Below are positions 1-40,530 of a DNA stretch of 40,530 nucleotides, piece by piece. The DNA is from a virus. Each line of letters begins with the position of its first letter. Position 1 is the first letter of the stretch. Location: positions 1 through 40,530 of the IMG/VR virus record IMGVR_UViG_3300031261_000307. One strand, written 5' to 3'. Under the pieces are notes generated by a model. The model did no database searches. It worked only from the letters and a program-made list of their open reading frames with translations, and was not told where the DNA came from. A program made the position numbers and the translations under genes.

Positions 1-832
1 CAACAGTGTCGGTTACAACCAATTCCTTAAATAATCCCTGCGCCTCGTTCCATAGTCTGTTGAAACCGGAATAGTTGAATACTCCATGCGTTACGGCTGC
101 GCTCACGGATTTAGCGCCTTTATCAATTGCGGCTTTAGCAGCGACCATAAGTGTTCCCAAACTCTCTGTCATGTCATCAAGCATAAGAACATCGCGGCCT
201 TTAATGTCTCCCACGATAAAGGAAGTCTCTACCTCGTCTTCACTCTTACGCTTCTTAGAAGCAAACCCCATAGGAAGATGAAGAACATCCGCGAAAGCCG
301 ATGCACGTTTCAAACCTCCTACGTCAGGACTAAGAACAAAGAGATTAGGTCTGTCTTTGTAATACTCCAAGAGTACAGGTGAAGAGAAGAGATTATCTAC
401 AGGTATATCAAAAAAACCTGCAATTTGAGGAGCGTGGAGGTCCATTGTAATAACTTGGTTCGCTCCCGCTGTTTGTAATAAATTTGCTACGAGTTTTGCA
501 GTAATAGCAATTCTTGGCTTATCTTTTCTGTCGGCCCTTGCATATCCGAAAAATGGCATAACCGCTGTTATCCTTCCTGCGGACGCCCGTTTAGCCGCAT
601 CAATCATAATAAGAAGCTCCATTAAATTATCATTAACGGGGGCATTCGTAGATTGTATTATGTAAGTATCTGCGCCACGAATATTTTCTTCAATTTGAAC
701 CCAAATTTCCCCATCTGCAAAAGGTTTTCTAGCTACTGCTGTCAAATCCATATGAAGGTAATCAGCAATAGATTTCGCCAATACAGGGTTGGAGCTTCCG
801 CTGATAATTTTCAAATTTGATTTCTCGTTCAT
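1..832 (-). CDS. prs: Ribose-phosphate pyrophosphokinase (PRPP synthase), 3' end beyond window
   Basis: Makes PRPP from ribose 5-phosphate and ATP, the co-substrate of the nicotinate phosphoribosyltransferase at 6854-8068. I translated 277 residues from the ATG at 832; the frame is open at the window edge and class I enzymes are about 315 residues. Visible are GYARADRKDKPR (about 96-107), the MDLHAPQIAGFFDIPVDNL segment (130-148, with H133), a basic flexible loop (KKRK, 193-196) and the PRPP loop DDMTESLGT (219-227). The usual loop is DDMIDTGGT, so TESL is a deviation. A paralogue that acts on ADP-ribose, like Adps of the NARP1 pathway, cannot be excluded from sequence alone, but the partner enzymes point to true PRPP synthase. 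Confidence 0.92.
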   Translation of the reverse strand, partial: MNEKSNLKIISGSSNPVLAKSIADYLHMDLTAVARKPFADGEIWVQIEENIRGADTYIIQSTNAPVNDNLMELLIMIDAAKRASAGRITAVMPFFGYARADRKDKPRIAITAKLVANLLQTAGANQVITMDLHAPQIAGFFDIPVDNLFSSPVLLEYYKDRPNLFVLSPDVGGLKRASAFADVLHLPMGFASKKRKSEDEVETSFIVGDIKGRDVLMLDDMTESLGTLMVAAKAAIDKGAKSVSAAVTHGVFNYSGFNRLWNEAQGLFKELVVTDTV

Positions 833-841
833 TGATATGCC

Positions 842-847
842 GTGTAA
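842..847 (+). promoter_or_regulatory. GTGTAA start-proximal motif (HNH gene)
   Basis: GTGTAA followed by AATTTGGT and ATG at 856. The 8-base spacing is the same as at 16696, 34129 and 39965. It may be a -10-like element giving a leaderless mRNA; function is inferred. Confidence 0.45.
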
Positions 848-855
848 AATTTGGT

Positions 856-1533
856 ATGAAGAAATGTAATAAATGTCTCCTGTTTAAGAGTCTGGATGAT
901 TTTTCTAACGATGCAAGCAAAAAAGATGGCAAACGCACAATTTGTGCAAGTTGCACGAGTGCATCCCACGCTATTTATGCCGCTGCTCATCAAAAAGATA
1001 TAAAACGAAAACAAAAGGAATGGTATCAACTGCACCGCCCTGATATTCTCAGAAAAAGCTCGAAGCATTATCGGGGAAATCGAGAAGCTATCCTTGAGAA
1101 TGTAAAAGAATACCGAATTGAAAACAGGACCACTATCCTCAAAAAGAAAAAGTCCTACTACCGCAAACACAAAAAAGCAATTAATCAAAAAATTAAAAAG
1201 CTCCATAATTTACAAAAGGTTCGTGACCCTAGCTATCGAGCGCTTTGGAATCTTAGAAACAGACTCTACTACGCAATAACTAGAAATGGTAATTTTAAGA
1301 GCGCTCATACGTTAGCACTATTAGGGTGTTCCCGTCTGGATTTGAAGAAACATATTGAATCATTATTCCAATCTGGTATGTCATGGGAGAACTACGGTCA
1401 GTGGCACATAGACCATATTAAACCTTGCAAATCATTTGATTTATCATGTAAAGAAGAACAGGAAAAATGCTTTCATTTTTCGAACCTTCAACCTCTTTGG
1501 GCATCAGAAAATTTATCTAAAGGTTGCCGTTAA
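856..1533 (+). CDS. HNH homing endonuclease
   Basis: Free-standing HNH endonuclease of 225 residues. An N-terminal Cys-pair element (CNKC and CASC) is followed by a very basic helical region. The C-terminal HNH core is WHIDHIKP with FSNLQPLWASEN. It is on the plus strand between minus-strand genes, squeezed between prs and the next gene, which it overlaps by 4 bases at its 3' end. I chose the ATG at 856 rather than an upstream in-frame ATG at 817 because 817 lies inside prs, and because GTGTAA lies exactly 8 bases before 856. The same arrangement precedes the LAGLIDADG gene at 16710. Confidence 0.88.
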   Translation: MKKCNKCLLFKSLDDFSNDASKKDGKRTICASCTSASHAIYAAAHQKDIKRKQKEWYQLHRPDILRKSSKHYRGNREAILENVKEYRIENRTTILKKKKSYYRKHKKAINQKIKKLHNLQKVRDPSYRALWNLRNRLYYAITRNGNFKSAHTLALLGCSRLDLKKHIESLFQSGMSWENYGQWHIDHIKPCKSFDLSCKEEQEKCFHFSNLQPLWASENLSKGCR

Positions 1534-2069
1534 CACGCTGCTCCTAGTGAAGGGTGTCCGACCTGAAAGAAGTTAAAAGGATTCCACGAAGACACGGGCG
1601 GTGCAGGAGGCATGTTGTCAGTCTTTGCTGGCGCGAACGGGTCTTGCCATTCACCAATCTTCTTCAATTCTTTCTCAATCAAGTACCAATCCTTGTTACA
1701 TTCGAAACCCGCCTTATCCTCAAGAAGGATGTCGAAATAGAACTTCTTGGAGAAATCACACAAATGCCCGTTCTCACATTCGGGGTTGGCGTTGACAAAA
1801 TTTGGACCAACTCCATGCTGGTCTAACCAAGCTGAAATATCATTGATAGCGTCTCCATGAGAACAGCTATAGAGAATCCACGCCATGTCATCCCGCATGT
1901 CCAGCCACGTAAGAACACGAAGGGCATTCGGACAAAACTCGCGGCCTTCGTTTAGACGATTATGTTTACCAACGATAATGACATCGTGCAAGTCAATCGA
2001 CCAGAACAACTTAGGCCACTTGTTTTGCTTTTTTAGCTCGAAAGCTCTACGGATGTTAAATACATTCAT
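1530..2069 (-). CDS. HAD-superfamily-like phosphatase
   Basis: 179 residues. SIDLHDVIIVG near the N terminus looks like HAD motif I (D-x-H/D). YSCSHGDAINDISAWL resembles the motif II serine region followed by a helix. KKFYFDILLEDKAGFE resembles motif III/IV with Lys and Asp. Substrate unknown. It overlaps the upstream gene (start at 2069 against stop at 2066) and so is probably in the 3963-to-prs transcript. The assignment rests on motif order only and is moderate. Confidence 0.5.
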   Translation of the reverse strand: MNVFNIRRAFELKKQNKWPKLFWSIDLHDVIIVGKHNRLNEGREFCPNALRVLTWLDMRDDMAWILYSCSHGDAINDISAWLDQHGVGPNFVNANPECENGHLCDFSKKFYFDILLEDKAGFECNKDWYLIEKELKKIGEWQDPFAPAKTDNMPPAPPVSSWNPFNFFQVGHPSLGAAC

Positions 2070-2920
2070 GTCCCAATAATACCAACATTTTTAGGTGTGT
2101 CAAGAGACAAATACGAAGTTGCATGGACTTTAGCGCTCTTGAAGTCATCAAGGGCAATCTCTGAAACCCTCTCTACGATTCTCTCCTTGTCGCAAGCATA
2201 TAGGTCTGCCGAACTAAAGCCGTTCAATTCCATTAACCGATAATTGCCTATTTCGTCCTCTGCAATGTCAACACAGAAAACTGAATCTGGATAATACCCT
2301 ACTTCTAATATCTTATGGCACAGTTCCAACGCCCCCGGAGGAACATTCGGGATAAGTGTGAGTAACCCCTGATAACGATATAACGAATGGGCTACTATAT
2401 CTTTATTTTTACTACAAATAAATCTCCATTCTCCGCGAATCTTCTTTGGACTGGCAACGACCACTAAAGAGTGCTGCGGTTTAGATTCATACCATCCTTC
2501 GAAATCTTGTAAATCCACCAAGCAGCTTTCAAAAACCTTGTCTCCTTCGTTAGTGCGTACAAATAACTTCGCCTCGACACCCAACAATCCATAAAAGAAG
2601 TATTTTCTACGGTTCAGTTCACTTAAAGGCAAAATTATATAGTCTTGATTAAACAAAAAACTTCCAAAATAAGAATAGTATTTTGTACAAGCGTAATTAT
2701 CCAACGAACAATATAAGACGCCTTTGGTCGGCCAATGATTCCGAACAATTTTACACCCTTCAATAGAGCCTACAAATATAAAAGGAGATTCTTTGGCGGC
2801 TCTATTCGCATCAAAAGCTTTGTCGAATCCAACAAAAAGTTTAGCTTCGTGGTTTCGTTTGGCGCATTCATATAGCTCTTGATAAGAACTATGACCTAGA
2901 TTTTCGATTAACCACTCCAT
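2066..2920 (-). CDS. ATP-grasp domain protein (DUF4343-like)
   Basis: 284 residues. The C-terminal third holds the ATP-grasp signature region: FCVDIAEDEIGNYRLMELNG then FSSADLY, with acidic metal ligands followed by Glu-x-Asn. The preceding segment has ESKPQHSLVVVASPKKIRGE, resembling nucleotide-contact strands. Such proteins ligate a carboxylate to an amine or thiol using ATP; the substrate here is unknown. Start and stop touch the neighbouring genes, so it is translationally coupled. Confidence 0.65.
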   Translation of the reverse strand: MEWLIENLGHSSYQELYECAKRNHEAKLFVGFDKAFDANRAAKESPFIFVGSIEGCKIVRNHWPTKGVLYCSLDNYACTKYYSYFGSFLFNQDYIILPLSELNRRKYFFYGLLGVEAKLFVRTNEGDKVFESCLVDLQDFEGWYESKPQHSLVVVASPKKIRGEWRFICSKNKDIVAHSLYRYQGLLTLIPNVPPGALELCHKILEVGYYPDSVFCVDIAEDEIGNYRLMELNGFSSADLYACDKERIVERVSEIALDDFKSAKVHATSYLSLDTPKNVGIIGT

Positions 2921-3459
2921 TAATAAACGTCCCCATTTTCCTCAATTTTTAAGTCTTCATAAGGACTAGCATACACGCCATAAAACTTTATTCCGGCAGT
3001 ACGCATTGCCGCTATTGAACGATGAACGTTAATTACTCGTTCCTCATTAGAATCTCTGACAATAACTATTGCAATCTTAGTTAAGACATAATTCAAATCG
3101 ACCGCACAAATATTTTCTCCGGTCTTTACCACCGATAGCAATGGCTCAATCAGAGAGTCAATAATGTCACGTACCTTTTCAGGAAGTACGCGAATAGTCG
3201 TTTCGCAATAGACATCCTCCGCTCCATCTTCTGTTATGAAACGACGATATAACTCCATTGAAGCGCAATTAAAACATCCGATGATGTCGTTTATTCCCTG
3301 ATGGCACTTACTCGTGCCGCGATAATACCAAGCTTGAGCAAGACGATAAGAGATATAACTAAAGTCGGAAGCTTTGTCGGATGAGCCCTCAAGATACTCT
3401 AGCACTTGCTTCAATGGCTTATCAAATAGTGGGCGGCGGATGGATTTTATATAAGGCAT
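2920..3459 (-). CDS. Unknown phage protein with two DUF6899-like halves
   Basis: 179 residues. The start MPYIKSIRRP and the end YEDLKIEENGDVY are hallmarks I associate with the small phage family DUF6899. Elements usually found once seem to occur twice: an ISYRLAQ-like helix with INDIIGCFNCASMELYRRF in the first half, and LNYVLTKIAIV with NVHRSIAAMRTAGIKFYGVY in the second. This suggests an internal duplication. Function unknown; overlaps its upstream neighbour by 13 bases. Confidence 0.6.
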   Translation of the reverse strand: MPYIKSIRRPLFDKPLKQVLEYLEGSSDKASDFSYISYRLAQAWYYRGTSKCHQGINDIIGCFNCASMELYRRFITEDGAEDVYCETTIRVLPEKVRDIIDSLIEPLLSVVKTGENICAVDLNYVLTKIAIVIVRDSNEERVINVHRSIAAMRTAGIKFYGVYASPYEDLKIEENGDVY

Positions 3460-3749
3460 AATTCTTTTTGTTTTTTAGCCCATGAGACGCTCATGTTCCT
3501 ATTTTTGTTAGGGTAAGGATAGCCCTCATGCCAAACATTGAAGCCGCGTTCTCTAAGCTGGTCCCATATTAGAGTATTTACTTTACAATTATCGGTGCCA
3601 CTATCTACAAGAAAGAGTGAAAATTCACCTTTTTTTGCTCGTTCAACAATTTGCATTTCGACATACAGTAAACCTTTATCTACTAAGGGTTGCCAGTCTT
3701 TTCGAATAGCGTCAGATGCTATATTATAGGTGTCGTCTGCGAGTAACAT
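3447..3749 (-). CDS. Hypothetical protein
   Basis: 100 residues, soluble, mixed alpha/beta. A central FSLFLVDSGTDN strand is followed by VNTLIWDQLRERGFNVWHEGYPY, which alternates like a strand-helix-strand unit. Not recognised. It overlaps the downstream gene by 13 bases and follows 3751-3963 directly, so it belongs to the same transcript. Confidence 0.6.
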   Translation of the reverse strand: MLLADDTYNIASDAIRKDWQPLVDKGLLYVEMQIVERAKKGEFSLFLVDSGTDNCKVNTLIWDQLRERGFNVWHEGYPYPNKNRNMSVSWAKKQKELCLI

Positions 3750-3750
3750 A

Positions 3751-3963
3751 TTAAATTGAAATATTTAAGGACACATTTGCAACAACCATATATGGGTTGT
3801 TAGTGACTCCCATTTGATAGATAGGGTGAAAGAAAACGCTCATAGAAGTAGGCGTTACATTGTTTTCCTCATTGAATTTCCTAATTTCTTCTTGCAAAAA
3901 TGAAGCTATCCGGTTTTCAAGAGCAACTTTGTTAGCTTTTATTTTATTAATGGTGTCGTTCAT
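3751..3963 (-). CDS. Hypothetical protein, first gene of an operon
   Basis: 70 residues: an N-terminal amphipathic helix (NKIKANKVALENRIASFLQE) and a C-terminal strand-rich part. Not recognised. It starts 10 bases after a promoter-like element (3974-4002) that lies inside the end of the upstream HNH gene, and it heads the run of genes down to 1530. Confidence 0.6.
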   Translation of the reverse strand: MNDTINKIKANKVALENRIASFLQEEIRKFNEENNVTPTSMSVFFHPIYQMGVTNNPYMVVANVSLNISI

Positions 3964-3973
3964 TTATTTAAGA

Positions 3974-4002
3974 AGTTTATTCTATATTTTCGAAAGAGTC
4001 AA
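3974..4002 (-). promoter_or_regulatory. Sigma70-like promoter (TTGACT-N17-TAAACT)
   Basis: TTGACT at 4002-3997 and TAAACT at 3979-3974, 10 bases before the ATG at 3963. It overlaps the last codons of the HNH pseudogene, whose C terminus LTLSKI is the translation of this element. Confidence 0.5.
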
Positions 4003-4843
4003 GGCAAATTCTCCTCCGGCGTACCTCTTTGAGAATTCTTCGAACTGCTTTCGAGTATTCATTCCTCGTCCATAAAGATTATGGAACAGGTCGTGAATTT
4101 CTTTAGACAATGTAATGCCGTTGCTAGTAACGTACCGCAGGGATTTGCTGCGACTCCATGCGGAAATATGATGGGCGCAAAGTCCTCCGCTTCGTTGACC
4201 AGAGAGTTGACAAGTATAATTATCTCTTTTAAAAACCCTCGTCCTCCATCTATAACTCCTCGGCAGACGAGCGCGAATTTTATTTAACGCCCTATCTTTA
4301 GGAGATAGATTTGGATTCCAGTTAGAATGTAGTTCTCCTTTTAAAAAGCTATATTCCTGACATCCGCAACTCTGAGTCATGCCTCGTCTTAAATTTTTAC
4401 CTATAGCAATCGTCGTTTTACCACAATCGCATTGGCATTTCCATCGCGCCCGTCTATTTTTGGTACGTGCCGATTTAGTAACTCTGAGTTTACCGAACCT
4501 TTGATTAGTTAAATCCTTTCTGCATCTTTGTTTAATCTTCTCTTTTCTAAGACACCCACAGCTTTCTGTATGATGCCTCCGTAAATTATTGCCTATAACA
4601 TAGGTTGTCGTTCCGCAATCGCATAGACATTCCCAATAAGCTTGATTATTTTTAACGAAGGCTACCCCTTTTGCGGTCAAACGTCCGAATTTTTTATTTG
4701 TTAGGTCTAGCGTCTTTTTGTCTCCAATACCGACCCATTCTTTTCTTCTTGACCTCTTCTTTATGGGTGTCGTAATAACGGGCTGACTTTTCACGATTTG
4801 ACTCTCTAATTTCTTCGAGGGTAGTATATTTCTTGGTAGGCAT
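3982..4843 (-). pseudogene. HNH homing endonuclease, frameshifted
   Basis: Two overlapping frames make one coherent protein. Frame 1 from the ATG at 4843 reads MPTKKYTTLEEIRESNREKS... and a basic helix ending KDARPNK at about 4694. Frame 2 continues with LTNKKFGRL, two repeats of the W-x-C-x-C-DCG ... SCGC zinc-binding type, and a C-terminal HNH (CQLSGQRSGGLCAHHI ... EIHDLFHNLYGR). Passing from one to the other needs a +1 shift near 4700-4735, in an A-rich stretch. The nominal start of frame 2 (4872) encodes nothing family-like. It is probably an inactivating indel; programmed frameshifting or a sequence error is possible. Ends in TAG, rare in this window. Confidence 0.7.
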
Positions 4844-4892
4844 ATCTTCATAGATGTTCTTACACAGAACACGAAAGTTGGGAAATTCTATT

Positions 4893-6614
4893 TTACAAAA
4901 TATTTTGGTAGTCAACCTCGAATTTTTGAGTGATGGGGAGGTTTCTTCCAAAGCCGAAAGAACGTCTATGGATACGTAATACAGGCGCAGCCTGACGCCT
5001 TTTGAATTCCGCCCTATCGGTGAGAGTTAATATCTTTTTAATGTCACCAATAGTAAGGGCTTCGCACTGTTTCGTATATTCTACTATCTCTCTATCGCTT
5101 AAAAGGTCACGCTCAAGATATAGGTGAAGGACCGCATCTAGCAATGGATAAGGGGGCAAGCTATCGGTATCTTTCTGTGCTTCCCACAATTCAGCCGAAG
5201 GCTCTTTATCTATAATGGTAGTAGGAATAATTTCATTGTGTTTATACTGATTATACCATTTACTTACAGCAAAAACCTCCATTTTATAAACATCGGCAAT
5301 AACCGCAATCCCGCCCGCCATATCGCCATAAATCGTTGCGTACCCTACTGACATTTCCGATTTATTTCCGGTAGAAAGCACCAAAGCGCCAAAGTTATTG
5401 CTATATTCCATAAGAATTCGCCCCCTGATTCGAGCCTGTTCATTCTCAATCGTAAGACGGTTGGGTTCAGTACCAAAAGCTTTCTTAAAATTCTCTATAC
5501 TTAGATTTACTTCTTCTGCTATTGGACGATTATATAACTTCACACCCAAGTTCTTACATAATGTAACAGAGTCGCTGACGCTACCGAGACTAGATACCTT
5601 TGATGGCATCGTAATAGCTATAACGTTATCAGAGCCAAGGGCTTCGCAAGCAATAGCTAAAGTTAACGCGCTATCAATCCCACCACTACTACCCACTACA
5701 ACTGTTTTGAATCCGTTCTTTCGAACGTAGTCTTCGACCCCAAGCTTCAAGTGCGCAAAAATCTGTTTATAATCAGACGCTAAATGCAATGGCGGAAACA
5801 TATTCCGTTGGGGTTCTTCGGTATCAAAGAAACCGCAATCTTCATCAAACCCTTTCATAGGAAAAGCTGAAACCCTGTCTGTACCCATCGGTGGCGACTG
5901 CACGAAAAAACTATAACCATCAAAGATTAAACAATCGTTTGCACCTACCTGATTTACGTACAATATGGATTTATTGTAATGCTTTGCGAGCTTCTCATAC
6001 ATACGATAGCGTTCTTCGTTTTTACCGATATGAGAAGGAGAAGCGTTAATGGTTATAATTAGTTCTACATCGCTATCCCCAACATCCTTCATCGGGTTGG
6101 TGTGATAGAGGGGATTCTTGACAATGGTAGAATCATCCCACGCATCCTCGCAAATAAGTACACCAAATTTAACCTCTTGGTTATCTATAAATGCTCGTAC
6201 AATTTGGTTCTGGTCTGAACGGCCAGCTTCAAAATAACGACCTTCATCAAAGATGTTATAAGTAGGTAGGAGTTGTTTATTGTAACGATAGATTTCTTTC
6301 CCGTTCTGAAAAGCGATGGCGGTATTATATAGGGGTTTTCCAATACCTGTTTTATTTTTTGTTACTGCGCCAAGGAGTATTATGTTATCACTCCCCTCAG
6401 TCAGTTCACAAACGCGTTCCAAATAACGCAACTGTTTATCCACGAATCCCTTACGTAAAAGTAAATCACCTGTAGGATAACCACTAATAGCCATTTCCGA
6501 AAACACCAATACATCAGCCTTAGAACTGTTTTTAGAAATAGCGGCGGCTATTTTATTAAAATTCCCCTGTAAATCGCCTATCGTAAAATTAAGCTGGAAA
6601 GCGCAAATTTTCAT
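4893..6614 (-). CDS. nadE: Glutamine-dependent NAD+ synthetase
   Basis: Last step of NAD+ synthesis: ATP-dependent amidation of nicotinate adenine dinucleotide using glutamine. 573 residues, normal for the two-domain enzyme. An N-terminal nitrilase-type glutaminase (about 1-270) has the triad E40 (FSEMAISGYP), K113 (YNKQLLPTY) and C155 (LICEDAWDD). A C-terminal synthetase domain has the PP-loop SGGIDS (310-315), STGNKSEMSVGYAT, and a C terminus rich in Arg (RIHRRSFGFGRNLP). All key residues are intact. It follows pncB and an 80-residue gene in the same transcript and overlaps the latter by 4 bases. An HNH pseudogene lies immediately downstream. Confidence 0.96.
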   Translation of the reverse strand: MKICAFQLNFTIGDLQGNFNKIAAAISKNSSKADVLVFSEMAISGYPTGDLLLRKGFVDKQLRYLERVCELTEGSDNIILLGAVTKNKTGIGKPLYNTAIAFQNGKEIYRYNKQLLPTYNIFDEGRYFEAGRSDQNQIVRAFIDNQEVKFGVLICEDAWDDSTIVKNPLYHTNPMKDVGDSDVELIITINASPSHIGKNEERYRMYEKLAKHYNKSILYVNQVGANDCLIFDGYSFFVQSPPMGTDRVSAFPMKGFDEDCGFFDTEEPQRNMFPPLHLASDYKQIFAHLKLGVEDYVRKNGFKTVVVGSSGGIDSALTLAIACEALGSDNVIAITMPSKVSSLGSVSDSVTLCKNLGVKLYNRPIAEEVNLSIENFKKAFGTEPNRLTIENEQARIRGRILMEYSNNFGALVLSTGNKSEMSVGYATIYGDMAGGIAVIADVYKMEVFAVSKWYNQYKHNEIIPTTIIDKEPSAELWEAQKDTDSLPPYPLLDAVLHLYLERDLLSDREIVEYTKQCEALTIGDIKKILTLTDRAEFKRRQAAPVLRIHRRSFGFGRNLPITQKFEVDYQNIL

Positions 6615-6853
6615 TTGATTATAGTGAGTACAAGTTCGCCGTTTGTTTGTTCGAAATATGTTCCTGCTGCTACCTTATATTCTTTTATGATTTTGTCAAG
6701 GTCTTCTTTTGCGTCGGACGCTTCACCGTACAATGAGGTTCCTGTAGAGTTTATAAAAGATTCCCATTTGATACGGCCCCACCAGTTTTTTTTCTCAAAC
6801 TGGATAACGTAGAAGCCGCAGACTATTCTAATTCTGTAGCGCTGATATTTCAT
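6611..6853 (-). CDS. Hypothetical protein between pncB and nadE
   Basis: 80 residues: basic and aromatic N terminus (YQRYRIRIVCGFYVIQFEKKNWWGRIKW), then EASDAKEDLDKIIKEYK helix. Not recognised; possibly a small accessory or unrelated phage protein. It starts directly after the pncB stop and overlaps the nadE start by 4 bases, so it is co-expressed with both. Confidence 0.6.
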   Translation of the reverse strand: MKYQRYRIRIVCGFYVIQFEKKNWWGRIKWESFINSTGTSLYGEASDAKEDLDKIIKEYKVAAGTYFEQTNGELVLTIIK

Positions 6854-8068
6854 TTAGTATCTCTCGATAGCCATACGAACGTAGTCAAGGTATTGTTGAT
6901 TATTGCAGCTTGCCTTCGCAGGGTTAGCACTTAATTTACATACGTCTTGAGAATTAGCCATAGTAATTTTCATAACCACTTGCGGCACAGGAATATCCAT
7001 ATGGTTTGTTAGGTCTGTACCTATCCCGAACGCTAACCCTATACGTCCCCTGAATCTACGATGGAGTTTAATCATTGTATCGAAATTAAGCCCATCAGAA
7101 AACAACAGCCGCTTCGTCAGAGGGTCGATGTCATAGTTTTCATACATACAAACAATTTTCTCCCCAAAAATAAAGGGGTCGCCGCTATCGTGACGACAAG
7201 AATCAAACCCTTTAGCAAGTTCAAAGGAAAAATCCTTAAAAAAACGTGCGTCACCTAAAGTGTCGGTTAAAGCGGTCCCCCATTGTCCACGGTACTCGCT
7301 CAACCATATTTTAAAAGCTTGACGCTGGCTATGTTGGACCGGATAAAGACCTTGAAGACCCATCGGTAGCTCATGCCCAAAGGAACCTATCTCTTTGATG
7401 TTAAATTCTTTAGAAAACGCTACATTACTTGTACCTATGAGGTTATGGGGGCAGTCGGTAATTAGAGTTTTAATGACGTTCTTCTGCCATAGTTGAGAAT
7501 ATCTTCTCCGCGTCCCAAACTCCAAAAGTTTCGGCACATCAAAACCATCCGCGATGCTTTCTACATTGTATTCTGTGAGCGTACAAATTTTTTCGCTTAG
7601 ATGTTTTATACCGTCGTTTATCGGGGAGCATTTGTTATTTTTCGTATAGTTCCTAGCAAAAATCTCATTGACAATGCTTAATACCAGCGTTTCATAAAGG
7701 ATAATGCCCGCCCATGGTCCATTAGCGATAATCCGATACGTCCGGTTTTCCTCATCACGTTTTACTGTCAACTGTTCCTCTGGCAGAAATCGGAAATTAT
7801 AGAGGTATTGCGCAAACGTTTTACTGTAGTAGCCCTTGCTAAGGACATACCGATATTCTTCATCCGTAAGTTTGAGAGTCGCCAAATGTTTGAAAAGCTG
7901 CTCCCTCAATTCGTCTTCGGGAACGTATCTCAGCAAATCTAGCTTCTCCTTATTCCTACAAGTGAACTCGTAACGCGCTTCGATATTCGAAAAGAGGTTA
8001 AAAATGATTTGCAAAACCGTCAATTTGTAGAGGTCTAAATCGAGCAAACTTTTGATGATTGGTTCCAT
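6854..8068 (-). CDS. pncB: Nicotinate phosphoribosyltransferase
   Basis: Converts nicotinate plus PRPP (with ATP) to nicotinate mononucleotide. 404 residues, close to the enterobacterial enzyme (about 400), and alignable by eye over its full length: LLDLDLYKLTVLQ at 8-20, FGTRRRYS at 184-191, IGTSNVAFSKEF at 211-222, the phosphorylated-histidine region GSFGHELPM (H232), LTDTLGD, RHDSGDP (292-298), LFSDGLN and FGIGTDLTN. It is not the NAMPT/NadV type, so the pathway here is the deamidated one. It starts 7 bases after a strong promoter-like element and heads a transcript with nadE. Confidence 0.95.
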   Translation of the reverse strand: MEPIIKSLLDLDLYKLTVLQIIFNLFSNIEARYEFTCRNKEKLDLLRYVPEDELREQLFKHLATLKLTDEEYRYVLSKGYYSKTFAQYLYNFRFLPEEQLTVKRDEENRTYRIIANGPWAGIILYETLVLSIVNEIFARNYTKNNKCSPINDGIKHLSEKICTLTEYNVESIADGFDVPKLLEFGTRRRYSQLWQKNVIKTLITDCPHNLIGTSNVAFSKEFNIKEIGSFGHELPMGLQGLYPVQHSQRQAFKIWLSEYRGQWGTALTDTLGDARFFKDFSFELAKGFDSCRHDSGDPFIFGEKIVCMYENYDIDPLTKRLLFSDGLNFDTMIKLHRRFRGRIGLAFGIGTDLTNHMDIPVPQVVMKITMANSQDVCKLSANPAKASCNNQQYLDYVRMAIERY

Positions 8069-8075
8069 GACGTTT

Positions 8076-8103
8076 ACTTTATTGTTTTTTTATTCAATGT
8101 CAA
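8076..8103 (-). promoter_or_regulatory. Sigma70-like promoter of pncB-nadE
   Basis: TTGACA at 8103-8098, 16-base spacer, TAAAGT at 8081-8076, then 7 bases to the pncB ATG. The expected transcription start falls at or next to the A of the ATG, implying a leaderless message. Confidence 0.65.
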
Positions 8104-8142
8104 GAGGTTTTTAAATTCCCCGTTTTCAAACCGAGACGAGAT

Positions 8143-8340
8143 TTACAAGTCAAGCACTCGTTCCGTTTTTCTTATCAGTGTCTCTTTCTGAACGTAGCAC
8201 TTCTTTATATCTGCCTCAGCACGAAGCATTTTTGCAGTGGCTCGCGCTTGCTTTAAGGTCGGCTGGACACACGCATAATCAGGGCCATGTTTGCGAGTAG
8301 CGATGACTCGAAAATCGACGCGAAGGATTTTCTTTTTCAT
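8143..8340 (-). CDS. Hypothetical small basic protein
   Basis: 65 residues, strongly basic, with a helix QARATAKMLRAEADIKKC between two strand-like segments. Not recognised. Its ATG overlaps the TAA of the upstream membrane protein, so it is last in the 9629-8143 transcript. Confidence 0.6.
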   Translation of the reverse strand: MKKKILRVDFRVIATRKHGPDYACVQPTLKQARATAKMLRAEADIKKCYVQKETLIRKTERVLDL

Positions 8341-8735
8341 TACTTAGTAATGTTATATTCGTGTAGGAAGGGAGGCACAACAAGGTCGGTTTCCTCTTGC
8401 CCAAAGTAATTCTTACTTATCGTTACTTGGCTATCTTGCCAATTCGGTGTAGGAGTGCCGCTAACTTCAAAAATGCGAGGGGTCACACCCTTCATCTTTA
8501 GAACTTCCAAATGTTCCTCAGAAGTTTCTAGGTGATACCACTGATAACCTGACTGCAAGGGCTCTGTACATATTGGCGTTTCCCAACAGAATGCAAACAA
8601 CCAAATTACTAATGCGCCAATCATAAGAAGCATAACGGACTTCCCTTTAGTGCGGGTGTTAAATTTTCCCCAGCGAATTAAATTAATCAGTACGCCTAGC
8701 CAAACGAATATTGCGATAGTGATAGTGGTGTGCAT
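8340..8735 (-). CDS. Small membrane protein
   Basis: 131 residues. Two hydrophobic helices, about 4-20 (ITIAIFVWLGVLINLI) and 33-51 (SVMLLMIGALVIWLFAFCW), flank a short basic loop, leaving a C-terminal soluble domain of about 80 residues that is likely outside the cytoplasm. Family unknown. It sits between another membrane protein and a small basic protein in one transcript. Confidence 0.65.
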   Translation of the reverse strand: MHTTITIAIFVWLGVLINLIRWGKFNTRTKGKSVMLLMIGALVIWLFAFCWETPICTEPLQSGYQWYHLETSEEHLEVLKMKGVTPRIFEVSGTPTPNWQDSQVTISKNYFGQEETDLVVPPFLHEYNITK

Positions 8736-8741
8736 ATTATT

Positions 8742-9629
8742 TTACTTGTTGATTTTTTCGATACGCTTGCTCTCTTCACCCCACTCGATAAGCGGGCATT
8801 CACGAGTGTAGAGCATTCCAACGGTTTCCTTAATAAATCCGAACACATTACCGACGCACTCAAGGATTTTGTTCGCTACACAATCCTCCGATATGTCTTC
8901 CTCATACTTGCTAGGCTTTTCAGGGATAGAGGACCACTTTAGTTTTACTTTACCAAACAGGGTACTCAACAAGGAGACTACGATAGCAGCAGCCAACGAT
9001 AAACCTAATAGTTCTCCACATCCTATTACAACACCCCACGTAATCTGTCGGATAAATAACCACGAAACCCTTAATACTACATATCCCACAGCGAGCGCAA
9101 GCAAGAATAGGATAGGCTTAACGATAAATCCGCTAAGATAGGCGAACTTCTTGATAGAGGCTTGGAGTTTAGCCTGACGCTGGAGCTTCTTCTCTTCACG
9201 CTCGATAGCTCGGTCGCGCTTTACGATTAAAGATTTGGCGATGTCTTCCCAATTAGGAGTTACTGCTATCCACGCTCTAACATCATCGGCCATATATGAA
9301 TTGAAGTTAATAAGCTCACTTTCAGAGGGTTTCGGATTGCTGTTCAATTTTTCGTAGTAGGCTATAATATACCTGTCCCTAGGACGCTCCACCTTTTTTG
9401 CTTTCTGCGGGGACGAAACGGGCCAGCACGATACGACGAGATTTGTAAGGAATTCAAAAAACTTCCCAACCAAAACCAACGGTGAGATAAAAATGCACAA
9501 CCATGTAAACCAGAAAAACGGACAGTAGCCGACGAACGTTGGAGTCCTCTTGCCAAAGCTCCATTTTTGGACATTGCACATCCAGCCATTTTTGTTGATT
9601 TGCTTGCGGTATTTTCTTTCTGTATTCAT
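8742..9629 (-). CDS. Membrane protein, unknown
   Basis: 295 residues with three hydrophobic regions (about 33-68, 165-192 and 197-225), joined by a basic coiled-coil-like stretch (IVKRDRAIEREEKKLQRQAK) around 130-155. The C-terminal 70 residues are soluble and acidic. Not assigned to a family. First gene after the promoter at 9642-9669. Confidence 0.65.
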   Translation of the reverse strand: MNTERKYRKQINKNGWMCNVQKWSFGKRTPTFVGYCPFFWFTWLCIFISPLVLVGKFFEFLTNLVVSCWPVSSPQKAKKVERPRDRYIIAYYEKLNSNPKPSESELINFNSYMADDVRAWIAVTPNWEDIAKSLIVKRDRAIEREEKKLQRQAKLQASIKKFAYLSGFIVKPILFLLALAVGYVVLRVSWLFIRQITWGVVIGCGELLGLSLAAAIVVSLLSTLFGKVKLKWSSIPEKPSKYEEDISEDCVANKILECVGNVFGFIKETVGMLYTRECPLIEWGEESKRIEKINK

Positions 9630-9641
9630 AGGTATGGGTTT

Positions 9642-9669
9642 ATTCTGAGGTTGTTTTTTGAAATGTCAA
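9642..9669 (-). promoter_or_regulatory. Promoter-like element (TTGACA-N16-CAGAAT)
   Basis: TTGACA at 9669-9664, 16-base spacer, CAGAAT at 9647-9642, 12 bases before the ATG at 9629. The spacer A-tract and CCTCA resemble those of the element at 10288-10315. Confidence 0.5.
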
Positions 9670-10278
9670 TTACTTTTGTTGAAAATAGCTGCTCTGTTTG
9701 CCACGAATACCTCGATAAGACATATTTGCGTCACTGTACGCACTCCATACGTCGTTATCGTAAAATTCGCTAATAGCTTTTACAAAGAACGGTATGTCTC
9801 TTTCTGCTGAAAGCGGACGAAAATGATTCACGTCAACGCCGACATTGATGGAGTTCAATTGGAACTTCCATGCTCCATGAATATGTCCTACTAAATTAAA
9901 ATAATCCCTACGAGCCAAGCTTGGATAATGAACCAAATAGAAAGGATTAATAGACACACCGGGGCACGGATTCAAACCTTCACCATCGGGTACGATTGTT
10001 TCAAAGTAAGGCGCTAAGTCGTTATCTGAAAATACCCTATCGTGATTACCACGAATAAGAATCTTGCGTCCGTTAAACTCCTTCACGAACGGCAACCAAT
10101 GCGGAGCCTTTTGATAACAAACATCGCCTACAACATAAACTAGGTCATCAGGCGATACTAAAGCGTTATGGTTTGTTTTGAGTACGTCGCCCATTTCCTC
10201 GGGCGTCCCAAAAGGGCGTTGCATAATCTCGAAGCGGTCTTCCCCCAAATGCCAGTCAGCAGTAATCCATGTTTGCAT
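9670..10278 (-). CDS. Calcineurin-like metallophosphoesterase
   Basis: 202 residues with all metallophosphoesterase motifs in order: TADWHLGEDR (D-x-H), VVGDVC (G-D), RGNHDRVF (G-N-H-D), LVHYP, and GHIHG. Two-metal phosphodiester or phosphomonoester hydrolase. The substrate is unknown; similar phage proteins are often annotated as phosphatases acting on nucleotides. It appears monocistronic with its own promoter. Confidence 0.9.
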   Translation of the reverse strand: MQTWITADWHLGEDRFEIMQRPFGTPEEMGDVLKTNHNALVSPDDLVYVVGDVCYQKAPHWLPFVKEFNGRKILIRGNHDRVFSDNDLAPYFETIVPDGEGLNPCPGVSINPFYLVHYPSLARRDYFNLVGHIHGAWKFQLNSINVGVDVNHFRPLSAERDIPFFVKAISEFYDNDVWSAYSDANMSYRGIRGKQSSYFQQK

Positions 10279-10287
10279 ATGACGTAT

Positions 10288-10315
10288 ATTTTGAGGTTAT
10301 TTTTCGGAAAGTCAA
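10288..10315 (-). promoter_or_regulatory. Promoter-like element (TTGACT-N16-CAAAAT)
   Basis: TTGACT at 10315-10310 and CAAAAT at 10293-10288, 9 bases before the ATG at 10278. Confidence 0.5.
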
Positions 10316-10318
10316 CGA

Positions 10319-12013
10319 TTATTTCATACTCAGGTTGTAAACAGAGTCGCCGTTGACAACATAAATTTTGTTTCCCCACGAGTAAAGGGACTGGTTGCTG
10401 GTAAGAGGGGACTCTAAAATCGTCTTTACTGCCGAGTTGTCGTAGAAAAGTTCAATCGAATCGCCATTAGCGGCGACACAAAGCCCTTTGTCCAGCACTG
10501 TAAAATTAACATCCTGCACAACAACATTTGATTCTACCCGAATCGCGTACGTCGAAACAGATTTATCAAAAATGAGAGTCTGCCGCTCATAAACGCCCTT
10601 ATCTTCTGCGATTACGATAGCAACCCCATTCATGTATTTCGCGTCAACAATACGCTTTCCATCCAATTCAGGAACGTGGATAGTTTTAGAGGCTCCGACC
10701 TTATAAGGAATCGCTATGCGGCATGTGCCGAGCATATCTTGAACGACCATTCCATCGAATATCTTATGGGTATCAATGATGTTTGCGACGATTTGTTTTG
10801 AGACTACAACTTTAGCACCGAGATTAGAAAACGTCATTTCAACCAAGCTACCATGAATAACAACATAAAGTCTTCGGTTAGCTATAAAGTATCCATTTGT
10901 ACTTATTACAGCGGATTCGGTGCCTTTAAAGTTAATATACGATAGCTTACCAGTCAAACTATTAAAGGACAAAGAGTATGGCAAATCCCCTTGAACGGGA
11001 ATAAAATCGTGTTGAATACGCTTCTCTGTATAACCTGTCGCTGGCGTTAATGAGGCTATTTTCTTAGAACCAATATGGATTCCTGTTGCGCAATAAGCGC
11101 AGATAGAACCATCTATATCACGAATCGCGCCAATAATCCCGCCATATTGGCGGAATAAGGTTAATTCAAATTTTGCATTCGACGCAATAATTTTTGTTTG
11201 TACTGGTCCAGTAGTAATAACAACTTGGTCGGGGTCAGGTGGAGCAATACGTTCGCCATACTCAAATACCTTCTCGAACCATTTTAAATGTCCCTTTGGG
11301 ATTACGGACCAGTCCTGACAGTTAGGAGGCAGCGAGGACTTCTTATTAAACACGCTTACGCCCGCATCCATCATTGCTTGCCAATCACGACCGAAATCAG
11401 GATGGCGACCTTTATAAGGGTGTGTACCCATGTATAGCTCGAACATTACAATCGCCCAACTATACCAGTCGCTTGATTCTGTAAACTTATTACCAGATAC
11501 TTTAGGGTCGCGAATCGAATCCATTATAGCTGTAGCTTTGTAAGATGGCGTTTGCCAAGAATCCGTATCAATATGATAATATTCATCAAAGGTTGCGTTG
11601 GTCAAAAAATTGAAGGGGTTATAATCTACCACTAAAAACTTCTGAGAGTGAATAGTTTTCAATGTATCTTGCGCCCGTTTAACTAGGTCGGCAATATTTT
11701 GCGAAGATATACCGTTCTTATCTCTAAACCCTTTCGTAAAAAGTCTACAAAGGTATTCTGTTTTCGAAACGAAGGGCATAGAGAACCCTATTGGTTGCCC
11801 TTTTATGTCATAAATTACATCTGAGGGCGTAAGAACATTAGGTAATTTTAGTTGGCTTAATTCCTGAATTTTACCCACAGGAATCATTTTAGATGGGTCG
11901 TGGTAAATTTTATAGGCGGTCAAATGCTTCTTAAAAACCTGAGCTTCACCGCCCTGAGCGAGGTAGTCGTTCTGGTGTAATTCGATTTTTTGATTATTTA
12001 TCAGTATTTTCAC
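10319..12013 (-). CDS. Protein kinase-like protein (YegI/TerY-P type) with C-terminal repeat domain
   Basis: 564 residues, GTG start. Kinase domain in about the first 270: glycine loop AQGGEAQVF (19-27), likely Lys K35 (YKIYHD), catalytic-loop equivalent VVDYNPFNFL (128-137), and DFG equivalent HIDTDSWQ (147-154), as in YegI-like kinases. DWYSWAIVMFELYMGTHPYKG follows as the helix F region. The remaining 290 residues are strand-rich with recurring ANGD/NGD turns, like a beta-propeller, so this may be a ligand sensor. It is the last gene of the operon that begins with the VWA protein and also carries a PP2C phosphatase. Likely a Ser/Thr kinase; the canonical HRD is degenerate. Confidence 0.8.
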   Translation of the reverse strand: MKILINNQKIELHQNDYLAQGGEAQVFKKHLTAYKIYHDPSKMIPVGKIQELSQLKLPNVLTPSDVIYDIKGQPIGFSMPFVSKTEYLCRLFTKGFRDKNGISSQNIADLVKRAQDTLKTIHSQKFLVVDYNPFNFLTNATFDEYYHIDTDSWQTPSYKATAIMDSIRDPKVSGNKFTESSDWYSWAIVMFELYMGTHPYKGRHPDFGRDWQAMMDAGVSVFNKKSSLPPNCQDWSVIPKGHLKWFEKVFEYGERIAPPDPDQVVITTGPVQTKIIASNAKFELTLFRQYGGIIGAIRDIDGSICAYCATGIHIGSKKIASLTPATGYTEKRIQHDFIPVQGDLPYSLSFNSLTGKLSYINFKGTESAVISTNGYFIANRRLYVVIHGSLVEMTFSNLGAKVVVSKQIVANIIDTHKIFDGMVVQDMLGTCRIAIPYKVGASKTIHVPELDGKRIVDAKYMNGVAIVIAEDKGVYERQTLIFDKSVSTYAIRVESNVVVQDVNFTVLDKGLCVAANGDSIELFYDNSAVKTILESPLTSNQSLYSWGNKIYVVNGDSVYNLSMK

Positions 12014-12062
12014 TCGGTTCGGTGTTCTAAGAAATAAACTTCGAGTTTTAAATTCTTCGCGC

Positions 12063-12284
12063 TTATAGCGTACAAATTACTCGTGGGTGTTTAACCTCTG
12101 GTGCAGATATAACTCCAGCAATAGAGTCGCATTTAATACATGCCATAGGTGCTGGCAATGGTGCTGCCATCCTCGCAAGTCTTTTTGCTTTAATCGGAGA
12201 GTTGGCAGCTACTAAAAATACAGAGAACATTTCCCCTCGTCCATATTGTACTCTAACACGATATATAGAAAAGTATTTAGTCAT
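12063..12284 (-). CDS. Hypothetical protein
   Basis: 73 residues. N-terminal FSIYRVRVQYGRGEMFSVFLVAANSPIKAKRLARMAA looks like a small alpha/beta fold; the C-terminal half has CIKC. Overlaps the upstream gene by 8 bases. Function unknown. Confidence 0.55.
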   Translation of the reverse strand: MTKYFSIYRVRVQYGRGEMFSVFLVAANSPIKAKRLARMAAPLPAPMACIKCDSIAGVISAPEVKHPRVICTL

Positions 12285-12675
12285 TATATTTTATAAATTC
12301 CTTTTCTAATATAGCTCGTTTAATAGCTGTTTCTAATCCTCCACAACTAAACATAGGAGGACTTACTTTTCCACTAACTATATCTCGGGCTTGAGGCATA
12401 AAACTTTCAATCCAGTCTTCCGAGCATAAATTATAAGACTCTAAATCAGAAGAAGTAACAACAATATCGGGATTGATTTCCCATTTACGACCGCCGCATA
12501 CGAAAGGGTTGTTTCTATTTATAAAAGCTTGATATACCTCCGAATCATCGACCTTCGACTTAACTAGGTCGCACATTATACGGTCCCGTCCCAAAGTATA
12601 ATAGACGACACAATGTTTGCAGTGAATACAAAGTCGTTTCTCTACCTCGGATTTGGATACGTAGGAATTAGGCAT
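12277..12675 (-). CDS. Hypothetical Cys-rich protein
   Basis: 132 residues. CIHCKHC near residue 16 with further Cys at about 35 and 59 could bind zinc. Not recognised. Its start touches the stop of the PP2C gene, so it is coupled to the kinase/phosphatase/VWA operon. Confidence 0.6.
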   Translation of the reverse strand: MPNSYVSKSEVEKRLCIHCKHCVVYYTLGRDRIMCDLVKSKVDDSEVYQAFINRNNPFVCGGRKWEINPDIVVTSSDLESYNLCSEDWIESFMPQARDIVSGKVSPPMFSCGGLETAIKRAILEKEFIKYND

Positions 12676-13496
12676 TATACAAAAGAGATTGCCGCTGCTG
12701 AAATGTCGTCAAAGTGGGTATTGCCTTTAGCTTTGGTATCTTTGCGGAACCGCATCATACGGCGCTGTACAAAGTCTCCAGTCAAAGATTTAAAACTTGT
12801 AAATTCTTTCTCAACGCTCAAAGGAGCATCCGTGGTTCCAACAGTAAAACTATCTAATCCATCACTAGACACAAGAACAAAATCTATATCAGGGTTCGAA
12901 TATTCCTGATAGAAGCTCTCCTTCGCATCAAAAGATTCGCCGCCAGCTATTCCCCCAGCGTCGTTTTCACCAGCAAGGATTTCAGTATAGCTTCTAACGA
13001 TACCAAGATTTGTTCCGAATTCTTTTATGTATTCATCAACGCGTCCGTCTCCTATACGATACGCTAAATAGAACGGTGCGCCACTTGGATAGTTGACGCT
13101 GTAGTGGTTAGTCGCGTAACCGCGCTTAACAAAAATATGTCCATCGCCCCACATATGAAGCCTTAGTATATCTTCTTTTTTTGAATATACAGCAGCAACC
13201 AACGTTGCGTTCAAACTCCTAAGCGACAAGCCTAGCTCACGCCCAACGGTTTTTATTTTACTGATTGTGAATTCTTCAATAAAATCGTTCGTAGGCTTAC
13301 CCCCAACAGATACTATTGAATCGGTCGCTTTAACAAAAGCTTCCGCTACGATACGAGCGCCTACATCGCTCTTGGGAGAATCTGAACATCCGTCCGATAC
13401 TACAGCATACACGATATTGTCCGTCTCGCCACTTATACTGTAATCTTGGCAGATTTCGTGCTTGTGACCCTGTTCGAAGTAACAGTCGGTATTCAT
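12675..13496 (-). CDS. PP2C-type protein phosphatase
   Basis: 273 residues. PP2C motifs are visible in order: the N-terminal QDYS, AVVSDGCSD with the metal-binding Asp, GARIVAEAF helix, SLNATLVAAVYS, LHMWGDGHIFV, VLVSSDGLDSF, and the C-terminal HFDDISAAAISF (D-D-x-S). This is the metal-dependent Ser/Thr phosphatase fold. It would reverse phosphorylation by the kinase at 10319-12013 in the same operon, matching YegK in the YegI/YegK/YegL arrangement. Confidence 0.85.
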   Translation of the reverse strand: MNTDCYFEQGHKHEICQDYSISGETDNIVYAVVSDGCSDSPKSDVGARIVAEAFVKATDSIVSVGGKPTNDFIEEFTISKIKTVGRELGLSLRSLNATLVAAVYSKKEDILRLHMWGDGHIFVKRGYATNHYSVNYPSGAPFYLAYRIGDGRVDEYIKEFGTNLGIVRSYTEILAGENDAGGIAGGESFDAKESFYQEYSNPDIDFVLVSSDGLDSFTVGTTDAPLSVEKEFTSFKSLTGDFVQRRMMRFRKDTKAKGNTHFDDISAAAISFV

Positions 13497-13828
13497 TTGT
13501 TGTAATCGTCGCCCGATTCTTTCTTTTTCTCGAAAGTCCAGTTCGCTTCGTAACTCTCGTTGTATCCCGGCTTGTTATACTCTACATCCCATCCTGCTGC
13601 CCGATAGATAGGCTCAACATCCATCCAATGTTCATCAAAAATACGACGACGAATATTTTGTTCCACCATTTTTGATTCGATGGCTGCAATAATTTCGTCC
13701 TGTCCGAAACGCGATGAATGACCTGTCCAATGCTTGGCAATAGTCTCATTGAAAGCCTCGAACACCTGCTCAGGGGTTACTCTTTCTTTTAGAGAGACGA
13801 CTTCGGAAGGTTTAATTGGTCCGCTCAT
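13493..13828 (-). CDS. Hypothetical protein
   Basis: 111 residues, soluble. IIAAIESKMVEQNIRRRIFDEHW reads as a long helix, followed by VEPIYRAAGWDVEYNKPGYNE and a charged tail. I know similar short phage proteins only as unnamed. Overlaps PP2C by 4 bases. Confidence 0.6.
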   Translation of the reverse strand: MSGPIKPSEVVSLKERVTPEQVFEAFNETIAKHWTGHSSRFGQDEIIAAIESKMVEQNIRRRIFDEHWMDVEPIYRAAGWDVEYNKPGYNESYEANWTFEKKKESGDDYNK

Positions 13829-14217
13829 AGTTTCCTTAGAGTATCAGAAATTTTCCGACATGCAAGACCCATTTCTTCCCAATGAGTATTGCGAGGCAAT
13901 GAAGCGTTCCAGTCGAAGCCGCCCTTACGAATCGTATCTAAAAGAGCGCGAGCGTCTTCCTTAACGGCCTCAAGTTCTGACGTAAGAAACAACGTTTTCT
14001 CGTAACTATCACGTACGATAGTACACGCATCATCAAACGGATTTGCGCTTTTTTCAAGAAGCTTTTTAGCAGTCTCTAAGTCTTCCAAAATCTCTTCCGG
14101 CTTGACCGCAGTATTAATTTTTTTGGCGTAGTATGCCTTACGGAACTCTTCGAAGGCAAACTCGCTGTGGAAGTGCGTCCCCTTCCACAACTTAAATAAA
14201 TAAGATTCAGGAATCAT
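13825..14217 (-). CDS. Hypothetical helical protein
   Basis: 130 residues, mostly helical and acidic (EEILEDLETAKKLLEKS, SELEAVKEDARALLDTI). No motif recognised. Overlaps both neighbours by 4 bases (ATGA type), so it is coupled within the VWA operon. Confidence 0.6.
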   Translation of the reverse strand: MIPESYLFKLWKGTHFHSEFAFEEFRKAYYAKKINTAVKPEEILEDLETAKKLLEKSANPFDDACTIVRDSYEKTLFLTSELEAVKEDARALLDTIRKGGFDWNASLPRNTHWEEMGLACRKISDTLRKL

Positions 14218-14396
14218 TTTTCTCCTTTCGACATCAGGCTATGAACCGCAGAAGTAATATTTCCCCGAATCACGGTCGCGTCTTGTATAGACTTAACGGT
14301 AATATAATGTTCATCATCTAACACCTTACATCCACTATCCTCGACAAGGACTTCTCCATTGTCGTTATAAAGGGTTGCTTTAACAATGAGTTTCAC
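14214..14396 (-). CDS. Hypothetical small protein
   Basis: 60 residues, beta-rich N terminus (KLIVKATLYNDNGEVLVEDSG) and a C-terminal helix. Starts 4 bases after the VWA gene. Not recognised. Confidence 0.55.
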   Translation of the reverse strand: MKLIVKATLYNDNGEVLVEDSGCKVLDDEHYITVKSIQDATVIRGNITSAVHSLMSKGEK

Positions 14397-14400
14397 AATA

Positions 14401-15138
14401 TTAAAAAGAAAGATTCTTACTCAAACCACCCGTTCCAAGCGCTTGACTACTGGAAGAGACACTTCGGCTAATGAAACCGCCCATCTTCGCCAGACTATTA
14501 GGAGTCGCATCACCAATCCATACGAACTGGTCAAGAGCAGCTTCATTCTTGAAATTGTCAAGGTATGTCTGCACGCGAGCGTTATCTCCAACCCCGATAA
14601 GAATTGTCTTTAAGGACTCAAGCTTTTCGGATACCTTTACAGCGGTAATAGCGCTTTTGATTTTAGCGGGCGTACCAGTACGGGAACCTTGGTTGTCTCC
14701 GTCTGTAATCCAAATTGCCAACGCGTTAACACGGTATTCCATGTTATCTAATTGGGTCGCGTATTGACCAATGGACTCGATACTCTCCAATCCCATATCA
14801 TAAAGAACAGTACAACCGCCAGTATGAATCTTGTAATTAGCAATGTCAACGTCAGCCAATGGAATATAACCATGGATTTCAACGATGTCGCTCGCGAAGG
14901 TGCTAACACGAAGCAGGATGCGGTCAACATTAGGACTCTTTTGGAGAGCTTCGACAGCAGTTTTAACCGCTTTTTCAAGGTCATCTTCGAATCCTTGAAC
15001 AGAAGAAGATGCGTCGATTTTGATGTCAACGATTGTATATTCGCTGCCGGTTAGGTCTTCGGGGCGCTTTGCAGAGAATCCGAAGTTAGAGATAGTTTGC
15101 TGAACGATTGTGTCCGGTTGATTTAGAAGTTTAGGCAT
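14401..15138 (-). CDS. VWA-domain protein (TerY/YegL type)
   Basis: 245 residues. The metal-ion-dependent adhesion site is complete: DASSS (D42-x-S44-x-S46), a Thr in GGCTVLYD, and WITDGDNQG. Bacterial VWA proteins of this type act with a PP2C phosphatase and a protein kinase in the TerY-P and YegI/K/L systems, and both partners follow in the same transcript. First gene of an operon of eight (15138 to 10319). It starts 6 bases after its -10 element. Confidence 0.88.
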   Translation of the reverse strand: MPKLLNQPDTIVQQTISNFGFSAKRPEDLTGSEYTIVDIKIDASSSVQGFEDDLEKAVKTAVEALQKSPNVDRILLRVSTFASDIVEIHGYIPLADVDIANYKIHTGGCTVLYDMGLESIESIGQYATQLDNMEYRVNALAIWITDGDNQGSRTGTPAKIKSAITAVKVSEKLESLKTILIGVGDNARVQTYLDNFKNEAALDQFVWIGDATPNSLAKMGGFISRSVSSSSQALGTGGLSKNLSF

Positions 15139-15144
15139 AGTATT

Positions 15145-15172
15145 AGTTTATTAGTTTTTTATATTCCGTCAA
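15145..15172 (-). promoter_or_regulatory. Promoter of the VWA-PP2C-kinase operon
   Basis: TTGACG at 15172-15167, N16, TAAACT at 15150-15145, only 6 bases before the ATG at 15138. Predicts a leaderless mRNA. Confidence 0.6.
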
Positions 15173-15175
15173 GAG

Positions 15176-15382
15176 TTATTCGATGAATCCCCAACTGCGT
15201 AGTTCCATTTCTTGTTCTTCTTTAGAAGCTCGTTGCTTATTTTCTCCAAGGTTATAGTACGTACCAACATAGCCATATCTGTCGCCAGTTTCCTTATTGA
15301 AAACTTCTGCCCGCCAATACTCTCCCAATGCATCGGTCTTCCACTCGATAGTACCGAGCGTACATTCATTTTTGTTAGCCAT
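15176..15382 (-). CDS. Hypothetical protein
   Basis: 68 residues. TIEWKTDALGEYWRAEVFNKETGDRYGY is strand-like; acidic helix near the C terminus. Not recognised. Last gene of the pncA transcript. Confidence 0.55.
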   Translation of the reverse strand: MANKNECTLGTIEWKTDALGEYWRAEVFNKETGDRYGYVGTYYNLGENKQRASKEEQEMELRSWGFIE

Positions 15383-15388
15383 ATGTTT

Positions 15389-15568
15389 TTAGTTTATTGG
15401 TTGGAAGTTTTCGTTAGTTAGTATTTCGGGTTTCGGGTTTCGGAAACACCATGGCAGACGTTCCTTTGTCCTGATAACTACGTAAGGAGTTATGATAAAA
15501 TGTGGGGCACGCATTGACTTACGGCGATATGGAACACCAAATTTATTGTATCCGTATTCGTAATTCAT
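15389..15568 (-). CDS. Hypothetical basic protein
   Basis: 59 residues from the ATG at 15568 (MNYEYGYNKFGVPYRRKS). The ATG directly follows the TAA of the 21-codon ORF, in the same TTAATATG junction that links pncA to the gene at 15632-15826. A longer in-frame start would run into the duplicated segment. Function unknown. Confidence 0.5.
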   Translation of the reverse strand: MNYEYGYNKFGVPYRRKSMRAPHFIITPYVVIRTKERLPWCFRNPKPEILTNENFQPIN

Positions 15569-15610
15569 ATTAAAAGTCCGTGGTTTTTGCAATACGCATT
15601 CCCTTTGGCA
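15568..15610. repeat. Direct repeat, copy A of the pncA 3' end
   Basis: About 40 bases matching 15826-15868 with only a few differences; includes the pncA stop and the start codon of the next gene. Confidence 0.75.
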
Positions 15611-15635
15611 TCGAAAAGATTTCGTATAGTGTCAT
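15570..15635 (-). CDS. 21-residue ORF carrying a copy of the PncA C terminus
   Basis: Reads MTLYEIFSMPKGMRIAKTTDF. The last 11 residues equal the C terminus of the nicotinamidase (KGMRIAKTTDF), and the DNA at 15568-15610 closely matches 15826-15868. Its ATG overlaps the TGA of the preceding gene (ATGA). Either a leftover of a partial tandem duplication or a translated micropeptide; I favour the leftover. Confidence 0.4.
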   Translation of the reverse strand: MTLYEIFSMPKGMRIAKTTDF

Positions 15636-15826
15636 TTTAATTTTAGGTGAATTGATTGAATCATATGAGACGCAAAGGAATCGGGTTCAACCGAAAATTC
15701 TGTAGGGTTCATTCCAAACGGTATAGAATATTTTTCAAGTTCGTCTGCTAGAACTTTCAATTGACAATATTCTGCTTGGCTATCGCCTTCAATTATTAAT
15801 CCTTTATCACCGGGCCAGAATCTCAT
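15632..15826 (-). CDS. Hypothetical small protein
   Basis: 64 residues from the ATG at 15826 (MRFWPGDKGLIIEGDSQ). Contains EYCQLKVLADELEKYSIPFG helix. I placed the start directly after the pncA stop; the longer frame lies inside pncA. Not recognised. Translationally coupled to pncA. Confidence 0.55.
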   Translation of the reverse strand: MRFWPGDKGLIIEGDSQAEYCQLKVLADELEKYSIPFGMNPTEFSVEPDSFASHMIQSIHLKLK

Positions 15827-15868
15827 ATTAAAAATCCGTGGTTTTTGCAATGCGCATGCCCTTGGCGA
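15826..15868. repeat. Direct repeat, copy B (native 3' end of pncA)
   Basis: Matches 15568-15610. Encodes the last residues of PncA and the TTAATATG junction. Confidence 0.75.
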
Positions 15869-16640
15869 CAAGCTCTTTAACGAACGAGTCGGCCATATCA
15901 GCAAACATAGTGCTCCCCGGAAGGTCGCCTACGGGACTCGAAGCGTCCTCAAGAAGAACGAACTTCTTAACGTGCTCGTCACCAAACTCTGCGGCGATGT
16001 CGCGAACAGAATTAGCAACGCAGTGACTCAACGCCTCACCAGCAATCCAAATTTCATCAGCGGTTTGAAGACGATTAATAAAGCTCGTGTTCAAATCGGT
16101 GCTGGGGTCTTCGGGGTCGATGACATCAGCCTTGACGACCGAATAGTGCTCTGTAAAAGGATTACTGCCTTTAGTAACATAATCCACCATCGCGAACTGG
16201 TCCTGCCACTCACGAAGCGCGGGCTGGAGAATTGGGTGGATACGATGACCGTCCGTACCAATAAGGCAATGCGGGGGCCAAATAACGAGAACATAACGCT
16301 GCCCTGCCGCGAGAGCGTTAACGTATGCGACTTGGCGAGTCTGCCAAGCGGGATTGAATGCACGCCACTTAGGAGCGGTGCCCGTAACGTCCGCTACGGT
16401 AATCATGGTGAAAGGGTCAGGGTGCTTACCTGCTGCGTCCACCCAACAAATAGGGTGCGCGATGTGGACAGGTTGGTGAGAATCGAGAGTGACGCGAATA
16501 TCGTCAATACGGTCCTTGTTACGGCTGATTAGCTTCGCAAGACGTTCGAGGTCTTTCTCGGCTCCTCCTACGTAGAGAGCACCTTTAGGGTCGCAGAAGT
16601 CGAACTGCGGGTCAATAATGAGCAACTGAATATTTTTCAT
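15828..16640 (-). CDS. pncA: Nicotinamidase (isochorismatase superfamily)
   Basis: Hydrolyses nicotinamide to nicotinate and ammonia, feeding PncB. 270 residues. The triad is visible: D10 (IIDPQFDF), K157 (YVTKGSNPF) and C207 (EALSHCVANSV). Metal ligands are in DSHQPVHIAHP (D53, H55 and one or two later His). WPPHCLIGTDG at 121-131 is a nicotinamidase hallmark. It is somewhat longer than the enterobacterial enzyme (about 210), with an extra segment at about 66-120. It is the first gene of its transcript, and a LAGLIDADG gene lies divergently upstream. Confidence 0.9.
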   Translation of the reverse strand: MKNIQLLIIDPQFDFCDPKGALYVGGAEKDLERLAKLISRNKDRIDDIRVTLDSHQPVHIAHPICWVDAAGKHPDPFTMITVADVTGTAPKWRAFNPAWQTRQVAYVNALAAGQRYVLVIWPPHCLIGTDGHRIHPILQPALREWQDQFAMVDYVTKGSNPFTEHYSVVKADVIDPEDPSTDLNTSFINRLQTADEIWIAGEALSHCVANSVRDIAAEFGDEHVKKFVLLEDASSPVGDLPGSTMFADMADSFVKELVAKGMRIAKTTDF

Positions 16641-16649
16641 ATACGCTTA

Positions 16650-16677
16650 TTTTTAGTGGTTTTTTGAACTTTGTCCA
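16650..16677 (-). promoter_or_regulatory. Promoter-like element of pncA
   Basis: TGGACA at 16677-16672, N16, TAAAAA at 16655-16650, 9 bases before the ATG. It overlaps upstream sequence of the divergent LAGLIDADG gene. Confidence 0.45.
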
Positions 16678-16695
16678 GACAAAAATCGTTTTGCG

Positions 16696-16701
16696 GTGTA
16701 A
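16696..16701 (+). promoter_or_regulatory. GTGTAA start-proximal motif (LAGLIDADG gene)
   Basis: GTGTAA, then AATTGTTT, then ATG at 16710. Nearly identical to the leader of the HNH gene at 842-858. Confidence 0.45.
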
Positions 16702-16709
16702 AATTGTTT

Positions 16710-17528
16710 ATGCAACGCAAATACTATCAATGGACGGACGACGAACTAAGTTTACTAACGCGGCTGTATCCGACAGCCGATAAACGGTTTCTAATTGCAA
16801 ACCTACGAAATCGCAAATGGTCCGCAATACAGAAAAAGGCACAAAAGCTTGAACTCGCTCGTGAGATTGAGAAGTATAATGATATGTCTGAACTTTTGAA
16901 AGAAACTGTAGAGGCATATTATTGGTTGGGATTTTTGATGGCAGACGGAAGTTTTACGAAGAACAGGATTTCTTTAGCTATATCAGGCGATGATTTAGAC
17001 CATCTTAAACGCTTTAGAGAATTTGTCAAGTCCACAAATACGCTTTCCAAAGTCGGCAACAATTACTACCGCCTCAAATGTACTGACGGCTCAATCGTTA
17101 GAGCGCTTCGAGAAAAATTTAATATACATAATAATAAAACGCACAACCCCTGTACGCTTTCAGGAATATCAAATCCAGATTTAATGTTTGCTCTATTCAT
17201 TGGGTTCTTCGACGGGGATGGAAGTCTTTATAAGAATAAAAAATGGAATAGTTTTTCTTTATATATAGTAGGCCATCCTGCGTGGCTCGAAAACTTTCAA
17301 AGCTTCGGAGAGTTTCTACAACAATACCTATCAAAATCTCTTAAATGTCGTCACTGCTGGATAGCTAATAAAACCACATCTGTTCCTCAGAACCCCGAAA
17401 AGAAAACTTATAGGCTAGCCCATTTTTCGATTACAAATCGCCAGTTCATCGAGGCAATCAAGCGGCGTGCTGACGAATTGGGACTTCCTTATCTCCAGAG
17501 AAAATTAGGGGTTCTACAAGAGCGCTAA
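16710..17528 (+). CDS. LAGLIDADG homing endonuclease
   Basis: 272 residues from the ATG at 16710, which reads MQRKYYQWTDDELSLLTRLY, a helix-turn-helix-like N terminus. Two LAGLIDADG helices are visible: YYWLGFLMADGSF and LFIGFFDGDGSL, each ending in the catalytic acidic residue, so it may act as a monomer. It is inserted in the opposite orientation between pncA and nadM. Confidence 0.9.
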   Translation: MQRKYYQWTDDELSLLTRLYPTADKRFLIANLRNRKWSAIQKKAQKLELAREIEKYNDMSELLKETVEAYYWLGFLMADGSFTKNRISLAISGDDLDHLKRFREFVKSTNTLSKVGNNYYRLKCTDGSIVRALREKFNIHNNKTHNPCTLSGISNPDLMFALFIGFFDGDGSLYKNKKWNSFSLYIVGHPAWLENFQSFGEFLQQYLSKSLKCRHCWIANKTTSVPQNPEKKTYRLAHFSITNRQFIEAIKRRADELGLPYLQRKLGVLQER

Positions 17529-17538
17529 AAAAGATTCC

Positions 17539-18450
17539 TTAAAGCATAAATTCTGTCCCGAATCTCCGTAACAACGGTAAATGTTCAGGAGCTATATCTT
17601 CAATAGTTAGTTCATGTGGCTTAAACCATTTAGCTTCCGCTATATCGTCTTGAGCTATCACGGTGCCGCTTTTGTATTTAGCGTGAAAGAATAGAGTCTT
17701 GATTTTATCTGTATCATCCCTATATCTCCAATCATCAATAAGAAAACTTCCTAGATATTTCGGTTCATAAATTTCTATTCCTAGTTCTTCTTTAACCTCA
17801 CGGATTGCATCTTCTTCGAAACAGATAGATTCTGGTTCTGAAAACCCTCCACAGAATCTCCATACCTTTGAATCCGGTTTGCGGACCATCAGCATATCGA
17901 AATTATCGTTCGTAATTGCAGTATCAACAGTCGCCCATGTCTTAGGGTATTGGTCATAAGCACCAGAGATACGTCCAGCACGGAAGTCATCGCTAAAATT
18001 CTTTCGATTCAGAACGCGCTCACGCATTTCGGTGCCTGTTTCAGTAATGCGTGACTCCAAAGCCTCCGCATGAAATGCCCCTTTATAAGACTTTACAAAA
18101 GAATCCCGCGAGCCATATAGGATTGTGTTATTCTGATACGCATCAGGAATAGCTTCTTGAATAGCTTTGTCCAGATTGCGGTTCCAAGTTTCATCGTTGC
18201 CAACGTCCATCAGCGGCACAACCCTCAAATCTGCATGAGGATATTCCTCCTGAATCATTTGTCGCCGCATTTCAAATGTCAATGCATTCTTACGAGCGAG
18301 ACGCTTAGGAGAACATCCAAGCACGACGAGTACCATCTGATGTTTATCGAATACCCTATTGAACAAATCTAAGTGCCCCGCTGTCATGCGATGTACCTGA
18401 AATCTTCCGACTATAACTCCGTATGTATTTAGGTTTGTCATTGAGTGCAT
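17539..18450 (-). CDS. nadM: Bifunctional nicotinamide/nicotinate mononucleotide adenylyltransferase - Nudix hydrolase
   Basis: Joins AMP to NMN or NaMN, giving NAD+ or NaAD; the fused Nudix domain typically hydrolyses ADP-ribose. 303 residues. The adenylyltransferase motif GRFQVHRMTAGH (15-26) corresponds to GRFQPxHxGH. At 201-226 lies a full Nudix box (GGF-x-E ... REVKEELGI). In this phage it links PncB (NaMN) to NadE (NaAD to NAD+). Overlaps the upstream HNH gene by 13 bases, and M4 is an alternative start. Confidence 0.92.
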   Translation of the reverse strand: MHSMTNLNTYGVIVGRFQVHRMTAGHLDLFNRVFDKHQMVLVVLGCSPKRLARKNALTFEMRRQMIQEEYPHADLRVVPLMDVGNDETWNRNLDKAIQEAIPDAYQNNTILYGSRDSFVKSYKGAFHAEALESRITETGTEMRERVLNRKNFSDDFRAGRISGAYDQYPKTWATVDTAITNDNFDMLMVRKPDSKVWRFCGGFSEPESICFEEDAIREVKEELGIEIYEPKYLGSFLIDDWRYRDDTDKIKTLFFHAKYKSGTVIAQDDIAEAKWFKPHELTIEDIAPEHLPLLRRFGTEFML

Positions 18451-19250
18451 ATTAATTCGACCGAATCTACTAAAAATCCCTCTGGTAAAAATTCAGGATT
18501 CAACTTTAAGAACGCTACACGATAAATTTCCTTAATGCCTTGAACGCCACCGTTCTCTATAATATACCTTGCGCCCCATTCAGCTTTTGCCGCCTTAACG
18601 GATTTCTTTTGCGCTGCACGCAATTCCATAATTAATTCCTTGAGTCTCTTAAAGGAATCTGGAGGCGTTGATAAAGATTGAAGAAAAGCTCCGTATAATC
18701 CCAACTCTTCTGATGTCAACGACTCTATAACTGCTTGAGTAATAAGGTTTTGAGCGTTTAAAACATTAGCTAATTTAAAAAGTAGTTTATTTTTATCGTG
18801 GTGCCTGACTTGGGCCTCACGTACTGCTGCTTGAAGACCTTTCTCATAAAATGGGCGGCAGGTTTTCTCGGCTTCTAAGTGATGCTTCTCGCACAATAGG
18901 ACACACCATTGGCGTGTATGGTCTTTATCTTCCTTCGGGAAGAATCGCTTAACCGCAACAGGTATTACGTGATGAACGGTAAGATTCTCCTTCGTCGCAC
19001 ACATTACACATTGCGTAGGAAGAACTGTTTGAAGAAACTTATTCGAGGAATTTTTCTTCGGCTCGAATGTCAATTGGATACGCTCATTGTAAACTCCATC
19101 GGGACCAAGCGAATTAGCCAAACCCCTATCCAAATACCATTTCGCCCTTCTGGACGAAATGGTAGTTAGAGGATTTAGATTCGGGTCGAGGAGAAGTATG
19201 TTTGCATAGTATTCTCCAACGAAGGACTGCAATGAAGTTTTTGCGGCCAT
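18438..19250 (-). CDS. HNH endonuclease-like protein
   Basis: 270 residues. The centre holds C-x2-C (CVMCATKENL), TVHHVIPVAVKRFFP and CVLLCEKHHLEAE, a zinc-stabilised HNH. The N terminus has ISSRRAKWYLDRGLA, reminiscent of RRXRR-type regions. The C-terminal half is helical and basic. It sits directly before nadM in the same orientation and overlaps it, so it could be a homing gene co-transcribed with nadM. Confidence 0.78.
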   Translation of the reverse strand: MAAKTSLQSFVGEYYANILLLDPNLNPLTTISSRRAKWYLDRGLANSLGPDGVYNERIQLTFEPKKNSSNKFLQTVLPTQCVMCATKENLTVHHVIPVAVKRFFPKEDKDHTRQWCVLLCEKHHLEAEKTCRPFYEKGLQAAVREAQVRHHDKNKLLFKLANVLNAQNLITQAVIESLTSEELGLYGAFLQSLSTPPDSFKRLKELIMELRAAQKKSVKAAKAEWGARYIIENGGVQGIKEIYRVAFLKLNPEFLPEGFLVDSVELICTQ

Positions 19251-19876
19251 TACCGACTTACGGTGGACCGAGAAAAGACATCGCTATTAACAGCGACCTT
19301 ATATAATGCGGTAGGAAGGATGTCAGCAATTTCCTTACAGGTGATGCTGTATCCCTTGAGACGGCTCTGAATCTGCTTTAGAGTCGGACAGATACCGTCA
19401 GCAAGCTTATTGTTAACGTAGCTTATTACCTTGCTGGCAATTTCGGTGCAAAACGGAGGAGCGCTGACCTGTGCGGTATAGGTTGTAGGAACAGGAGTCG
19501 CAACGGGAGTCGCAACGGGAGTCGCAACGGGAGTCGCAACGGGAGTCGCAACGGGAGTCGCAACGGGAGTCGCGGAGTAGGAAGAATCAGCGGTTTTCGG
19601 GCGATACAGAGCGTAGCCACGAGAATTGTCACGCTCGTAATTCGGAACGCTGCCGAAAGAAGCTCGCACGTATCCCCGGACAGTATTGTGGTCGATACGA
19701 TAAGTATTCGGAATACCATCAACATCCACTCTGGAAAGGTCAATAATTCCCAATTCCCCTGAATTTACGAGGGTACGAAGTTCCCGCGTAACATCATGTG
19801 CGGAAAATTCTTTTTGTGCGGTGGTGAAAGCCTGTACGGTGACGGCTACGGCGGCTGCTAATGGTAGTTGTTTCAT
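19250..19876 (-). CDS. Protein with ATPV minisatellite linker
   Basis: 208 residues. The N-terminal domain (to about 95) looks winged-helix-like (FSAHDVTRELRTLVNSGEL ... DHNTVRGYVRASFG). A linker of repeated A-T-P-V follows, then a C-terminal domain with IASKVISYVNNKLADG and LKQIQSRLKG helices that resembles the N-terminal one. Possible DNA-binding protein with a length-variable linker. First gene of the transcript to nadM. Confidence 0.6.
   Translation of the reverse strand: MKQLPLAAAVAVTVQAFTTAQKEFSAHDVTRELRTLVNSGELGIIDLSRVDVDGIPNTYRIDHNTVRGYVRASFGSVPNYERDNSRGYALYRPKTADSSYSATPVATPVATPVATPVATPVATPVATPVPTTYTAQVSAPPFCTEIASKVISYVNNKLADGICPTLKQIQSRLKGYSITCKEIADILPTALYKVAVNSDVFSRSTVSR
19494..19577. 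repeat. 12-bp minisatellite (six units plus a partial)
   Basis: Unit GGAGTCGCAACG on the plus strand, repeated without change. It encodes VATP on the minus strand and is in frame, so copy-number change would only alter linker length. Confidence 0.9.
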
Positions 19877-19886
19877 ATGTAGTTTC

Positions 19887-19914
19887 AGTTTAAGTTTATT
19901 TTTCGGAGAGTCAA
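19887..19914 (-). promoter_or_regulatory. Promoter-like element of the nadM transcript
   Basis: TTGACT at 19914-19909, N16, TAAACT at 19892-19887, 10 bases before the ATG at 19876. Confidence 0.5.
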
Positions 19915-19920
19915 GAGTTT

Positions 19921-21183
19921 TTATTCAAACTCCACAAGATATTTAAGGTCGAAGCGGTCGTTGTTATAAACAATAATCTCATCATTACGAACCCCCGACT
20001 TACCAGACTTCGCCCATGTCGAATCGAAGCCACTCTTCGGAAGGTGCTCATAAGAACCTGCTGGCACGTAATATTTACCAAGCGAAACAGGGCATAAGAA
20101 CATAAAACAATTCTTTTCAGTTTTGCCGTCCCAATAGCCATAACTATAGTTAAGGCTCTTGGTGCTATCAATCGCAAAGTAAACGCCATTTCCAAACATT
20201 TTACCAGCAATTCGCGCTGTGCTAGGAGGAGAAACTTTCAAACCTGACTTGAGAATACTCAAAAGGTTCGCTTGTTTAGTTCCGTGCCATAGCTCCATTT
20301 CAGTACCAACCTTGCGACCGATTTCGTAGGCTTTCTGTTGGCTTTCAATCTGCACCAAATAGATTTCCTTTACGCGCAAATGACTGCAAACGTGTTGGTC
20401 TTTACGAGTGTCACGATACTTCTTCTCAATACGCGCCCGCTCACGAGGGTCTTCCAGCAAGCCAAGCTTGACCGAGAAAACTTTTTCGGCCACGCTCTTA
20501 GGAGCGGCAGCATTGGCGGCTGGAGTTTGCATTGCTTGATACGACGCTTCCAAAGAGTCTAAAATATCATTTTGCTTCTGAATAGATTGAATATCAGGAA
20601 TGAACGTACGAACTTCCAAACGTTTCATACCAATATTCTGAGGAACGATACTAAGAAATTTACTTACCTTCGTAATGCAGTCAGCGCCATAGTCGTGCTT
20701 CTGGACATAGCCAGTAAGGTCAGCGAGAATATCACGAGCCTCAGTGATACCATCCAAAGTAACAACACCTAACGGAGTCGTAAACAAACCAGACGAACTA
20801 TTGAAAGAAATCTGCGTAGCTTTAGTAATTTGATGGACGTTCGCTTCGACCAGACGCTTAATAAGCTTCGTCAAAAGCGGGGACGAGGTTTGGATTTGTT
20901 CCAAGGCTAGTTGGTGCAAATCTTGCTTGCCGGGAGTGACGACTTGTACTCCGCTCGTTGCAACGGTACGAAGGTCTGTGTAGCCCTTTTTACGCTTTGA
21001 AGCCACGAGCTTGTCGAAGTCATGTTTGCCACTTCCCCTACAAGTGTTGGAAACGGTTGTGACGCCGACCCTGCCATTCTCGCTCGTAATGGAACCATCA
21101 TCATGCAAGAACCCCGTCCAATGTTTATTGTGATTGGAGCTAATATCTGCCATGATTAGGCGCACTGTTTCAATGATAGGCAT
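19921..21183 (-). CDS. Poly/mono(ADP-ribose) polymerase (PARP1-like) with WGR-like domain
   Basis: Transfers ADP-ribose from NAD+ to a target. 420 residues from the ATG at 21183. A longer frame to 21261 overlaps a promoter and the gene at 21225, so I reject it. Residues 1-75 resemble a WGR domain (KHWTGFLHDDGS ... ENGRVG ... DFDKLVASKRKKGYTDL), with NGR for WGR. About 90-260 is helical, like a PARP regulatory domain. The catalytic domain has the H-Y-E triad: H300 (LWHGTKQANLL), Y335 (MFGNGVYFA) and E402 (RNDEIIVYNNDRF). The glutamate suggests chain-forming chemistry, but targets are unknown. Confidence 0.88.
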   Translation of the reverse strand: MPIIETVRLIMADISSNHNKHWTGFLHDDGSITSENGRVGVTTVSNTCRGSGKHDFDKLVASKRKKGYTDLRTVATSGVQVVTPGKQDLHQLALEQIQTSSPLLTKLIKRLVEANVHQITKATQISFNSSSGLFTTPLGVVTLDGITEARDILADLTGYVQKHDYGADCITKVSKFLSIVPQNIGMKRLEVRTFIPDIQSIQKQNDILDSLEASYQAMQTPAANAAAPKSVAEKVFSVKLGLLEDPRERARIEKKYRDTRKDQHVCSHLRVKEIYLVQIESQQKAYEIGRKVGTEMELWHGTKQANLLSILKSGLKVSPPSTARIAGKMFGNGVYFAIDSTKSLNYSYGYWDGKTEKNCFMFLCPVSLGKYYVPAGSYEHLPKSGFDSTWAKSGKSGVRNDEIIVYNNDRFDLKYLVEFE

Positions 21184-21190
21184 GAGAGTA

Positions 21191-21218
21191 GTTTTAGCAG
21201 AATTTTGAGTTGTGTCAA
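21191..21218 (-). promoter_or_regulatory. Promoter of the PARP gene
   Basis: TTGACA at 21218-21213, N16, TAAAAC at 21196-21191, 7 bases before the ATG at 21183. It fixes the start codon choice. Confidence 0.6.
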
Positions 21219-21224
21219 CAAATA

Positions 21225-21398
21225 TTATGCCGGATATGAAATCGCGTGCATCGCCTTCCACTGAGTAATCATAGCGAATGCGAACTCTTCCAACGATACG
21301 CTGCCATCAAGTATGTGACTGCGGAGTTGAGGATTACGCCTCATATTGCCATCAATGATTTGTTTAATATCTTGTTCGAGCGATTGTGTTTTATTCAT
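21225..21398 (-). CDS. Hypothetical 57-residue protein
   Basis: Starts MNKTQSLEQDIKQIIDG and ends AFAMITQWKAMHAISYPA; mostly helical. It fills the gap between the PARP promoter and the zinc-ribbon-like gene with no slack, and its composition is gene-like. Not recognised. Confidence 0.6.
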   Translation of the reverse strand: MNKTQSLEQDIKQIIDGNMRRNPQLRSHILDGSVSLEEFAFAMITQWKAMHAISYPA

Positions 21399-21402
21399 AT
21401 TT

Positions 21403-21822
21403 TTAGAAGTTGTGTTCGCAATTAGGATTCAAACACGTATATCCTTTTTCCTCCGTCCATGAAATACGATGTAAACACTTAGCGCACACAATGTCAGGAT
21501 GATACATCAACTCAGTCTTCATTTTACCATGCCATAGCGAACGATATTCTTCGGCAGCGATTCTCAAGCGCTCTACTTCTGCTTGTACACTTTCCCAAGC
21601 TTGGCGACTTACAGAGTTTTTTGCTATAACGCGCTCTTGTTCTAATTCTTCCAGTAGTTTAAAATATTCGTCGCGGTAGAAGTTCTTATTGCTGAGTAAC
21701 GTGATTATTTCACCAGTAAGACGCGTACCGTCATCCTTTACTTCTCCCTCTAGTAACCCCTTATAAAGGGCTTGGCTGAGTTGGCGTATACGTGCCAATT
21801 CTTTTTCAGGATTAATTTCCAT
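21403..21822 (-). CDS. Hypothetical coiled-coil protein with C-terminal zinc ribbon
   Basis: 139 residues from the ATG at 21822; a TTG six bases upstream is possible. Helical acidic body, then CAKCLHRISWTEEKGYTCLNPNC at the end, a C-x2-C ... C-x4-C zinc ribbon. Function unknown; third of four genes in its transcript. Confidence 0.65.
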   Translation of the reverse strand: MEINPEKELARIRQLSQALYKGLLEGEVKDDGTRLTGEIITLLSNKNFYRDEYFKLLEELEQERVIAKNSVSRQAWESVQAEVERLRIAAEEYRSLWHGKMKTELMYHPDIVCAKCLHRISWTEEKGYTCLNPNCEHNF

Positions 21823-22144
21823 TTTCAATTTTCTTTAACACTTGACACGATTCAACTTCATAACCTTTAAAGAAGTCTTCGTCCAAACGAACACCATTAC
21901 TCTCAATCTTTTTATAAATTGCTGTAGGAATCATAATTTCAGAAGGTATTCCTGCTGGTCGTGAATATTCGTGAGGGACACCTTTACCACGATTACGTTT
22001 TAATACAACGGTCCAATAGTGCTTGATGTAAGCTTGGCAATCTTCTAAAGATTTATGCAGCGTTGCACCATCAGGGCGCATACCCCACCCTTCTTCTGAC
22101 TCTTCCCAATACTGTATGATTGCTTTTTGCATGTTACTTTTCAT
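21812..22144 (-). CDS. Hypothetical protein
   Basis: 110 residues from the ATG at 22144 (MKSNMQKAIIQYWEESEEGWG), preceded by AAGAAG. WGMRPDGATLHKSLEDCQAYI suggests a small alpha/beta domain. The C terminus overlaps the next gene by 11 bases. Not recognised. Confidence 0.55.
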   Translation of the reverse strand: MKSNMQKAIIQYWEESEEGWGMRPDGATLHKSLEDCQAYIKHYWTVVLKRNRGKGVPHEYSRPAGIPSEIMIPTAIYKKIESNGVRLDEDFFKGYEVESCQVLKKIENGN

Positions 22145-22170
22145 TAAAGTGCTTCTTTGCGTATAAACGG

Positions 22171-22569
22171 TCACGGTATGAAGAAGATTTTTTTAACTCC
22201 GTACCAATATTCAGCGGCATCCATACGAATCGCATTTGGCGCAGCGCCTTTGTGACAAATAATTGCGGCTAAATGGTCAACAGAAAGATTACGAAAAGGA
22301 ACCCATTTTAACGGCTTATTACCACTTTTACCGTACGTTCCCCACAAAAGCTTTTCGCGAATTTCTTTTAGTGTATTTGAGGATGTTAAGGAATAATCAA
22401 CGATTTTATTATACGGCAAAAGAAATGAAGCGCGTAAATAATCAGTTCCCCCGTCGATAAAATGTTCCTCGCTTCCTACAGTGAATGCAACAAAATCGTG
22501 ACGATTTGCAGAAACGTAATAGGTGCGTTGCGATGGTACGTAAACGGCATTTTGAATGATGTCTGACAT
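22171..22569 (-). CDS. Hypothetical protein
   Basis: 132 residues from the ATG at 22569 (MSDIIQNAVYVPSQRTYYVS). I prefer this to a longer frame because a promoter ends 7 bases upstream. Contains many aromatic residues; no family recognised. First gene of a four-gene transcript. Confidence 0.6.
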   Translation of the reverse strand: MSDIIQNAVYVPSQRTYYVSANRHDFVAFTVGSEEHFIDGGTDYLRASFLLPYNKIVDYSLTSSNTLKEIREKLLWGTYGKSGNKPLKWVPFRNLSVDHLAAIICHKGAAPNAIRMDAAEYWYGVKKIFFIP

Positions 22570-22576
22570 GATTATG

Positions 22577-22604
22577 AGTGTATATACTTTTATAAATCTG
22601 TCAA
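22577..22604 (-). promoter_or_regulatory. Promoter-like element (TTGACA-N16-TACACT)
   Basis: TTGACA at 22604-22599, TACACT at 22582-22577, 7 bases before the ATG at 22569. It abuts the terminator of the upstream HNH gene. Confidence 0.6.
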
Positions 22605-22638
22605 CAAAAAAAGGCGTCCCCAAAGAGGACACCTTTTT
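22605..22638 (-). terminator. Rho-independent terminator
   Basis: On the minus strand GGTGTCC pairs with GGACGCC (one G-U), flanked by A5 and T7 runs, 8 bases after the HNH gene stop at 22646. Confidence 0.8.
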
Positions 22639-22645
22639 CTGCGTG

Positions 22646-23305
22646 CTAGCCGATAAACCAACGCCAATCTTGCTGACGAATCTCGGTAATGAGCGCGGAG
22701 ATTGGAACGGGCATCGGAGCCTTGGGTTGACGAATTAACTTCAATCCAACTTCCTCATTGAGGCGGTTGCCTTTATCGTGGTTGATTCCTGCTTCGCACG
22801 TAACCATGTTCGTCCAAACGTCAGGCGAACCAGCGCGACCTTCGCGCTTCCATACGTCTCTAGGAATAATATGGTCAACGGTAGCGGTATCGCGTGTTAA
22901 CTTCTTTCCTGAGTATTGACACACAAGACCGTCTCGCTCGTGAATTGCTGAATTTGAAAGACGCTTCTGCTTCTTAGGCATACGCGTACAGTTTACAGCG
23001 ACTACAACAGTAGGAGCGCGAATCACCTTTCCGTGGGCACACTTGATAACATTATCAAAGGGACGAATAGGAAGTTCCATCCACTCCTTTAGAGAAACCG
23101 CACGCATATTCTGCGGGCGCTCAAAAGTGTAAACATCATCTTCTAGCTGAGGATATTCGATGTCAACAGCTTGTGCGGCCATATCAGCGCCGTTTTCGGT
23201 GCTATGCATAGCGCAGATAGCCTGCTTAACAGACTTGTATCCAATCACTTGCCACGCTTTGTTCAAGCAGAGGACGATAGGTTTATCGAGAACGGATTCT
23301 TGCAT
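22646..23305 (-). CDS. HNH endonuclease
   Basis: 219 residues. N-terminal LNKAWQVIGYKSVKQAI is common in stand-alone phage HNH proteins. The HNH core is RDGLVCQYSGKKL, TVDHIIPRDVW, then WTNMVTCEAGINHDKGNRL. Ends in TAG, one of few here, with a terminator right after it. Single-gene transcript with its own promoter. Confidence 0.88.
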   Translation of the reverse strand: MQESVLDKPIVLCLNKAWQVIGYKSVKQAICAMHSTENGADMAAQAVDIEYPQLEDDVYTFERPQNMRAVSLKEWMELPIRPFDNVIKCAHGKVIRAPTVVVAVNCTRMPKKQKRLSNSAIHERDGLVCQYSGKKLTRDTATVDHIIPRDVWKREGRAGSPDVWTNMVTCEAGINHDKGNRLNEEVGLKLIRQPKAPMPVPISALITEIRQQDWRWFIG

Positions 23306-23327
23306 ATTTTTGTGTTTCTATGTGTCC

Positions 23328-23355
23328 ATATTAGCGGCCTTTCTTTCTGTGTCAA
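23328..23355 (-). promoter_or_regulatory. Promoter-like element (TTGACA-N16-TAATAT)
   Basis: TTGACA at 23355-23350, TAATAT at 23333-23328, 22 bases before the ATG at 23305. The longest leader among this class. Confidence 0.55.
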
Positions 23356-23362
23356 TGGTTTT

Positions 23363-23755
23363 TTATCTAAATCTCCATGCCGCATAACAATACGGACGCC
23401 AGAATTCATTTTCAACCATATCAAAACGTCCTGAAAAACGCTCTACCCATTTATCGGATTCGTTTAGAATCTGAATCAATCCGTATTTTTTACAAAAATC
23501 CCTTACCTGTTTTTCAACGCGATACTCTCGAAGGATGCTTAACGAAAAATAGGGTTTTCGAGTTTCAATCATTACGTGAAAACATTCGTGCAGCAAAGAA
23601 TGAAGCATCGCCGCTTTTTTATTTCTTTTAATAAGGATAGGCAAGATATTATCACCTACCATTCCTCCCCATTGAGAAGCGCTAATGTCCCTTTTTATGT
23701 AAATAGGACATTGATTTTTCCACCCTATTAGGCTTAAAAGTTCTTTAGCGTTCAT
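23363..23755 (-). CDS. Zincin-like metallopeptidase domain protein
   Basis: 130 residues. LLHECFHVMIE matches HExxH of ImmA/IrrE-like and related zincins (H-E-C-F-H). An acidic third ligand is not obvious (candidates in EYRVEKQVRDF). Such phage proteins can cleave repressors, but no repressor is next to it. Last gene of the transcript from 26004. Confidence 0.6.
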   Translation of the reverse strand: MNAKELLSLIGWKNQCPIYIKRDISASQWGGMVGDNILPILIKRNKKAAMLHSLLHECFHVMIETRKPYFSLSILREYRVEKQVRDFCKKYGLIQILNESDKWVERFSGRFDMVENEFWRPYCYAAWRFR

Positions 23756-23792
23756 TATTTATCTTCACTTATACAAGCATACTAATGGGTTT

Positions 23793-24359
23793 TTATTTTT
23801 GTCTGAACTTGGGCGCGAATGTCGGCAGATGTTCACCTACCAAAATTGCATCCGCTTTAGGGAATACGTCGATTTTGTTTTTTATGTTGCTTGCTTGGCA
23901 GGTCCATAAGCCTAAAGCCTTCATAATGTCAAATCGAAACTCGTAATTTCCGAAATCCATCATCATACCATTCCATAGTTGCCTACGGTTACAAACACAT
24001 TTTAACGAATCGTCAAGACCTATAAACTCTTCGAAACAGTCCTCTTCGTTCAACTCTATTAAACATTTGGAAGCGTATTCCTTCGGAGGTATTCTATTAA
24101 CAACTAAACAATAATCTGCGCCCGCATCAAAGCTAGATTTTAATTTTGTATCCGTAAGATGATAGCCCTTCGCAAGGATTGGCTTCGTAGTAAGTTTACG
24201 AGCTTGCTTTAAAAGATGCGTACTTCCACCCCACCGACTATCGACATGAATAGAAATCCAGTCGCCATATTCATTAGCGATTTCAAATAGTTCGTCCCAA
24301 GACTTCTTAGACTCGAAACCGTAGGGAGATAGAGTTTTTACTTCTGCAATAAATATCAT
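23793..24359 (-). CDS. TrpC-like TIM-barrel protein
   Basis: 188 residues. IAEVKTLSPYGF, ISIHVDSRWGGS, TKPILAKGYHLTD and FDAGADYCLVV follow the order of indole-3-glycerol-phosphate synthase strands 2-5, with Lys after strands 2 and 4. The barrel is shorter than TrpC (about 255). It may be a divergent enzyme of phosphoribosyl or aromatic metabolism. Directly after a TyrA-like gene. Confidence 0.6.
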   Translation of the reverse strand: MIFIAEVKTLSPYGFESKKSWDELFEIANEYGDWISIHVDSRWGGSTHLLKQARKLTTKPILAKGYHLTDTKLKSSFDAGADYCLVVNRIPPKEYASKCLIELNEEDCFEEFIGLDDSLKCVCNRRQLWNGMMMDFGNYEFRFDIMKALGLWTCQASNIKNKIDVFPKADAILVGEHLPTFAPKFRQK

Positions 24360-24361
24360 AC

Positions 24362-24976
24362 TTAGATGTAGGGGTTAGCCATGATAGATTCCATTGTCCC
24401 CGTTGGCATGTCATCAAGAGTCTTTACAAAGCCACGTAACAATCTAAATGAATTAGGTATATACTCGTCTGGAATATCGTCGGTGTTTGCAATAAGGACT
24501 TTCGCTATTTTAGCTGCATCAGCAGCGACCTTATGCGTTCGCTTCATATGAATATCGTGGCTCTTTGGCGTCCACGGTTTACCTAACCAGTCGTTGACAA
24601 GAATCTTTGAAAATAATTGAAACGTCATTATAAATTCTTCTTCATCGTCCGACCCAAACCATGTATCATCACCGTTATTAACACTATATGTTAATAAAGA
24701 AAACCTTTTGTCTGCGGGCGTCCGCGCACCAAATAATGGATGAAGAGAAGTTACATTAACAGAGTGCTTCAAAAGAATATCCGTGCTTGGTTTCTGAACG
24801 CTGCAAACATTAACTAGATGCTTACCAGAGTTTTTCTGCCCCACTTCATCATAAGCTGAAATAGGCACCGCTAAGATAACAGAACCAGCATCATCTACAA
24901 CATTGAATCCATAGTTAGGAAGCTCCCGCTTTAAGAAGCTGCCAAATGAACCGTCGCCTACTATCTGGATTTTCAT
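24362..24976 (-). CDS. Prephenate dehydrogenase-like NAD(P)-binding protein
   Basis: 204 residues. N-terminal Rossmann start IVGDGSFGSFLKRELPNYGF, then SVILAVPISAYDEV, LVNVCSVQKPS and TSLHPLFG, as in TyrA. It is shorter than bacterial TyrA and lacks a clear ACT or mutase domain. NAD(P)+ oxidation of an arogenate/prephenate-like substrate is an inference. Confidence 0.65.
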   Translation of the reverse strand: MKIQIVGDGSFGSFLKRELPNYGFNVVDDAGSVILAVPISAYDEVGQKNSGKHLVNVCSVQKPSTDILLKHSVNVTSLHPLFGARTPADKRFSLLTYSVNNGDDTWFGSDDEEEFIMTFQLFSKILVNDWLGKPWTPKSHDIHMKRTHKVAADAAKIAKVLIANTDDIPDEYIPNSFRLLRGFVKTLDDMPTGTMESIMANPYI

Positions 24977-24978
24977 AA

Positions 24979-25296
24979 TTATTTCTTGGCGCGGAAGATT
25001 ACTTTTTGTGCAATCTCGTACGCAAACACCATATCCTGATTATAATGAGTAATCGTGAAGTCCACGATTCTATTAATCTGAGCCTCGGTACATGCAATTC
25101 TTACTGGAATCATACGTTCAGCGACCAATTCTTTATTCTCTGGATTTATCCACTGGCCGCGAGCGACTCCCATAAGCGTGAGGCCACCGGAAATTTTTCG
25201 CACCACTTTGTCCCATTCTTGATGGTGCCTTTTCCTGACAGGCTTTCCGTTTCTTACGCAGGGGACGAGTATTTCCCACAGAGTTGTCTTTTTCAT
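24979..25296 (-). CDS. Hypothetical protein
   Basis: 105 residues from the ATG at 25296 (MKKTTLWEILVPCVRNGKPV). Contains a strand-loop-strand with RKRHHQEWDKVVRKISGG and a C-terminal helix. Not recognised. The upstream gene reads over its first 55 codons in another frame. Confidence 0.55.
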   Translation of the reverse strand: MKKTTLWEILVPCVRNGKPVRKRHHQEWDKVVRKISGGLTLMGVARGQWINPENKELVAERMIPVRIACTEAQINRIVDFTITHYNQDMVFAYEIAQKVIFRAKK

Positions 25297-25558
25297 ATCT
25301 CTTATTAACGCGAGCGTGTTCTTCTGGTGTAAACTGTTCCTCGAAAACACGATATACTTCTTTCATCGCGTTGTCTATTTTAGTTTGATAGCGTGCTATA
25401 TTTATGATTGTTTCGATTGCATTAGCTCCGGGTTTATAATCGGCGGGAGGAAGAAAACCAATAGTATCCCAATGAAGACGCGTTAGCCTAGCTTTCTCGT
25501 TATCAACGCAATAACGAATCAGCATTAAGGAATCAGATGAAAGAGTTTTAATGCCCAT
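25133..25558 (-). CDS. Hypothetical protein with long out-of-frame overlap
   Basis: 141 residues. The first 90 are gene-like and helical (ETIINIARYQTKIDNAMKEV). The last 52 (KDNSVGN...) lie over the start of the next gene in a different frame and are basic and low-complexity. A stop may have been lost near 25296. Function unknown. Confidence 0.5.
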   Translation of the reverse strand: MGIKTLSSDSLMLIRYCVDNEKARLTRLHWDTIGFLPPADYKPGANAIETIINIARYQTKIDNAMKEVYRVFEEQFTPEEHARVNKRYEKDNSVGNTRPLRKKRKACQEKAPSRMGQSGAKNFRWPHAYGSRSRPVDKSRE

Positions 25559-26004
25559 TATTTATCTTCTACTTGTACAAGCATTTCAATAAAATTTTGC
25601 ATGATTTCTTCGGCGGTTTCGGCATAACAATGCTGATTCAACCTAAGCCTGCATACTCCCCCTCGGCTGCTGTAAGTATATTCATAAACATCAAAAAGCA
25701 TACCTTTAGAAAAAGTATATTCAAGTTTTGAGCCAAATGATATTTTAAATTCTGCATGTCCGTACGAATAGCATGGGGATTTACCTGCCACGGAGCCTCT
25801 ATAAATAGATTGAAATTCCCTTAATAATTTATGAAGAGGCTCGAATTCAGTTTCTTTTTTTCTATTGTGTTTCTCTATTAAAATTTGTTGTTTTAGCCTT
25901 TTCGATTCAAGCTTATTACGCATCGTTTCCAAGGATTCCGGTATGGAAACAAAAGGAATACGAATCTCTTCGGGTTCAGGTTTTGAAAATAGGAATTTAA
26001 ACAT
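25558..26004 (-). CDS. Hypothetical protein
   Basis: 148 residues from the ATG at 26004 (MFKFLFSKPEPEEIR), 6 bases after a promoter-like -10. Helical middle (MRNKLESKRLKQQILIEKHNRKK) and beta-rich C terminus. First gene of the transcript that continues to the TyrA-like, TrpC-like and zincin genes. Confidence 0.6.
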   Translation of the reverse strand: MFKFLFSKPEPEEIRIPFVSIPESLETMRNKLESKRLKQQILIEKHNRKKETEFEPLHKLLREFQSIYRGSVAGKSPCYSYGHAEFKISFGSKLEYTFSKGMLFDVYEYTYSSRGGVCRLRLNQHCYAETAEEIMQNFIEMLVQVEDK

Positions 26005-26010
26005 AATTTG

Positions 26011-26038
26011 AAAATACAATGTTTTCCTCGGGAGTCAA
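26011..26038 (-). promoter_or_regulatory. Promoter-like element (TTGACT-N16-TATTTT)
   Basis: TTGACT at 26038-26033, TATTTT at 26016-26011, 6 bases before the ATG at 26004. Confidence 0.55.
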
Positions 26039-26042
26039 GCTT

Positions 26043-26501
26043 TTATTGCTCCCAAGGGAAGACCTTGAAGGGTACGGGTTTAGTTTTGATTGGCGAAACG
26101 TTCTTGAGATTTCCAATAGTAATATGGAATGGGCAACGAGGACGAGGAGGCAAGCCAAGCTCTACGCGAATTTCTTCAAGACGAGGGCATTTCACCACAA
26201 GCCAAAAATAAATATCGCTGCTACGAATCTCCGGGTCATACTCAAAAGGAATCACTTCCCCTTGATATTTTCGCCAAACAGATTCGTTCTTAGGGCGCTC
26301 GTATTTGCATACGGTGACGTGAGCTTGCCAGATTGGGGTGTTCAAATTAACACGCAATTCACGCCGCACCCAAGCTTGATAATATTGAATTATCGAGTCG
26401 GGCGCGGTCAGCTTGCACGCCCACGAAACTTCCTTGCGAGCCTTGAAATTAGCCCGCATAGGAGTTGGGTTGTAGATGAGTTTTCCGGTTGCGTTGAACA
26501 T
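26043..26501 (-). CDS. Acb1-like 2H phosphodiesterase (anti-CBASS)
   Basis: 152 residues, the size of T4 Acb1 (gp57B). Two HxT motifs: AHVTV (H61, T63) and FHITIGNL (H126, T128). The IYFWLVVKCPRLEEIRVELG stretch before the second motif resembles the T4 protein as I remember it. Acb1 hydrolyses cyclic di- and trinucleotides made by CBASS and so blocks that defence. A generic 2'-5' ligase-like role is the alternative. Confidence 0.75.
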   Translation of the reverse strand: MFNATGKLIYNPTPMRANFKARKEVSWACKLTAPDSIIQYYQAWVRRELRVNLNTPIWQAHVTVCKYERPKNESVWRKYQGEVIPFEYDPEIRSSDIYFWLVVKCPRLEEIRVELGLPPRPRCPFHITIGNLKNVSPIKTKPVPFKVFPWEQ

Positions 26502-26803
26502 CCCTCGACTGTAGAGGTTTTTATAGGGAAGTCAAGGGATTTTCTTATGGTATACTCGTCCATGTTCGTCTGCTCGACCCACCCCTTATCCTCAAGCTCC
26601 ATTAGACCCTCTTGCACACCGTACAAGCGGTCGGGTTGGTCTTCACGCTCTGCTGCCAATCCAGTATTTTCCATACAGCGGCCAACGAATTTGAAAGCGT
26701 CCGAAATATCAATATACTGTCCGTCGTCATTAGAGTACATAGCTAGTACCATCTTAGCATTCTCGGAAAGGGTATCGTACTCTTCTTGGGTCGCTTTAAT
26801 CAT
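26408..26803 (-). CDS. Hypothetical protein overlapping the Acb1-like gene
   Basis: 131 residues. The first 95 look like a winged-helix domain (LSENAKMVLAMYSNDDGQYIDI ... EGLMELEDKGWVEQ). The last 35 read through the promoter and the start of the Acb1-like gene in another frame and are Ser/Thr-rich. The original stop may be missing. Last gene of the transcript from the structured RNA. Confidence 0.5.
   Translation of the reverse strand: MIKATQEEYDTLSENAKMVLAMYSNDDGQYIDISDAFKFVGRCMENTGLAAEREDQPDRLYGVQEGLMELEDKGWVEQTNMDEYTIRKSLDFPIKTSTVEGCSTQPENSSTTQLLCGLISRLARKFRGRAS
26508..26535 (-). promoter_or_regulatory. Promoter of the Acb1-like gene
   Basis: TTGACT at 26535-26530, N16, TACAGT at 26513-26508, 6 bases before the ATG at 26501. 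It lies inside the 3' end of the upstream frame. Confidence 0.55.
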
Positions 26804-26814
26804 AAGACGTAGAT

Positions 26815-27102
26815 TTATTTTTCCTGATAGTAAATATCACAATAGAATACCAAGTCGCAGTAATCTATCTTTGCAGGCGGAACTTCGGGAATATTTAGGT
26901 CATATATTTCGCCCTTATACTTTTCATAGCTCTCATAAGAATGACGCAGTACATGACGATAAACAGTCACGTTCTTGTCTCGCGACCACTCTACGATAGC
27001 ATTTAAAACATCATTACAACCATCTGTTGGCGCACCACTTAAAAGCCAATATCCGTGCGGTATTTTCTCGGCACGTTTAATTTCGATTGTGTCTTTATTC
27101 AT
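26815..27102 (-). CDS. Hypothetical protein
   Basis: 95 residues. VVEWS/VTVYRHVL strand-helix alternation and an acidic C terminus (YCDLVFYCDIYYQEK). Not recognised. Overlaps the upstream gene by 4 bases. Confidence 0.55.
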   Translation of the reverse strand: MNKDTIEIKRAEKIPHGYWLLSGAPTDGCNDVLNAIVEWSRDKNVTVYRHVLRHSYESYEKYKGEIYDLNIPEVPPAKIDYCDLVFYCDIYYQEK

Positions 27103-27488
27103 TTCTTGCTCCTGAATTCAGCATAATTCTTCAACAACCCATTAATATTGTCTGCTCCGCATGGGTTCTTCGTGTGGCATTGCCACTTAGGAGGGTCTAA
27201 ATCATGGTCTATACAATACTCTATAAGCCACTTCGCGCAACACATTCCTGTTTTTTCAGTAATGTTGTCATAATTGAATTGTGTATAGTTTGACTTTGCG
27301 CCTTCTTGATAATGCTCGTCAGCAAGGTCATGGTCAAACGAAATAAACTCAGGAAGGCCCATCGCTTCAATGGTACTTACGAAATCTTCGAAATTGCGTG
27401 CGACCACCCACATACCCTCGGGGAATGTTACCCAAGTAGTTTTGTCCATGGGACGTTCATCATCTAAGAAAATATTGTATGATAACAT
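27099..27488 (-). CDS. Cyclic-phosphate-processing receiver-like (cREC) domain protein
   Basis: 129 residues from the ATG at 27488. Receiver-like pattern: IFLDDERP at the N terminus, FISFDHDLAD in the middle and WQCHTKNPCGADNINGLLKNY near the end. This LDDER ... DHDL ... H-x-NP-x-G-x-x-N set is typical of the cREC family, which is predicted to process RNA or nucleotide cyclic phosphates. It shares an operon with a macrodomain and phosphatases. Confidence 0.75.
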   Translation of the reverse strand: MLSYNIFLDDERPMDKTTWVTFPEGMWVVARNFEDFVSTIEAMGLPEFISFDHDLADEHYQEGAKSNYTQFNYDNITEKTGMCCAKWLIEYCIDHDLDPPKWQCHTKNPCGADNINGLLKNYAEFRSKK

Positions 27489-27489
27489 A

Positions 27490-28161
27490 TTATTGAATTT
27501 TACTCCTAAGTAAAGCAACCTTCGAAGGGTCCAGATTAAAACAATCGGAACTTATACCTGTCGCAACTAAGAAATCATCAACCCATGGTAGGTACTGCTC
27601 AATATTGTCAGGCGTAATACCACTTGCGATTCCAATATGAGCGCGTAAGAATGCACCTTCGTAAATTTTTTTAATCTTATCTAACTCCGCAGCAATGCCT
27701 GTTCCATCGCCACTAGTCGTAACGACATCCATGAAATGCGCAGCTATATTTGCGCCCTGTAATAGATTTTTAACAGGCTTTTGGTACTTGAATGCGAAGC
27801 CTCCAAAATATTCTCCGCGCCATCCTGAGTTGATACGAACACGGTCATATAATTCCGCTCGTAGAGAATCGAATGTTCCGTCTTCGTTCTCTTCAATTCC
27901 GCCATCGTCGCACCATAAACCCTGTACCCATGCAGGAACTTTAGTGAAAGCTTTTCCTGTCGGCAGGTCGAGCATATTGATACCTATCCAAAGGTCGGGA
28001 TATTTCTGGTGTACCGCTTCCGCAATTTCTAAAAGCGTCGTAAACTTACGAGTATGATGAATAAGAAAAACACCATCAGCTTTCGCATCAACGGAAATTT
28101 GTATATTCTTCATAACTTGAAGAACGTCTTGAATATGAATTACTACGAAGAATCTTTTCAT
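27490..28161 (-). CDS. TIM-barrel protein (BtpA-like)
   Basis: 223 residues. Alternating strands and helices (GVFLIHH, WIGINMLDL, FLRAHIGIASGIT, DFLVATGIS) fit a TIM barrel; the closest look is to the BtpA family. Substrate unknown. Both ends abut or overlap neighbours in the operon. Confidence 0.5.
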   Translation of the reverse strand: MKRFFVVIHIQDVLQVMKNIQISVDAKADGVFLIHHTRKFTTLLEIAEAVHQKYPDLWIGINMLDLPTGKAFTKVPAWVQGLWCDDGGIEENEDGTFDSLRAELYDRVRINSGWRGEYFGGFAFKYQKPVKNLLQGANIAAHFMDVVTTSGDGTGIAAELDKIKKIYEGAFLRAHIGIASGITPDNIEQYLPWVDDFLVATGISSDCFNLDPSKVALLRSKIQ

Positions 28162-28850
28162 GGGTTATATATGTATCCCCTATCTTCTCCATCCTCAATC
28201 AGACGGATGCTGCAATTCTTGGGATTTGGTTCTTTTTCAAACCATTCAGGAGATAGGTGCAACCATTGCATTACAAATGCCCTAATACTCAAACCATGGG
28301 CGACCACCACGATTGTATTAATATCATGCTTCTTAGCGTCACGGTGAAACGTGCCGAAACACTGATGGACTCGTAATGCTACATCGAAGCGACTCTCACC
28401 CAATGGCATACGCGCCCAAAACCTACCCTCGAAGTCTTCCTGCTTTTTGTAATGAGCGTACTCATTTGGGTATTTATGTTGGATTTCACTAAGCTGACCT
28501 TCGTGAGACATACCATCGAACAATCCAAACTGTTGCTCAACCAGATGAATGTTCTCGCGGACATCATTAATACGGCTACATTTTGAACGTATTAGCTCGG
28601 CGGTTTGACGGGCTCGCTTATATGGGCTAACCCACATACGAATATGGTCATAGCTATTTATAAAATCTCTTGGATGGTACGGGTCATAGTTACCCCTAAT
28701 CATAAAGAAGTCACGAAGAAACCGACCCGCTTCAAACGCTTGGTCTTCTCCCTTACAAGATAGACCGATAGCATGGTCCGCAGTTGTAGTGTGAACCAGT
28801 TTGTTCTGGTTAGCTTCGGACTCGCCGTGACGTACTAATAGGATTTTCAT
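28158..28850 (-). CDS. Histidine phosphatase (phosphoglycerate mutase family)
   Basis: 230 residues. LLVRHGESEANQNK is the catalytic RHG motif; SPYKRARQTAEL and VVVAHGLSIRAF supply the second Arg and His. Likely a phosphatase of a small phosphorylated metabolite; in this operon an ADP-ribose or nucleotide product is plausible but unproven. Confidence 0.88.
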   Translation of the reverse strand: MKILLVRHGESEANQNKLVHTTTADHAIGLSCKGEDQAFEAGRFLRDFFMIRGNYDPYHPRDFINSYDHIRMWVSPYKRARQTAELIRSKCSRINDVRENIHLVEQQFGLFDGMSHEGQLSEIQHKYPNEYAHYKKQEDFEGRFWARMPLGESRFDVALRVHQCFGTFHRDAKKHDINTIVVVAHGLSIRAFVMQWLHLSPEWFEKEPNPKNCSIRLIEDGEDRGYIYNP

Positions 28851-30091
28851 ATGAGGTTGTATCCTCCGGTCTTCTTTTCCAACTCGAAGTTACGGTCGAT
28901 GAAATTGATAACCTCCTGCGGGTCTATATCGCGATTGAACACGATGTTAGGACCGTGCCTATCAAGATAGACAGCTTTCAAGTTACCAAACTGCGCCAAG
29001 CCGCTTGAGGTATTCTTACCGCACTCGTGGCTACCGCACTCCACTTCGCGCTGTGAGCGAATAGGAATTGCATCAGGAGCGTCAGACTTGAGCGGAGAAT
29101 GGAAGTGTACGATACAATCCATACCTTCATGCTCTCTAAATACTCTGCGTTGCGACTGCCCACCAACAGAAGGCTTCGCGCCATAAGCAATAACAGTATC
29201 GGGACCATCGGTTACGACCTTTACAAGGCCAACCTTATCCAAATCATTAAAGTTACTCTTACGGATACTGGTAAGGAATGTATTATCGTTTACCTTGACA
29301 GCGAAGTGTCCGACCGTAGAGTTATTGAATGGCTTGTAAGCCCTTCGTGAGATACAATAATCGACTACGTTACGAAGTGACGAAGGTACTTCTGGAGAAT
29401 TCCAAGGCACTGCTTCGCCAGCGACAACGGTTGACTGTGTAAACGTCAAGTGGCTACGGAGCCACGCCATTTCAACAAGGCCAGCCAAAACTTCATCTCT
29501 GTCTTGAGTTTCATGGTATGCTGCTTCCTCGGGGGTAATGACCATGTTCCAGCATGTTTTTACGTCGTTGACCAACACAAGGTTAGAGCTAGAAGTTTTA
29601 AGAAGCTTCAACCCTTTTAGGTACATTTCTTCCCTACTAGCACCACTGGTGGTCTTGAAAGATACGAGGAAAATATCTTTGCGGGTCTTACGGATACTAT
29701 TTACGACCTTCGCGGTGGGGCGCAAATCCATAAGATAATTGCTATCAGAACCCAATCGAGGTTCATATTTACCGCTGTTACTTATCCCAAGAGTTCCTTC
29801 GAAATCCACCATAGCTACGTTAAAGAAAACAATCTTCGTGAGAGGATTGGCGATAACTTCTTTCACACGTTCCGCAACGTTATCATTTGTCACGAGCTTG
29901 GAACTGGCATCTGCCATTTTGGTTAAATGCAAAACAGCGGTCAAATTTCTGTATTTGACCTCTGACTCAAAAAGGTTGACAATACTCCTTGCCGTGCTTC
30001 CGAACGCTGGTGCGGCCAGAGCAAGGTGCGTACGAACATATGAGAATGTACCGCCTCCGAAAATGTGGACCTGTTTGTTGAGCTTATTCAT
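28847..30091 (-). CDS. Fusion of CoaB-like (phosphopantothenoylcysteine synthetase-like) and class II aldolase domains
   Basis: 414 residues. N-terminal half: HIFGGGTFSYVRTHLALAAP, FFNVAMVDFEG, LRPTAKVVNSIRKTRKDIFLVSFKT and LVLVNDV, in the order of the DFP/CoaB nucleotide-binding fold. C-terminal half: class II aldolase/adducin pattern with STVVAGEAVPW, TVGHFAVKVNDN and DCIVHFHSP (metal His). I do not know this fusion from cellular CoA synthesis, so it may act on another nucleotide-activated or sugar substrate. Confidence 0.7.
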   Translation of the reverse strand: MNKLNKQVHIFGGGTFSYVRTHLALAAPAFGSTARSIVNLFESEVKYRNLTAVLHLTKMADASSKLVTNDNVAERVKEVIANPLTKIVFFNVAMVDFEGTLGISNSGKYEPRLGSDSNYLMDLRPTAKVVNSIRKTRKDIFLVSFKTTSGASREEMYLKGLKLLKTSSSNLVLVNDVKTCWNMVITPEEAAYHETQDRDEVLAGLVEMAWLRSHLTFTQSTVVAGEAVPWNSPEVPSSLRNVVDYCISRRAYKPFNNSTVGHFAVKVNDNTFLTSIRKSNFNDLDKVGLVKVVTDGPDTVIAYGAKPSVGGQSQRRVFREHEGMDCIVHFHSPLKSDAPDAIPIRSQREVECGSHECGKNTSSGLAQFGNLKAVYLDRHGPNIVFNRDIDPQEVINFIDRNFELEKKTGGYNLI

Positions 30092-30585
30092 CTGTGATAT
30101 ATTGTGAATTCCACTTTAGGACACTTTTTTAATTCTGCAAGCAAAAACGGTTGCAAAAGTTCTTTGTATCCAGCTTCCGAATCAGCGGGCCAGTAATCAC
30201 CCCACTGCGTAAACTCCGCTCCTCTCCCTCCATTCTTAGAGCCGATACGTGGAAGTGCCACGCTATGAACAGGTAGCCGACCATCCGTTATAGAATTTAT
30301 CAGATTCCGTATGGAAATCTTAGCCCACGGCAAACGAATCCGATGGCGAAAATTGTTTTTTACAGCTAAATTTGCTAGGTAATATTCGCCCTCTTTGTAA
30401 ATCCAACAGTCACCAACCGCTATTTCTCCTTCGTTACAAAGCCTTTTGTACTCTTTGTACATTTGTGGATGCCTGTTCTTAAATTCTAAAGCAATACCCG
30501 CGCCCATCGCGCCAACACAATTAATTGTATTAACATAGCAATCATGTTGGTGTTCGAACATATCTCCGTTAACAAATCTGACCAT
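30088..30585 (-). CDS. Macrodomain ADP-ribose hydrolase (DarG/TARG1-like)
   Basis: 165 residues, a single macrodomain. Signature YVNTINCVGAMGAGIALEFKNRHP, then AVGDCWIY and LANLAVKNNFRHRIRLPW, where the Lys matches the catalytic Lys position of DarG-like proteins, and LPRIGSKNGG. It could remove ADP-ribose from DNA (against DarT toxins) or from targets of the PARP in this window. Confidence 0.85.
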   Translation of the reverse strand: MVRFVNGDMFEHQHDCYVNTINCVGAMGAGIALEFKNRHPQMYKEYKRLCNEGEIAVGDCWIYKEGEYYLANLAVKNNFRHRIRLPWAKISIRNLINSITDGRLPVHSVALPRIGSKNGGRGAEFTQWGDYWPADSEAGYKELLQPFLLAELKKCPKVEFTIYHR

Positions 30586-31063
30586 GTTTCCTCCCGTATG
30601 ATGCTTTCAGAGCGGCGACGATATGAGGCTTCGGCAGACCTGTTTCGTAAAAGTCTTTAGGCAGCTTCGCTCCGTATATTTCGTGCAAAGCTAAAGCGAT
30701 AGAGGGGCTGCGAGAAACGCCTGCGCTACAGTGAACGACAAACCTATCAACGCCAATCGCTATACAATTATCAACGAAACTGATAATTTCATCAGCGTCC
30801 GCATCACTAATTGCTTTCACAGTCTTTCCGCGTACCGCTCCATAGAGTTCCTCATCTGGATATGTAAAACTCTTCTCTTCCTCCATAAACATACAACGTA
30901 GAAAAGGAATTTTACGATATTCAATATTGAGATGTTCGAGCTTCAAAGGAAGCCCATCGAACCAAGCATAACAAGAAATAATTGCAGACGTATCTGAAAT
31001 AACGCTGCTGAACGCAGGGTCTTCAAGTACGTATCTAGGTAATGCGATGGTTTTTAAACTCAT
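30569..31063 (-). CDS. Dual-specificity phosphatase-like protein
   Basis: 164 residues. VVHCSAGVSRSPS is the HCx5R signature (C112, R118); the general-acid Asp is likely in the SDADADE region. First gene after the structured RNA leader, beginning 8 bases beyond the closing helix. Could act on phosphoproteins, linking to the kinase at 10319, or on RNA/nucleotide phosphates. Confidence 0.82.
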   Translation of the reverse strand: MSLKTIALPRYVLEDPAFSSVISDTSAIISCYAWFDGLPLKLEHLNIEYRKIPFLRCMFMEEEKSFTYPDEELYGAVRGKTVKAISDADADEIISFVDNCIAIGVDRFVVHCSAGVSRSPSIALALHEIYGAKLPKDFYETGLPKPHIVAALKASYGRKHGQIC

Positions 31064-31070
31064 AAGGTGT

Positions 31071-31442
31071 TAGTTCTTTTAAATCAGCAGCCGTAGCCGC
31101 GTTCCTGCTTTATCCCTACATTTGACTGAACTTCTTTCGAAGCCCGCAGTTTGCCAACACTGCCGCCTCAACCCGATTCGCATTTAGGACGATTACTATT
31201 GAATCTGTTTGAGTTGAACCTAACTTGTAGTATTAGCGAGCATCCCGGTTTATCCACTGTAACGTATTACAGCAACCTCTACGTCAGCTTTGTTAATGAC
31301 TGATTTCGGCCCGTTTGCATTTATGCTCTCCTATCGTCTCGTCTGGTTACGCGAACTTTCTCACCTTACAGGGCTCTCAGTTTCGTACGGACAACTGGTA
31401 ACTGCAATGCGCGTAGAGTCGCTTACTGATTTAAAAGAACTA
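31071..31442 (-). ncRNA. Structured RNA of about 372 nt closed by a 17-bp helix
   Basis: Positions 31071-31087 and 31426-31442 are perfect inverted repeats. Inside are several stable hairpins on the minus strand: GCGGC-TACG-GCTGC and CTGTAA-TACG-TTACAG (UNCG loops), GCTTC-GAAA-GAAGT (GNRA loop), GCAGT...ACTGC, and GCAT-AA-ATGC. UNCG and GNRA loops form only if the minus strand is transcribed. A promoter at 31448-31475 puts the RNA 5' end at the closing helix. Only short or poor ORFs. It may be a leader of the 31063 operon, or a free RNA. Not tmRNA or RNase P by motifs I can check. Confidence 0.75.
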
Positions 31443-31445
31443 TCA

Positions 31446-31739
31446 CTACTTTACAATGGTTTCTAAATTTGTCAACAGATTTTTTAATTCATCCATCGTC
31501 ATAGGCTTTTCGAACGCTGGCTCACCATCTTCAATCCTCTGCACCGTTCTGTCCAATTCGCTATTGAGAAATTTCAGCATCCACTTGCGGTCAAACGTTT
31601 TATCGACCATTCCTTTTACCAGAAAACCTAGCAATTCAGGCTCGACGCCACAATTTTCTATGGTCAGTTTGCGTTTCTTCATCGCTCCCTTAAAATCGTT
31701 CAAGAGGATGTTGGAGATTGGTTTAGCGTAGCTATTCAT
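31446..31739 (-). CDS. Hypothetical helical protein
   Basis: 97 residues from the ATG at 31739 (MNSYAKPISNILLNDFKGAM), which overlaps the TAG of the HNH gene. Mostly helical, with basic and acidic clusters. Ends TAG TGA. Not recognised. Confidence 0.55.
   Translation of the reverse strand: MNSYAKPISNILLNDFKGAMKKRKLTIENCGVEPELLGFLVKGMVDKTFDRKWMLKFLNSELDRTVQRIEDGEPAFEKPMTMDELKNLLTNLETIVK
31448..31475 (-). promoter_or_regulatory. Promoter of the structured RNA
   Basis: TTGACA at 31475-31470, N16, TAAAGT at 31453-31448. The expected start is around 31441, at the first base pair of the closing helix. It lies inside the 3' end of the gene 31446-31739. Confidence 0.7.
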
Positions 31740-32064
31740 CAAGTTCTTTTCTAGCCGCTTCCTCAGCTTTGGCACGAGTAGAACCTATTAAAGCATACAG
31801 GTCATTAGGGTAAAATCCTTCATCTACCGGCTTGTTACGATGAAAATCCTCAGCTTTATCATGGTGTTTTGGACAAAGTGTTATCCCGTTTTCCTTAACG
31901 TAACCTCCTCCAAATATTTCATTTCGGTCTGTAATATGGTGAACTTCCAAATTTTGGCATTCAGTAATAGGCACCATACAAATTTTACATTTGTGTCCAT
32001 CACGTTCGTAAACGTGTTTACGAAATCTTTCTCTGATTTGTCGCTTTGATAATTTCCACGCCAT
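31732..32064 (-). CDS. HNH endonuclease
   Basis: 110 residues: YERDGHKCKICMVPI, LEVHHITDRNEIF and NGITLCPKHHDKAE form a compact HNH with C-x2-C. Its ATG lies 2 bases after the CCA of the amber tRNA. Ends in TAG. Confidence 0.87.
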   Translation of the reverse strand: MAWKLSKRQIRERFRKHVYERDGHKCKICMVPITECQNLEVHHITDRNEIFGGGYVKENGITLCPKHHDKAEDFHRNKPVDEGFYPNDLYALIGSTRAKAEEAARKELDE

Positions 32065-32066
32065 AT

Positions 32067-32141
32067 TGGTGCTTCGTTAGGAATTCGAATCCTAATTCTG
32101 AGTTTTAGAGACTCGTGTATTACCGATTATACGAACGAAGC
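32067..32141 (-). tRNA. tRNA with CUA anticodon (amber suppressor)
   Basis: 75 nt including encoded CCA. Acceptor GCTTCGT/ACGAAGC, D arm GTAT-AATCGGTA-ATAC, anticodon loop CTCTAAA (34-36 = CUA) on a 4-bp stem plus a C-A pair, canonical T arm TAGGA-TTCGAAT-TCCTA. Unlike the other phage tRNAs it has GG in the D loop and TTC in the T loop. Amino acid identity unknown. Confidence 0.85.
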
Positions 32142-32142
32142 A

Positions 32143-32583
32143 TTAACTTCTGCAAGTTTTACAGGTATTTTTATTTTTGTCAAGGTAAACTTTTTCGACA
32201 AAAGCGTACGTACCTTCAATCAACTGTAACCCCTTAATCATCCCAAACGGAAACCAGCGCCACGAATTATGTTTGTGCTTTTCAATCCACTGAGGCTCCT
32301 CGCCGGGATGTAATTCTAAATGAAACAAAACACAACTCTCGCAATCCGTATCGTAGATGTTATTGCCAAGTTCATTAAGGCGAGCGGGATGCGGCGTAAG
32401 ACCAGTCTCTTCTTTCAATTCTCGCAAAGCAATTTGCAGATGCGTTTCCTCTGGAGAATCCTCGCGACCACCGGGATACTGCCAATAACCACTAAACATT
32501 TCAGTATTCGTGCGCTGAGACAAACAAAATAGACCTCCTCGGGTGAGGATTACAGCGGCAGTTTTTCCTAGGCGGCGTTTCAT
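32143..32583 (-). CDS. Nudix hydrolase
   Basis: 146 residues, MutT-like. The Nudix box begins at PGGREDSPEE and ends RELKEETGL, matching Gx5Ex7REUxEExGU. Substrate may be an oxidised NTP, ADP-ribose or NADH. C-terminal tail is Cys/Lys-rich. The stop codon is one base from the amber tRNA 5' end, so the two share a transcript. Confidence 0.88.
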   Translation of the reverse strand: MKRRLGKTAAVILTRGGLFCLSQRTNTEMFSGYWQYPGGREDSPEETHLQIALRELKEETGLTPHPARLNELGNNIYDTDCESCVLFHLELHPGEEPQWIEKHKHNSWRWFPFGMIKGLQLIEGTYAFVEKVYLDKNKNTCKTCRS

Positions 32584-32590
32584 TTTCTCG

Positions 32591-32618
32591 ACTGTACTAT
32601 TTTTTATCCGAACGTCAA
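32591..32618 (-). promoter_or_regulatory. Promoter of the Nudix-tRNA-HNH transcript
   Basis: TTGACG at 32618-32613, N16, TACAGT at 32596-32591, 7 bases before the ATG at 32583. Confidence 0.55.
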
Positions 32619-32621
32619 GCG

Positions 32622-33032
32622 TTAATATTTTAGATTTAAATTAATATTGTCAAAACGTAATTTGAAATACAGCCACGCATTCGCAAGCATATCCATAAAA
32701 TACGATATAGCGGCGATTGTCCATACTCCGTGCGATAAAGCGTCAACAGACAGCATACTAAATATCATTAGGTTGCCAAGAGCGAAAGCTAAACCTGCCA
32801 TATACTTCTTGAATAAGATATTCAACACACCTAATACTGTCATACTTAGTGCTATTAGGCCAAAAGATATTCTATAGTTGCCATTAAGCATCAAAGCTAT
32901 TGGGTTGTCCCCATAGAATCTAAGATGAAAAAATAAAATACCAATGCTCAAAAGCAACATTTTAATCGTATAAAAAGCTCTTAGAGAGTAATACGGACTT
33001 TTTACAAAGATATTATACAGTTTTGTGCTCAT
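32622..33032 (-). CDS. Four-helix membrane protein
   Basis: 136 residues from the ATG at 33032; an ATG at 33056 is possible but overlaps the PAS gene more. Four hydrophobic segments (IKMLLLSIGILFFHL; FGLIALSMTVLGVLNILF; AGLAFALGNLMIFSMLSV; WTIAAISYFMDMLANAW). Similar in layout to the protein at 33728-34120. Function unknown; possibly a partner of the PAS protein between them. Confidence 0.6.
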   Translation of the reverse strand: MSTKLYNIFVKSPYYSLRAFYTIKMLLLSIGILFFHLRFYGDNPIALMLNGNYRISFGLIALSMTVLGVLNILFKKYMAGLAFALGNLMIFSMLSVDALSHGVWTIAAISYFMDMLANAWLYFKLRFDNINLNLKY

Positions 33033-33726
33033 TAGCTTTTTGGGAATAGACTTCATTAATGTCTGTTGAAGTACCTATCCATTGTACTATTCTACCTTGA
33101 CTATCGAATCTTGGCAATACTCTTATTAAAAACCAACGATATTCTCCATCTGAAACTTTTTTAAACCTCGTAACAGTATCAAAAGGAAGACCTTTACTGA
33201 TTGAGTTTCTCCATTCCGAAGTAATCTTAGGAACATCATCAGGATAAACAGCTTTAACCCATCCGTCGCCGCGAGCTTGGTCAACATTAATACCAGTATA
33301 GTCAAACCATCTTTGATTACAGTAATCAATATCTCCAGAGGGGCTAGCTGTCCAAACAATTTGGGGCATATAATCAGCTAAAAACTTGTAATGAACGAGA
33401 TACTCCTCGTTCTCTTTACGAAGACGCTCTAGCATCTTTTCTTTTTCAGCAATGAGTGTACGATGTTTTTCAATCTCATTTTTATATTCATCTTCTTTAC
33501 GCTCAAGTTCATGCCTTATTTCCTCACGATAGTCAGAACTTTCTTTCATAAACGCAGAGAAATCATCGACGCGTTGTTTCTTACGGCTAACTAATAAACT
33601 ACCAATTACAGTAACAATAGCTGTTACGGCTGAATATGCAAATGTATGCCAATCCTCGGGATTTGATTGCCGCGCCGATTCCGAAAGGCTAGAAGCTGCT
33701 TCTGCTAAAATATTAATATGCAACAT
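33013..33726 (-). CDS. Membrane-anchored coiled-coil PAS-domain protein
   Basis: 237 residues. One hydrophobic segment (about 28-46, TFAYSAVTAIVTVIGSLLV), a charged coiled coil (about 60-112), then a single PAS domain (LADYMPQIVWTASPSGDI ... YCNQRWFDYTG ... VYPDDVP ... EYRWFLIRVLPRFD ... IVQWIGTSTDI). No kinase, GGDEF or other output domain follows. Overlaps or touches the two multi-pass membrane proteins on each side. Confidence 0.78.
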   Translation of the reverse strand: MLHINILAEAASSLSESARQSNPEDWHTFAYSAVTAIVTVIGSLLVSRKKQRVDDFSAFMKESSDYREEIRHELERKEDEYKNEIEKHRTLIAEKEKMLERLRKENEEYLVHYKFLADYMPQIVWTASPSGDIDYCNQRWFDYTGINVDQARGDGWVKAVYPDDVPKITSEWRNSISKGLPFDTVTRFKKVSDGEYRWFLIRVLPRFDSQGRIVQWIGTSTDINEVYSQKANEHKTV

Positions 33727-33727
33727 A

Positions 33728-34120
33728 TTATCTTAAAAGCATCTTATCGTATGGTATTCGAAATGTTAACCAACAAACTACGAACATTTCAAATAAGAAG
33801 TTTGTAGCGTCCATGTATTGACCTGACGCGACATGAGTAAAACCTAGATACCCATAAAGAAAAACATTTAAAGCAGCAAAATAAAAGCTTGCCCAAAAGC
33901 TCTCAATAAGAACAGAGATTAGACCAAGAAACCCTAAAATTAAAAAGCAAAAAGGCCAAACTCCTTGAGATAAGAAATTTAATGTAGGGTTGGGTACGAG
34001 GACTCCGAATAGGAGTTGTATCCCCCACATAATCGTACGTAGCGCGTAAATTAATTGTACGCACGCTGGGCCACTTTCAAGAAGAGTGTGGCGTAGGGAT
34101 TTCAAAATGGTCAAGCGCAT
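33728..34120 (-). CDS. Membrane protein, multi-pass
   Basis: 130 residues with about four hydrophobic helices (SGPACVQLIYALRTIMWGIQ; WPFCFLILGFLGLISVLI; ASFYFAALNVFLYGYLGF; NFLFEMFVVCWLTF). Function unknown. Its start lies 8 bases after GTGTAA. Co-transcribed with the PAS protein. Confidence 0.6.
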   Translation of the reverse strand: MRLTILKSLRHTLLESGPACVQLIYALRTIMWGIQLLFGVLVPNPTLNFLSQGVWPFCFLILGFLGLISVLIESFWASFYFAALNVFLYGYLGFTHVASGQYMDATNFLFEMFVVCWLTFRIPYDKMLLR

Positions 34121-34128
34121 ACCAACTT

Positions 34129-34134
34129 TTACAC
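34129..34134 (-). promoter_or_regulatory. GTGTAA start-proximal motif
   Basis: GTGTAA-N8-ATG before the gene starting at 34120; preceded by TATAA. Confidence 0.4.
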
Positions 34135-34161
34135 TTATACCACTAAGAAATTTGAATTTTA

Positions 34162-34545
34162 TTACTTTTCTATAAATGAGCTATCGTCAAACACCGAAGA
34201 TTTTTCGTCTTCGTTTTTTGTAGCTACGTCTTCTGATTCAGGTTTATAAATGTCGAAACCCATAAGTTGACGCTGACCTTCTTCATTAGGTTCAGAAGTC
34301 ATAATACAAATACGATGGCCTAAAGCCGCCTCTATGACACCATTAATTAATCCAATTAAACCCAATGTATATTCTTCCTTACCATCGACATCTTGGGTTA
34401 TTACTTGAATAGTGGGGTGATTAGCAAGGTCTTCATTGCAGGTGGTATAGACATTAAATAATGTCCAAATTGCTTTGGGGTCCGCTTTGAATGCAGCGTT
34501 AAGGGATTCTATGGCGTTACGTACTTGTTCTTCGGGATTATTCAT
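34162..34545 (-). CDS. Hypothetical acidic protein
   Basis: 127 residues. N-terminal helices (QVRNAIESLNAAFKADPKAIWTL), a strand-rich centre with LGLIGLINGVIEAALGHRICI, and a disordered acidic tail. No family recognised. Starts just beyond the second RNA candidate. Confidence 0.55.
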   Translation of the reverse strand: MNNPEEQVRNAIESLNAAFKADPKAIWTLFNVYTTCNEDLANHPTIQVITQDVDGKEEYTLGLIGLINGVIEAALGHRICIMTSEPNEEGQRQLMGFDIYKPESEDVATKNEDEKSSVFDDSSFIEK

Positions 34546-34557
34546 AAATTAAAAATA

Positions 34558-34690
34558 GAACTTAGAGTGAAAGGACAGCTTTACGTTGCCATCGCACTGT
34601 TTCGGCTCGTTCAGTTAAATCAATAACCTACTTATCTCACCGAATAAGCGTCATATCTATAGGACGCTGTATCTGTTGCACTCTAAGTTC
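34558..34690 (-). ncRNA. Candidate structured RNA, about 133 nt
   Basis: GAACTTAGAGTG (34690-34679 on the minus strand) pairs perfectly with CACTCTAAGTTC (34569-34558). Internal hairpins AGCGTC...GACGCT, CTTAT...ATAAG and ACAG...CTGT; the loop TTCGG could pair with CCGAA as a pseudoknot. No gene fits in it. Not a tRNA. Confidence 0.6.
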
Positions 34691-34715
34691 ATGGGCGGCT
34701 ATAGCCGCAAATTGT

Positions 34716-35129
34716 TTACCCGTTGTTTACACCGCTAGGTATAGAAACGGGAGCTACTCCTGATGGCTGATTAATTGTTTCCGCTGTCTGCTTATTACGC
34801 GCTTCTACTAAAGCAATTACTTCGGGTGGCGAAGTAGCTTCTGCACCATTAAGGGACAATAAAGCTTGTTCTTGAAGGATGTTTGGTGCTGCTCCAATTT
34901 TAGTTGCTGCGGGCAACGAGGCTTGTTTCTTTAGTTTCTCGAACTCAGCTTCCAATTCTTGAATAAACGTTTCTTTGGGAGCGGTAGGCTCATTCTTAAC
35001 AGCTTCATACCGAGTACGCTGGTGAATGACTTCTTGTTCGAGCTTTTCGAGTTCTAGCGCTAACGAGTGTGCTGCGCTCTTGACTTCACTTAGGAAGCCT
35101 TGTACTTTTTGTGTTAGAGGTAGTGACAT
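34716..35129 (-). CDS. Hypothetical coiled-coil protein
   Basis: 137 residues. Residues 10-75 form a likely coiled coil (LALELEKLEQEVIHQRTRYEAVK ... FIQELEAEFEKLKKQ), then a Pro/Ser/Thr-rich tail. Could be a small virion or scaffold-like protein, but nothing proves it. Confidence 0.55.
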   Translation of the reverse strand: MSLPLTQKVQGFLSEVKSAAHSLALELEKLEQEVIHQRTRYEAVKNEPTAPKETFIQELEAEFEKLKKQASLPAATKIGAAPNILQEQALLSLNGAEATSPPEVIALVEARNKQTAETINQPSGVAPVSIPSGVNNG

Positions 35130-35170
35130 ATGATTGGGTATTCAATGCATTCTACGCTCTATTTTCAGTA

Positions 35171-35353
35171 TTATCCATTTTTTATGCCAACACTGCTATA
35201 TGAATTTAAAAAAGAATCTTCCTGAATAGGAAAGATATTTTGAACGCGACGTAACAGAGAGTGCCACTCTTTGCGTTCTTTCTCAATATAAGTAGTATAA
35301 GATTGGGGCTCTATTTCCCGTTTTCTTATAAAAGCCTTCATTATGGTACTCAT
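35171..35353 (-). CDS. Hypothetical small protein
   Basis: 60 residues, basic N-terminal half (MKAFIRKREIEPQS), no motif. GTGTAA lies 18 bases upstream at 35372-35377. Confidence 0.45.
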   Translation of the reverse strand: MSTIMKAFIRKREIEPQSYTTYIEKERKEWHSLLRRVQNIFPIQEDSFLNSYSSVGIKNG

Positions 35354-35371
35354 ATGTGTAGATAGGCATTA

Positions 35372-35377
35372 TTACAC
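35372..35377 (-). promoter_or_regulatory. TAGTGTAA motif
   Basis: TAGTGTAATAAT, 18 bases before the ATG at 35353; same core as 34129, 35732, 38787 and 39965. Confidence 0.35.
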
Positions 35378-35429
35378 TACGCTAAAAAACATGAGAACAT
35401 GATTCTACTTCAAGGTGTTAGTTTTAAAA

Positions 35430-35506
35430 TGGAGCCGATATGGGAACTTGCATCCAACATTATCTCGTTTACGAAACGAGCGCATCACTATTTATGCTTT
35501 ATCGGC
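35430..35506 (-). tRNA. tRNA-Thr(CGU)
   Basis: 77 nt with encoded CCA. Acceptor GCCGATA/TATCGGC, anticodon stem CTCGT/ACGAG with loop TTCGTAA (anticodon CGU, codon ACG). D loop AAATAGTG has AG, not GG; T loop TGCAAGT has G55. The T stem has one mismatch. Confidence 0.8.
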
Positions 35507-35539
35507 AAGTGCGCCCCATTGCCATACGCACGGTTAAAA

Positions 35540-35704
35540 TTAAATTCTTGGTCCTCTACCTACTACCAATGATACTAGGAACAATACCAAAAACACTACG
35601 AACAACAGTTTTGCAATTGATGCTGCGGCTCCAGCGATTCCTACGAGTCCTAGAAGTCCAGCTAACAAAGCTATAATCAAGAATGTGAGTGCCCAACTTA
35701 ACAT
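35540..35704 (-). CDS. DUF1328 (YtjA-like) small membrane protein
   Basis: 54 residues, below usual ORF cut-offs. [19 protein letters not shown], then [20 protein letters not shown] and a GRGP end match the DUF1328 family of two-helix inner-membrane proteins. It has one of the few clear ribosome-binding sites here (AAAGGTGG, 9 bases before the ATG). Role unknown. Confidence 0.85.
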
Positions 35705-35731
35705 AATAATCACCACCTTTCTTACTAACTT

Positions 35732-35737
35732 TTACAC
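35732..35737 (-). promoter_or_regulatory. TAGTGTAA motif before the DUF1328 gene
   Basis: CTAGTGTAAAAGT overlapping the stop of the upstream gene, 27 bases before the DUF1328 ATG. Confidence 0.35.
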
Positions 35738-35917
35738 TAGTTTGGGAAGGCTATCAAGTTCTTTTCTCCACTCATCTATCTTGCGATAACACGCAGATAC
35801 ATCTAGTTCTGCATCACCGTTCGATTTAGAAGACAATTTATCCTGAATAGCTTTCTCAAACCTTGCGATATTGTCCTCAAGGTATTTGCGCTGTTTTTCA
35901 AGTTTCTTTAATTTCAT
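35732..35917 (-). CDS. Hypothetical coiled-coil protein
   Basis: 61 residues from the ATG at 35917, which lies one base after the CCA of tRNA-Arg(UCU). Heptad-like: KLKKLEKQRKYLEDNIARFE, then a second helix. The longer frame would run into the tRNA, so I reject it. Confidence 0.6.
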   Translation of the reverse strand: MKLKKLEKQRKYLEDNIARFEKAIQDKLSSKSNGDAELDVSACYRKIDEWRKELDSLPKLV

Positions 35918-35918
35918 A

Positions 35919-35994
35919 TGGTAGGCACGGAGGGATTCGCGCCCTCGACTCACGAGTTAGAAGCTCGGTATGATTTCTGCTTCACCACGCGCCT
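35919..35994 (-). tRNA. tRNA-Arg(UCU)
   Basis: 76 nt with ACCA. Acceptor AGGCGCG/CGTGCCT; D arm GTGA-AGCAGAAA-TCAT; anticodon loop CTTCTAA (UCU, codon AGA); T arm GAGGG-CGCGAAT-CCCTC. Altered D and T loops (A18-G19, G55). Confidence 0.85.
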
Positions 35995-36056
35995 AAATTC
36001 GATATTTTACCACGCCTCGATTTACACTGCGTTTCAGCATTGTGAGGGCGCGTTTT

Positions 36057-36130
36057 TGGATGCGGATATTGGTTTCGCGCCAATTCTACTTCTTTCAGAG
36101 AGAAGGTTGCTACTATTACAACAATCCGCA
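36057..36130 (-). tRNA. tRNA-Gln(CUG)
   Basis: 74 nt with TCCA. Acceptor TGCGGAT/ATCCGCA, with the U1-A72 pair usual for glutamine tRNAs; anticodon stem CTTCT/AGAAG, loop CTCTGAA (CUG, codon CAG). T loop CGCGAAA and D loop with AG are of the altered type. Confidence 0.82.
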
Positions 36131-36135
36131 GTATT

Positions 36136-36210
36136 TGGTATCCATACGGGGAATCGCGCCCCGACTAAAAGTTTAGGAAACTTTTGTGCTATCTGTTACA
36201 CTATACGGAT
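36136..36210 (-). tRNA. tRNA-Arg(CCU)
   Basis: 75 nt with ACCA. Acceptor ATCCGTA/TATGGAT; anticodon stem AAAGT/ACTTT, loop TTCCTAA (CCU, codon AGG); T arm CGGGG-CGCGATT-CCCCG; D loop TAACAGATAG. Confidence 0.83.
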
Positions 36211-36347
36211 AAAATTTACGGAGAATCGCGCTTTCTTGATATTCGAATTCGGCTCCATACCCGAGGGATGCTGCCCTCTTCCCGCCTCTATGGTTTCTTG
36301 ACCTATGTGCAGTAAGTCTCAGCGATTCGGAAACCGGCATCGACGGC
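36211..36347. other. 137-bp gap, no clear feature
   Basis: Holds a CGCGATT stretch like the phage T loops and hairpin GAGGG-CAGCAT-CCCTC on the minus strand, but no complete tRNA could be folded. I see no gene. Confidence 0.4.
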
Positions 36348-36680
36348 CTAGACCTTTTCCGTAAAATTTTTTAATGCTTTAATAGCACTTTCACCTTCGT
36401 AAAATCTAGCGTAAGTAAAGTAAGATAGTTCTTTTACCATCCCAATTACTCCATCGCCTTCTTCTCTAGTATCGACTCTAACAAAGTAAATAACTACTGC
36501 TTCTCGGTCGGTATATGGAGAGTTAGTATGTTTGAACCAAAAGAAATGAAGACCTTCTAATTCTTCGATGGCTTTATCGAAGTCGTACCACTTTGTAACT
36601 AATACAGCGGTATTATCAAATTCAAACTCTCGAACTTTAGTATCGACAAAATTTCCAATCAGAGACTTGTGCCATTTCAT
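36348..36680 (-). CDS. Hypothetical protein
   Basis: 110 residues, alpha/beta, with many aromatic residues (LVTKWYDFDKAIEELEGLHFFWFK). Not recognised. Ends in TAG; readthrough would add 14 residues to the next TAG. Has its own promoter. Confidence 0.6.
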   Translation of the reverse strand: MKWHKSLIGNFVDTKVREFEFDNTAVLVTKWYDFDKAIEELEGLHFFWFKHTNSPYTDREAVVIYFVRVDTREEGDGVIGMVKELSYFTYARFYEGESAIKALKNFTEKV

Positions 36681-36686
36681 ATGTAG

Positions 36687-36714
36687 ATTCTACATTGATT
36701 AATGGTCACGTCAA
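36687..36714 (-). promoter_or_regulatory. Promoter (TTGACG-N16-TAGAAT)
   Basis: TTGACG at 36714-36709, TAGAAT at 36692-36687 (5 of 6 matches to consensus), 6 bases before the ATG at 36680. Confidence 0.65.
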
Positions 36715-37110
36715 CTAATTTGGGTCAAATCCCTTTAATTCTTCAAACAAACTATATGCGCTTCCGCAGAGTTTGCCGTTTTCGTGAAGGTATTGCCAGT
36801 TGATTTCAGAAAATCCAGCCGCCAGAGAAGCTTGAATGTATCTTTTTAAGAATCGTACTTTAGATACAGCCTTGTTTTCCTCAGTGGTAAGATACGATTC
36901 GTAATGGTGTTTGGTTTCAGACCATTCAGGATAATCCTTCATACATTCATCGCATCCGCCGCCGTTGCAGGAAACGTTCTTACATGCTGGACACTTTATA
37001 CAAACTGTCTCGCACAATTCACAGTACGACAAAGGATATTTACCCTTCCACATTTGACGGACGCCAAAAATATTGTCCATAGTTTGGTTAAGGGTGTCAG
37101 GATTTAACAT
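36715..37110 (-). CDS. Hypothetical Cys-rich zinc-binding protein
   Basis: 131 residues. CELCETVCIKCPACKNVSC followed by CDEC gives up to eight Cys, likely two zinc sites. Its start MLNPDTLNQTM resembles MFDLDTLNQAM of the next gene upstream, suggesting a shared N-terminal tag. Ends in TAG. Confidence 0.62.
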   Translation of the reverse strand: MLNPDTLNQTMDNIFGVRQMWKGKYPLSYCELCETVCIKCPACKNVSCNGGGCDECMKDYPEWSETKHHYESYLTTEENKAVSKVRFLKRYIQASLAAGFSEINWQYLHENGKLCGSAYSLFEELKGFDPN

Positions 37111-37382
37111 TATTTTAATTCAAAATGGTTAGGCTCGTCGGTATGAAGTATTCTTAAACAAATATTATCTAAGAAAAAGACATCATACCTTATCAGTTTT
37201 TGAAATCTTGTTAAGCTATCTTCATACCAGTTCGGACGTTTTTCTTTTATTGGAGAAGGACTCCAACAAACATTGGTTAATCTAGCGTAGTTTTCTGGAC
37301 CTAATACCATTGCTACAGGGTCGCACTTAAAGGCTTTGCGATAACCTACCATAGCCTGATTTAGAGTATCGAGGTCGAACAT
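37110..37382 (-). CDS. Hypothetical protein
   Basis: 90 residues. Start MFDLDTLNQAMVGYRKAF is paralogous to the start of the Cys-rich protein that follows it. Remainder not recognised. Stop and start codons touch its neighbours. Confidence 0.55.
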   Translation of the reverse strand: MFDLDTLNQAMVGYRKAFKCDPVAMVLGPENYARLTNVCWSPSPIKEKRPNWYEDSLTRFQKLIRYDVFFLDNICLRILHTDEPNHFELK

Positions 37383-37906
37383 TATGACTTCTTACTGAAA
37401 TTTGCAATTCCTGTAGCCACCGACATGCCGCTACAATACATTTGACTCGTGGACAAAAACTCGTTCTTCCATGACCAGTCGTTCATAACGAACTTCGAAA
37501 AATCGTCTTCCGATAATTCAAATAGGTCGTTTGCGCTTAATTTAACCATTTGAATTGCGCGGTTGTAGTCGTCTTCGTGGCTTTCTGGAAATGGAATGTT
37601 AAAATTAAACAAAGCGTACTGTTGTTTGGAACTAAAGACTACGGGTTTAACGCTCTCTTCTAAGTTTGTTACACTTTCGAGGGTAGTTTGTAGCTCTTCC
37701 TTAACAAGAGGTAATACTGTCTTGATACGCTCTGAAAGAGTCTTCTTTACGCTCTTATAGTATCCTTTAAGGGCATTTGCAAGTAAGTCGTCGTGCGCTT
37801 TCTTATTATCAAGAAGAGCTTTTAAAAGGTCTTCGCGCTTGACCTTTACACGTTGAAAGGTTGAAAATGTTTTAAGGGCTTCGATGTCAGATAATGATGT
37901 AGGCAT
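37382..37906 (-). CDS. Hypothetical protein with MNDWSWK motif
   Basis: 174 residues, helical. The C-terminal segment LSEDDFSKFV-MNDWSWK-NEF recurs in the protein at 38821-39093 (LSANDLSKYV-MNDWSWK-IVY). Function unknown. First gene of a four-gene block with its own promoter. Confidence 0.6.
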   Translation of the reverse strand: MPTSLSDIEALKTFSTFQRVKVKREDLLKALLDNKKAHDDLLANALKGYYKSVKKTLSERIKTVLPLVKEELQTTLESVTNLEESVKPVVFSSKQQYALFNFNIPFPESHEDDYNRAIQMVKLSANDLFELSEDDFSKFVMNDWSWKNEFLSTSQMYCSGMSVATGIANFSKKS

Positions 37907-37912
37907 ATCCTG

Positions 37913-37941
37913 ATATTAGGAAGACTTGAATCATTCGTCAA
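37913..37941 (-). promoter_or_regulatory. Promoter-like element (TTGACG-N17-TAATAT)
   Basis: TTGACG at 37941-37936, TAATAT at 37918-37913, 6 bases before the ATG at 37906. Confidence 0.55.
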
Positions 37942-37952
37942 CTAAAAAGAAA

Positions 37953-38043
37953 TGGCGGTTCGAGAAGGTAACGCTCCCTATACCGTATTTCAGGTATCAA
38001 CTGTTTAGCAAACAGTGTTCAACACTTGTTGAAGACACGAACC
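37953..38043 (-). tRNA. tRNA-Ser(GCU)
   Basis: 91 nt with GCCA. Long variable arm (ATACC...GGTAT); anticodon stem ACTGT/ACAGT, loop TTGCTAA (GCU, codons AGC/AGU). T loop AGCGTTA has G55 but T58; D loop has AAG. Confidence 0.8.
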
Positions 38044-38046
38044 AAA

Positions 38047-38137
38047 TGGCGGTGAGCAGAGAACTCGCATCCCAAGCCTGTTTTAGAGGCTCCAGCTAGT
38101 TTCCAGCTAGCGTCCATACTTAATGGATTTACTCACC
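38047..38137 (-). tRNA. tRNA-Ser(GGA)
   Basis: 91 nt with GCCA. Anticodon stem GCTAG/CTAGC, loop CTGGAAA (GGA, codons UCC/UCU); long variable arm GAGCCT...AGGCT; T loop TGCGAGT; D loop ATTAAGTAT. Confidence 0.85.
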
Positions 38138-38140
38138 AAA

Positions 38141-38232
38141 TGGAGGATAGCTGACGATTTGCACGCCAAACCTGTTTTAGAGGTTCGTTTGGTTTTCGAA
38201 ACCAACCTCGCGCCTTGACGAGTTAACTATCC
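38141..38232 (-). tRNA. tRNA-Ser(CGA)
   Basis: 92 nt with TCCA. Anticodon stem TTGGT/ACCAA, loop TTCGAAA (CGA, codon UCG); variable arm GAACCT...AGGTTT; T arm TGGCG-TGCAAAT-CGTCA; D loop TCAAGGCG. Confidence 0.84.
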
Positions 38233-38235
38233 AAT

Positions 38236-38324
38236 TGGCGGATAACGTAGGTGTCGCTCCCAAAGCCATTGCTGGCTCCCATCGCTTTCAAGGCGAGTCC
38301 GAAGGCTGCTTCGGTTCATCATCC
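38236..38324 (-). tRNA. tRNA-Ser(UGA)
   Basis: 89 nt with GCCA. Anticodon loop CTTGAAA (UGA, codons UCA/UCG); variable arm GAGCCA-GCAA-TGGCTT; T loop AGCGACA. Only 3 bases separate it from the neighbouring Ser tRNA. Confidence 0.83.
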
Positions 38325-38330
38325 AAAAAT

Positions 38331-38456
38331 GGGAAAACGAACGCAACTAATGCTACCTACTTAAACGTCGGTCTCTTCTGCGCAATCTTCACGCTCATGG
38401 ACACTGGTTTGTTTTCGGTTTGGACTAGCGATACCTTTACGGCTGCGTTCGTTCCC
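38331..38456 (-). ncRNA. Candidate structured RNA, about 126 nt
   Basis: CGAACGCA and TGCGTTCG near the two ends pair, with GGGA/TCCC further out, 6 bases upstream of tRNA-Ser(UGA). The inside has no obvious tRNA or gene. The plus-strand ORF here spans the tRNA and is not credible. Weaker than the other two RNA candidates. Confidence 0.4.
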
Positions 38457-38462
38457 TAAAAA

Positions 38463-38777
38463 TTATTCGGTAAATGTGATACCGTACTTCCGACCCGCCT
38501 TCTTGATACGAGACTTAACCTTCCCTAGGTCAGATGAAGAGTATTCGCTAGCATTCTTATCTTTGTTAATATAACTCCATGCTGCTCGCACTCGTTCAGC
38601 GTTATCAATCGGATACTTGAAATTTGCGGGGTCTGCGTATTGAGACTTGTTCTTTGGGTATCCTTCTGGAGGAGAGTCGTGTCCAAAGGCGCTCTTACGA
38701 GGAAGTTGACCGTTAGAAATCTGATGTTCAACGATTAAATCGGAAAGGTCGATTATTTGGTCAGTGTTTGGTCGCAT
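38463..38777 (-). CDS. DUF6582-like small phage protein
   Basis: 104 residues. FKYPIDNAERVRAAWSYINKDKN followed by KVKSRIKKAGRKYGIT fits a phage family I know as DUF6582, often found as a domain near structural genes. Start is 9 bases after GTGTAA. Confidence 0.6.
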   Translation of the reverse strand: MRPNTDQIIDLSDLIVEHQISNGQLPRKSAFGHDSPPEGYPKNKSQYADPANFKYPIDNAERVRAAWSYINKDKNASEYSSSDLGKVKSRIKKAGRKYGITFTE

Positions 38778-38786
38778 ATATCTTCT

Positions 38787-38792
38787 TTACAC
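38787..38792 (-). promoter_or_regulatory. GTGTAA start-proximal motif
   Basis: TTTTAGTGTAAAGAAG, with 9 bases between GTGTAA and the ATG at 38777. Confidence 0.4.
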
Positions 38793-38820
38793 TAAAAGGT
38801 TGCCTAGTTACTGAATTCTT

Positions 38821-39093
38821 TTACTTCGGAACCCCTATCATGCCAAGGGCGTTCTTGTTTAGTGCGGAATCGTTTTCCGCACCGTAAACAATTTTCCATG
38901 ACCAGTCGTTCATAACGTACTTCGAAAGGTCGTTTGCACTCAATTCCGTTCCCTCTACAATTTCACACGAATCAAATGAACCGTCAACAAAACTAATCTC
39001 GGCACGATTTTTGTCGTGAATAAAAATTGAAGACATCCCCATTTCTTCTTTAGTTATAAAATCTACAATTTGTTGTCTAGTAAATCTAATCAT
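38821..39093 (-). CDS. Hypothetical protein with MNDWSWK motif
   Basis: 90 residues from the ATG at 39093 (MIRFTRQQIVDFITKEEMG). I chose this over the ATG at 39111 because a promoter-like -10 ends 6 bases upstream. C-terminal YVMNDWSWKIVYGAEN matches the protein at 37382-37906. Confidence 0.6.
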   Translation of the reverse strand: MIRFTRQQIVDFITKEEMGMSSIFIHDKNRAEISFVDGSFDSCEIVEGTELSANDLSKYVMNDWSWKIVYGAENDSALNKNALGMIGVPK

Positions 39094-39099
39094 GGATTC

Positions 39100-39127
39100 A
39101 TTTTGCACCACTTGACGTATGAATCAA
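39100..39127 (-). promoter_or_regulatory. Promoter-like element (TTGATT-N16-CAAAAT)
   Basis: TTGATT at 39127-39122, CAAAAT at 39105-39100, 6 bases before the ATG at 39093. Confidence 0.45.
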
Positions 39128-39294
39128 GCTATTTTTTTGTAGATTTGACGGACTTTTTCGATGTCTTTTCGCGTCATTTCAACAGGATTAACAACAGAAC
39201 TAATAGCAAACAATGCTGCTTCGGCGGTTAGTTCTTTTTCGTTCCATGATTTAATAGCATTACGAACGAATTCCACCACTTCTTTATTTTTCAT
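39124..39294 (-). CDS. Hypothetical small helical protein
   Basis: 56 residues from the ATG at 39294 (MKNKEVVEFVRNAIKSWNEK), one base after the CCA of tRNA-Leu(CAA). The longer frame reads through the tRNA and is rejected. Helical throughout. Confidence 0.55.
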   Translation of the reverse strand: MKNKEVVEFVRNAIKSWNEKELTAEAALFAISSVVNPVEMTRKDIEKVRQIYKKIA

Positions 39295-39295
39295 A

Positions 39296-39386
39296 TGGTC
39301 CGGTAGGTGAGATTCGCACTCACGTTGTTTACCATAAAGGTAAGGCGTTTTGAGTGCCTCGCGTCTCGCTGCTGCGCCACAACCGG
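39296..39386 (-). tRNA. tRNA-Leu(CAA)
   Basis: 91 nt with ACCA. Acceptor CCGGTTG/CTACCGG (one mismatch); anticodon loop CTCAAAA (CAA, codon UUG); long variable arm TACC...GGTA; T arm GTGAG-TGCGAAT-CTCAC. Confidence 0.83.
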
Positions 39387-39390
39387 AAAA

Positions 39391-39481
39391 TGGTCCTGAA
39401 AGTGGGGATTGCACCCACGATGTTTACCGCTAGGGTAATGCGTTTTAAGTGCATCGCGTCTCGCTACTGCGCCATTTCAGG
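39391..39481 (-). tRNA. tRNA-Leu(UAA)
   Basis: 91 nt with ACCA. Acceptor CCTGAAA/TTTCAGG; anticodon stem ATGCA/CGCAT, loop CTTAAAA (UAA, codons UUA/UUG); T arm GTGGG-TGCAATC-CCCAC; long variable arm. Confidence 0.85.
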
Positions 39482-39483
39482 AT

Positions 39484-39557
39484 TGGTGCCCATGCCGAGC
39501 ATCGCACTCGGTCCCACAAGTTCTAAGCTTGTGCGCTCTCTCTTGGCGTACATGGGC
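39484..39557 (-). tRNA. tRNA with UAG anticodon and short variable loop
   Basis: 74 nt with ACCA. Acceptor GCCCATG/CATGGGC, anticodon stem ACAAG/CTTGT, loop CTTAGAA (UAG, codons CUA/CUG), T arm CCGAG-TGCGATG-CTCGG. The variable loop is 4 nt, whereas leucine tRNAs have a long arm. Leu by anticodon, but charging is uncertain. Confidence 0.75.
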
Positions 39558-39559
39558 TA

Positions 39560-39640
39560 AAGTAGAAATCGTAGGAGTCGAACCTACATTACCGAATCTT
39601 GTCCACCACGCTAAGTAATATTTCAAATCGGAACATCCTT
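39560..39640 (-). other. tRNA-like fragment lacking an anticodon arm
   Basis: A perfect canonical T arm GTAGG-TTCGACT-CCTAC (39571-39587) and a D-arm-like CTT...AAG with GTGGTGG, but only about 11 nt between them and no CCA. Probably a deleted tRNA. Confidence 0.45.
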
Positions 39641-39663
39641 TCGGAGCCTTAGCGAAGACTTCA

Positions 39664-39734
39664 TGGAGCCGCTGTCGGGTATTGCGCCCGCTAGACAAGT
39701 TTACAAAACTCGGCTTCCTCTTAGGAACAACGGC
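39664..39734 (-). tRNA. tRNA-Thr(UGU), shortened D arm
   Basis: 71 nt with TCCA. Acceptor GCCGTTG/CAGCGGC; anticodon stem CGAGT/ACTTG, loop TTTGTAA (UGU, codon ACA); T arm GCGGG-CGCAATA-CCCGA. The D region is about 4 nt shorter than usual (TTCC-TAAGA-GGAA). Confidence 0.72.
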
Positions 39735-39740
39735 ATTAAA

Positions 39741-39956
39741 TTAAGTAATAGGACCAGCTAATCCTGCTGGCGCTGCTGGCATTCCAGTCGAGGGACCGGG
39801 GCAATTACCAGCGGAAGGAGAAATAGCGGGTGTAGGTAACGCTGAAAGTGTGACGGGCGTTCCAATAATCATTGGGTTGCCGCAATACTGGCACTTATCT
39901 TCGTGCTTTTTATGTTTTCCTTTGTGTCCGCAGGTTGGGCAATATTGATGTGTCAT
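39741..39956 (-). CDS. Zinc-ribbon protein
   Basis: 71 residues. CPTCGHKGKHKKHEDKCQYC is a C-x2-C ... C-x2-C zinc ribbon, followed by a Pro/Ala/Gly-rich tail. Function unknown. Start is 8 bases after GTGTAA. Confidence 0.7.
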   Translation of the reverse strand: MTHQYCPTCGHKGKHKKHEDKCQYCGNPMIIGTPVTLSALPTPAISPSAGNCPGPSTGMPAAPAGLAGPIT

Positions 39957-39964
39957 ATTCTCTA

Positions 39965-39970
39965 TTACAC
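39965..39970 (-). promoter_or_regulatory. GTGTAA start-proximal motif
   Basis: GTGTAA-N8-ATG before the zinc-ribbon gene; directly follows the CCA of tRNA-Arg(ACG). Confidence 0.4.
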
Positions 39971-39975
39971 AAAAA

Positions 39976-40050
39976 TGGTAGGCACATCGGGATTCGCGCC
40001 CGAGATTTCACTTTCGTAGAGTGATGTGATGTCTGCTTCACTATGCGCCT
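39976..40050 (-). tRNA. tRNA-Arg(ACG)
   Basis: 75 nt with ACCA. Acceptor AGGCGCA/TGTGCCT; D arm GTGA-AGCAGACA-TCAC; anticodon stem TCACT/AGTGA, loop CTACGAA (ACG, codon CGU, CGN if deaminated); T arm TCGGG-CGCGAAT-CCCGA. Close relative of the Arg(UCU) tRNA. Confidence 0.87.
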
Positions 40051-40269
40051 AAATTACCTCTCCGTAGGACTCAGCAAGCTATAATTGCCCGCAGCAAACA
40101 GATTAGTAAAAAAATTTGAAAGCTTGCTTTTACGCCAAAGAGAAACCAAGCCTTACCAGTTACGGGGTGCCGGTTAGTTTCGGTGTTGTTCCGCTCAAGT
40201 ATGGACGAGAAACGGCACCTAGTCTCACTTTTTAAGGAATTGCTGCCTCTAAGCCAACCCACTTTCAAA
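40051..40269. other. 219-bp gap, no clear feature
   Basis: GGTGCCG and CGGCACC, about 40 bases apart on the minus strand, could close a hairpin. No complete tRNA or plausible gene found; minus-strand frames here are compositionally unlike genes. Confidence 0.35.
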
Positions 40270-40352
40270 TGGAGGACGAAGCTGGGAGTCGCACCCATTA
40301 CGTTATACATCGTTGCGACCAAGTATAACGGGACACTAGTACCAACCCGCCC
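40270..40352 (-). tRNA. tRNA-like gene with enlarged anticodon arm
   Basis: 83 nt ending TCCA. T loop TGCGACT is of the phage type. Acceptor GGGCGGG pairs with TTCGTCC through several G-U pairs. The anticodon position carries an 8-bp stem CGTTATAC/GTATAACG with a 14-nt loop, so no anticodon can be assigned. Confidence 0.5.
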
Positions 40353-40426
40353 ATTAAATGCTGCCACAGCTTGTATAGCTAAGACTACAAGCATAACTTC
40401 CCCTTAGTTAGGGCGTGTGGACTGCA

Positions 40427-40501
40427 TGGTATCCCATGTCGGTATTGCTCCGACTACTCAGCTTTGGAAGAGCCGCGTGTATCTGTCAACACTTATGAGA
40501 C
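40427..40501 (-). tRNA. tRNA-Gly(UCC)
   Basis: 75 nt with ACCA. Acceptor GTCTCAT/ATGGGAT (two G-U); D arm GTG-TTGACAGATA-CAC; anticodon stem CGGCT/AGCTG, loop CTTCCAA (UCC, codon GGA); T arm GTCGG-AGCAATA-CCGAC. Confidence 0.84.
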
Positions 40502-40506
40502 AAAAA

Positions 40507-40530
40507 GGAGCAGCGCGTAGGGAGTTGCAC
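40507..40530 (-). tRNA. Partial tRNA 3' end at window edge
   Basis: TGCAACT followed by CCCTA and an acceptor-like CGCGCTG resembles a phage T loop and 3' half. No CCA is seen (TCC follows), so it is tentative. Confidence 0.3.

Follow-up and report, generated by a model that had tools for sequence, protein, structure and literature searches.

The window, by which we mean the whole stretch of 40,530 bases analysed here, is a single linear IMG/VR record and forms part of the genome of an uncultured bacterial virus. Between positions 2 and 18450 it carries five genes of NAD+ salvage, all on the minus strand, encoding Prs, NadE, PncB, PncA and a NadM-Nudix fusion, together with the further genes collected in Table 1. 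Neither capsid nor terminase was recognised among 40 window proteins scanned against Pfam and 10 scanned against PHROGs. A contig from another metagenome, G001, overlaps positions 7419-40530 at 99.8-99.99% identity and, beyond the overlap, encodes a phage-type RNR, an ATP-dependent DNA ligase, an RNA ligase/tail-fibre attachment protein and an endonuclease; a nucleotide search of "phages" returned zero relatives of the window. Amber recoding was considered and rejected: a CUA tRNA is present, yet TAG terminates six of the 57 listed ORFs, and reading through it adds 0 to 43 aa.

Table 1. Features of the NAD+-salvage island and its surroundings, in window coordinates.
Feature	Position	Strand	Basis
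Prs, ribose-phosphate pyrophosphokinase, 3' end outside window	2..832	-	NF002320 361.9 bits (cut-off 297); PDB 3dah E 1.5e-78
NadE, glutamine-dependent NAD+ synthetase, glutaminase and synthetase domains	4893..6614	-	NF010588 561.4 bits (cut-off 479); PDB 5kha E 3.6e-105
PncB, nicotinate phosphoribosyltransferase	6854..8068	-	TIGR01514 354.3 bits (cut-off 269.55); PDB 1yir E 3.9e-74
Calcineurin-like phosphoesterase, accessory	9670..10278	-	Pfam PF00149 E 1.7e-7; homologue at 14/80 viral PncA loci
Ser/Thr kinase-like protein (STK), C-terminal region of unknown fold	10319..12013	-	Pfam Pkinase E 6.7e-7, under cut-off
PP2C-type protein phosphatase	12675..13496	-	Pfam PP2C_2 E 3.6e-14
vWA-domain protein, conserved Ser-rich C-terminal tail	14401..15138	-	AlphaFold2 pLDDT 87.1; Foldseek top matches vWA/integrin I domains
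PncA, probable nicotinamidase, long subfamily	15828..16640	-	Fold and active site
LAGLIDADG homing-endonuclease-like ORF, between NadM and PncA	16671..17528	+	Pfam LAGLIDADG_3 E 2e-7
NadM-Nudix, nicotin(amid)ate mononucleotide adenylyltransferase fused to Nudix domain	17539..18450	-	NF003787 E 9.6e-16; NUDIX E 2.7e-15; PDB 2qjt/2qjo
PARP-type ADP-ribosyltransferase, likely NAD+ consumer adjoining island	19921..21261	-	Pfam PARP E 2.9e-29; PARP_reg E 8.9e-7

The pathway had been expected to need a glutamine donor, and NadE, with CN_hydrolase and NAD_synthase domains (Pfam), brings its own glutaminase domain. An identity of PncB as NAMPT was rejected on family models, the protein exceeding the TIGR01514 cut-off and matching the phage NAMPT family phrog_448 weakly (E 8.3e-6); PncB, a NAPRTase equivalog, is also the one NAPRTase-family match (PF04095) in the window, itself a fragment. 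The remaining question of this kind concerns NARP1, which consists of Adps, an ADP-ribose-specific homologue of Prs, and the NAMPT-like Namat. Prs, visible over 277 aa before the window edge cuts its 3' end, bears the R5P loop and DLHA motif of PRPP synthetases. Its loop reads DDMTESLGT, against DDICDGG(A/R)T in three phage Prs proteins encoded beside NAMPT-family genes, and it shares 25-27% identity with these three, one of them from a genus with reported NARP1, as against 46-50% with the Prs of two phages that have the five-gene set. By sequence, then, the window Prs looks like a PRPP synthetase rather than Adps, an identity disfavoured by the canonical loop and by the low identity to Prs found beside NAMPT-family genes. 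The earlier proposal that the phage supplies its own PRPP gains accordingly from the same loop and identity split, which make a Prs acting only on ADP-ribose unlikely.

PncA falls under the cut-offs of both models tried, scoring 37.8 bits against the curated nicotinamidase model NF008623 (cut-off 174) and E 0.00095 against Pfam isochorismatase, and it is the predicted fold and active site that point to a nicotinamidase. Searched with Foldseek, its AlphaFold2 model (pLDDT 95.9) retrieved nicotinamidases or pyrazinamidases as the best eleven PDB chains (six proteins), with TM-scores of 0.49-0.64 by query length and identities of 18-21%. The catalytic D-K-C and metal D-H-H set of nicotinamidases is present, the residue roles, which in part we take as given, having been assigned through alignment to yeast PNC1. 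D53, H55, H124, K157 and C207 are invariant in 160 of 160 relatives, near-duplicates included, and D10 is found in 159, the remaining one being gapped; D10 and H124 lie inside the peptide patterns that gathered the relatives, so the unbiased test is that of D53, H55, K157 and C207.

NadM-Nudix scores 57.7 bits against NF003787, where the cut-off is 449, and among solved structures it comes closest to NadM-Nudix enzymes from bacteria (E 5e-6). That both PncA and NadM-Nudix lie far under curated cut-offs counts against the pathway reading developed below. The enzyme also bears on which of the last two steps comes first. According to one report (PMC3376133), NadM enzymes accept NMN, unlike NadD, or accept both nucleotides, so that a path from NaMN through NMN to NAD+ may also be open to the phage. 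The same text pairs the NadM of Francisella with a NadE homologue that is an NMN synthetase, and the bifunctional NadM of Acinetobacter with a conventional type F NAD synthetase. A Francisella-like order, in which NadE would amidate NaMN to NMN and NadM would then adenylate NMN to NAD+, leaves inputs and output unchanged and alters the intermediate; set against the Acinetobacter pairing, and against a phage NadE that has a glutaminase domain and exceeds an NAD+ synthase equivalog cut-off, we regard it as rather unlikely. Precedent for this NadM/NadE pairing tips the balance slightly towards NaMN-NaAD-NAD+.

The claim of the sequence-only reading that all five enzymes have intact catalytic residues was thus borne out at this locus by family models, folds and active sites, and the route from nicotinamide to NAD+ that it proposed appears chemically complete, as judged from sequence and fold: the parts of Preiss-Handler or deamidated salvage, namely a predicted nicotinamidase, nicotinate PRTase, mononucleotide adenylyltransferase and NAD+ synthetase, all lie on one record. 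Gene content, folds, active sites and conserved linkage lead us to favour NAD+ salvage by the phage through a pathway whose first step is regulated; from them we infer what the proteins do, how entry is controlled and what the system achieves in infection, and we think this account probably right, with some reserve. Whether host effectors or the phage PARP set it free from NAD+, nicotinamide would be converted by PncA to nicotinate, which PncB would join to PRPP from Prs to give NaMN; NadM and the glutamine-dependent NadE would then add AMP and the amide, yielding NAD+. The Nudix half of NadM may cleave ADP-ribose to AMP and ribose 5-phosphate, the latter usable by Prs, and in this way both halves of broken NAD+ could be recycled. 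At the entry, kinase and PP2C would determine how far the vWA protein is phosphorylated, and that protein would in turn control PncA; a phospho-switched nicotinamidase would commit nicotinamide to deamidated salvage, and this phage would supply the remaining path. A point against this account comes from the compact L245 cluster, whose Prs shares only 28% identity and is without the canonical motifs.

Two phage routes for rebuilding NAD+ are known, and both retain the amide. A deamidating route that also encodes the PRPP and glutamine steps would add a third, with no dependence on salvage genes of the host. The island resembles NARP1 in combining Prs-fold and PRTase-fold enzymes and in the predicted rebuilding of NAD+ from nicotinamide, but neither Adps nor Namat was recognised by sequence in the window fragment. 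With NARP2-type systems (NadV/NAMPT plus NadM, as in KVP40 and phi-Grn1) it has in common phage-encoded NAD+ synthesis from nicotinamide with PRPP, and NadM-Nudix; it differs in that nicotinamide would be deamidated by PncA, PncB would take the place of NAMPT and NadE would restore the amide. The NMNAT/NadM component of NARP2 is present, under cut-off yet family-consistent, and NAMPT/NadV was not found in the window fragment (PF04095). The separation from NARP1 and NARP2 proposed earlier therefore holds as far as the fragment extends, Prs being unlike Adps and PncB the sole match of its family. The Iyer 2022 survey (PMC9503650) reports NadV in every one of its phages that bears NadM, a rule that the island route would contradict. 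LR756500 (462 kb) has NadM together with a single NAPRTase-family match that is PncB, as do three contigs of the L083 lineage, with the proviso that a very divergent NAMPT could escape the profile, the NAMPT of LR745206 having scored only E 4.9e-4.

Several named phages hold portions of such a pathway. Agrobacterium phage Atu_ph07, a jumbo isolate, has nicotinate phosphoribosyltransferase and NAD synthetase genes but is without a long PncA (a weak 57-position match only) and without Prs; NadR and PnuC are reported for it (PMC6102473). For Xanthomonas phage X1 (2026), DRAM-v annotation gives pncB, nadM, nadD, nadE and, unlike the island, NAMPT, and the authors suggest that NAD+ depletion is countered; the text available makes no mention of pncA or prs (PMC13384950). 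Rheinheimera phage Barba19A carries neighbouring prs and pncB pyridine-salvage genes beside a macro domain, with no mention of PncA, NadE or NadM in the portion of the report at hand (PMC6715854); its 496-aa "PncB" and adjacent 268-aa Prs could be a candidate NARP1. A term search of PMC7162821 for NAD terms found none.

Among 47 viral contigs of at least 65 kb, the complete five-gene set occurs on four, three of which share one PncA while the fourth has a NadM without Nudix. A PncB-family gene is present on 26 of the 47 and NadE on 22, together on 19 (Fisher p 9e-5), and full-length PncB on 18, accompanied by NadE on 14 (Fisher p 0.001), in tests that take no account of contig size or kinship; among the 23 contigs of at least 150 kb the PncB family reaches 18 and NadE 16. 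Full-type NadM was counted on four and Prs on five of the 47, NadD and NadR standing outside the count. No PncB-family gene lies on 21 of the 47, all possible fragments, PncB is missing from the 10 kb flanks at 59 of 80 viral PncA loci, and a profile scan detected it at 25 of 78; with so many loci and contigs lacking PncB, PncA may feed a PncB of the host or have a different role. Matches to PncB and NadE in Acinetobacter phage MD-2021a (two records each) were dropped, the two records opened holding bacterial housekeeping genes.

Were these genes unlinked, host-derived metabolic cargo brought together by chance, one would point to LR756511, in which PncA, PncB, NadE and Prs are dispersed across about 100 kb. 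We consider this highly improbable, and the reading was already disfavoured: the same-strand order recurs across independent lineages, NadM preceding PncA at 13 of the 14 viral loci where NadM scores above 60 (some eight lineages, seven so arranged), and one genome contig packs PncB-Prs-NadE-NadM-PncA-vWA-PP2C-STK into less than 10 kb. In cultured bacteria, members of this PncA subfamily have pncB and nadE nearby (Andreprevotia, Chitinimonas, Cupriavidus) or pncB (Silvimonas, Deefgea), and at 18 of the 80 kept genome loci PncB is found within 5 kb. These bacterial clusters differ from the phage island in having no vWA, PP2C or kinase homologues within at most 5 kb on each side, weak NadM matches and no Prs. 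At 44 of the 80 kept genome loci, seven Pseudomonas and Treponema among them, neither vWA nor PncB is nearby, which counts against the favoured account.

What is conserved around viral PncA is of another kind. The five-gene set that headed the sequence-only reading is real; it is also rare, and the conserved context of PncA consists of the vWA, PP2C and kinase genes, which lie within the range then described and went unnamed. At 80 viral PncA loci, vWA is present at 76, PP2C at 74 and STK at 75; after clustering at 70% identity, each of the three is represented in 47 of the 49 clusters. Conversely, all 80 vWA loci have PncA. For the vWA protein Pfam gave no match and a profile search of solved structures nothing convincing; the fold search by Foldseek succeeded. 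Its metal-site residues are intact, D42, S46, T110 and D146 being invariant, along with S224, S226, S228 and S231 of the tail, in 25 rows whose relatives came by way of PncA, and the tail motif is present in 61 of 64 distinct tails of vWA-scan loci, a biased figure because the motif was itself used in the scan. The kinase residues of STK are likewise intact (K35, D130, N135 and D149 invariant in 16 aligned rows), and its profile aligned with PDB kinases over short segments (best E 4e-5).

From this conserved linkage we infer that the vWA protein controls PncA and that kinase and phosphatase set its phosphorylation, the Ser-rich tail being the likely site; the usual arrangement of PncA and vWA is adjacent, and their gap of about 690 nt in the window speaks against the favoured account. 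The PncA-vWA-PP2C-kinase unit departs further from known systems than does the five-enzyme variant of NAD+ reconstitution, and its conservation suggests that many large phages place the removal of nicotinamide under the control of signalling. We tentatively propose, with less than even confidence, an undescribed phospho-controlled nicotinamide-handling system in many large phages and some bacteria: a kinase and phosphatase triggered by infection or ADP-ribose would set phosphorylation of the vWA tail, switching PncA between sparing nicotinamide and committing it to NAD+ rebuilding, and some lineages, this phage included, would have extended the system to a self-sufficient five-enzyme route.

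The unit might instead be a signalling or anti-defence system whose purpose is the removal of nicotinamide or a related amide, with NAD+ synthesis secondary. Nicotinamide inhibits many NAD+-using enzymes, and the unit is conserved at viral loci of which many have no visible PncB, NadE, NadM or Prs. It also resembles the TerY-P triad of Ter islands, which comprises a vWA protein, a PP2C and a Ser/Thr kinase; the likeness lies in the same three kinds of protein being clustered, and the phage unit differs in having a nicotinamidase as partner. The frequent presence of PncB-family and NadE genes on the long contigs, clustered with the unit in several lineages, and the pncB and nadE neighbours of the PncA subfamily in cultured bacteria pull the other way, and we see a signalling or anti-defence purpose of this kind as possible while leaning against it.

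For the salvage system that we favour, a role against host NADases, as predicted earlier for defences such as Thoeris, DSR, Sir2-APAZ or CBASS, is plausible as a conjecture. The phage PARP would be a rival NAD+ consumer to these defences, and the pathway could feed the phage's own use of NAD+, mainly by PARP, rather than repair damage done by the host. The PARP gene lies 1.5 kb upstream of NadM, and the window also encodes a DarG-like macro domain and a cREC domain, DarG being the exception among otherwise weak PADLOC matches. PARP homologues occur at four of the 80 viral PncA loci and in LR756500; four is few, and two of them are contigs of one phage. We judge provision for the phage's own consumption unlikely as the main purpose, the more so as the DNA ligase on G001 is ATP-dependent and ligation by the phage need not consume NAD+.

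All five genes that the sequence-only reading had assigned to a nicotinamide-to-NAD+ route lie on the same (minus) strand of the window, one linear IMG/VR record of 40,530 bases, and no nucleotide relatives of its bases 1-20000 were found in the phage collection. Genes for a calcineurin-like phosphoesterase, a kinase, a PP2C phosphatase and a vWA protein lie among or beside the NAD+ genes, and a PARP gene lies upstream of NadM at a distance of 1.5 kb. ORFs resembling homing endonucleases of the HNH and LAGLIDADG types (3982-4872, 16671-17528 and 18438-19250) sit inside or border the island; an R2K-type ATP-grasp ligase (2066-2920), with a homologue in another PncA-scan locus (L079), has Prs on one side and NadE on the other.

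NAD+ genes of the window and their standing against curated NCBIfam cut-offs
Gene	Coordinates	Strand	Curated cut-off	Remark
Prs	2-832	minus	above	gene cut by window edge
NadE	4893-6614	minus	above	glutaminase domain present
PncB	6854-8068	minus	above	
PncA	15828-16640	minus	below	
NadM-Nudix	17539-18450	minus	below	

PncA is remote by sequence from yeast PNC1 (phmmer, E 2.6e-6). A profile of 39 rows nonetheless reached seven PDB sequences (best E 7.6e-15), namely six named nicotinamidases and L. infantum PNC1. The best eleven Foldseek chains for the predicted structure (pLDDT 95.9) are nicotinamidases/pyrazinamidases, with isochorismatase-family proteins, biuret hydrolase and other amidases ranking lower. 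The sequence-only reading had called the catalytic residues intact; the active-site residues D53, H55, K157 and C207 are conserved in 160/160 relatives; H124 is likewise present in 160/160 and D10 in all but one gap, both positions falling within the search patterns. In cultured bacteria the long PncA subfamily, to which the window's protein belongs, lies near pncB, and also near nadE in Andreprevotia, Chitinimonas and Cupriavidus. We predict, with good but not complete confidence, that PncA is a nicotinamidase.

In viral loci PncA has its most constant neighbors in the genes for vWA, PP2C and the kinase. Viral contigs scanned with five PncAs of phage origin gave 126 relatives, of which 80 were kept (63 clusters at 90% identity, 49 at 70%); vWA accompanies PncA in 76/80, PP2C in 74/80 and the kinase in 75/80, always on the strand of PncA, and each occurs in 47/49 of the 70% clusters. 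From the end of PncA to the start of the vWA frame (stop to stop) the median distance is 22 nt, and 59 loci have 400 nt or less. In a separate scan by vWA (105 relatives, 80 kept, many contigs common to the PncA scan), PncA lies within 6 kb in 80/80. Three deposited huge phages carry long PncA: vWA adjoins it in LR745208 and LR756500, and was not found in the roughly 1.5 kb examined of LR756511. In MT835470 and LR756501 PncB and NadE lie near a short PncA, and the short stretches examined there showed no vWA. Six PncA-vWA units (L324, L331, L337, L357, L373, L375) have IMG/VR record numbers that are isolate-like by format, so cultured hosts may exist for them.

The unit extends beyond viral records. 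A genome scan gave at least 446 PncA relatives, and among the 80 loci kept 23 have vWA, 18 PncB, 5 both and 44 neither. Two records deposited as Acinetobacter phage MD-2021a (L018, L019) carry bacterial housekeeping genes and are likely bacterial contigs. In a quick tree viral and genome PncAs intermingle; that of the window (identical to L002) pairs with L076 (support 99), near L079 and a NadM-bearing clade (L083, L113, L082, L103, L098, L099; supports 87-90, open forks). On a contig binned as Zambryskibacteria (L245), which may be bacterial chromosome or an element, PncB-Prs-NadE-NadM-PncA precedes genes homologous to those for vWA, PP2C and kinase in the window; the Prs of L245 is without canonical motifs. 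This run is compact (1-9285), and the next gene resembles UppP by eye.

The complete route is much rarer than the unit; any of the records may be a fragment. Within 10 kb on each side, contig permitting, phmmer found PncB at 21 of the 80 viral PncA loci, NadE at 15, NadM at 15 (weak Nudix-type matches included), Prs at 6 and PARP at 4. Whole-contig searches of the 47 among these 80 whose contigs reach at least 65 kb matched the PncB profile in 25 (18 full, 2 partial, 5 weak), Pfam adding one PncB-family contig (G038); NadE was matched in 22, NadM in 20 (4 full, and one the adenylyltransferase half alone) and Prs in 5. Only four of the 47 hold all five genes: G008, G034 and G045, whose PncAs are identical after trimming, and G017, whose NadM is without the Nudix part. 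With the window, three lineages carry the complete set. Among contigs of at least 150 kb, 18/23 have a PncB-family gene and 16/23 NadE. Two deposited huge phages come close, LR756500 having all but a Prs match and LR756511 all but a NadM match. No long viral contig searched had a second NAPRTase-family match. The weak PncB-family matches, frames of 450-531 aa, may represent a divergent phosphoribosyltransferase, and possibly another such route; together with NadE-like genes they adjoin PncA in L095, L107 and L116. In these loci and L318, the divergent PncB-like and NadE-like genes lie ahead of PncA. As PncB is not seen in many phages with the unit, and this NadM or Prs is found in few, either the host would supply these steps or PncA would have another role there.

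We lean, as the sequence-only reading did, toward the order NaMN-NaAD-NAD+ because the phage NadE has a glutaminase domain. Both orders are compatible with the genes: NadM enzymes can accept either NMN or both mononucleotides; in Francisella NadM goes with a NadE that makes NMN, and in Acinetobacter the partner of a bifunctional NadM is a NadE of type F (PMC3376133). Whether Prs acts on ribose 5-phosphate or ADP-ribose had been left as a question. The window's Prs shares 46-50% identity with those of two five-gene phages and 25-27% with three adjoining NAMPT-family genes (PaP1, Felix O1, KNP2); the latter have DPHS and DDICDGG(A/R)T, in contrast to its DLHA and DDMTESLGT. Identity and motifs thus speak for ribose 5-phosphate as the substrate. 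Adps/Namat is reported for PaP1's genus (PMC12846349). By its family, the Nudix domain could convert ADP-ribose to ribose 5-phosphate for Prs, closing the loop.

Kinase residues K35, D130, N135 and D149 are conserved (16 rows), as are the metal-site residues of vWA and its tail serines S224, S226, S228 and S231 (25 rows); model confidence is low at its C-terminal end (residues 235-245). On the strength of these conserved kinase, metal-site and tail positions, we propose that a phospho-switch on the vWA protein would act through vWA on PncA.

The most expanded jumbo-phage NAD+ set is reported to comprise three genes (Iyer 2021), and every NadM phage is reported also to have NadV (Iyer 2022; PMC9503650); the present cases differ from both statements. 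Phage X1 is annotated with pncB, nadM, nadD and nadE plus NAMPT (PMC13384950). The literature searched, seen in part, mentions PncA neither as a step of any phage NAD+ route nor in linkage with vWA, PP2C and kinase, and we count the route as a novel form of phage NAD+ reconstitution.

Elsewhere in the window, a DarG-type macro domain (30088-30585; NF048014 E 2.1e-30, below its cut-off; PADLOC DarG E 6.2e-33) probably strips ADP-ribose off DNA. Weak matches of sugar-phosphate/ADP-ribose type span 23793-31063 (IGPS-like, cREC, BtpA-like, histidine phosphatase, CoaB-like/aldolase II, macro and DSPc), and these genes may process ADP-ribose products. A CUA-anticodon tRNA lies at 32067-32141; TAG is nonetheless the stop in 6/57 listed ORFs.
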